Source: Janibacter anophelis NBRC 107843
GTDB taxonomy: Bacteria > Actinomycetota > Actinomycetes > Actinomycetales > Dermatophilaceae
Assembly: GCF_001570945.1 (NCBI RefSeq)
Contig: NZ_BCSQ01000042.1
Location: 1-32,990 of the forward strand
DNA length: 32,990 bases
Reading direction: 5' to 3'
Part shown: piece after piece, positions 1-32,990 of the stretch
How positions within the stretch are numbered: position 1 is the stretch's first letter
Layout: the number at the start of each line of letters is the position of its first letter
Position numbers and translations under genes: made by a program
The notes under the pieces: model-generated
The model's input: the letters and a program-made list of their open reading frames with translations, nothing else
Database searches by the model: none
What the model was told of the DNA's origin: nothing

Positions 1-10
1 CCCCTCCCGC

Positions 11-34
11 GCGCATCCGCCCGGGCAAATGCGC
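11..34. repeat. Palindromic element, family A (copy 1)
   Basis: The arms GCGCAT and ATGCGC enclose the 8-bp palindrome GCCCGGGC, with two unpaired bases (CC opposite AA) between arm and core. Seven more copies of the same design occur in the window: three in cydD, two near 15240-15309 and two near 19843-19918. This copy is in the non-coding stretch before the first gene and may terminate an upstream transcript, but no T-run follows it. Confidence 0.75.
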
Positions 35-66
35 ACTCTCCCTGCGGTCCTCGGGGTGATCGTGGG

Positions 67-98
67 CACAGATCGGCCCGGCCGGCCGCGAATCTGTG
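67..98. terminator. Hairpin with GC-rich centre, possible terminator of an upstream gene
   Basis: CACAGAT (67-73) and ATCTGTG (92-98) are perfect inverted arms around a GC-rich centre that is itself partly palindromic (GGCCGGCC). There is no clear T-tract. The function is inferred from shape only. Confidence 0.35.
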
Positions 99-109
99 GT
101 CATGTAGTG

Positions 110-123
110 GGTCATACTTGACC
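110..123. promoter_or_regulatory. Small inverted repeat upstream of the VWA gene
   Basis: GGTCA-TACT-TGACC is a perfect 5-bp-arm inverted repeat about 40 bp before the ATG at 165. It is one of the few A/T-containing spots in the leader and also holds a -10-like TCATACT. It could be an operator or part of the promoter. The evidence is only its position and symmetry. Confidence 0.3.
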
Positions 124-164
124 GGCCGGTAGCGAAGGTGCGCCGGCGGCGAAGGAGAACGACG

Positions 165-1985
165 ATGAGTGGCGACGGCCGGACCCGGCGACACGACCTG
201 TGGGACGACGACGAGTTCGAGGGCACGACCGACCCCGTGGGGTCATCCGCCGACCCCGAACCCGCCGCCGACCCCGAGCCGGAGACCACCGCCGCGGCCG
301 CACCGGCCGCCGCAGCCGCCACGACGAAGGGGGACGAGTTCCCCTCGCGTCGCGCCCACCGTCAGCAGGCCAAGGACGACCAGCGCAAGAAGCGGCCCGC
401 CTGGCTCGTCCCGGTCGCCGCCGTCGTGGCCCTCGCGCTGTGCGGCGGCGGTGCCTTCGCCGCCCTCGGCGGCGACGACACCGAGACCGCGTGCGGCGGG
501 GAGGCCATCACCGTGGCCGCCACCCCCGAGATCGCCGTGCCGCTCGAGGAGGCCCTGGACAAGGTCAAGGAGGGTGACGAGTGCGCCGAGTTCGAGGTCA
601 GCTCGACCTCGGCCGCCGACGCCGCCCGCAACATCAACGACGGCCAGGCCCCCGACGTGTGGATCCCGGACAGCTCGACATGGATCGACGCGATCGACCC
701 CGACGCGACGAAGGGCCAGTGGCTCCAGGGCCAGTCCATCGCCACCTCCCCCGTCGTCCTGGCCACCGGCGCCGACCAGCAGGGTGAGGTCGCGCAGGTC
801 CAGTCGTGGGGCAACCTGCTCAACACCGAGGGCGGCCTGCGGATGGCCAACCCCGACACCGACACCGCGAGCCGCCTGGCCTTCCACGCCAGCCGGATCG
901 GGCAGCCCGACCGCATCGGCCTCGAGACCGGCGAGCGCCTGATCTTCATGTCGCGCTTCGCCGCGCCCTCGCTCAACAAGCTGCTCGCCGACTACACGGC
1001 CGACCAGAAGAAGACCCAGCCCTTCCCGGCCTCCGAGCAGCAGATCGCCGCGTACAACGAGGACAACCCGGACGTCACCCCCCTTCGCGCCGTGATGCCG
1101 AAGAAGGGGACGCTCTCCCTCGACTACCCGTGGATCATGAACCCCGAGCTGAAGGGGGACGCGCTGGCCATCGCGGACCGCGCCCGCACCGAGCTCGGCA
1201 CCGTCGAGACGCGCGAGGCGCTCACCGAGGCCGGATTCCGCGACTCCAACGGCTCCGGCGGCCCCGAGATCGCCGGGCAGGCACCGGCCGAGCTCACCGA
1301 GCTCGACCCCCTCGACCGCAACGAGCGCCTCGACGCCGTCGACCAGTGGGACAAGATGCGCACCGACATGCGCATGCTCGCCGTCATCGACGCCTCCGGG
1401 TCGATGAAGTGGGACAGCCCGTCCCCGGGCATGACCCGGTGGGAGGTCACCAAGGGCTCGTTGACCAAGGGCGCGGGCATCCTGCCTGACGGCAGCCAGG
1501 TCGGCGCGTGGATCTTCAGCACCGACCAGGCCAAGGGCCGCGACTACCGCGAGCTCTCCCCCGTCACCCGACTCGACGCCAAGGCGGGCTCGGGCACGCA
1601 CCGCGACCGGCTGCGCAGCCTGGTCAAGAACAGCGACCGGTACCTCGGCGGCGACACCGCCCTCTACGACTCGATCTGGGCCGCCCACCAGAAGATGGTC
1701 AAGGAGTACGACCCCGACTACGTCAACTCCATCGTCGTCTTCACCGACGGTGAGAACGACGACCCCAACGGTGGCCTCTCCCTCAACCAGCTGTTGAAGA
1801 AGCTCGACGACGCCTACGACGCGAAGAAGCCGGTGCGCATCATCACCATCGGCATGGGCGAGGCCAACCCGACGGCCCTGCAGAAGATCTCGGACGAGAC
1901 GGGCGGCACGAGCTACATCGCCGAGACGCCCGACGACATCGAGCGCGTCTTCGTCCAGGCCCTGCTGGCCCGCAGCGGGCGCTGA
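165..1985 (+). CDS. Membrane-anchored solute-binding-like/VWA domain protein
   Basis: A 606-residue protein. ATG 165 is preferred over GTG 138 because AAGGAG (152-157) lies 7 nt before it. Residues 1-77 are acidic, then Ala/Pro-rich and finally basic. Residues about 78-101 form one membrane helix, so the rest is outside the cell. Residues about 110-390 resemble a periplasmic-binding-protein fold (AITVAATPEIAVPLEEAL, then DVWIPDSSTWID). A C-terminal von Willebrand A domain has a complete metal site: D409-A-S-G-S and D528 in FTDGEND. Actinobacterial proteins with this pairing are annotated as substrate-binding and VWA domain proteins; their ligand is not established. The gene stands alone, and it need not belong to the ABC importer downstream. 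A CGAAGGGGG copy at 325 encodes part of the flexible linker (TTKGDE). Confidence 0.88.
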   Translation: MSGDGRTRRHDLWDDDEFEGTTDPVGSSADPEPAADPEPETTAAAAPAAAAATTKGDEFPSRRAHRQQAKDDQRKKRPAWLVPVAAVVALALCGGGAFAALGGDDTETACGGEAITVAATPEIAVPLEEALDKVKEGDECAEFEVSSTSAADAARNINDGQAPDVWIPDSSTWIDAIDPDATKGQWLQGQSIATSPVVLATGADQQGEVAQVQSWGNLLNTEGGLRMANPDTDTASRLAFHASRIGQPDRIGLETGERLIFMSRFAAPSLNKLLADYTADQKKTQPFPASEQQIAAYNEDNPDVTPLRAVMPKKGTLSLDYPWIMNPELKGDALAIADRARTELGTVETREALTEAGFRDSNGSGGPEIAGQAPAELTELDPLDRNERLDAVDQWDKMRTDMRMLAVIDASGSMKWDSPSPGMTRWEVTKGSLTKGAGILPDGSQVGAWIFSTDQAKGRDYRELSPVTRLDAKAGSGTHRDRLRSLVKNSDRYLGGDTALYDSIWAAHQKMVKEYDPDYVNSIVVFTDGENDDPNGGLSLNQLLKKLDDAYDAKKPVRIITIGMGEANPTALQKISDETGGTSYIAETPDDIERVFVQALLARSGR

Positions 1986-2025
1986 CGACCCTTCGAGCCG
2001 GTCGCTGCACGACCTCCTCAGGGAT
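1986..2025. repeat. Repeat-like intergenic segment with TTCGAGCCGGTCGC
   Basis: The stretch directly after the VWA stop contains CCCTTCGAGCCGGTCGCTGC followed by ACGACCTCCTCAGG. Its GGTCGC ... (AC)GACC arms can fold imperfectly. It looks like one of the short dispersed palindromes that litter Micrococcales genomes, but there is only one copy of this exact form here, so family membership is inference. Confidence 0.35.
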
Positions 2026-2063
2026 CGTCGTGGGACCGCGCTGACGGTCACGACTGGGTCAAA

Positions 2064-2094
2064 CTCGGGCGGCGCTCCTCCCCTCGCCGCCGAG
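2064..2094. terminator. GC-rich hairpin before the ABC importer operon
   Basis: CTCGGGCGGCG pairs with CGCCGCCGAG, leaving one bulged G and a 10-nt loop. It lies between the VWA gene and the amino-acid importer, so it could end the former transcript. No T-run follows. Confidence 0.4.
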
Positions 2095-2159
2095 GCGGTG
2101 GCACGATGACCCGCACCGGGCACGCATCCAGTGCCCCATCGTGCATCTGGAGGATGACC

Positions 2160-3050
2160 ATGCGCCGTGCCCACGTCGCTCTCTTCGCCTGCCTCGCCCT
2201 CGGGACGAGCGCCCTGACCGCGTGCGGTTCCGACTCGCTCGACACCGGCGGAGGCTCCAGCGACTCGCCCACGGAGGCCGCCGAGGTCACCGTCGACGAG
2301 GAGGTCGCCGCGCTCGTCCCCGAGGAGATCAAGAGCAAGGGCACGCTGAGCGTGGGCTCCGACGCCTCCTACGCCCCCAACGAGTTCCTCGGTGACGACG
2401 GCAAGACCGTCGAGGGCATGGACGTCGACCTCTTCAACGCGGCCGCCGCCAAGATGGGCCTGAAGACCGAGTGGAACAACGCCCCCTTCGACGGGCTCAT
2501 CCTCGGGGTCGACTCCGCGAAGTACGACGTGGCCGTCAGCTCGTTCACCATCAACGACGAGCGCAAGAAGTCGGTCAACATGATCAGCTACTTCAACGCC
2601 GGCACGCAGTGGGTCACGACCAAGGGCAACCCGGACAAGGTCGACCCCAAGGACCCTTGCGGCAAGACGATCGGCGTGCAGAAGGGCACCGTCCAGCTCG
2701 ACGAGCTCAACGCGCTGAACAAGGAGTGCGACGAGAAGATCAAGCTCGTCGTCGAGCAGGAGCAGTCCAAGGTCACCGCGAGCCTCGTCTCCGGCAAGAC
2801 CGAGGCCATGGCCGCCGACTCCCCGATCAGCCTCTACGCCGTCAAGCAGCAGAGCGAGGAGCTCGAGGCCCTCGGCGAGACCTACGACTCCGCCCCCTAC
2901 GGCATCGTCATCCCCAAGGACCAGACGGAGTTCGGCGAGGCCATCGCCGCCGCCTTCAAGAGCATGAAGGAGGACGGCTCCTACGACGCCATCCTCAAGA
3001 ACTGGGGCAACGAGACCGGCGGCATCGACGACTTCGCCGTCAACCCCTGA
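2160..3050 (+). CDS. Amino-acid ABC transporter substrate-binding lipoprotein (family 3)
   Basis: A 296-residue extracellular solute-binding protein of the polar amino-acid (family 3) type. ATG 2160 is chosen because CTGGAGG (2147-2153) sits 6 nt upstream; ATG 2154 overlaps that site. Residues 1-22 are a lipoprotein signal with lipobox L-T-A-C22, so the mature protein is lipid-anchored outside the membrane. The family-3 landmarks are [16 protein letters not shown], then [16 protein letters not shown], the later [20 protein letters not shown], and the C-terminal [12 protein letters not shown]. The gene is the first of a three-gene operon with the permease and ATPase; its TGA overlaps the permease ATG (ATGA). 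The substrate is probably a polar amino acid, not resolvable further from sequence. Confidence 0.93.
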
Positions 3051-4059
3051 TGACCTCCGACCAGGCCGCGGCGGTCCCCCCTTCGTCCGACGAAGGGGGG
3101 ACCGCCCCCGGTCTCGACACCGGCCCGATCGACGCCGTCCCCGTGCGCCACCCGGGACGGTGGGTCGCGCTGGCGGTCATCGCGGTGATCTTCGCGATGA
3201 TCATCTCCAGCTTCGTCACCAACCCGCGGTGGGACTGGCCCTTCGCCTTCCAGGTGATAAACTACAGCCCCGTCCTCGAGGGTCTGCTCAAGGGCACGAT
3301 CATCGCGACGATCGGCTCGATGATCATCGGCGTGAGCCTCGGTGTCGTCATCGGTGTCATGCGGCTGTCGGACAACCCGGTCCTGAAGTTCGTCGGGTTC
3401 CTCTACACGTGGTTCTTCCGCGGGATCCCGCGGCTGGTGCTCGTCGTGCTCTTCGGCACCGGCATCGGCTACCTGTACCCGAAGTTCGACATCGGGCCCT
3501 TCCCCTTCAGCCAGCAGCTCGCCGGCTGGCTCGGCCTGAGCAGCGACCTGACGCTGTTCACCTTCGACGTCAACCAGATCAGCAGCACACTCATCTGGGG
3601 CATCATCGCCATGGGCCTGTCGGAGGCCGCGTACATGGCCGAGATCGCCCGCGCCGGCATCATGTCGGTCGACGAGGGCCAGCGCGAGGCCGCGGCGGCC
3701 CTGGGCATGAAGCCGAGCCTGTCGATGCGCCGGGTCATCCTGCCGCAGGCGATGCGCGTCATCATCCCGCCGACCGGCAACGAGACGATCGCGATGCTCA
3801 AGGACACCTCGCTGCTCATGGCGCTGCCGCTGAGCACCGAGCTGTTCTTCCAGGCGCAGGCCATCGGCAACCGGACGCTGAAGATCATGCCCACCCTCAT
3901 GGCCGCGTGCCTCTGGTACCTCGTCATCACGTCGGTGCTCATGGTCGGGCAGTACTTCCTCGAGCGGCACTTCGGACGCGGCTACGGCAACACGTCCACG
4001 CAGACCAAGGCGGACACGACCAGGACCCGTCTCATGGGCCTGACGATCGGAGGCGGCAA

Positions 4060-4063
<4 letters not shown>
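3050..4063 (+). CDS. Amino-acid ABC transporter permease
   Basis: A 337-residue inner-membrane permease of the His/Glu/Gln/Arg/opine type. Residues 1-35 are a cytoplasmic tail and the rest is hydrophobic, with several membrane helices from about residue 41. The ATPase-docking EAA loop is visible ([14 protein letters not shown], then [16 protein letters not shown]). It probably works as a homodimer, since only one permease is encoded. Start and stop both overlap neighbours: ATGA with the binding protein and GTGA with the ATPase. Odd point: codons 7-19 ([13 protein letters not shown] region) are encoded by a near-perfect 37-bp DNA palindrome (3070-3106) built from CGAAGGGGGG repeats, which looks like an in-frame insertion into the unstructured tail. 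Confidence 0.93.
3070..3106. repeat. 37-bp palindrome of CGAAGGGGGG type inside the permease gene
   Basis: The 18-bp arms 3070-3087 and 3089-3106 are perfect reverse complements around the single base 3088. The arms contain CCCCCCTTCGTC and GACGAAGGGGGG. The element is fully coding, keeps the frame, and encodes a Pro/Ser/Asp/Gly tail segment. In RNA it would make a very stable stem about 20 nt after the start codon, which could damp permease translation. Confidence 0.85.
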
Positions 4064-4866
<803 letters not shown>

Positions 4867-4874
4867 GTGACGGT

Positions 4875-4915
4875 CTCCCCCCTTCGTCGTGGGTGCGAGG
4901 ACGGCGAAGGGGGAG
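4875..4915. terminator. CCCCCTTCG/CGAAGGGGG hairpin after the importer operon
   Basis: CTCCCCCCTTCGTCG (4875-4889) and CGGCGAAGGGGGAG (4902-4915) are inverted arms with one extra C on the left, around a short loop. Together with its position just after the ATPase stop this suggests a terminator or mRNA-end hairpin. It is built from the window-wide CGAAGGGGG motif. Confidence 0.6.
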
Positions 4916-4930
4916 GCGTAAGGTGACGCG

Positions 4931-6205
4931 GTGCGTCGCCTCCGGGGCCTGCTGGCCGACACCCGCCCCCTCAAGGTGCCGGCGTACCGTCGCCTCTTCA
5001 CCGCCCAGATCGTCACGGTCATCGGGGCGCAGCTGACCGTCGTCACCGTCCCGGCGCAGATCTACTCGATGACCGGGTCGAGCGCCTACGTCGGACTGAC
5101 TGGGCTCTTCGGGCTCGTGCCGCTCGTGATCTTCGGGCTCTACGGCGGGTCGCTCGCCGACCACTTCGACCGGCGACGGCTGCTGACCTTCACCACGTGG
5201 GGCCTGATCCTCACCTCCGCGGCGTTCTGGGTACAGGCGGCCCTGGGCAACACCAATGTCTGGCTGCTGCTCGGCATCTTCTCCCTGCAGCAGGCCTTCT
5301 TCGGCGTCAACCAGCCCACCCGCTCGGCGGTGCTCCCGCGGATCCTGCCGGCCGAGCTGCTGCCGGCGGCCAACACGCTCAACATGACGGTCTTCACCGG
5401 TGGGGCGATCGCCGGACCGCTCGTCGGCGGCGCACTGATCCCCGTGCTCGGGTTCTCGTGGCTCTACCTCGTCGACACGATCTTCCTCTTCGCCACCCTC
5501 GCAGCGGTCATCTCCCTGCCCCCGCTGCCGGTCGAGGTGGTCGCCGGGTCCTCCCCCGGCATCCGCTCCGTCATCGACGGCTTCGTCTACCTCGGGACGC
5601 AGCCGGTGCTGCTCATGTCCTTCGTCGTCGACCTCATCGCGATGGTCTTCGGCATGCCGCGTGCACTCATCCCCGAGATGGCGCACGTGGACTTCGGCGG
5701 CCCCGACGAAGGGGGTCTGGCGTTCGCTCTGCTCTTCGCGGCCATGCCCATCGGCGCCTTCCTCGGCGGCGTCATGTCGGGGTGGGTGTCGCGGGTCGAA
5801 CGCCAGGGGCTGGCGGTCACCGTCGCGATCCTCGTCTGGGGCGCGGCGATCATCGGGTTCGGCGTCGCGGTGGCCCTCGCCGACGGGCTGCTCGTGCCGT
5901 GGCTGGCGATCGCGTGCGTGTTCTTCGCGATCGGCGGTGCGGCCGACACGGCATCCGCGGCCTTCCGCTCGACGATGCTGCAGACCGCGGCGACCGACGC
6001 GATGCGGGGTCGGCTGCAGGGGGTCTTCATCGTCGTCGTCGCCGGCGGGCCGCGTGTCGCGGACGTGCTGCACGGGCTCGTCGCCGGGCAGGTCGGCACG
6101 GCCGCCGCGACCATCGGCGGTGGCGTGCTCGTCATCATCGGCACGCTCGTCGCGACGGCGTGGGTGCCGGCGCTGGTGCGGTACCGGGTGCCGCGGGCGG
6201 GCTGA
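4931..6205 (+). CDS. MFS transporter (MFS_3/EntS-like)
   Basis: A 424-residue integral membrane protein with about 12 hydrophobic segments. N-terminal FTAQIVTVIGAQLTVVTVPA and the loop GGSLADHFDRRRLL (an MFS motif-A-like Gly/Asp/Arg loop between helices 2 and 3) place it in the MFS. Its helices resemble the enterobactin-exporter-type MFS_3 group, which exports small molecules by proton exchange; the substrate is unknown. GTG 4931 is the most upstream start that keeps the basic N-tail (MRRLRGLLADTRPLKVPAYR); GGGAGG lies about 14 nt away, so the start is not certain. A CGAAGGGGG copy at 5707 encodes PDEGG in a loop. It is not overlapped with neighbours and is probably its own unit. Confidence 0.88.
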   Translation: MRRLRGLLADTRPLKVPAYRRLFTAQIVTVIGAQLTVVTVPAQIYSMTGSSAYVGLTGLFGLVPLVIFGLYGGSLADHFDRRRLLTFTTWGLILTSAAFWVQAALGNTNVWLLLGIFSLQQAFFGVNQPTRSAVLPRILPAELLPAANTLNMTVFTGGAIAGPLVGGALIPVLGFSWLYLVDTIFLFATLAAVISLPPLPVEVVAGSSPGIRSVIDGFVYLGTQPVLLMSFVVDLIAMVFGMPRALIPEMAHVDFGGPDEGGLAFALLFAAMPIGAFLGGVMSGWVSRVERQGLAVTVAILVWGAAIIGFGVAVALADGLLVPWLAIACVFFAIGGAADTASAAFRSTMLQTAATDAMRGRLQGVFIVVVAGGPRVADVLHGLVAGQVGTAAATIGGGVLVIIGTLVATAWVPALVRYRVPRAG

Positions 6206-6247
6206 CCATTCGCTGACCTCCTCTTCATACACGGATCACGAAGGGGG

Positions 6248-6277
6248 ACAGCGGGGTTCACGTCAACGCCCCGCTGT
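6248..6277. terminator. 9-bp hairpin between the MFS gene and phoD
   Basis: ACAGCGGGG (6248-6256) and CCCCGCTGT (6269-6277) are perfect inverted arms with a 12-nt loop. They could terminate the MFS transcript or, since they lie in the phoD leader and overlap its direct repeats, take part in phoD control. No T-run follows. Confidence 0.45.
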
Positions 6278-6289
6278 GGTTCACGTCAC
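6256..6289 (+). promoter_or_regulatory. PHO-box-like direct repeat upstream of phoD
   Basis: GTTCACGTCAA starts at 6256 and GTTCACGTCAC at 6279, so ten of eleven bases repeat in the same orientation 23 bp apart. PhoP-binding PHO boxes of streptomycetes are direct repeats of 11-nt units beginning with GTTCAC-like sequence, and phoD genes are classic PhoP targets. The 23-bp rather than 22-bp spacing is a blemish. The second unit lies only about 18 bp before the phoD ATG. Confidence 0.5.
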
Positions 6290-6306
6290 CGCGGGAGGGT
6301 GCACCC

Positions 6307-7890
6307 ATGACCCTCTCTCGTCGCCACGTCATCGCCGGCGGACTCGCCGCCGGCACCATCGCCTCGACCTCCGCGGTTGCGTCCGCCTCCCCCGCCACCT
6401 CCCTGCTCATCGCCACGGGACCGCTGCGGGTCTCCCCCTTCGCCCTCGGTGTCGCCTCCGGTGACCCCACCCCCACCGGGGTCGTCCTGTGGACCCGACT
6501 GGCCATCGAGCCGCTCGCCGATGACGGCCGCGGCGGCATGGACGCCCGCGACCGGCAGGTGCAGTGGCAGATCGCCGACAACCCGCAGATGCACCGACCC
6601 GTCGACCGCGGCACCGTGACCGCCCGCGCCGCCGACGCCCACTCCGTCCACGTCGAGGTCGACGGGCTGCGCCCCGGCCGCGAGTACTGGTACCGCTTCC
6701 GCATCGACGGGCACCTCAGCCCGATCGGCCGCACCCGCACCTCCCCCGCGCCGCACGAGATGCCGTCCGCGCTCGCGATGTCCTTCGCGAGCTGCTCCAA
6801 CTGGGAGGCTGGGTTCTTCACCGCCTACCGCTACCTCGCCGACGACCAGCCCGACCTGGTGCTGCACCTCGGCGACTACCAGTACGAGGGCAAGGGCAAG
6901 GCGGCGGCGGTGCGCACCCACGCCGGGGACGAGACGGTCACCCTCGCGGGCTACCGCCTGCGGCACTCGCAGTACAAGACCGACCCCGACCTGCAGCTCG
7001 CCCACGCGATCGCGCCGTGGCTCGTCGTGTGGGACGACCACGAGGTCGACAACAACTGGGCCGCGGGCGTCCCGCAGGACCTCAAGGCGCCGGAGTGGAA
7101 TGACACCCCCGAGCGCTTCCTCGCCCGCCGGGCCAACGCCTTCCGCTCGTACTACGAGAACATGCCGCTGCGCCGCTCCTCGATCCCCAACGGCCCGGAC
7201 ATGCGGATCTTCCGCCGCCTCGGCTGGGGTCGCCTCGCGAACTTCCACATGCTCGACACCCGCCAGTACCGCGACGACCAGGCCTGCGGCGACGGCTGGG
7301 ACACCAACTGCGGCGAGGCGCTCGACCCGAGCCGCACGATCACCGGCGCAGAGCAGGAGGCGTGGCTGCGCGACGGCTTCGAGCGCAGCCGGGCGCGCTG
7401 GGACTTCCTCGGCCAGCAGGTCTTCTTCACCACCCGCGACGGCAAGCAGCCGGTCGAGGAGCTGCACACGAGCAATGACTCGTGGGACGGCTACGCGGGC
7501 TCGCGCGACCGGGTGACCCGGGCCTGGCAGGACGCCGGCGTGCGCAACCCCGTCGTGCTCACCGGCGACGTCCACAAGCACTGGGCCGCCGACATCAAGA
7601 CCGACTACGCAGACCCCGACAGCCAGGTCATCGGCACCGAGCTCGTCACGACGTCGATCACCTCCGGCGGCGACGGCGACGCGGCCTGGTCCGACCCGAT
7701 CATGGCGTGGAACCCGCACCTGAAGTACTCCGCCAACCAGCGCGGGTACGTGCGCACGACGGTCACGCCCGACGGGCTGCGCGCCGACTTCCGCTCGCTC
7801 GACCGGGTGACCACGCGCGGCTCGGCCATCCGCACCGCGGCCAGCTTCGAGGTCGAGGACGGCCAGCGGGGGCTGCAGCGCGTGGGGTGA
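6307..7890 (+). CDS. phoD: Alkaline phosphatase D (PhoD), Tat-exported
   Basis: A 527-residue secreted phosphodiesterase/phosphomonoesterase that releases phosphate outside the cell. The N-terminus carries a Tat signal: S-R-R-H-V-I-A-G-G at residues 4-12, a hydrophobic stretch and A-S-A processing site. An N-terminal beta domain (VASGDPTPTGVVLWTRL) precedes the metallophosphatase core. Metal and active-site motifs: FASCSNW near residue 159, LHLGDYQYE, WDDHEVDNNW and LTGDVHKHW. Length is normal for PhoD. GGGAGG lies about 8 nt before the ATG. It is a single-gene unit ending in a strong hairpin. The upstream GTTCAC direct repeats suggest phosphate-starvation control. Confidence 0.93.
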   Translation: MTLSRRHVIAGGLAAGTIASTSAVASASPATSLLIATGPLRVSPFALGVASGDPTPTGVVLWTRLAIEPLADDGRGGMDARDRQVQWQIADNPQMHRPVDRGTVTARAADAHSVHVEVDGLRPGREYWYRFRIDGHLSPIGRTRTSPAPHEMPSALAMSFASCSNWEAGFFTAYRYLADDQPDLVLHLGDYQYEGKGKAAAVRTHAGDETVTLAGYRLRHSQYKTDPDLQLAHAIAPWLVVWDDHEVDNNWAAGVPQDLKAPEWNDTPERFLARRANAFRSYYENMPLRRSSIPNGPDMRIFRRLGWGRLANFHMLDTRQYRDDQACGDGWDTNCGEALDPSRTITGAEQEAWLRDGFERSRARWDFLGQQVFFTTRDGKQPVEELHTSNDSWDGYAGSRDRVTRAWQDAGVRNPVVLTGDVHKHWAADIKTDYADPDSQVIGTELVTTSITSGGDGDAAWSDPIMAWNPHLKYSANQRGYVRTTVTPDGLRADFRSLDRVTTRGSAIRTAASFEVEDGQRGLQRVG

Positions 7891-7900
7891 CCCGCGAGGA

Positions 7901-7951
7901 GGACGAAGGGAGGCCCCGCCGCAGATCACGCGGCGGGGCCTCCCTTCGTCC
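7901..7951. terminator. 22-bp perfect stem terminator after phoD
   Basis: Positions 7901-7922 and 7930-7951 are perfect reverse complements over 22 bp with a 7-nt loop (AGATCAC). The outer ends of the stem are GGACGAAGGGAGG and CCTCCCTTCGTCC, so this terminator is also built around the CGAAGGG motif. It separates phoD from the cyd operon. Confidence 0.85.
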
Positions 7952-7958
7952 GTCCGCA

Positions 7959-7989
7959 GGTCTCGAGGCTCCTCCGTCGCACCTCGACC
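7959..7989. repeat. Dispersed imperfect palindrome, family B (copy 1)
   Basis: GGTCTCGAGGCTCCTCCGTC and the following GCACCTCGACC form an imperfect hairpin with outer arms GGTC-CGAGG and CCTCGACC. The same sequence with one change lies inside cydB (9645-9676) and a shortened one inside cydD (10947-10976). This intergenic copy, just upstream of the cydA promoter region, may represent the uninserted form. Confidence 0.75.
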
Positions 7990-8015
7990 AACGGGGTGCA
8001 GACGGGGTGTAGCAT

Positions 8016-8046
8016 CTACGACGTTACGTAGTACTAGTCGTCGTAG
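8016..8046 (+). promoter_or_regulatory. cydA leader with overlapping inverted repeats
   Basis: This unusually A/T-rich spot contains CTACG (8016-8020) that can pair with CGTAG (8027-8031). The longer CTACGACG (8016-8023) can pair with CGTCGTAG (8039-8046). ACTAGT (8033-8038) is also a palindrome. The second pairing reaches the edge of the Shine-Dalgarno run TAGGAGA before ATG 8055. The site could be a DNA operator for redox control of the oxidase or a pair of competing leader hairpins. It does not match the Rex consensus (TTGTGAA-N8-TTCACAA). Confidence 0.45.
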
Positions 8047-8054
8047 GAGACGCG

Positions 8055-9494
8055 ATGGACGTGCTCGACCTCGCGCGGTGGCAGTTCGCGATCACCACCG
8101 TGTATCACTTCTTCTTCGTGCCGATCACGATCGGGCTGTCCGCGATCGTCGCGTGGTACCACTCGCGGTGGGTCCGCACGCGCGACGAGGGCCACCTGCG
8201 GATGGCGAAGTTCCTCGGCAAGCTCTTCACGATCAACTTCGCGCTCGGGCTCGTCACGGGCATCGTGCAGGAGTTCCAGTTCGGGATGAACTGGTCGACC
8301 TACTCGCGCTTCGTCGGCGACATCTTCGGTGCACCGCTCGCCCTCGAGGCGCTGCTCGCGTTCTTCCTCGAGTCGACCTTCCTCGGCCTGTGGATCTTCG
8401 GCTGGGGCCGCATCCCCGAGCGGCTGCACGCGGCGACCATGTGGATCGTGCACATCGGCACGGTGCTGTCGTCGTACTTCATCCTCTCCGCCAACTCCTT
8501 CATGCAGCACCCGGTCGGCTACCGGATCAACCCCGAGACCGGGCGCGCCGAGATGGCCGACTTCCTCGCGATCCTCACCAACCCGGTCCAGCTCGTCGCC
8601 TTCCCCCACGTCATCACCGCCTGCTACCTCGTCGGTGGCGCCTTCGTCATGGCCGTCGGGTTGCACAAGCTCCGCCTCAACCGGACGAAGGGGGGACCCG
8701 ACGCCGACCGCAGGATGTACCGTCACGCGGCCCGCCTGGGTGCCGTCGTCGTCCTCGTCTCCGGGATGGGCGTGGCGATCAGCGGTGACCTGCAGGGCAA
8801 GGTGATGACCGAGGTCCAGCCGATGAAGATGGCGGCCGCAGAAGCCCTGTACGACACCCCGCCAGCCGGCGAGTGCGCCCCCTTCTCCGTCCTGACGGTC
8901 GCCGGGCTCGGTGGCGAGGACCCCACGCACGTCATCGAGATCCCCTGCCTTCTCTCCTTCCTCGGCACGGGCACCTGGGACGGGCAGGTGCGCGGCATCG
9001 CCGACCTCGAGGCCGAGTACCGGGCGAGCTTCGCCGACGACGAGCTGACGCAGGCACCGACCTACGTCCCGCCGATCGCGATGACGTACTGGAACTTCCG
9101 CCTGATGATGGCCACCGGCTTCTTCGCGATGGCCGTGGGCGCGTGGGTGCTGTGGGCGACGCGCAAGGACCGAGTGCCGATGCAGCGCTGGGTGCAGGCG
9201 CTCATCGTGCTCACCCCGATCGCGACGGTCCTCGGGCACAGCTTCGGCTGGATCTTCACCGAGGTCGGCCGACAGCCGTGGGTCGTCTTCGGCGAGATGG
9301 CGACGCACACCGCGGTCTCGCCCAGCGTCGGCGCGAGCGACGTGTGGACGTCGATGATCGTCTTCACCCTGCTCTACGGAGGCCTGGCCGTCGTCGAGGT
9401 CCGCCTCCTGCTCGACTACATCCGCCGCGGCGCCGAACCCTTCGAGGCCCCGCGCCTTGTCGAGGACGACCAGCCGCTCGAGTTCGCCTACTGA
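8055..9494 (+). CDS. cydA: Cytochrome bd ubiquinol/menaquinol oxidase subunit I
   Basis: A 479-residue membrane subunit that carries the hemes and oxidises quinol while reducing oxygen. ATG 8055 follows AGGAGA by 5 nt. Family hallmarks: W9-Q10-F11-A with H18 (heme ligand region) in TTVYHFFFVPITIGL; the segment GLVTGIVQEFQFGMNW; WIFGWGRIPERLH; SANSFMQHPVGY; and G405-R-Q-P-W in the Q-loop region. It has the short Q-loop usual in actinobacteria. First gene of cydABDC; 15 nt separate it from cydB. A CGAAGGGGGG copy at 8686 encodes N-R-T-K-G-G in a polar loop. Low oxygen or respiratory-stress induction would be expected for the family but is not shown here. Confidence 0.96.
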   Translation: MDVLDLARWQFAITTVYHFFFVPITIGLSAIVAWYHSRWVRTRDEGHLRMAKFLGKLFTINFALGLVTGIVQEFQFGMNWSTYSRFVGDIFGAPLALEALLAFFLESTFLGLWIFGWGRIPERLHAATMWIVHIGTVLSSYFILSANSFMQHPVGYRINPETGRAEMADFLAILTNPVQLVAFPHVITACYLVGGAFVMAVGLHKLRLNRTKGGPDADRRMYRHAARLGAVVVLVSGMGVAISGDLQGKVMTEVQPMKMAAAEALYDTPPAGECAPFSVLTVAGLGGEDPTHVIEIPCLLSFLGTGTWDGQVRGIADLEAEYRASFADDELTQAPTYVPPIAMTYWNFRLMMATGFFAMAVGAWVLWATRKDRVPMQRWVQALIVLTPIATVLGHSFGWIFTEVGRQPWVVFGEMATHTAVSPSVGASDVWTSMIVFTLLYGGLAVVEVRLLLDYIRRGAEPFEAPRLVEDDQPLEFAY

Positions 9495-9509
9495 CCGGGG
9501 AGCACTGAC

Positions 9510-10610
9510 ATGGATCTCATCACCGTCTGGTTCGTCCTGCTGGCGATCCTGTGGACCGGCTACCTCGTGCTCGAGGGCTTCGACTTCGGGGTCGGCATGC
9601 TGTTGCCGGTGCTGGATCGGGGGCGTGGTCTCGATCGAGGGCGTGGTCTCGAGGCTCCTTCGTCGCACCTCGACCAGCGTGGGGAGCGTGAGGCCAACGA
9701 CCGGCGCCGCACGATGCTCACGACGATCGGGCCGCACTGGGACGGCAACGAGGTGTGGCTGCTCACCGCGGGCGGCGCGACTTTCGCGGCCTTCCCCCAC
9801 TGGTACGCGACGATGTTCTCCGGGATGTACCTGGCGCTGCTCCTCCTGCTCGTCACGCTCATCCTGCGCAACATGGGGCTGGAGTACCGGCACAAGCGCA
9901 CCGACCGCGAGTGGGTGCGCCGCTGGGACCTGGCGATCGTCGGCGGCTCCTTCCTCGCCCCCTTCCTCGTCGGTGTGGCCCTCACCAACCTCGTCGCCGG
10001 TCTGCCGATGACCGAGCACACGATGGGCAGCACGCGCTACACCGAGTTCGACGGGTCACTCCTCAGCCTGCTCACCCCGACCGCTCTGCTCGGCGGAGTG
10101 ACCGTCACCGTGCTGTGCCTCGCGCACGGGGCGCACTTCCTCGCGCTCAAGACCACCGGCGACATCCGAGAGCAGGCTCGCGCCGTCGCGACCAAGGCCG
10201 GCCTGGCCTCCGCCGTCCTCGCCGTCGTCCTGCTCGCCACGCTCGGGGCCCAGCGCGGCACCGCCGCCTCGTGGGTGGTCTCGGGCATCGCCGCCGTCGC
10301 GCTGCTCGCTGCGATCGCCGCCAATGCGAAGGGAGCGGAGGGCTGGGCCTTCACCGGCACCTCCGCGACGATCGCCCTGACGGTCGTCGCGTACTTCCTC
10401 ATGCTCTTCCCCAACGCGATCAACGGTCGCGGCGACAGCCCCGACCTCACGCTCGCGGCGGCGGCCAGCTCCCCGCTGACGCTGCAGATCATGACCTGGG
10501 CCGCCGTGGTCTTCACGCCGATCATGCTCGGCTACACGGCGTGGACGTACTGGGTCTTCCGCCGGCGGCTGTCGGTCGACGACCTGCCGCAGCCGGTGGG
10601 GGCGCACTGA
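9510..10610 (+). CDS. cydB: Cytochrome bd oxidase subunit II, with in-frame repeat insertion
   Basis: A 366-residue second subunit of the bd oxidase. The start is clear: GGGGAG precedes ATG 9510, and the protein begins MDLITVWFVLLAILW. The signatures VLEGFDFGVGMLLPVL and TIGPHWDGNEVWLLTAGG are typical. Between them lies an extra segment, residues 36 to about 60, that begins with the tandem hexapeptide D-R-G-R-G-L twice and continues with LEAPSSHLDQRGE. In the usual family sequence this loop has only a few residues. The DNA of the segment is two 18-bp tandem repeats plus one family B palindrome, so it is best read as in-frame repeat insertion into the first cytoplasmic loop. The remaining helices look intact, so the protein is probably functional. 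It ends 2 nt before cydD. Confidence 0.94.
   Translation: MDLITVWFVLLAILWTGYLVLEGFDFGVGMLLPVLDRGRGLDRGRGLEAPSSHLDQRGEREANDRRRTMLTTIGPHWDGNEVWLLTAGGATFAAFPHWYATMFSGMYLALLLLLVTLILRNMGLEYRHKRTDREWVRRWDLAIVGGSFLAPFLVGVALTNLVAGLPMTEHTMGSTRYTEFDGSLLSLLTPTALLGGVTVTVLCLAHGAHFLALKTTGDIREQARAVATKAGLASAVLAVVLLATLGAQRGTAASWVVSGIAAVALLAAIAANAKGAEGWAFTGTSATIALTVVAYFLMLFPNAINGRGDSPDLTLAAAASSPLTLQIMTWAAVVFTPIMLGYTAWTYWVFRRRLSVDDLPQPVGAH
9615..9676. repeat. Tandem 18-mers plus family B palindrome inside cydB
   Basis: The 18-nt unit GATCGRGGGCGTGGTCTC occurs at 9615-9632 and 9633-9650. Its end runs into the family B palindrome at 9645-9676 (GGTCTCGAGGCTCCTTCGTC, then GCACCTCGACCA). The sequence contains no in-frame stop and keeps cydB open. 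The intergenic copy at 7959-7989 matches the palindrome with one difference. Confidence 0.85.
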
Positions 10611-10612
10611 CG

Positions 10613-12319
10613 ATGAAGCCCTTCGACCCGCGCATCCTGCAGGTGGTCCCGGCCACCCGCAGGCCGGTGGCCGCGCTCGCGGGCATCGGTGTGGCACAAG
10701 GCATCGCGACGATCGGCAGCGCCTTCGCGCTCGCCGCACTCGTCGTCGCCGTCGTGCGCGGGCACGACCTCGTGGCGCCGCTGGTGTGGACGGGCGCGCT
10801 GTTCTCCCTTCGTGCGGTGCTCGCTGCTGCCTCCGAGACCGTCGCCGCCCGCGCCGGGGCCGTCGTCGCGACGGAGCTGCGCGAGCAGCTGCTGGCGGCG
10901 TGGTCGCGTCGCGCCGCTGACGAAAGGGCCTCTCGCGCAACCGCGCACTTCGAGGCTCCTCCGTCGCACCTCAGCACACCGCTCACCCTCGCCACCCAGG
11001 GCACGAGCGCGGTCGAGCCCTACGTCGCCCGCTACCTGCCGGCCCTCGTCACGGCCGCCGTCGTGCCGGTGCTGGCCATCGGCTGCCTCGTCCTCGTCGA
11101 CTGGCCGAGTGCGCTCGTCGTCGTGCTGACGGTGCCGCTGCTCCCGCTCTTCGCCGCGCTCATCGGGGCGACGACCCAGGAGGACACGGAGCGGCGGTGG
11201 AGCTCGCTACGGGACCTGTCGGGACACTTCCTCGACGTCATGCGCGGGCTGCCGACCCTCGTTGCATACGGCCGGGCCGAGCGCCAGGTCGAGGTCATCG
11301 GCGAGGTCAGCCAACGTCACCGCCGGGCGACGATGCGCACGCTGCGGCTGGCCTTCATGTCCGCAGCGGCGCTGGAGCTGCTCGCGACGATCTCGGTGGC
11401 GATCGTCGCGGTCGTCGTCGGCCTGCGTCTGACGACCGGCTCGACCGAGCTGCTCGTCGGTCTCACCGCGATCCTGCTCGCACCCGAGGCCTACTGGCCG
11501 ATCCGGCGGGTGGGCACGGAGTTCCACTCCGCCGCCGACGGCGCCGCCGCCCTCGACGAGATCCTCGCCGAACTGGGCGCAGACGCGGACCAGACCGCGC
11601 ATCTCCCCGGGGAAATGCGCGCGAAGGGGGACCAGACCGCGCATCTCCCCTGGCAAATGCGCGCGAAGGGGGACCAGACCGCGCATCTCCCCGGGGAAAT
11701 GCGCGCGGACGGCGTCGTCCTCGTCCGCGCGGTGGACTACACCTACCCGGGGACCGAGCGGACCGTCCTCGAGGGCGTCGACCTGACCGCGGGGCCCGGC
11801 CTCACCGTGGTCACCGGGCCGTCCGGCTGCGGCAAGAGCACCCTGCTCGAAGTCATCGCGGGCATCCGCCGTCCGGACCGGGGCGAGGTCAGCGCGCCCG
11901 AGGTGCACCTGGTGACGCAGCGGCCCTTCCTCGGCGCGGGCACTCTGCGGGCCAACCTGACGATCGGCGGCCCGGTCGAGAGCACCGACGTGTGGCAGGC
12001 GCTGCGTCAGGTCGGTCTCGACGGGGTCGTCGCCGCCCTCCCCAGCGGCCTCGAGACCCCGATCGGCGACGACGGCTTCGGACTGTCGGCCGGGCAGCGC
12101 GCCCGGCTCGTCCTCGCCCGGGCGCTGCTCTCCCCTTCGCCCGTCGTGCTCCTCGACGAGCCCACGGCGCACGTCGACGCCGACTCCGCGGAGGCGATCG
12201 GCGAGGTCATCGCCGACCTCACGCGCAGCCGCACGGTCATCGCGGTCACCCATCAGCCCGACCTCGTGGCCCGGGCCGACCAACACGTGCACCTCGGCCA
12301 GCCGGCGGTGGTCCGATGA
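10613..12319 (+). CDS. cydD: CydD: ABC exporter subunit for cytochrome bd assembly, with in-frame repeats
   Basis: A 568-residue half-transporter. With CydC it makes the inner-membrane CydDC exporter of reduced thiols/heme-related cargo needed to assemble cytochrome bd. Residues 1 to about 325 are the six-helix membrane domain and about 370-568 the ATPase. Walker A is GPSGCGKST near residue 403, the signature is LSAGQRARL, and Walker B is VVLLDEPTAHVD. Two insertions of repeat DNA are visible. Near residues 112-121 a family B element encodes HFEAPPSHLS. At residues 326-367 a three-copy tandem repeat encodes DQTAHLPGEMRAKG, DQTAHLPWQMRAKG and DQTAHLPGEMRADG, exactly in the linker between membrane and ATPase domains. 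Its TGA overlaps the ATG of cydC (ATGA). Confidence 0.94.
   Translation: MKPFDPRILQVVPATRRPVAALAGIGVAQGIATIGSAFALAALVVAVVRGHDLVAPLVWTGALFSLRAVLAAASETVAARAGAVVATELREQLLAAWSRRAADERASRATAHFEAPPSHLSTPLTLATQGTSAVEPYVARYLPALVTAAVVPVLAIGCLVLVDWPSALVVVLTVPLLPLFAALIGATTQEDTERRWSSLRDLSGHFLDVMRGLPTLVAYGRAERQVEVIGEVSQRHRRATMRTLRLAFMSAAALELLATISVAIVAVVVGLRLTTGSTELLVGLTAILLAPEAYWPIRRVGTEFHSAADGAAALDEILAELGADADQTAHLPGEMRAKGDQTAHLPWQMRAKGDQTAHLPGEMRADGVVLVRAVDYTYPGTERTVLEGVDLTAGPGLTVVTGPSGCGKSTLLEVIAGIRRPDRGEVSAPEVHLVTQRPFLGAGTLRANLTIGGPVESTDVWQALRQVGLDGVVAALPSGLETPIGDDGFGLSAGQRARLVLARALLSPSPVVLLDEPTAHVDADSAEAIGEVIADLTRSRTVIAVTHQPDLVARADQHVHLGQPAVVR
10947..10976. repeat. Family B palindrome fragment inside cydD
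   Basis: CACTTCGAGGCTCCTCCGTC followed by GCACCTCAGCA matches the family B core seen at 7959 and 9645, but has lost the outer GGTC/GACC ends. It is coding in cydD and adds an Ala/Pro/Ser/His segment in a polar stretch before the next membrane helix. Confidence 0.75.
11588..11713. repeat. Three 42-bp tandem repeats with family A palindromes inside cydD
   Basis: Units start at 11588, 11630 and 11672. Each begins GACCAGACC and holds a family A palindrome (cores 11597-11620, 11639-11662 and 11681-11704). Units 1 and 2 end with GCGAAGGGGG, unit 3 with a variant. Unit 2 differs in the palindrome centre (CCCCTGGC for CCCCGGGG). The 42-bp period is a multiple of three, so cydD stays in frame. Confidence 0.95.
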
Positions 12320-13959
12320 GACACCTCCGCCTCGACCGCGGCCTCATCGTCGCCGGACTCCTCGGCGGCGTCGCCACCGCCTCCGGCATCGCGCTGACGA
12401 CGACCTCCGGGTGGCTCATCGTGCGGGCCGACCAGCGTCCGCAGATCATGCTGCTGCTGACGACGATCGTCGCGGTGCGCACCTTCGGGCTGGCGCGCCC
12501 GGTCTTCCGCTACTGGGAGCGACTGCGCAGCCACGACGCCGCCCTGGGCGACCTCGCCGAGCGACGCACGCGCACCTACGCCGCCCTCATCCCCCTCACT
12601 CCCGCCCGACTCGGGGCACGCGGCCGGGCCGACGTGCTCACCGGTGTCGTCGACGACCTCACCGACGTCGTCGAGGCGTCGGTGCGCGTCACCGTGCCCG
12701 CGATCTCCGCCTTGCTCGCCGGCACCCTCGCCGCCGCCCTCACCGCACTCGTGGAACCAGGCGTCGGCCTCGTCGTCGCCGCGATGCTCCTGGCCGTCGC
12801 CGGGGTCGCGGTCGTCGCCGACCGCCTCGAGTCCCGCTCACAGACAACGGTGCTCGCAGCGCGCGCCGAGGTCGCCCGGGTCGCCCAGCTGACCGCCGAC
12901 CACACCGACGAGCTGCGCTCCATCGGCGGCTCCGAGACCGCAGCCGGGTGGTTGCGCACCGCGCACACAGCCCTCCGGGAGGCCATCGCCCGGCAGTCAC
13001 ACGGCCGATCCCTCTCTGCCGCAGCGGTGCTCGTCATCACCGGAGCGGGAGCACTCGCTGCCGCCACGCTGGCGGCCTCGTCCGACGCGAGCACCCCGGT
13101 GCGCGCCCTGCTCGTCCTCGCCCCCGTCGCGACGGGCGAAGCCCTCGGCGTGCTCACCGACGCCACCCGCGCACTCGCCCGGGCCCGCGCCTGCCGTCAG
13201 CGCCTCGACAACCTGCTCGACCAGGAGCCCGCCGTGGCGACCCGAGGTCGAGGCGACGGTCTCCCCCCTTCGCCCACCGGAGCGCCGCGGCTGGAGCTCC
13301 GCGGAGTCACCGCGAGCTGGGTGCCCGGGCGCACCGACGTCGGGCCGCTGGACCTGACCATCGAGCCGGGCGAGCACGTCGCGCTCACCGGGCCCAACGG
13401 CAGCGGCAAGTCGACCACCCTCGCGGTCCTCGCGCGCCACCTCGACCCGACCTCCGGCAGCTACACCGTCGACGGTGCCGACGTCACCGACCTCGACCTC
13501 GCGGCGGTGCGCGAACTCTTCGCCATCGTCGACGACGAACCCCACGTGCTCGCCGGCAGCCTGCGCGCCAACCTGACCCTCGCCGCCCCCGACGCCGACG
13601 ACGAGGCGCTGCGCGACTCCCTTCGTCAGGCCGGTCTGGACGCATGGCTCACCGGCCTGCCCGACGGGCTCGACACCCGCATCGGCACCAGCGGCCGCGG
13701 CATCTCGGGCGGCGAGCGCACCCGCCTGTCGATCGCGCGGGCCATCGCCAGCGGGCGGCCCGTGATCCTCCTCGACGAACCCGTCGCCCACCTCGACCAC
13801 CCGACCGCCGACGCGGTCATCGCCGACCTGATGCGGCACGCGCGCGGTCGATCGGTGATCATGGTGACCCACCACGGAGTCGGCCTGGAGCGCATGGACC
13901 GCGTCGTGACCTTCGAGACGAGAGGAGTGGACCGTGCCCCGCACCGCATCGCTGGGTGA
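12316..13959 (+). CDS. cydC: CydC: second subunit of the CydDC ABC exporter
   Basis: A 547-residue half-transporter, partner of CydD. ATG 12316 overlaps the cydD stop. The membrane domain (about residues 10-300) includes TTTSGWLIVRADQRPQIML and RTFGLARPVFRYWERLRSHD, both strong CydC features. The ATPase (about 325-547) has Walker A TGPNGSGKST, signature ISGGERTRL and Walker B VILLDEPVAHLD. The linker, residues about 307-323, is encoded by GACCCGAGGTCGAGGCGACG plus CCCCCCTTCG, again repeat-like DNA, at the equivalent place to the cydD array. The last 26 bp overlap the blaI-type gene. Confidence 0.94.
   Translation: MRHLRLDRGLIVAGLLGGVATASGIALTTTSGWLIVRADQRPQIMLLLTTIVAVRTFGLARPVFRYWERLRSHDAALGDLAERRTRTYAALIPLTPARLGARGRADVLTGVVDDLTDVVEASVRVTVPAISALLAGTLAAALTALVEPGVGLVVAAMLLAVAGVAVVADRLESRSQTTVLAARAEVARVAQLTADHTDELRSIGGSETAAGWLRTAHTALREAIARQSHGRSLSAAAVLVITGAGALAAATLAASSDASTPVRALLVLAPVATGEALGVLTDATRALARARACRQRLDNLLDQEPAVATRGRGDGLPPSPTGAPRLELRGVTASWVPGRTDVGPLDLTIEPGEHVALTGPNGSGKSTTLAVLARHLDPTSGSYTVDGADVTDLDLAAVRELFAIVDDEPHVLAGSLRANLTLAAPDADDEALRDSLRQAGLDAWLTGLPDGLDTRIGTSGRGISGGERTRLSIARAIASGRPVILLDEPVAHLDHPTADAVIADLMRHARGRSVIMVTHHGVGLERMDRVVTFETRGVDRAPHRIAG
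13234..13285. repeat. Repeat-like linker DNA in cydC
   Basis: The segment holds CCGAGGTCGAGGCGACGG, which resembles part of family B, followed by CTCCCCCCTTCGCC (the CGAAGGGGG motif on the other strand). It encodes the Arg/Gly/Pro linker between the CydC membrane and ATPase domains. Assignment to a repeat family is weaker than for the cydD array. Confidence 0.45.
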
Positions 13960-14362
13960 CCTCGAGCAGGCCGTCATGGACGTGCTGTGGACCGACGACA
14001 CCGGCCAAGGCCTGACGGTCCGCGAGGTCTCCGACCGACTCACCGGCCGCGACCTCGCCTACACGACCGTCATGACCGTCCTCTCCCGCCTCGAGACGAA
14101 GGGCGTGACCTCCCGCGAGCGCGACGGCCGCGCCTGGCGCTACCGCCCGGCCTCCTCCCGCGAGTCGCTCACCGCGCAGGCGATGCGCAGTCCGCTGCAC
14201 GACCTGAGCAGCGCCGACCGGCAGGCGGCGATCCTGCACTTCCTCGCGGAGGCGAGCGCCGACGACCTCGAGGCCGTGCGGGCCGCGATGGCCGAGGTCG
14301 AGGCGAAGGGGGACCGCCCGCGCCGACGTCGCGGTCGCCCCGCGGGAGACTCCGCAGGGTGA
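13934..14362 (+). CDS. BlaI/MecI/CopY-family transcriptional repressor
   Basis: A 142-residue winged-helix repressor. The family pattern is clear: GDLEQAVMDVLW, LTVREVSDRL, YTTVMTVLSRLETKGVTSRE and GRAWRYRP. In the family such dimers repress beta-lactamase and related genes until a membrane metalloprotease signals. GTG 13934 follows AGAGGAG by about 6 nt and lies 26 bp inside cydC, so the gene is translationally linked to the cyd operon. Its stop overlaps the GTG of the protease gene (GTGA). The basic C-tail (PRRRRGRP) is encoded next to a CGAAGGGGG copy at 14304. Mycobacterium tuberculosis BlaI has been tied to both beta-lactamase and respiratory (ATP synthase) genes, which makes the cyd linkage notable. 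Confidence 0.9.
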   Translation: MPRTASLGDLEQAVMDVLWTDDTGQGLTVREVSDRLTGRDLAYTTVMTVLSRLETKGVTSRERDGRAWRYRPASSRESLTAQAMRSPLHDLSSADRQAAILHFLAEASADDLEAVRAAMAEVEAKGDRPRRRRGRPAGDSAG

Positions 14363-15210
14363 TCGCCGCCTTGCTGCTGCTCTGCGCAGCAGCACTGACC
14401 GCCGCCCCGCACGTCCTCGTGCGGATCGAGCGGCTGCGCCGCAGCCCGCGGGCGGCGCTCTTCGTCTGGCAGGCCCTGTCGCTCTCGGCGGTCCTGTGCC
14501 TGCTCACCGCCGCCCCGGTCGCGTGGCTGCGACCGCGGCCCCTGCCGCCCGTGCCCGAGGCCATCGTCCTCGTCGTCGCGACCCTCGCCTCGCTCGGCGT
14601 GCTCGTCCACCTGCTGACCAACGGGCACCACGTCGGCACCCGCATCCGCGCCGCCCGGGCCGAGCACCGGCAGCTCGTCGACCTCGTCGGTCGGCATGAG
14701 GGGGCCCACACCCGAGTGCTGCCCTCCGAGCGGGTGTCCGCCTACTGCGTCCCCGGGGCGGGCTCGCGCCTGGTCCTCACCGAGGCCGCCCTGACCGCCC
14801 TGCCCGACGACCAGCTGGCCGCCGTCGTCGCCCACGAGGAGGCGCACCTGCGCGAGCGGCACGACCTCGTGCTCGAGTTCTTCGCCGTGCTGCACACCGC
14901 GACGCCCCGACTGCTGCGCACCGATGCCGCGCTGCGCGAGGTCGCCCTGCTCGTCGAGGTCCTCGCCGACCGCGCCGCCCGCGAGGAGGTCGGCGAGGTC
15001 ACGCTCGGCCGCGCGATCGTCTCCCTCTCGGAGGCCGCTGCCGCTGCCGACCTGACCCCCGGCGTCTCCGCGGGGGCGGGCGCTGCAGCCGCTCGGCTCC
15101 GGCTGCTCGTCGCCGACGACCCGGCCCCGTGGCAGACGCTCGTGCTCTACCTCATCTGCGCCGCGGCCCTCGTCGTGCCACCCGTGCTCGTGGCCCTCGT
15201 CGCTCGCTGA
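14359..15210 (+). CDS. M56/M48-like membrane metalloprotease (BlaR1-type partner)
   Basis: A 283-residue membrane protein. GTG 14359 overlaps the repressor stop. Hydrophobic helices lie near residues 1-20, 32-55 and 68-92, and one at the C-terminus (TLVLYLICAAALVVPPVLVALV). The zinc protease motif is H159-E-E-A-H163 in AAVVAHEEAHLRERHD, with a downstream EVLADRAAREE segment that could supply the third ligand. No penicillin-binding sensor domain follows, so it is a short form like those paired with BlaI in mycobacteria. By family analogy it would relieve repression by the adjacent BlaI-type protein; the signal is unknown. A pair of family A palindromes follows. Confidence 0.85.
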   Translation: MIAALLLLCAAALTAAPHVLVRIERLRRSPRAALFVWQALSLSAVLCLLTAAPVAWLRPRPLPPVPEAIVLVVATLASLGVLVHLLTNGHHVGTRIRAARAEHRQLVDLVGRHEGAHTRVLPSERVSAYCVPGAGSRLVLTEAALTALPDDQLAAVVAHEEAHLRERHDLVLEFFAVLHTATPRLLRTDAALREVALLVEVLADRAAREEVGEVTLGRAIVSLSEAAAAADLTPGVSAGAGAAAARLRLLVADDPAPWQTLVLYLICAAALVVPPVLVALVAR

Positions 15211-15236
15211 TCGGGCGCGGCGCCCCCTTCGCCCGG

Positions 15237-15264
15237 ACGCGCATCTCCCCGGGGAAATGCGCGT
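15237..15264. repeat. Family A palindrome (copy 5)
   Basis: The core 15239-15262 reads GCGCATCTCCCCGGGGAAAT then GCGC; outer AC/GT extend the pairing to 15237-15264. CCCCCTTCG lies just before it (15223-15231). It is 27 nt after the protease stop. Confidence 0.85.
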
Positions 15265-15277
15265 TCCGGACCCACCA

Positions 15278-15309
15278 CACCGCGCATCTCCCCGGGGAGA
15301 TGCGCGGTG
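15278..15309. terminator. Perfect 32-bp family A palindrome, likely bidirectional terminator
   Basis: The sequence is perfectly palindromic about the bond 15293/15294: CACCGCGCATCTCCCC and its reverse complement. It lies between the convergent protease gene and the minus-strand gene whose stop is at 15311, so a terminator acting on both strands is the simplest reading. No T-run is present. Confidence 0.7.
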
Positions 15310-15310
15310 G

Positions 15311-15787
15311 TCACTGCTGGTCGGGACTGCTCGCCGGGCGCCACCGGCTCGGGCCGGTCTCCTGCTGCTGCGGCGGACCCCACGTGCCGCCGATGTCCGG
15401 GGGCGGTGGGGGCGTCGCGGACCGGGGCTGGTTCAAGAAGTCCCCGTGCCGACCGGCCCGCTCCGGGGGCGGCTGCGGGATCCCGTCGGACCCACCGTGC
15501 CGCTGCGGCGGCGGGGGCACGCCGGCCGGCGACCCGCCGGTCGTCCGCAGCACGAAGTCGCGGATCGCGCCCCGCTGCTCCATCGCCCGCAGCACCTCGA
15601 CGAGGCGCTGCTGCGCGGCCGGGTCGACCGGGCGGTCGGTCGCCATGAGGTAGGCGACGACGCCGAGGTCGCGGTAGTGCTGGTCGATCTCCCCGAGGTC
15701 CTTGCTCGCGGTGGCGGAGTCGAAGGCCTGGTCCGCCCGACCCGCGAGGTTGTCGTACCCCGCTCGCGCCTTGTCGAAGAAGCTCAT
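15311..15787 (-). CDS. Hypothetical protein with proline-rich C-terminus
   Basis: A 158-residue soluble protein without a signal peptide or membrane helix. Residues 1-85 look helical and folded (MSFFDKARAGYDNLAGRADQ at the start, then AQQRLVEVLRAMEQRGAIRD). Residues about 92-158 are low-complexity, rich in Pro, Gly, Gln and Arg (GVPPPPQ, ATPPPPPDIGG). I do not recognise the family. It is divergent from the AIM24 gene across a 137-bp gap that may hold both promoters. The start has AAGGACGAGG just upstream in its own orientation. Coding is supported by the clean reading frame and the folded-looking N-terminal half. Confidence 0.7.
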   Translation of the reverse strand: MSFFDKARAGYDNLAGRADQAFDSATASKDLGEIDQHYRDLGVVAYLMATDRPVDPAAQQRLVEVLRAMEQRGAIRDFVLRTTGGSPAGVPPPPQRHGGSDGIPQPPPERAGRHGDFLNQPRSATPPPPPDIGGTWGPPQQQETGPSRWRPASSPDQQ

Positions 15788-15924
15788 CCTCGTCCTTCCG
15801 GTGCGGTGGCTGTCCCCCGTGCGCGGCGGGGAGTTCTCACCCTAGATGCCCCGCCGCGCCGCCTCTAGAGTTGCGGTGCCGGCGCCCATCAGGGGGACGC
15901 CAGACGAGCGAAAGGGCCCCGCAC

Positions 15925-16650
15925 ATGCCGATCCACGGTTCCCTCTTCCAAGAGTTCAAGGAAGAGTCGACGTCCGACCAGTTCTCGCTGCAGAACAAGA
16001 AGCTGCTGAAGATCCAGATGGGCCACGGGCCGGTCATGGCGCGCTCCGGCTCCATGGTCGCCTACCAGGGCGACGTGCGCTTCGAGAACAAGGGCTCCGG
16101 CGGCCTGGGCAAGATGCTCAAGAAGGCGGCGACCGGCGAGGGCGTCAACATGATGACGTGCTCCGGCCAGGGCGAGCTCTTCGTCGCCAACGAGGCGCAG
16201 GAGATCCAGGTGATGTACCTGGAGAACGACATGATCTCGGTCAACGGCAACAGCATCCTCGCCTTTTCCTCCTCGATCGACTGGGACATCCACCGCATCC
16301 AGGCGCGCGGCGCCGCGATGACCGGCGGTCTGTACAACGTCACCCTGCGCGGCAGCGGCTACGTCGCCATCACGACGAAGGGGGAGCCCGTCGCCCTCGA
16401 CGTGGCGAGCGCCCCGACCTTCGGCGACGCGCAGGCCGTCGTCATGTGGACCGGCGGCGTGCGCATGGACATCAAGGTCGACACCGGCGGCCTGAAGTCG
16501 ATGGTCCGCGGCGGCACGGGCGAGACCTTCCAGATGGCCTTCGGCGGCCAGGGCTACGTGCTCGTCCAGCCGGCCGAGTCGGTGACCGACGGGGGCCACC
16601 AGTCCTCCGGCGGCGGTGGCGGCGGGCTGAGCGACCTCCTGGGTGGCTGA
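15925..16650 (+). CDS. AIM24 family protein (DUF124 type)
   Basis: A 241-residue beta-rich protein. ATG 15925 is chosen over upstream in-frame starts because AAAGGG lies about 9 nt before it and the conserved sequence begins here (MPIHGSLFQEFKEE). The AIM24 pattern is seen in GHGPVMARSGSMVAYQGDV, GEGVNMMTCSGQGELFVANE, NGNSILAFSSSIDWDI and GSGYVAITTKGEP. Family members are widespread in actinobacteria; the yeast namesake affects mitochondrial membrane organisation and the bacterial role is not defined. A Ser/Gly-rich tail ends GLSDLLGG. The stop overlaps the GTG of the small lipoprotein gene. A CGAAGGGGG copy (16376) encodes T-T-K-G-E in a turn. Confidence 0.85.
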   Translation: MPIHGSLFQEFKEESTSDQFSLQNKKLLKIQMGHGPVMARSGSMVAYQGDVRFENKGSGGLGKMLKKAATGEGVNMMTCSGQGELFVANEAQEIQVMYLENDMISVNGNSILAFSSSIDWDIHRIQARGAAMTGGLYNVTLRGSGYVAITTKGEPVALDVASAPTFGDAQAVVMWTGGVRMDIKVDTGGLKSMVRGGTGETFQMAFGGQGYVLVQPAESVTDGGHQSSGGGGGGLSDLLGG

Positions 16651-17008
16651 GGTCGTCCGAGCACCCCGACGTTGGTCGGCGGCCCTCGGCGTGATCGCCG
16701 TGGCCGCCGGCCTCGTCGGGTGCGGCGCTCACACACGGGCGTGGTGCGAGACCGGCGAAGGGTACGAGGGCACCTTCGGCCCGCTCCAGAGGTGCGTCCT
16801 CGAGGTCGGCTCCATGAATCCGTTCACTGACGACGGCAGCGCCGTGCGCTTCTACCGCGGGGACGCCCCGGACCGCTACGAGGAGCACCCGTGGCCGGTG
16901 GACGGTGAGCTCACCGAGGTGCGCTTCGAGGACGACGGGGTGACGGTCGTCGGGGCGCAGGGGTCGACCAAGACCTTCCCCAACTCCGTCTACGACGACG
17001 CACGCTGA
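16643..17008 (+). CDS. Small lipoprotein of unknown function
   Basis: A 121-residue protein. GTG 16643 overlaps the AIM24 stop by 8 bp. A basic N-tail (RAPRR) and hydrophobic segment end in lipobox L-V-G-C near residue 27, so it is probably exported and lipidated. The mature part has two more cysteines (AWCETGEGY, LQRCVLEV), perhaps disulfide-bonded, and no motif I recognise. Translational coupling to AIM24 suggests joint expression. GTG 16691 is an alternative start but would leave a shorter signal without the basic tail. Confidence 0.7.
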   Translation: MAEVVRAPRRWSAALGVIAVAAGLVGCGAHTRAWCETGEGYEGTFGPLQRCVLEVGSMNPFTDDGSAVRFYRGDAPDRYEEHPWPVDGELTEVRFEDDGVTVVGAQGSTKTFPNSVYDDAR

Positions 17009-17020
17009 GCCCGCTTCGCC

Positions 17021-17842
17021 TCAGGCCACGACCACCGTGGACCCGACGGGCATGAGGTCCTGCTCCCAGATCATGTCCATCGCGGTATTGCTCACCCGCG
17101 CGCAGCCGTGCGAGGCGGGGTAGGCGGGGATCGAGCCGGAGCCGTGGACCGCGTAGCCGCCGTAGAAGTACCGCGGGCTGTACAGCGTGCCAAGCGGCGC
17201 GACCTCGTTGCCGCGGTGGACGCGACCGACGGTGAAGGTCCCCGTCGGCGTCACCGCGATCGCCGGGCGCCCGTGCGAGATGTACCGCTCACCGGACGCG
17301 GTGCTCGTGTTGAGCACGGTCTCGACGGCCCCGTCGCGCACGACGAGCAGGACCTGGCGCTCCAGGTCGATGTGGATGCGGTCGGCGGGCCCGGCGGGCA
17401 CGGGCGGGAGCGTGCCGGCGGCCAACGCATCGAGCGTCTTGGGGCCGGCGATGCCGTCGCGGGCCAGGCCGGCCGACTTCTGCAGGGCCATCACCGCCTG
17501 CGAGGTGAGGTGGCCGTAGGTGCCATCGGGCTCACCGAGCCAGTACCCGGCAGCGGCGAGGTCGCGCTGCAGCTGCTCGACGGCCTCCCCGTCGTCACCC
17601 GGGCGAAGGGGGTCACTCGCCGCTCCCGCGGACGTCGCCGTGTCGCTCGGCCCGGTCGTCGTCGAGGGAGTGGGCGAGGTCGTGGTGGGCGAGGTCGTCG
17701 CCCGGGACGTGCCCGACGACGTGGTGGACGTGCTCGCGACGACGGGAGCATCCCCCTTCGCCCCCGGTGCCGTGTGGCTCCCGCACCCGGCGAGGGCCAC
17801 CCCCACGGCCACCGCCACCAGCGCGCGTCGTCCTCGTGACAT
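17021..17842 (-). CDS. L,D-transpeptidase lipoprotein with peptidoglycan-binding domain
   Basis: A 273-residue cell-wall enzyme that forms L,D-crosslinks or anchors proteins to peptidoglycan. The start at 17842 has GGGAGGAGC about 6 nt upstream and begins a lipoprotein signal with lipobox L-A-G-C20. Residues about 28-85 are a Ser/Thr/Pro spacer. Residues about 90-148 are a PG_binding_1 domain (GDDGEAVEQLQRDLAAAGYW ... DGIAGPKTLDAL). The YkuD domain fills the rest and has the catalytic motif: YAVHGSGSIPAYPASHGCAR, with His-Gly and Ser-His-Gly-Cys-Ala-Arg. Single gene, divergent from the zinc-ribbon gene. Longer upstream frames are open but lack ribosome sites and read as non-coding. Confidence 0.93.
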   Translation of the reverse strand: MSRGRRALVAVAVGVALAGCGSHTAPGAKGDAPVVASTSTTSSGTSRATTSPTTTSPTPSTTTGPSDTATSAGAASDPLRPGDDGEAVEQLQRDLAAAGYWLGEPDGTYGHLTSQAVMALQKSAGLARDGIAGPKTLDALAAGTLPPVPAGPADRIHIDLERQVLLVVRDGAVETVLNTSTASGERYISHGRPAIAVTPTGTFTVGRVHRGNEVAPLGTLYSPRYFYGGYAVHGSGSIPAYPASHGCARVSNTAMDMIWEQDLMPVGSTVVVA

Positions 17843-17932
17843 GTCCTGCTCCTCCCTGCGGCCGCGCCCCCTGCGCGGTCCGTCACAGGATGGACGTGCA
17901 CCCCGTCGCCACGGTTGTGTCCTCACCCACCC

Positions 17933-17948
17933 GTCACCCAAAGGTGAC
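17933..17948. promoter_or_regulatory. Inverted repeat in the L,D-transpeptidase/zinc-ribbon divergent region
   Basis: GTCACC-CAAA-GGTGAC is a perfect 6-bp-arm inverted repeat midway between the divergent genes starting at 17842 and 18027. A regulator site is plausible. It does not have the TGTGA-N6-TCACA order of a CRP-type site. Confidence 0.35.
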
Positions 17949-18026
17949 CGCGCCGTGACCGCCGCGCCCATCCCGCCGGGGGATCCGGGTGCGGAGCACG
18001 ACGTGACATGGGTGACAATCGGACGC

Positions 18027-18299
18027 ATGACTGACCTGCCCACCGCCGGCGACTCCGGCTGGAGCGACCCGGACACCCTGGGAGCCATCCCGCCCGTCGT
18101 GGCCGTCACCTACTGCGCCAGCTGCGGCCGCTCTGCCAACAAGGGCAACCACGTCCTGTGCCGGGAGCGGTTGCGCGTCGAGCCCCCCGTCCACTGCACG
18201 ACCTGCCGCCGCGAGCTGACCATCACCCGGTCGGGGTCGCAGTGGTCGGCCACCTGCAAGAAGCACGGCGAGACGAGCGGGACGCTCGAGGACGCCTGA
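18027..18299 (+). CDS. Small zinc-ribbon-like protein
   Basis: A 90-residue protein. It has two C-x2-C knuckles, TYCASCGRS and VHCTTCRRE, plus extra cysteines in HVLCRERL and ATCKKHG and nearby histidines, so it probably binds zinc. There is no signal or membrane segment. ATG 18027 is the first ATG of the frame near the coding start but has no good ribosome site; in-frame GTG 18003 is an alternative. The function is not recognised; ribbons of this size bind nucleic acid or protein. Confidence 0.65.
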   Translation: MTDLPTAGDSGWSDPDTLGAIPPVVAVTYCASCGRSANKGNHVLCRERLRVEPPVHCTTCRRELTITRSGSQWSATCKKHGETSGTLEDA

Positions 18300-18310
18300 C
18301 GGTCCACCAC

Positions 18311-18326
18311 CGGGGAGTGCTCCCCG
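18311..18326. terminator. Short hairpin after the zinc-ribbon gene
   Basis: CGGGGAG-TG-CTCCCCG is an inverted repeat 12 nt after the stop at 18299. The tight loop means that about six pairs can form. It is a weak terminator candidate. Confidence 0.35.
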
Positions 18327-18384
18327 AGACAGCCGCCCACCCAGCACTTAGCCTGAGTCCCACGACACGGGGACAGGGGCACGC

Positions 18385-18708
18385 ATGATCAACGAGGGCA
18401 CGAGACGGCTCGCGGCCGTGGCGGCTGCGACGATCCTGCTCACCGGGTGCGTCGCCGACCAGCCGGAGCCGGTCGAGGGCGCGGAGCAGCTCGCGCAGAA
18501 CATCCCGCAGGACCTGGACGACCACCAGGTGGTCGCCTACAACATGACGGAGGACTCCGGCGTGGTGAGCGTCGACGGGGAGACCGACGAGGTCAGCGTC
18601 GGCAGCGTGGTCACCGTGGGTGACGTCGACTACGAGGTCGTCCAGATCGTCCCGGACAGCGGCGAGGGCGACGGTCCGGACGGGTGGATCTCGATCCGGG
18701 AGCGCTGA
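18385..18708 (+). CDS. Small lipoprotein, paralogue of the protein at 23166-23522
   Basis: A 107-residue exported lipoprotein: residues 1 to about 24 form the signal with lipobox L-T-G-C. The mature part lines up with the protein at 23166-23522. Compare AQNIPQDLDDHQVVAYNM with KENLPTEVGGVRLIAFNI, VGDVDYEVVQIVPDSGEGDG with VDGTDYTVAELVPSDPARGD, and GWISIRE with GWVSLTS. So the two are a small family with a conserved beta-rich domain of about 80 residues. The function is unknown. ATG 18385 has GGGGACAGGGG upstream. Convergent with the MarR gene, 3 bp apart. Confidence 0.8.
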   Translation: MINEGTRRLAAVAAATILLTGCVADQPEPVEGAEQLAQNIPQDLDDHQVVAYNMTEDSGVVSVDGETDEVSVGSVVTVGDVDYEVVQIVPDSGEGDGPDGWISIRER

Positions 18709-18711
18709 GCC

Positions 18712-19188
18712 TCAGCAGGCGGTGCCCTCGCCGAGCAGGTCGGTGAGGGCCTGGCGCAGGGCGTCGCTCGCGTCCCGACCGATCCGCCCGGCCCACTCCT
18801 GCTCGACCTCGGCGAAGAGGCGGTGCACGACGACCTGGGCGCACTCCCCCTTCGTCGTGAGGGCGACGATGCGGGCCCGCTGGTCCTCGTCGTCGCGGCA
18901 GACGCTGACATAGCCGTTGCGCTCGAGGTGGGCGATCTGCTGGCTGACCGCCTGCTTGGTCACGCCGCAGCGCTCGACGATGTCGCGGGCCCGGCGCGGG
19001 CCGTCGGCGAGGTGCCGCAGGACGTTGGAGGAGTGCGCGAGCGAGAGGCCCTCGATCTCGGACGCGCGCAGCCGCTCCTCGAAGTCGGCGACGAAGCTCG
19101 CCTGCGCTCGGGCGAGCAGGCTGACCAGCGGCGGGTGCCCGTCGGCGCCCGCACAGACCGCGACGTCCGCGGGCAGGGGTGTGGTCAT
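18712..19188 (-). CDS. MarR-family transcriptional regulator
   Basis: A 158-residue winged-helix regulator. Start 19188 (MTTPLPADVAV) is preferred; an in-frame start at 19206 is possible and would approach the operator. The DNA-binding part reads LAHSSNVLRHLADGPRRARD, CGVTKQAVSQQIAHLERNGY and the wing RDDEDQRARIVALTTKG; helices at both ends would make the dimer. It is divergent from the FMN reductase gene, and paired GTCAAG-NN-CTTGAC palindromes lie between them, the usual arrangement for a MarR repressor controlling itself and its neighbour. The inducer is unknown; a quinone or electrophile would suit an FMN reductase. Confidence 0.9.
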   Translation of the reverse strand: MTTPLPADVAVCAGADGHPPLVSLLARAQASFVADFEERLRASEIEGLSLAHSSNVLRHLADGPRRARDIVERCGVTKQAVSQQIAHLERNGYVSVCRDDEDQRARIVALTTKGECAQVVVHRLFAEVEQEWAGRIGRDASDALRQALTDLLGEGTAC

Positions 19189-19208
19189 GGGTCCATGGTA
19201 AGCCATTG

Positions 19209-19264
19209 GTCAAGGACTTGACATTGTTGAATTCTGGACCGCACCATGGTCAAGCACTTGACCA
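19209..19264. promoter_or_regulatory. Paired MarR-type operators in the divergent promoter
   Basis: Two sites share the same design: GTCAAG-GA-CTTGAC (19209-19222) and TGGTCAAG-CA-CTTGACCA (19247-19264), centres 40 bp apart. The first contains TTGACA (19218-19223), a possible -35 for the plus-strand reductase gene. The second contains TTGACC on the minus strand, a possible -35 for marR. Binding at both would shut both promoters. Confidence 0.8.
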
Positions 19265-19287
19265 ACCTCCCCCCTGGAGATCCCCAC

Positions 19288-19827
19288 ATGAACGTCCTCG
19301 TCCTCGTCGGCAGCCTCCGCGAAGGCTCCACCAACCGCGCTCTCGCCGACGCCGCCGTCGCCCACCTGCCCGAGGGTGCGACCGCGACCGTCTTCGACCG
19401 TGGCGCCGAGCTGCCCCACTACTCCGAGGACCTCGACCTCGAGGGCCACCTGCCCGAGGTCGCGGTCGAGCTGCGCGAGGCCGTCGCCGCGGCGGACGGC
19501 CTGATCGTCGTCACCCCGGAGTACAACGGCACCCTCTCGAGCGTCGTCAAGAACACGATCGACTGGGCCTCCCGCCCCCGCGAGACGGCGGCCATCTCGG
19601 GCACCCCGGCCGTCGTCATGGCCGCCTCCGGCTCCCCCTACGCCGCCCAGTGGGCGCGCCAGGACGCCGTGCGCTGCCTCCAGGTCGCCGGTGCGGCGGT
19701 CGTCGAGGACACCTTCGGCGTCGGCTCCTCCTTCGAGGCCTTCGCCGACGGCCGACTCGTCGACGCGGAGGCGGACGCCGCCCTTCGCGCGCTCGTCGCC
19801 CGCCTGGCCCCGGTGCCCGCCGCCTGA
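19288..19827 (+). CDS. NAD(P)H-dependent FMN reductase / azoreductase-like flavoprotein
   Basis: A 179-residue flavodoxin-like enzyme of the NADPH-dependent FMN reductase family. ATG 19288 has CTGGAG about 8 nt upstream; an earlier in-frame ATG (19246) lies inside the operator and is unlikely. Family motifs: LVGSLREGSTNRALADA (FMN phosphate loop) and VVTPEYNGTLSSVVKNTIDW (PEYN motif beside the flavin). Such enzymes reduce flavins, quinones, azo dyes or chromate using NAD(P)H. Divergent from and probably repressed by the MarR protein. A perfect 44-bp palindrome follows the stop. Confidence 0.92.
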   Translation: MNVLVLVGSLREGSTNRALADAAVAHLPEGATATVFDRGAELPHYSEDLDLEGHLPEVAVELREAVAAADGLIVVTPEYNGTLSSVVKNTIDWASRPRETAAISGTPAVVMAASGSPYAAQWARQDAVRCLQVAGAAVVEDTFGVGSSFEAFADGRLVDAEADAALRALVARLAPVPAA

Positions 19828-19842
19828 CGCGCGCACCCACCC

Positions 19843-19886
19843 GCCGAAGACCGCGCATCTCCCCGGGGAGATGCGCGGTCTTCGGC
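19843..19886. terminator. Perfect 44-bp family A palindrome, terminator of the reductase gene
   Basis: Positions 19843-19864 and 19865-19886 are exact reverse complements; the centre is CCCCGGGG within GCGCATCT/AGATGCGC. TTTCTT follows immediately, so this copy has the shape of an intrinsic terminator. It is 16 nt after the reductase stop. Confidence 0.85.
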
Positions 19887-19892
19887 TTTCTT

Positions 19893-19920
19893 GCGCGCAT
19901 TCGCCCGGGCGGATGCGCGT
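19893..19920. repeat. Family A palindrome (copy 8)
   Basis: GCGCAT-TC-GCCCGGGC-GG-ATGCGC (core 19895-19918) is the GCCCGGGC subtype, the same as the copy at 11-34. It lies 6 nt beyond the 44-bp palindrome, making a tandem pair. Confidence 0.8.
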
Positions 19921-19966
19921 CGGGTGCATGAGGGGGCACCCCCGGGGACGAAGGGGGGAAGGCCAG

Positions 19967-20020
19967 ATTGCACTTCGGCGACCAGAGTGCAAGACTGCAC
20001 TTTGTGACCGAAAGTGCAAT
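19967..20020. promoter_or_regulatory. Double operator at the TetR gene start
   Basis: Four TGCACT half-sites form two inverted repeats. TTGCACT (19968-19974) pairs with AGTGCAA (19986-19992). TGCACTTT (19996-20003) pairs with AAAGTGCA (20011-20018) around a 7-nt spacer. The proposed GTG start (20004) is the first base of that spacer. This is a very likely autoregulatory site for the TetR protein and the MMPL gene behind it. Confidence 0.8.
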
Positions 20021-20588
20021 CACCCGTCGTAGCCGTCGCCGTGAGGCGATCATCGCCGCGGCCCAGCGGCTGTCGATCTCGTGCGGGTACTCCGGATTCA
20101 CCGTCGAGGACCTCGCCGCAGCCGTCGGCGTCTCCCGGCGCACCCTCTTCAACCACGTCGCCTCCAAGGAGGAGGCCGTCCTCGGCGCGCTGCCCGTCCT
20201 CACCGACGAGCAGGCGCAGACGCTGCGCAGTGGCGGGCCGACGGGTGACCTCTTCGAGGACCTGCTCGAGACGGCGCTGCGGTGCCTGCGCGCCGACGAG
20301 GACGACCTCGAGGACTGGCAGCGGCTGCATGACGTCATCGAGCGCAATCCCGAGCTCATCCTGCGGGTCAAGGCCCACGTCGAGGAGCTCTACGAGCTGA
20401 TCGTCGAGCACCTCAGCGCCCGCGACGGGGTCGACCCCGACCGGGCCCGCCTGGCCCTCACCCTCGTCGGCGGGCTCGTCCAGCGCTCCGTCGAGGAGTG
20501 CATCGCCGACCCGACCAAGGGGCCGTTGCGCCCCCGCATCCACACCAACCTCTCTCTCGCCCGGGAGATCCTCACCGCCCGGGGCTGA
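20004..20588 (+). CDS. TetR-family transcriptional regulator
   Basis: A 194-residue regulator. The DNA-binding domain is clear: RRREAIIAAAQRLSISCGYS, FTVEDLAAAVGVSRRTLFNH and VASKEEAVLGAL. The C-terminal half is the helical ligand-binding/dimer domain (VEELYELIVEHLSARDG). GTG 20004 is the last possible start before the first helix and has no ribosome site; it lies inside the inverted repeat AAAGTGCA/TGCACTTT, so a leaderless message or start-site occlusion is likely. TTG 19968 is the only alternative. It is 87 bp before the MMPL exporter, a usual repressor-exporter pair. Confidence 0.9.
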   Translation: MTESAITRRSRRREAIIAAAQRLSISCGYSGFTVEDLAAAVGVSRRTLFNHVASKEEAVLGALPVLTDEQAQTLRSGGPTGDLFEDLLETALRCLRADEDDLEDWQRLHDVIERNPELILRVKAHVEELYELIVEHLSARDGVDPDRARLALTLVGGLVQRSVEECIADPTKGPLRPRIHTNLSLAREILTARG

Positions 20589-20675
20589 CCCCCTCCACCC
20601 CGGCTCCACCTCCACCTGGCCCCGACGACGCGGCCGGCCCGCACGACGCACCACCACCCACCGAAAGGTCCCACC

Positions 20676-22979
20676 ATGGCGCACGCCCTCTACCGGCTCG
20701 GCCGGCTCGCCCACCGGCGCTGGCCGGTCTTCCTCGTCGGCTGGCTCATCGTCCTCATCGGCATCGGCGCCGCCGCGGGCACGCTGTCCAAGCCGCTCAG
20801 CGACAAGTTCACCATCCCCGGCATCGAGTCCGAGCAGGCGCAGGAGCTGCAGCAGGAGCTCTTCCCCTCGACCCAGGACGCCTTCGACCAGGCCACCGGC
20901 ACCGTCGTCATCCAGGCCCCGGAGGGCGAGAAGCTCTCCGACCCGGCCCACGCCAAGGCCATCGAGGCCCTGCTCGCCGACCTGCGCGAGGTGCCCCAGG
21001 CCGGTGACCCCGAGCAGTTCGTCAGCCCCGTCGCCGCGGCGCAGGGCATCGAGCAGCAGTACCTGGAGCAGGCCAAGGCCAACGGCCAGCCCGAGGCGGT
21101 CGCCAAGGCCAACGCCGCCGCGGTCTCCCCGCTCACCGAGGACGGGCGCACCGGCCTCGTGCAGTGGACCTTCGACGTCGACACCGTCACGGACGTCGAG
21201 CCCTCCACCCGCGACGCCGTCCACGAGGCCGTCGACGCCGCCGACACCGAGGACCTGACCGTCGAGGTGACCGGCACCGGCATGCAGGGCATGCCCGAGA
21301 TGGGCATGACGAGTGAGCTCATCGGCGTCGCCGTCGCCCTCGTCGTCCTCGTGCTGACCTTCGGCTCGCTCGTCGCCGCGGGCCTGCCGATCCTCACCGC
21401 GCTCGTCGGCGTCGGCATCGGCATCACCGGCATCACCGCGTCGACCGCGATCTTCGACCTCGGCACGACGACCCCGATCCTCGCCTCGATGCTCGGCCTG
21501 GCCGTCGGCATCGACTACGCGCTGTTCATCCTCTCCCGCTTCCGCACCGAGCTGCGGCACACGAGCGACCGTGAGCACGCGATCGGCCTGGCCGTCGGCC
21601 GCGCCGGGTCCGCCGTCGTCTTCGCCGGCCTGACGGTCATCATCGCGCTCGTCGCGCTGGCCGTCGTCAACATCCCCTTCCTCACCGCGATGGGTCTCGC
21701 GGCCGCCGGCACCGTCCTGGCCGCCGTGCTCGTCGCGCTCACCCTGCTGCCCGCGATCCTCGGCGCCCTCGGCACGCGTGCCTTCGCCGGCCAGATCCGC
21801 AAGGACAAGGCGATCGACGAGGGCCAGCACGTCGACAACGGCGGCACCCGCTGGGCGCGCGCCATCGGCGCGCACCCGGTGGTCGCCGTGCTCGTCGCGG
21901 TGCTCGCCCTCGGCGCCCTGGCCATCCCGGCCAAGGACCTGCACCTCGCCCTGCCGAGCGACTCCACCGCTGCCGCCGGCACCTCGCAGCGCGATGCGGC
22001 CGACCTCATCGCCGACGGCTTCGGCCCCGGCCAGGAGGCCCGGATGATCGTCGTCGTCGACGGCCGCGACATCGAGGACCCGCGTCAGGCGCCCGCCGCC
22101 TACGGCGAGGTCGCCCAGTGGCTCGGTGGCCTCGACGGCGTCGCCAACGCGCAGGTCGTCGGCATGAACGAGGAGGGCACCGGCGCCCAGCTCATGGTCA
22201 CCCCGACCACCGGCGCGGTCGACCCGGCGACGGAGGACCTGCTGCACACCATCCGTGACGGCATCCCCGCGCAGGAGGACTCGACCGGCACGACGATCGG
22301 CGTCACGGGCCTCACCGCGATCCAGACCGACGTGTCGGAGAAGCTCCAGGACGCCCTCGTCCCCTACCTCGCGGTCGTCGTGGGGCTGGCCTTCGTGCTC
22401 CTCATGCTCGTCTTCCGCTCGATCCTCGTGCCGCTCACGGCGACGCTCGGCTTCGTGCTCTCGACGCTCGCGACGATCGGCGCGACCGTGGCGATCTTCC
22501 AGGAGGGGGCCTTCGGCCTCGTCGACGGGGCGCCGCTCGTGAGCTTCCTGCCGATCCTGATGATCGGCATCGTCTTCGGGCTGGCGATGGACTACCAGGT
22601 CTTCCTCGTCACCCGGATGCGTGAGGCCTACATCCACGGCGACACCGCCCACGAGGCCGTCGTCGACGGGTTCCGCCACGGAGCCCGGGTGGTCACTGCC
22701 GCCGCGCTGATCATGATCTCGGTCTTCGCCGCTTTCATGCTCCAGGGCGACAACCTCATCAAGTCGATGGGCTTCGCGCTCGCCGTGGCCGTCCTGCTCG
22801 ACGCCTTCGTCGTGCGAATGGTGCTCATCCCGGCCCTGATGTACCTGCTCGGCGACCGGGCCTGGGCGATGCCGCGCTGGCTCGACCGGACCCTGCCCAA
22901 TGTCGACGTCGAGGGCGAGGCGCTCACCAAGCACACCTCCGCCTCCGACGCGCAGGAGGAGCTCGTCCCGGCGAGCTGA
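20676..22979 (+). CDS. MMPL/RND-family transporter
   Basis: A 767-residue inner-membrane exporter with two homologous halves. Each half has one helix, a large outside domain and a bundle of helices. First half: RRWPVFLVGWLIVLIGIG, then the bundle with LGLAVGIDYALFILSRFR. Second half: VVAVLVAVLALGALAIPA, then IGIVFGLAMDYQVFLVTRMR. The G-x3-D-Y-x2-F motif in helix 4 of each half is the proton-relay signature of MMPL proteins, which export lipids, siderophores or drugs. AAAGG is about 9 nt before the ATG. It is probably transcribed with and controlled by the TetR gene upstream. The cargo is unknown. A hairpin follows the stop. Confidence 0.93.
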   Translation: MAHALYRLGRLAHRRWPVFLVGWLIVLIGIGAAAGTLSKPLSDKFTIPGIESEQAQELQQELFPSTQDAFDQATGTVVIQAPEGEKLSDPAHAKAIEALLADLREVPQAGDPEQFVSPVAAAQGIEQQYLEQAKANGQPEAVAKANAAAVSPLTEDGRTGLVQWTFDVDTVTDVEPSTRDAVHEAVDAADTEDLTVEVTGTGMQGMPEMGMTSELIGVAVALVVLVLTFGSLVAAGLPILTALVGVGIGITGITASTAIFDLGTTTPILASMLGLAVGIDYALFILSRFRTELRHTSDREHAIGLAVGRAGSAVVFAGLTVIIALVALAVVNIPFLTAMGLAAAGTVLAAVLVALTLLPAILGALGTRAFAGQIRKDKAIDEGQHVDNGGTRWARAIGAHPVVAVLVAVLALGALAIPAKDLHLALPSDSTAAAGTSQRDAADLIADGFGPGQEARMIVVVDGRDIEDPRQAPAAYGEVAQWLGGLDGVANAQVVGMNEEGTGAQLMVTPTTGAVDPATEDLLHTIRDGIPAQEDSTGTTIGVTGLTAIQTDVSEKLQDALVPYLAVVVGLAFVLLMLVFRSILVPLTATLGFVLSTLATIGATVAIFQEGAFGLVDGAPLVSFLPILMIGIVFGLAMDYQVFLVTRMREAYIHGDTAHEAVVDGFRHGARVVTAAALIMISVFAAFMLQGDNLIKSMGFALAVAVLLDAFVVRMVLIPALMYLLGDRAWAMPRWLDRTLPNVDVEGEALTKHTSASDAQEELVPAS

Positions 22980-22994
22980 CCCTCCCTTCGTCCC

Positions 22995-23024
22995 GGACCC
23001 GGGTGGCCTCCGCCGCCCGGGTCC
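22995..23024. terminator. 9-bp hairpin terminator after the MMPL gene
   Basis: GGACCCGGG (22995-23003) and CCCGGGTCC (23016-23024) are perfect inverted arms, extendable inward with TGG/CCG. It begins 16 nt after the MMPL stop. CTCCCTTCG precedes it. Confidence 0.65.
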
Positions 23025-23165
23025 CGGCGTACCCGGGCGGGGAGTCCTCCCCCTCGCGATCCCGCCATCGCGCCCTATGCTCGGATGCGGACGAAGGGGG
23101 AACATGACCGTCACCGATGGGAGGGAAGCCGGGCGCGTCCGCGAGATCGCGGCCCGGCTACGACC

Positions 23166-23522
23166 GTGACGCGCCGACTGGCCGTCCTTGCCCTCTCCGT
23201 CGCCCTCGCGGGGTGCGGCGCCGGCGACGTCGAGGTGCCACCCGAGACCCGGGCCGCGACCCCTCACACGGCGCAGACCCCGATGTCCGACGCGACGACC
23301 CTCAAGGAAAACCTCCCGACCGAGGTGGGCGGGGTGCGACTCATCGCCTTCAACATCCGGGCCGATGGGGCCGGCCTGCACCTTGGGGCCGACCAACGCA
23401 CCATCAGGCTCGACGAGACGATCTCCGTCGACGGCACCGACTACACGGTCGCCGAGCTCGTGCCGTCCGACCCGGCCCGAGGCGACCACGCCAACGGCTG
23501 GGTCTCCCTCACCAGCCAGTAG
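23166..23522 (+). CDS. Small lipoprotein, paralogue of the protein at 18385-18708
   Basis: A 118-residue lipoprotein: basic MTRRL, hydrophobic core and lipobox L-A-G-C near residue 17. The mature domain matches the 18385-18708 protein (ENLPTEVGGVRLIAFNI, SVDGTDYTVAELVPSD, NGWVSL). GTG 23166 gives a normal signal. An upstream in-frame ATG at 23085 would start within a CGAAGGGGG-containing stretch and would give an implausible highly charged head, so it is less likely. The ribosome site is poor. The function is unknown; two copies within 5 kb suggest duplication. Confidence 0.75.
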   Translation: MTRRLAVLALSVALAGCGAGDVEVPPETRAATPHTAQTPMSDATTLKENLPTEVGGVRLIAFNIRADGAGLHLGADQRTIRLDETISVDGTDYTVAELVPSDPARGDHANGWVSLTSQ

Positions 23523-23569
23523 ACGGCATAGGATCACCGGACGAACCGCACGACTCGTCAGGGGAGCCC

Positions 23570-24607
23570 ATGGAGCGCACACGGGTGGCCGTCATGGGGG
23601 CCGGCAGCGTCGGGTGCTACCTCGGGGGGTGGCTGGCCGCCGCCGCGGACGTCACCCTCATCGGCCGCGCACCCCTCATCGACGCCATCGAGCGCGACGG
23701 GCTGACCGTCACCGACCTGCGCGGTCGCAGCCGCACGGCGCGGCCCGACGGGCTGACCCTGGCGACCGACGCCAGCGCCGTCGTCGGCGCCGACTACGTG
23801 CTGCTCACGACCAAGACGCTCGGCACGGCGATGGCCGTGCGCCAGGTCGCGCCCTACCTGCAGCACGACTCGATCGTCATCTCCTTCCAGAACGGCCTGC
23901 GCAACGCGACCCAGATCGACGAGGCGCTCGCGGCGGCCTTCCCCAGCCGGGCCTCCCGCCCGCTCGTGCTCTCGGGGATGGTGCCCTTCAACGTCGTACG
24001 CACCGGCGAGACCCGCTGGGAGCAGGCGACGAGCGGGCACCTGGCGGTCAAGGACCACCCGCGCGTCGACCCCTTCACCCGTGTCGCGCAGGGTGGCGGG
24101 CTGCGGGTCGAGGTCGAGCCCGACATGAAGGCGGTGCTCTTCGGCAAGCTGCTGCTCAACCTCAACAACGCGGTCAACGCGCTCACCGGGCAGCCGCTCG
24201 CGGTGCAGCTGCGCGACCGTGACTGCCGCGTCGTGCTCGCTGCCTGCCAAGACGAGTCCCTCGCGCTGGCCCGGCGGCTCGGGGTCTCGCCGGCCCGGCT
24301 GACACCCCTGCCCGCGGCGGCGATGCCGGCACTGCTGCGCTCCCCCACCCCGGTCTTCGCCAACCTCGCCCGGGCGTCCCTCAAGGTGTCGCCGACCGCC
24401 CGCTCGTCGATGGCCGACGACCTCGACGCGGGGCGATCGACCGAGATCGACGAGCTGCAGGGCGCGATCGTCCACCTCGCCCGGGACCACGGGGTCCAGA
24501 CCCCGGTGTGCGCCCGGATCGTCGAGCTCGTCCGCGAGGCCGAGCGCTCCGGCCCGGACCGGCACCGCTGGACCGGCGTGCAGCTGCGTCGCGCGGTGGG
24601 CCTGTGA
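23570..24607 (+). CDS. 2-dehydropantoate 2-reductase family protein (PanE/ApbA-like)
   Basis: A 345-residue NADPH-dependent ketopantoate-reductase-type enzyme. Ketopantoate to pantoate is the family reaction in pantothenate/CoA synthesis, though paralogues with other substrates are common. ATG 23570 has GGGGAG 3 nt upstream. The Rossmann loop is V-M-G-A-G-S-V-G at residues 8-15. Further motifs are VLLTTKTLGT, ISFQNGLRN, and the C-terminal helix FGKLLLNLNNAVNALTGQPL, which carries the expected catalytic Lys and substrate Asn. It heads a coupled string of four genes: its TGA overlaps the GTG of the BioD-like gene. Confidence 0.88.
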   Translation: MERTRVAVMGAGSVGCYLGGWLAAAADVTLIGRAPLIDAIERDGLTVTDLRGRSRTARPDGLTLATDASAVVGADYVLLTTKTLGTAMAVRQVAPYLQHDSIVISFQNGLRNATQIDEALAAAFPSRASRPLVLSGMVPFNVVRTGETRWEQATSGHLAVKDHPRVDPFTRVAQGGGLRVEVEPDMKAVLFGKLLLNLNNAVNALTGQPLAVQLRDRDCRVVLAACQDESLALARRLGVSPARLTPLPAAAMPALLRSPTPVFANLARASLKVSPTARSSMADDLDAGRSTEIDELQGAIVHLARDHGVQTPVCARIVELVREAERSGPDRHRWTGVQLRRAVGL

Positions 24608-25170
24608 GCACGCTCGCCGAGCTGTCGCTGCCGCGTGCCGTCGTGGTCATCGACACCGACCGCGCTGACGCCGCCCTCGCCGCGAGCGCCCTCGTCGCGG
24701 CCCTCGCGGAGACAGGCACCGCCGTCGGATCGCTGCGCCTCGGCGACGAGGGGCCGGTTGCCCGGCAGGCCCTGAGCGCCGCCGGCGGTGACCACGACGT
24801 GCTCGTCGCGCACGCTCCCGGGGGGCTGCTCGTGCCGCTCGACGCCCGGGGCGGGACGCTCGCGGACGTGGGCACCTCCCTTCGCTACAAGGGGGTCTCG
24901 ACCGGCGCCGTCCTCGTCAGCTCGGGCGGTGACACGGCGTCCAACGCCCTCGCTCTGACGGCCGAGGCGCTCGCCCGACGCGAGCTGCCGGTCATCGGCG
25001 TGGTCCTCGTCCTCGCCGACGGACCAGGGGTCCCGGCGCTCGACCGGCTGGTCACCGCGGCCGGCGCGCCCGTACTCGCGGTGCTGTCGGCCGATGCAGA
25101 CCCGACGTCGCCGGGCTCACAGGGTGCTCCCGGTTTTTTCCCCGAGACGTGGGGGACGATGGCCCCATGA
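24604..25170 (+). CDS. BioD-like (dethiobiotin synthetase fold) protein lacking the P-loop
   Basis: A 188-residue protein resembling the dethiobiotin-synthetase-like P-loop fold. HAPGGLLVPLDARGGTLADV matches the BioD GAGG-LLVPL segment, and NALALTAEALARRELPVIGV matches the following helix-strand. The N-terminus should be GTDTGVGKT-like, but reads VVIDTDRADAALAASALVAA, so the phosphate-binding Gly/Lys/Thr residues are absent. It is therefore unlikely to bind ATP in the normal way and may be a regulatory or structural relative. GTG 24604 overlaps the PanE stop, and its own stop overlaps the phosphatase ATG. It cannot be called bioD with confidence. Confidence 0.65.
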   Translation: MSTLAELSLPRAVVVIDTDRADAALAASALVAALAETGTAVGSLRLGDEGPVARQALSAAGGDHDVLVAHAPGGLLVPLDARGGTLADVGTSLRYKGVSTGAVLVSSGGDTASNALALTAEALARRELPVIGVVLVLADGPGVPALDRLVTAAGAPVLAVLSADADPTSPGSQGAPGFFPETWGTMAP

Positions 25171-25673
25171 CGTACCGGATCACGGTGGTGTGCACCGGCA
25201 ACATCTGCCGCTCGCCGATGGCCGAATGGGTCCTGCGCGAACGCTTCGACGCCGCCGGGCTGGGCGAGCAGGTCGAGATCGACTCCGCCGGAACGACGGC
25301 TTGGGAGGAGGGCAACCCCGCCGACGAGCGCACGGTCGCCGCGATGCAGCGTCACGGCCACACCGGCGACTACACGGTGCACCGGGCCCGGGTCTTCGAC
25401 AAGCGGTGGTTCGACGACCGCGACCTCGTGCTCGCCGCCGACCACGGGCACTACACGGTGCTGCGGCGTCTGGCCGGTGTCTCCGAGGCCAAGGACCGCA
25501 TCCGGATGATTCGATCCTTCGACCCCTCCGGCCTCAAGGGTGACGCCCTGTCGATCGATGACCCCTGGTACGGCGACGAAGGCTCCTTCGACCAGACCTA
25601 CGACGAGATCACCGCGGCCGCCGACGGCATCGTCGAGTACGTGCGCGGCCGGCTCGACGGGACCGACGCGTGA
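25167..25673 (+). CDS. Low-molecular-weight protein-tyrosine phosphatase
   Basis: A 168-residue phosphatase that removes phosphate from protein tyrosines (or related phosphoesters) through a cysteine intermediate. ATG 25167 overlaps the previous stop (ATGA). The phosphate loop VVCTGNICRSPMAEW carries the CX5RS motif near residues 9-16. The general-acid loop is DDPWYGDEGSFDQTYDEI, with the Asp-Pro and Tyr residues of the family. Length is typical. In actinobacteria such enzymes act on capsule or wall kinases, but no kinase is adjacent. Its stop overlaps the next GTG. Confidence 0.94.
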   Translation: MTYRITVVCTGNICRSPMAEWVLRERFDAAGLGEQVEIDSAGTTAWEEGNPADERTVAAMQRHGHTGDYTVHRARVFDKRWFDDRDLVLAADHGHYTVLRRLAGVSEAKDRIRMIRSFDPSGLKGDALSIDDPWYGDEGSFDQTYDEITAAADGIVEYVRGRLDGTDA

Positions 25674-26350
25674 GGCGTGTCTGCCTGGCCGCCGCTGCAG
25701 CGGCCCTCGCCCTCGCCGGATGCACCGATGCTGCACCCGGCTCCGACGACACCACGTCGTCCACGTCGTCCTCGTCGCCCGCGTCGACGCCGGACACGGC
25801 GGCCACCTCCTCGGGCAGTTCGACCGCGCCGAGCAGCACAGGGACATCGAGCACGAGTCCGTCCCCGAGCACGAGCAGCGCGGCGGCCGCGTCCACGAGC
25901 ACATCGGCACGCGACGCGGACACGCCGTCCGTCGACTGCTCGGTCGTCACCCCCACGATGCTCAAGCAGTGGGCGGGCGTGAGCCCTGACGTGATGTCGG
26001 CCCAGGGCACCTGCCTCGTGGACCTGTCCAAGGAGAGCGACTCGGACGACCTCGACGACATCGAGTCGATCCGTGCCCACTGGGGCTTCCTGCCGACCGG
26101 CGGGACCGTCGAGGACTTCCTGCGCCAGGCGTGGGGCGCCGACGTGCCCGCGCCGACGCAACTCGCCGACGGCACCTCGGCCTATGTCCTGGACGACGTC
26201 TCCGATGGCGCCTACGAGGTCGCACTCGTCCTCGTCGAGCTCGACGACGACCGCATCCTGCGGATCGAGGTCGACCAGTTCCTCGGCAAGCGCACCCAGG
26301 ACGAGGTCACGACCATCGCCACGAGCATCGCGCAGGCCTACACCTCCTGA
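25670..26350 (+). CDS. Lipoprotein with Ser/Thr-rich spacer
   Basis: A 226-residue exported lipoprotein. GTG 25670 overlaps the phosphatase stop. The signal ends in lipobox L-A-G-C18. Residues about 27-82 are almost only Ser, Thr, Ala and Pro, a likely wall-spanning, possibly glycosylated spacer. The folded part (about 84-226) begins VDCSVVTPTMLKQWAG, has a second Cys in AQGTCLVDL, and recalls the two-cysteine DUF3558-type lipoproteins of actinobacteria, though I cannot confirm that. It is the last gene of the coupled string; a strong hairpin follows. Confidence 0.82.
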   Translation: MRRVCLAAAAAALALAGCTDAAPGSDDTTSSTSSSSPASTPDTAATSSGSSTAPSSTGTSSTSPSPSTSSAAAASTSTSARDADTPSVDCSVVTPTMLKQWAGVSPDVMSAQGTCLVDLSKESDSDDLDDIESIRAHWGFLPTGGTVEDFLRQAWGADVPAPTQLADGTSAYVLDDVSDGAYEVALVLVELDDDRILRIEVDQFLGKRTQDEVTTIATSIAQAYTS

Positions 26351-26368
26351 CCCGCACCCGCACGGGCA

Positions 26369-26398
26369 AGGGCCGCGACCCCACCGGGTCGCGGCCCT
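26369..26398 (+). terminator. 13-bp hairpin terminator
   Basis: AGGGCCGCGACCC (26369-26381) and GGGTCGCGGCCCT (26386-26398) pair perfectly with loop CACC. It starts 18 nt after the lipoprotein stop and ends the panE-like string. Confidence 0.85.
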
Positions 26399-26419
26399 GC
26401 CTCGTGACGAAGGGGGGAA

Positions 26420-26581
26420 TCAGGCCCCGTTGGTCGCGGTGAGACCCGCCTCCTGCGAGCAGACCGGCCAGGCGCCCGGGCCGCACCCTCTGCGCGATCT
26501 CGACCTGCTGGGCCGTGGTCGCCTGGTCACCCCCAGCGGACCGGCTGCCGGGCCGTCGCCACCGTAAGCACGACGGGGGCA
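26420..26581 (-). pseudogene. Remnant of the 3' end of an Rpf-type (transglycosylase-like) gene
   Basis: Read on the minus strand, three pieces in different frames together resemble the end of an actinobacterial resuscitation-promoting-factor catalytic domain. AYGGDGPAAG is at about 26540-26569, DQATTAQQVEIAQRV at 26484-26528, and GPGAWPVCSQEAGLTATNGA then stop at 26420-26482. Real Rpf domains end in the same order (AYGG, then QA--EQQI-VAERV, then G-GAWPVC). At least two frameshifts separate the pieces. No catalytic N-terminal half is found upstream on that strand (26582-26691). So this is a truncated, decayed relic and not a gene. Confidence 0.65.
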
Positions 26582-26611
26582 GAGATCTCACATCGAGAAC
26601 GGTCGAAGGTG

Positions 26612-26633
26612 GGGCCCGCCCCTTCGGGCCCCT
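26612..26633. terminator. 8-bp hairpin before purB
   Basis: GGGGCCCG (26612-26619) and CGGGCCCC (26626-26633) pair around CCCCTT. It lies about 60 nt before purB; it could end leftover transcription or be part of the purB leader. It has no feature of a purine riboswitch. Confidence 0.4.
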
Positions 26634-26691
26634 CATGTCACGGGCTCGGACGGCGACGTCACCTCCCTTCGCCTGATGGGAGGATGTGCCC

Positions 26692-28101
26692 ATGCAGAGC
26701 CTCGCTGACGCCACGCCCCAGATCGCCCTCGGCGCGCTCGACGGTCGCTACCGTCCCGCCGTCTCGCCGCTCATCGACCACCTGAGCGAGCCCGCGCTCA
26801 ATCGGATGCGCGTGCACGTCGAGGTCGAGTGGCTCATCCACCTGACGACCCAGCAGGTCGTGCCGGGCGTGCGGACACTGACCGAGGACGAGCAGGCGGC
26901 ACTGCGACAGGTCGTCGCGGACTTCGGCCCGGACGAGATCGCCGAGCTCGCCGCGACCGAAAAGGTCACCCAGCACGACGTCAAGGCCGTCGAGTACTTC
27001 CTCAAGGAGCGCCTGCGCAAGATCGCGCCGGCGCCGGAGGACGCGGGGCTGTCGGAGCTGATCCACTTCTGCTGCACGAGCGAGGACATCAACAACCTCG
27101 CCTACGCCCTCATGGTGCAGGGCGCCGTCGAGGAGGTCTGGCTGCCGCGTGCCGACGCTCTGGCCGAGGCCGTCGGCACGATGGCCGACGAGCTGCGCGA
27201 GGTGCCGCTGCTCGCGCACACGCACGGCCAACCGGCGACGCCGACGACGATGGGCAAGGAGCTCGCCGTCCTCGCGCACCGCCTGATGCGCCAGCTGCGA
27301 CGGATTCAGGGCGACGAGTACCTCGGCAAGATCAACGGCGCGACGGGCACCTTCGGTGCGCACCTGGCCGCGGTGCCGGAGGCCGACTGGGTGGAGGTCT
27401 CGCGGACCTTTGTCGAGGGGCTGGGCCTGACGTGGAACCCGCTCACCACGCAGATCGAGTCGCACGACTGGCAGGCCGAGATCTACGCCGACATCGCGCG
27501 GTTCAACCGCGTGCTGCACAACCTGTGCACCGACGTGTGGACCTACATCTCCATGGGCTACTTCGCCCAGGTGCGCGGTCAGGGCACGGTCGGCTCCAGC
27601 ACCATGCCGCACAAGGTCAACCCGATCCGCTTCGAAAACGCGGAGGCCAACCTCGAGGTGAGCAACGCCCTCCTCGACGTGCTGGCCTCGACGCTGGTCA
27701 CCTCGCGCCTGCAGCGCGACCTCACTGACAGCTCGATGCAGCGCAACATCGGCACCGCGCTCGGCCACTCGCTGCTCGCGATCGACAACGTGGGCCGCGG
27801 CCTGGCCGGTCTCGACGCCGTGCCGGAGGCGATGGCCGCCGACCTCGACGCCAACTGGGAGGTGCTCGGCGAGCCGATCCAGTCGGTCATGCGGGCGCTC
27901 GGCGCCCAGGGCGTCGAGGGCATGGACGAGCCGTACGAGCGGCTCAAGGAGCTGACGCGCGGTCGGCGCATCGGCCAGCCGGAGCTCGTCGAGTTCGTCC
28001 GCGGGCTCGACCTGCCGGCGGAGGTCGAGGAGCGGGTCGCCGCGATGACCCCGTCGACGTACATCGGTATCGCCCCGCAGCTGGTCGACCTGCTCGACTG
28101 A
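26692..28101 (+). CDS. purB: Adenylosuccinate lyase
   Basis: A 469-residue cytoplasmic enzyme of purine synthesis. It releases fumarate from SAICAR and from adenylosuccinate. ATG 26692 has GGGAGG 8 nt upstream (GTG 26686 is closer to it and less likely). The fumarase/aspartase signature is GSSTMPHKVNPIRFEN near residues 301-316. LDGRYRPAVSPL, THGQPATPTTMGKE and NHDVKAVEYFLKE-like TQHDVKAVEYFLKE match the Escherichia coli type of PurB rather than the Bacillus type with PHKRNP. Length is that of the E. coli type. It is a single gene; the following 230 bp are non-coding. Confidence 0.96.
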   Translation: MQSLADATPQIALGALDGRYRPAVSPLIDHLSEPALNRMRVHVEVEWLIHLTTQQVVPGVRTLTEDEQAALRQVVADFGPDEIAELAATEKVTQHDVKAVEYFLKERLRKIAPAPEDAGLSELIHFCCTSEDINNLAYALMVQGAVEEVWLPRADALAEAVGTMADELREVPLLAHTHGQPATPTTMGKELAVLAHRLMRQLRRIQGDEYLGKINGATGTFGAHLAAVPEADWVEVSRTFVEGLGLTWNPLTTQIESHDWQAEIYADIARFNRVLHNLCTDVWTYISMGYFAQVRGQGTVGSSTMPHKVNPIRFENAEANLEVSNALLDVLASTLVTSRLQRDLTDSSMQRNIGTALGHSLLAIDNVGRGLAGLDAVPEAMAADLDANWEVLGEPIQSVMRALGAQGVEGMDEPYERLKELTRGRRIGQPELVEFVRGLDLPAEVEERVAAMTPSTYIGIAPQLVDLLD

Positions 28102-28331
28102 CGCCTCCGCCACCGTCCGCCCCGCGGTCGAGGTATCCCCGGTGGAGGTAGCAGCGGCGCTTGTGGAGGGTCGCAGTTGCCTCGACCGAGTGGTCGAGCA
28201 CGACCGGGGCGAAGGGGGCACACCACCCACCAGCAAGGCCCGCGCGGGTCGAGGTACCAGCGGCCCTAGCGGAGGGTCGTCCCTACCTCCACCCGTTCGA
28301 AGGGGGGCAGCCCTCTCACCTCGAAGGAGCC
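28102..28331. repeat. Intergenic stretch with degenerate GGTCGAGGTA repeats
   Basis: No gene is apparent between the convergent purB and MMPL genes. Two related blocks, starting GGTCGAGGTATCC (28128) and GGTCGAGGTACCAGC (28246), both continue with GCGG-C-CT--(T/C)GGAGGGTCG. Inverted relatives (TGCCTCGACC and CCTACCTCCACC) allow hairpins. Two CGAAGGGGG copies (28210 and 28298) are present. It looks like decayed short palindromes and may serve as a two-way transcription end. Confidence 0.5.
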
Positions 28332-30488
28332 TCAGCCCTCCCGCGTCGACGCACGTGCGACTGCGGCCTCGTCGTCGACGACCGCACCCTCGTCCGGCGC
28401 CATCGCCCCTGCCCATGGCCACCAGATGCGGTTGCCCAGGTCGGCGGCGATGGCCGGCACGAGGATCGAGCGGGTGACGATCGTGTCGAGCAGCACGCCG
28501 AAGGCGACGATGAAGGCGATCTGCGCGAGGAAGAGCAGCGGGATCACCCACAGCGCGCTGAAGGTCGCGGCGAGCACGACTCCGGCGCTCGTGATGACGC
28601 CACCGGTGACCGCAACCGCTCGCTTGATGCCCTGCCGCGTGCCCACCTGGAGCGACTCCTCCCTTGCCCGCGTCATGAGGAAGATCGAGTAGTCCACCGC
28701 GAGTGCGACGAGGAAGACGAAGCCGAGCACCGGCGTCGACGGGTCCGCCCCCGGCTGGTCGAGCACCTGGGTGAAGAGCACCGCCGAGACCCCGAGCGTC
28801 GCGGCGAAGGTCAGCACGTTGACCAGTACGAGCAGCACGGCCGCCGCGATCGAGCGCAGCAGCGCGATGAGGATGACCGTGACGACGAGCAGGATCGCCG
28901 GCACGACGACGCGGTAGTCACGCGTGCTCGCCTCGTCGGTGTCCACCGCGGTGGCCGTGGTGCCGCCGACGAGGATCTCGCTGTCGACCGCGTGCAGCTC
29001 GTCGCGCAGGTCGCGCACGACCTCGCGCGCCTCCTCCGACTCCGACCCCACGGTCAGCGTCGCCGAGAGCAGCGTCGACCCGGACCCGCTCGTCGACTCC
29101 TGCTGCTCGACACGCTCCGCGACGTCGGAGTGGCCCGTGAGCACTCCCTTCGCCTCATCGACCGAGGCGTCGGGCACGACGACCTGCACGGGTTGCTGGT
29201 CGCCGCCGTCGAAGTGCCGGTCGAGCACCCCCTGGCCGTCGACCGACTCGACCTGGGTCGTGAAGAACTGCGCCTGCGTGATGCCCGAGGTCGGGAAGGT
29301 CACGGCCGCCGCGGCCGCGACGACGAGCACCGCCGTCGTCACGATCCAGGTCAGGCGCGGGCGGGCCGTGACCCGCTCCGCGACCGCGGACCACAGCCGG
29401 TGCCGCGGCTGGGTGCCGCGCTTGGGGATCGCCGGCCAGAAGGCAGCCCGGCCGAGCAGGGCGAGCGCCGCGGGCAGCAGGGTGAGGGCGGCGACCATCG
29501 CGCCGAGGATGCCGAGGGCACCGACCGGCCCGAGGCCGGAGATGTTGCCCAGGTCCGACAGCAGCAGGCAGAGCAGGCCGGCGATGACCGTGCCGCCACT
29601 CGCCACGACCGGGCCGAGGGTCTGACGCCACGCCACCTTGAGAGCGGGCAGGGGGTCGCTCGAGTGCAGCTCCTCGCGGTAGCGCGCGACGAGCAGCAGC
29701 GCGTAGTCGGTCGCGGCCCCGACGACGAGGATGAAGAGGATGCCCTGGCTCTGCCCGGACAGCTGGATCCACTCCGCCTTCGCCATCGGGTAGATGACCA
29801 AGGCCGCGGCGGCCAGCCCGAAGATGCTCGTGAGGAGCACGACGAAGGGGAGCACCGGGCTGCGGTAGACGATGAGCAGGATGACGAGGACGACCGCGAG
29901 CGCCACGAGGAGCAGCAGCCCGTCGATGCCGGCGAAGGCCTCGCCGAGGTCGGCGGTGAACCCGGCCGGGCCGGTGACGTAGGCGGTCGCGCCAGCGACG
30001 TCCGGCCCGAGGCCCGCGCGCAGGTCCGTCACGAGCAGCTCGGAGATCGCGGTCTCGTCCACGGTCTCCCCCACGGCCTGCGCGTCGAGGCTGAGCACGG
30101 CGATCGCGGCCTGCCCGTCCTCGGACGGGATGACCGGGATCTGCGGCGCGGTCAGGTAGTCCCCCACCGTGCCGGGCACGTCCTGCACCTGCTCCTGCGG
30201 CAGCTGCTTGGCCCAGGTCTGCAGCTCACCGATCGCCTGCCGGTCGAGGTCGCCGTCGGACTCGACGGCGACGATGAGCGGCAGGGTCGCGTCGGCGTTG
30301 AAGTCGTCCAGCTGCTCGGCGACCCGCGTCGACTCCGCGCTCTGGGGCAGGAAGCTCGCCTGGTCGTTGTCCTGCACGCTCGTGAGCTGACCGACGAGCG
30401 GACCGCCGATGCCGGCGATCACGAACCACAGGAGGATCACGACTCCCGCGAGCACCCGCACGACAGTGGACGATCCGGTGAGCCTCAT
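28332..30488 (-). CDS. MMPL/RND-family transporter (second)
   Basis: A 718-residue membrane exporter of the MMPL family. The start at 30488 gives MRLTGSSTVVRVLAGVVILL, a typical first helix. The two halves each have an outside domain and a helix bundle: first-half helix 4 region VVGAATDYALLLVARYREEL, second-half VFLVALAVDYSIFLMTRAREE. Both have the D-Y proton-relay motif. It is only distantly like the 20676-22979 protein and has shorter outside domains. It lies 53 bp downstream of the SGNH hydrolase gene on the same strand, so a two-gene operon is possible. The cargo is unknown; a lipid-type product would suit both genes. Confidence 0.92.
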   Translation of the reverse strand: MRLTGSSTVVRVLAGVVILLWFVIAGIGGPLVGQLTSVQDNDQASFLPQSAESTRVAEQLDDFNADATLPLIVAVESDGDLDRQAIGELQTWAKQLPQEQVQDVPGTVGDYLTAPQIPVIPSEDGQAAIAVLSLDAQAVGETVDETAISELLVTDLRAGLGPDVAGATAYVTGPAGFTADLGEAFAGIDGLLLLVALAVVLVILLIVYRSPVLPFVVLLTSIFGLAAAALVIYPMAKAEWIQLSGQSQGILFILVVGAATDYALLLVARYREELHSSDPLPALKVAWRQTLGPVVASGGTVIAGLLCLLLSDLGNISGLGPVGALGILGAMVAALTLLPAALALLGRAAFWPAIPKRGTQPRHRLWSAVAERVTARPRLTWIVTTAVLVVAAAAAVTFPTSGITQAQFFTTQVESVDGQGVLDRHFDGGDQQPVQVVVPDASVDEAKGVLTGHSDVAERVEQQESTSGSGSTLLSATLTVGSESEEAREVVRDLRDELHAVDSEILVGGTTATAVDTDEASTRDYRVVVPAILLVVTVILIALLRSIAAAVLLVLVNVLTFAATLGVSAVLFTQVLDQPGADPSTPVLGFVFLVALAVDYSIFLMTRAREESLQVGTRQGIKRAVAVTGGVITSAGVVLAATFSALWVIPLLFLAQIAFIVAFGVLLDTIVTRSILVPAIAADLGNRIWWPWAGAMAPDEGAVVDDEAAVARASTREG

Positions 30489-30541
30489 GAGTGGACGCTA
30501 CCCCGGAGTCACCCCATCAACCGAGTGCCACGAGGGGGGGA

Positions 30542-31627
30542 TCAGCGCGCCGCGTCGATGACCGCCTCCGCGGTCGCGGCGTAGCCCTCCTGCGTCGGGT
30601 GCACCCACTCCGGCAGCTGCCGTCCGGGCGCGAGGACCGGCACGAGCCAGGCCTGCGAGTTGTCGGGCGTCGTGCTCGGGTCGAGGCCGTGCGTCAGGCC
30701 GTCCCATGCGGGCTTGACGTCGACGAAGGTGTACCCGTGCGGGCCGGTGTCGGCGGCGTCGAGCTCGGCGACTCCCTTCGCCTGCAGCTCATCCCCGCGC
30801 GCCTGCATGGCGAAGAGCGCCGCCCCCGCGTCATAGGTCGGCGCGGCCTCGGGGATCGAGTAGCTCGCCGTGTTGAGCAGGTTGGGGTAGCCGACGAGGT
30901 GGACCTCGGCGTTGCCGCGCGAGCGGTCGTGGATCGCCTGCAGCGCTGCGGCGGTCCGGTCCCGCAGGTCCGGCAGCGCGGCGTCGGCCGCGGCGATCGT
31001 GCTCTCGCAGCCGGTGGCCGAGCGCAGCACCATGCACTGAAGCACGATGCCGCTGAAGTTCACGTCGTTGCCGCCGATCGTCAGGAAGACGGCGTCGGTC
31101 TCCTGGGTGACCGCGTCGATCTGCGGCGCCGCGGTCAGCTGGCACGAGACGGTGGCGGTGAGCTCCACGTTCCCTGAGGTCGCGGCGGTGGTCTCCCCCA
31201 CGAAGCTCATCTCCCACGACAGGTCCGGCTGCGTCGTCTCGCCGCACAGCTGGTCCGCCTTCGCCCGGCGCAGCCACTTGTCCTGCTGGACCTGCGCGTT
31301 GCCCGCGACCCGATAGGTGGCGGTCCGCGTGGTGGGGGCCCCGAGCTGACGGGGCTGGGTGAGGTCGGCGACCCGGCCACCGCTGCACGCGGCGTTCACG
31401 TGCTCCGCACCGTCGTGCTCGGCGACGAGGGCGCCGTAGGTGTCCGGCGAGCGCCAGCACGTCGTCTCGGTGTAGGTGCCCGCGCCGTTGCCCGCGGTGT
31501 AGGAGTCCCCGAGGCTCACGTACTGGAGCGGCGGCGCCGAGGTCGCGGGTGGGGCGGTCAGCCCCACCCCGGCCGCGACGGCGGCCACGGCGGTGGCGAT
31601 GGACAGACGGCGGCGACGTGCGCGCAT
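30542..31627 (-). CDS. Secreted SGNH/GDSL-family hydrolase
   Basis: A 361-residue exported esterase/lipase. Start 31627 has GGGAGG 7 nt upstream in its own direction; the frame is open further upstream but non-coding in look. Residues 1 to about 31 are a signal peptide (RARRRRL, hydrophobic, ATSA). Block I is YVSLGDSYTAGNGAG with the catalytic Ser. Block III is TIGGNDVNFSG. The C-terminal EWVHPTQEGY supplies the catalytic His (HPT in place of Asp-x-x-His). Six or more cysteines suggest disulfides, as in secreted Streptomyces-type lipases. Probably first gene of a unit with the MMPL transporter. Confidence 0.93.
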   Translation of the reverse strand: MRARRRRLSIATAVAAVAAGVGLTAPPATSAPPLQYVSLGDSYTAGNGAGTYTETTCWRSPDTYGALVAEHDGAEHVNAACSGGRVADLTQPRQLGAPTTRTATYRVAGNAQVQQDKWLRRAKADQLCGETTQPDLSWEMSFVGETTAATSGNVELTATVSCQLTAAPQIDAVTQETDAVFLTIGGNDVNFSGIVLQCMVLRSATGCESTIAAADAALPDLRDRTAAALQAIHDRSRGNAEVHLVGYPNLLNTASYSIPEAAPTYDAGAALFAMQARGDELQAKGVAELDAADTGPHGYTFVDVKPAWDGLTHGLDPSTTPDNSQAWLVPVLAPGRQLPEWVHPTQEGYAATAEAVIDAAR

Positions 31628-31697
31628 GGCTTCCCTCCCGTGCCGCTCTCCGTCGAGCGGCGTATCGGTCGAGGCTAGTCCTCGGGCGACGCCCGCG

Positions 31698-31727
31698 GGG
31701 ACGAAGGGGGTCATCTCCCTTCGTCCC
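31698..31727. repeat. CGAAGGG inverted repeat upstream of the hydrolase gene
   Basis: GGGACGAAGGG (31698-31708) and CCCTTCGTCCC (31717-31727) are perfect 11-bp arms with an 8-nt loop. It lies in the divergent region between the hydrolase gene and the prepilin peptidase gene, so here it is not at a gene end. It could be in the 5' leader of either. Confidence 0.75.
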
Positions 31728-31852
31728 AATGCCGTGATCACCGCATGGCAGTGACCAGAGCCAGGGCGCTCGCGCCCCATCCGGCGGCGCTCGGGTGGAC
31801 CCACTCGTAGTACGACGTCCTGGTCCTCGCCGCTCTCGGCGCCGCCGTCGGC

Positions 31853-32470
31853 GTGCTCCTGCGCTCACGTCTGGTGCTGTTGAACCACCGACTGGACGAC
31901 GAGCGGGAGCTGGGGCGACCCCCTTCGTCGTGGGTGGTTCCGGTGACCGCACTGCTCACCGCCGGCCTGTGGTGGGCCACCGCCCCCGACCACTCCCCCG
32001 TCGTCCCCGCGGTCCACGTCCTCGCCGGCTGCACGATGGTCGTGCTCGGCTTCATCGACCTCGACGTGCACCGCCTGCCCGACCGCATCCAACTGCCCGC
32101 ATACCCGACTCTCGCAACGCTGCTCGCGATCTGCAGCCTCGTCGAGAGCGAGTGGACCCCCTTCGTCCGGGCGCTGGTCGCCGGGGTCGCGCTCTTCGTC
32201 CTCTACCTCGTCCTGGCGCTGCTGCCGGGGGGCGGGATCGGCTTCGGCGACGTCAAGCTCGCCGGGCTACTCGGCATGCTCCTCGGCTGGCACTCGTGGA
32301 CGCACGTCCTGCAGGGGACCATGGCGACCTTCCTCATCGGTGGAGTGGTCGCGGTGGCGCTGCTCGCGTTGCGGCGCAAGGGCGCTCGTGACGAGTTCGC
32401 CTACGGCCCACCCATGCTCGTCGGTGCCGCAGGGGCGATCATCGTCCCGCCGCTGCTCGCCCTGCTGTGA
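31853..32470 (+). CDS. Prepilin peptidase (A24 family)-like protein, N-terminus uncertain
   Basis: A 205-residue membrane protease from GTG 31853, which would cleave type IV/Flp prepilin signals at the inner membrane. Both catalytic Asp motifs are present: LGFIDLDVHRLPDRIQLPAY (D-x5+-P-D) and GGGIGFGDVKLAGLLG (G-x-G-D). About six helices are visible. No Cys zinc motif or methylase loop is seen, so it is the short form. Odd point: the first helix (LVLAALGAAVGVLL) starts upstream of the GTG in the same frame, but TAG at 31808-31810 closes that frame and no ATG, GTG or TTG lies between. Either a CTG start (31820) is used or the gene is damaged at its 5' end. No ribosome site was found. Confidence 0.75.
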   Translation: MLLRSRLVLLNHRLDDERELGRPPSSWVVPVTALLTAGLWWATAPDHSPVVPAVHVLAGCTMVVLGFIDLDVHRLPDRIQLPAYPTLATLLAICSLVESEWTPFVRALVAGVALFVLYLVLALLPGGGIGFGDVKLAGLLGMLLGWHSWTHVLQGTMATFLIGGVVAVALLALRRKGARDEFAYGPPMLVGAAGAIIVPPLLALL

Positions 32471-32476
32471 GCCGGA

Positions 32477-32990
32477 TCAGGCCAGACGCACGAGCGCGCC
32501 CGGGTCCTCCTGCGGCAGCTCGCCCTCGACGAGCTGGGCCGTGACGACCTGACGGTTGAAGGTCATCAACCCACCGCGGGTGGTGAGGAAGGCGGTGTCC
32601 GCCGCGTCGCGCCCGGTGGCGATCCGGACCATCGCTTCGCGCGGCGCCAGGCCGGTCGCGTCGACGATGTGCCACGCGTCGTCGACCCAGGCCTCGGCGA
32701 CGGCGTGGAAGTCCATCGGCCGCAGGCCGGGCGCGTACACCGACACCAGTCGCGCGGGCGTCCCCAGCGCGCGCAGCAGGGCGACGACGACGTGCGCGAA
32801 GTCCCGGCACACCCCCGACGCCTGCAGGATCGAGTCGACCGCACCGTCGGTGCCGCGGCTCGACCCGGAGATGTAGGCCATGTGCGTGTTGACCCACTGG
32901 GTCACCGCGCGCACCCGCTCGATGCCCGTCTGGTCGGGGAAGAGCTGGGCGGCCATCGGCGCCAGCCGGTCCGACTCCGCGTACCGGCTC
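32477..32990 (-). CDS. Transglutaminase-like domain protein (5' end beyond the window)
   Basis: A partial protein. The frame stays open from the stop at 32477 to the window edge, and residues upstream of the ATG at 32956 (SRYAESDRLAP) belong to the family, so the gene starts outside. The transglutaminase core triad is visible: Cys in GVCRDFAHV, His in MDFHAVAEAW and Asp in HIVDATGLAPRE. Such bacterial proteins are cysteine proteases or amidases rather than crosslinkers; the substrate is unknown. Convergent with the prepilin peptidase gene, 6 bp apart. Confidence 0.88.
   Translation of the reverse strand, partial: SRYAESDRLAPMAAQLFPDQTGIERVRAVTQWVNTHMAYISGSSRGTDGAVDSILQASGVCRDFAHVVVALLRALGTPARLVSVYAPGLRPMDFHAVAEAWVDDAWHIVDATGLAPREAMVRIATGRDAADTAFLTTRGGLMTFNRQVVTAQLVEGELPQEDPGALVRLA

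Follow-up and report, generated by a model that had tools for sequence, protein, structure and literature searches.

A dispersed nine-base word of Janibacter genomes and its possible role as a DNA uptake tag in Actinomycetota

In this study, we analyzed a 32,990-nt contig of Janibacter anophelis NBRC 107843 (NZ_BCSQ01000042.1; this whole stretch is called the window below), and found that its most frequent 9-mer, CGAAGGGGG, together with the variant CGAAGGGAG and a G-R context upstream, is probably the dialect used by Janibacter within a system of DNA uptake tags of Actinomycetota that would resemble the DNA uptake sequences (DUS) of other bacteria. A first-pass annotation had estimated about 28 copies of CGAAGGGGG and about 48 of CGAAGGG, the latter in both orientations. 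Our recount gave 28 (17 on the + and 11 on the - strand) and 50 (23 + and 27 -), respectively, the former being far above the Markov expectation of 0.45 (order 1), 0.94, 1.19 and 1.93 (order 4). The sister form CGAAGGGAG proved to be real as well (11 copies in the window; 73 versus 9.9 expected in 433 kb). Two details had to be revised. First, the base composition was 33.8% G and 37.8% C rather than 36% each. Second, the bases preceding the word had been described as GA or GC, but an exact count of the window gave 22 copies of GACGAAGGG, no copy of GCCGAAGGG and eight of GGCGAAGGGGG; the context is better written as G-R. The sites in the window are as follows (coordinates, strand, feature).

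325..333 (+): word CGAAGGGGG, inside gene 165-1985
1079..1087 (-): word CGAAGGGGG, identical in 3/3 aligned Janibacter loci
2482..2490 (-): word CGAAGGGGG, identical in 4/5 aligned Janibacter loci
3077..3085 (-): word, left arm of hairpin 3064-3110, identical in 4/5 aligned loci
3091..3099 (+): word, right arm of hairpin 3064-3110, identical in 5/5 aligned loci
4878..4886 (-): word, left arm of hairpin 4870-4922, past gene end 4866
4905..4913 (+): word, right arm of hairpin 4870-4922
5707..5715 (+): word CGAAGGGGG, identical in 1/6 aligned loci
6239..6247 (+): word CGAAGGGGG, intergenic
6434..6442 (-): word CGAAGGGGG
7904..7912 (+): variant CGAAGGGAG, left arm of hairpin 7895-7958, past gene end 7890
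7940..7948 (-): variant CGAAGGGAG, right arm of hairpin 7895-7958
8686..8694 (+): word CGAAGGGGG, with CGAAGGGAG at the equivalent place in two relatives
10327..10335 (+): variant CGAAGGGAG
10804..10812 (-): variant CGAAGGGAG
11622..11630 (+): word CGAAGGGGG
11664..11672 (+): word CGAAGGGGG
13264..13272 (-): word CGAAGGGGG, identical in 0/6 aligned loci
13617..13625 (-): variant CGAAGGGAG
14304..14312 (+): word CGAAGGGGG
15223..15231 (-): word CGAAGGGGG, intergenic
16376..16384 (+): word CGAAGGGGG, word or CGAAGGGAG in 5/5 aligned loci
17604..17612 (+): word CGAAGGGGG
17752..17760 (-): word CGAAGGGGG
18846..18854 (-): word CGAAGGGGG, identical in 4/4 aligned loci
19949..19957 (+): word CGAAGGGGG, intergenic
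22982..22990 (-): variant CGAAGGGAG, intergenic
23092..23100 (+): word CGAAGGGGG, intergenic
24876..24884 (-): variant CGAAGGGAG
26408..26416 (+): word CGAAGGGGG, intergenic
26663..26671 (-): variant CGAAGGGAG, intergenic
28210..28218 (+): word CGAAGGGGG, intergenic
28298..28306 (+): word CGAAGGGGG, intergenic
29144..29152 (-): variant CGAAGGGAG
30772..30780 (-): variant CGAAGGGAG
31702..31710 (+): word, left arm of hairpin 31692-31732, between divergent genes
31715..31723 (-): variant CGAAGGGAG, right arm of hairpin 31692-31732
31919..31927 (-): word CGAAGGGGG, intergenic
32157..32165 (-): word CGAAGGGGG

The over-representation held at genome scale. The whole genome (3.3 Mb) contained 1,850 copies of CGAAGGGGG (935 + and 915 -; one per 1.8 kb) versus 26 of the reversed word (15 and 11), and 433 kb of it contained 295 versus 12.0 expected. 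All 16 sampled Janibacter genomes had 797-1,860 copies each, and 42 genomes of other genera had 5-72. The word was also sharply defined: single changes at positions 1-7 were at or below expectation, or at most approximately threefold above it on small counts, and variation was tolerated at position 8 (A) and position 9 (A, weakly T). Upstream, G occupied position -2 in 73-78% and A or G position -1 in 76%. As had been claimed, copies occurred both within and between genes and in all frames: in the 433 kb all six reading frames were represented. The density was 3-4 times higher between genes. Of the 295 copies, 214 were inside genes, against a mean of 32 in synonymous shuffles (6.7-fold; 6.1-fold in a second genome, G009), so codon use is rejected as an explanation, again in agreement with the initial view. 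Even spacing, checked in these two genomes, was found in the own genome (none of 2,000 simulations matched it), whereas in G009 56% of the simulations reached the observed evenness. The longest word-free gap, 14.3 kb in G009, contained ordinary genes, including an intein-bearing dnaB, and no clear mobile element; a search for a portal-type prophage gave no portal match in any of the 16 genomes scanned.

Analysis of inverted pairs revealed that all four hairpin sites proposed earlier (3070, 4875, 7901 and 31698) do fold, with -39.3 (3064-3110), -30.9 (4870-4922), -59.4 (7895-7958) and -27.0 kcal/mol (31692-31732; RNA parameters throughout). Their placement at gene ends was borne out for two, where the word starts 12 bases beyond gene end 4866 and 14 bases beyond gene end 7890; the hairpin at 3070 sits at a gene junction with an ambiguous start, and that at 31698 is flanked by two genes pointing away from each other. 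Opposite-facing pairs within 40 bp numbered 19 among the 295 copies of the own genome (433 kb) and 13 among 286 in G009, with approximately 4 expected in each. Most copies of CGAAGGGGG were single, in either orientation, within genes.

We then compared aligned sites, using permuted words with the same letters as the control. Between the own genome and G009 the word was kept at 33 of 47 sites and permuted words at 160 of 437 (P = 1e-5); thus, CGAAGGGGG is better conserved than words of the same composition. One of seven named-locus comparisons (L035) gave no significant excess (16 of 49 versus 28%). The Knoellia word was kept at 290 of 401 aligned sites versus 27%, with reciprocal pairs counted both ways. 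None of the window sites that could be aligned to Knoellia (only 1-3 per locus) carried the Knoellia word. This word is also contained in an Illumina adapter sequence.

Other words, at densities comparable to that of CGAAGGGGG, were found in related genera. CGGCATAC was present in 939-4,724 copies in 9 of the 20 sampled genera of the same family, and samples of 60-400 kb yielded the less strongly enriched CGGCATCC and CGCATAC as well as a long AGCGGCATACGGC form. One genus (G030) had a long extended site and palindromic pairs sharing a long arm, 71 of its 110 placed copies being intergenic. Of 13 genomes of a second family, eight had AGGCATCC at 12- to 94-fold the count of the reversed word and the other five at 2- to 9-fold, an excess that other families nearly equal (up to approximately 7-fold). 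Words follow clades within the family, as uptake-sequence dialects do, and the pattern is weaker for the second family.

The uptake-sequence-like interpretation, which had been the first choice from the window alone, is supported by the density, sharpness and strand symmetry of the word, its hairpin pairs, permissive positions and conservation, and is favored above all because sister genera carry different words. The spacing, even in one genome of two, lent it no support. In the mechanism proposed here, the competence apparatus would carry a putative DNA receptor at the cell surface, which is probably either a minor Tad pilus subunit or a neighbor of ComEA. This receptor would recognize the word in double-stranded DNA, and DNA of the same genus would enter through ComEC and then recombine. 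Because every round of transformation would exchange some untagged fragments for tagged ones, the word would accumulate, whereas the use of CGGCATAC, CGGCATCC, CGCATAC and AGGCATCC by related genera would limit exchange between genera. That the word is read during uptake, by what kind of reader, and that self DNA is preferred are what we infer from these patterns. With regard to machinery, comEA, comEC and a tad cluster (genes for a tad ATPase, two T2SSF proteins and TadE) were present. ComEC was found in 57 of 58 genomes of the cross-genus survey, including 9 of the 20 sampled family genera that had no strong word; being nearly universal, its presence is uninformative and does not track the words. 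Twelve ComEA sequences, recovered from 30 loci by pattern with a Pfam scan of the own sequence only, looked alike by eye with or without words. The tag systems known so far rely on type IVa pili; here PilT had no match over the cut-off in 36 family genomes (up to 29 candidates scored per genome), with a split partial match in G020.

Several known systems are comparable. HIP1 of cyanobacteria is also a short word, found in much of its clade at a density of approximately one copy per kb, but it is a palindrome, linked to methylation, whereas the words of Janibacter and its sister genera are not palindromes. The USS flanks of Haemophilus are A/T-rich tracts, in contrast with only G-R upstream in Janibacter. 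Otherwise Pasteurellaceae USS are similar in having a 9-base core and two versions within one family, according to the available text of PMC3630211, and the extended flanks have a parallel in G030; phylum and words are different, and no PilT-type pilus was found here. The same text describes Neisseriaceae DUS, read by the minor pilin ComP, as short asymmetric words at approximately one copy per kb or two, with clade dialects, inverted pairs and permissive sites in and between genes (PMC3630211), all of which are shared; again phylum, words and the lack of a PilT-type match differ, and Janibacter is not known to have a counterpart of ComP. The available text of PMC12616744 names Neisseriaceae and Pasteurellaceae as the only families with known sequence-specific DNA uptake. 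In the literature searched we found no report of natural transformation in Janibacter, and, among the matches listed, none of an uptake-word system in Actinobacteria, Micrococcus luteus or gram-positive bacteria, nor of CGAAGGGGG itself. It seems an evenly balanced question whether a code for self-DNA uptake arose in Gram-positive Actinomycetota apart from the two proteobacterial families, in which case a number of genera in the family of Janibacter and Knoellia, together with some members of a second family in the order, would each mark their genomes with a word of their own, a Tad-type rather than PilT-type filament would read it, and Janibacter would have switched to a wholly new word. If true, these would be further independent dialects, with a different envelope and filament, implying that such codes evolve repeatedly; they would offer a fresh system for finding the receptor and watching a genome change its word, and gene exchange among environmental bacteria would be channelled by sequence. 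The words might also help to introduce DNA into bacteria of the Janibacter group in the laboratory.

Two alternatives had been named from the outset, a Chi-like signal and a mobile micro-repeat, and both fared worse than an uptake tag. In the former, the word on one strand would make RecBCD in Janibacter, or AdnAB elsewhere, stop degrading DNA and promote recombination, thereby sparing self DNA. We consider this unlikely, although the word is over-represented, G-rich and asymmetric like Chi of Escherichia coli, and Chi words vary from species to species (available text of PMC3630211). RecC scored over the cut-off in all but one of the 16 Janibacter genomes (the exception is 79% complete), and 13 of the 20 sister genera lacked it; a change of word in the wake of RecBCD acquisition is thus conceivable. 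However, the heavy leading-strand bias of E. coli Chi (available text of PMC10025158) is missing: leading and lagging copies numbered 144 and 142 within 200 kb either side of the origin in G009, and 56 and 58 in G030. The same symmetry speaks against the FtsK-orienting sequence (KOPS), whose origin-to-terminus orientation was absent in the 200 kb either side of the origin. Moreover, the words do not follow RecC across genera, which rejects RecBCD as a general reader: eight of the nine CGGCATAC-rich genera had no match (G026 had one), and five RecC-bearing genera (G021, G024, G025, G028 and G034) had no strong word, CGGCATAC being twofold over control in the whole genome of G034. AdnAB is likewise rejected as reader; the adjacent pair of large PDDEXK_1 reading frames (AdnAB-like) does exist in the family, but it occurs in genera of both kinds, those that have a word and those that do not, and therefore has no explanatory value.

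A site for a chromosome-organising, silencing or other DNA-binding protein, with a specificity differing by genus, is also unlikely. It would suit the sharp word, the strand symmetry, the even spacing in the own genome and the long site of G030. On the other hand, approximately 1,850 sites far exceed the numbers of ParB, Noc and MatP sites, and thousands of sites would hardly change between genera without a drive similar to gene conversion; unsystematic inspection turned up no candidate protein. Much less probable is a mobile micro-repeat of the REP, BIME or MITE type that a transposase propagates, a reading which for Janibacter is largely excluded. The hairpin pairs, the higher intergenic density, the long-armed and mostly intergenic copies of G030 and gaps in 12 of 27 unequal aligned sites of L031 are in its favor. 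However, it fares worse because substitutions, more often than gaps, account for the aligned sites that are unequal (of 81 window site comparisons, 42 were unequal, 32 by substitutions only and 10 with gaps); the unit common to Janibacter copies is only approximately 11 bases, and most copies are single and genic in all frames.

Finally, transcription terminators or other RNA signals, suggested by the four hairpins and the two just past gene ends, are very improbable and are excluded as the main role by the low pair counts and the single genic copies in both orientations, and an origin from mutation bias, codon use or assembly artefact, for which the high G+C content and the adapter match of the Knoellia word could be cited, deserves as little credence and is excluded by the synonymous shuffles, the lack of enrichment of neighbouring words and the Knoellia word being dispersed and conserved in place across seven loci from different genomes.

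The first-pass annotation had reported CGAAGGGGG as over-represented in the window, and we found that it was indeed the commonest 9-mer there, with 28 copies where Markov models (orders 1 to 4) predict 0.45 to 1.93. The window, 32,990 bases long, is contig 42 of the Janibacter anophelis genome (3.31 Mb in 124 contigs). Both orientations were used in the whole genome, which contained 935 + 915 copies (1,850), whereas the word read backwards, our reversed control, occurred 15 + 11 times (26). Among 58 genomes chosen by kinship (16 congeneric, 20 from elsewhere in the family and 22 from other families), CGAAGGGGG was present in 797 to 1,860 copies in each of the 16 Janibacter genomes, 13 to 72 copies in the other genera of the family, and 5 to 67 copies in the other families. 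Some non-Janibacter genomes had two to three times the reversed control (64 vs 23 in G023; 67 vs 24 in G046), but none of the 42 approached the Janibacter level, and the limit of enrichment is the genus boundary. For the CydC-like protein of the window, the best six relatives were in Janibacter records (68-80% identity, best segment), and the relative in HTCC2649, a seventh record named Janibacter, had 52% identity. The initial observation was confirmed, and it was extended to a set of words carried by sister genera within the family and by part of a second one.

A 433 kb sample of the J. anophelis genome including the window held 295 copies vs 12.0 expected (order 3), and 400 kb of G009, another Janibacter, held 286 vs 13.6. 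Single changes at positions 1 to 7 gave words no commoner than expected or, where counts were small, up to about threefold commoner (G at position 1, for instance, had 16 vs 5.0 expected). Enrichment was observed for A at position 8 (73 vs 9.9 in J. anophelis, 116 vs 10.4 in G009) and A at position 9 (47 vs 7.1 and 66 vs 7.2), and weakly for T at position 9 (28 vs 10.2 and 24 vs 12.4). The two bases before the word were G followed by A or G, the base just after it was G in only 18-26%, and the consensus was G-R-CGAAGGG-R-G.

Based on gene calls from a simple purpose-written gene finder, 214 of the 295 copies in J. anophelis were in genes and 81 were intergenic (0.55 vs 1.77 per kb); the corresponding numbers in G009 were 190 and 96 of 286 (0.54 vs 2.04 per kb). 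All six reading frames were occupied, unevenly. Synonymous-codon shuffling within genes left means of only 32 and 31 copies, which the genic copies exceeded 6.7 and 6.1 times, respectively, so genes contain more copies than proteins and codon use demand, in line with the first-pass view that codon use does not explain them. Opposite-facing pairs within 40 bp numbered 19 and 13 vs about 4 expected, and same-facing pairs 4 and 1 vs about 4; the four hairpins noticed in the window all folded strongly on computation. Beyond 100 bp, spacing was more even than random in J. anophelis, where none of 2,000 simulations reached the observed evenness; in G009 it was not, and 56% of simulations did so. The G009 sample had one 14.3 kb gap without the word, containing ordinary genes and four copies of the single-base variant CGAAGGGAG. 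This gap, the longest in the sample, also includes a dnaB gene whose intein has a LAGLIDADG domain (L131:3500-5926).

When 63 kb of J. anophelis and G009 were aligned at 84% identity, 33 of 47 words were identical in the other genome; for permuted versions of the word the figure was 160 of 437 (P = 1e-5), and for abundant words with similar G+C it was 973 of 2,159 (P = 9e-4). Seven further comparisons set the window, or in turn one of six named Janibacter loci, against the other six; they overlap and are hence non-independent. Here 33 to 69% of words were identical vs 24 to 33% of permutations, and six of the seven were significant; L035 showed no significant excess (16/49 vs 28%). Differences between species were mainly point changes: of 81 site comparisons for the window, 39 were identical, 32 had substitutions only and 10 had gaps. 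In the L031 comparison, gaps made up 12 of 27 unequal sites. The commonest single change was CGAAGGGAG in the window comparison (7/14) and most others; it was tied in L033, and was not the commonest in L031 or from G009 to J. anophelis. Given such conservation, with mainly substitution differences, the word is kept by selection or drive.

A blind word search of pooled Knoellia loci, which include the record named Janibacter sp. HTCC2649, revealed CGGCATAC (118 copies in 140 kb vs 4.8 expected). In whole genomes, it reached 939 to 4,724 copies in nine of the 20 other family genera sampled, 196 to 293 in three and 11 to 95 in eight, and 9 to 38 in Janibacter. The reversed control was elevated in the nine rich genera (99 to 454); in one of them, G030, the extended site GGCATACGGC itself includes reversed CGGCATAC, and the long form was about AGC-N-AGCYCAGCGGCATACGGC. 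Of 297 genomes sampled across the order, 24 of them from this family, more than 1,000 copies were present in 13, all of the family; the maximum outside was 177, with some genomes there two to three times the reversed control. The Knoellia word behaves as the Janibacter word does: shuffling synonymous codons reduced its copies in genes from 87 to 7.7, its density was 0.69 per kb in genes and 2.14 between them, and 290 of 401 aligned sites were identical, compared with 27% for permutations (pairs among 7 loci, counted in both directions). The HTCC2649 record (L041) had 21 CGGCATAC in 22 kb and no CGAAGGGGG, so the word might be useful as a marker in taxonomy. While CGGCATAC was not found in seven Phycicoccus loci, a record named Phycicoccus elongatus Lp2 (L053) had 19 in 21 kb.

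Weaker finds, each in a single genome, were CGCATAC in G035 (39 vs 4.7 expected in 60 kb; 9 and 7 copies in loci L050 and L054) and CGGCATCC in G031 (46 vs 6.1). In the second family, AGGCATCC had 320 to 1,496 copies in 8 of 13 sampled genomes (12- to 94-fold over reversed control) and 65 to 335 in the remaining five (2- to 9-fold), a level nearly matched in other families (up to about 7-fold). No comparably strong word was detected in samples of G016, G017, G021, G023, G024, G025 and G029 (60 kb), G028, G034, G036 and G037 (40 kb), or G039, G040, G042 and G046, although words below about 0.2 per kb could escape the search; the whole genome of G034 had 293 CGGCATAC vs 130 reversed. Best z values were 8 to 13 among these negatives, 16 for G031 and G035, and 24 or more for the clear cases.

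PMC3630211 describes neisserial DNA uptake sequences (DUS) as numbering about 1,900 in genomes of 2.2-2.3 Mb, with eight dialects in one family, in permissive places and in inverted pairs at terminators. The Janibacter and Knoellia words share this anatomy, and the best reading, somewhat more likely than not, is a DNA uptake tag system; the suggested likeness to uptake sequences stands in anatomy, and DUS/USS membership would also require two functional criteria, an effect on uptake and a receptor. As for competence genes, ComEC was present in 57 of the 58 genomes; in J. anophelis it follows ComEA, which has SLBB and helix-hairpin-helix domains. A cluster of the same genome at L145:6902-11523 (T2SSE ATPase, two T2SSF proteins, a TadE protein, a TadE/G-like protein and two small unassigned frames) resembles the transformation filament of Micrococcus luteus, a species with comEA, comEC and tad genes but without a comG cluster (PMC6370729). 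No PilT match above cut-off was found in 36 family genomes; G020 had one in two pieces below it.

The main rival, a Chi-like function, seems unlikely. RecC exceeded its cut-off in 15 of the 16 Janibacter genomes and in 7 of 20 elsewhere in the family (G021, G024, G025, G026, G028, G034, G035), but in only one (G026) of the nine CGGCATAC-rich genera. J. anophelis had a neighbouring pair of large PDDEXK_1 frames (C12:16344-20242), as expected for AdnAB, and such pairs occurred in word-bearing and word-free genera alike among the matches listed. The Chi-like reading is weakest where words are common to genera with different helicase-nucleases. E. coli Chi is described as having a heavy leading-strand bias (PMC10025158), whereas the words of G009 and G030 had none. 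In G009 (dnaA at base 43; 200 kb each side), orientations were 76:77 right of the origin and 65:68 left, or 144 leading and 142 lagging; G030 (dnaA at base 227), which has a sister word, had 56 and 58. A 75% bias was ruled out (P about 4e-19 and 3e-9), which counts against Chi and removes FtsK-orienting sequences. Slightly less probable again is that the words are read by some protein that is not a competence receptor, which would leave the dialects at least as puzzling. A mobile micro-repeat, raised earlier, would give whole-unit insertions, and the mainly point changes make it improbable.

Other features were also observed. Phage_portal (PF04860) had no match in any of the 16 Janibacter genomes. 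The palindrome GCAT[CT]TCCCCGGGGA[AG]ATGC had 19 strict copies in the 433 kb J. anophelis sample (15 intergenic). The palindrome sites of the window were:

11599-11618, palindrome
11683-11702, palindrome
15241-15260, palindrome
15284-15303, palindrome
19855-19874, palindrome

It often formed arrays with 42 bp spacing, and a looser form (21 copies) had close spacings of 42, 42, 42, 43, 84 and 84. The core TCCCCGGGGA occurred once in L032 and in none of five other named Janibacter loci. In G009 (loci L113-L132), an unrelated palindrome centred on CCCTAGGG also stood 42 bp apart (in eight of its nine close spacings, the ninth being 32), and 19 of 25 copies of ACCCTAGGGT were intergenic. The two palindromes share layout but differ in sequence.
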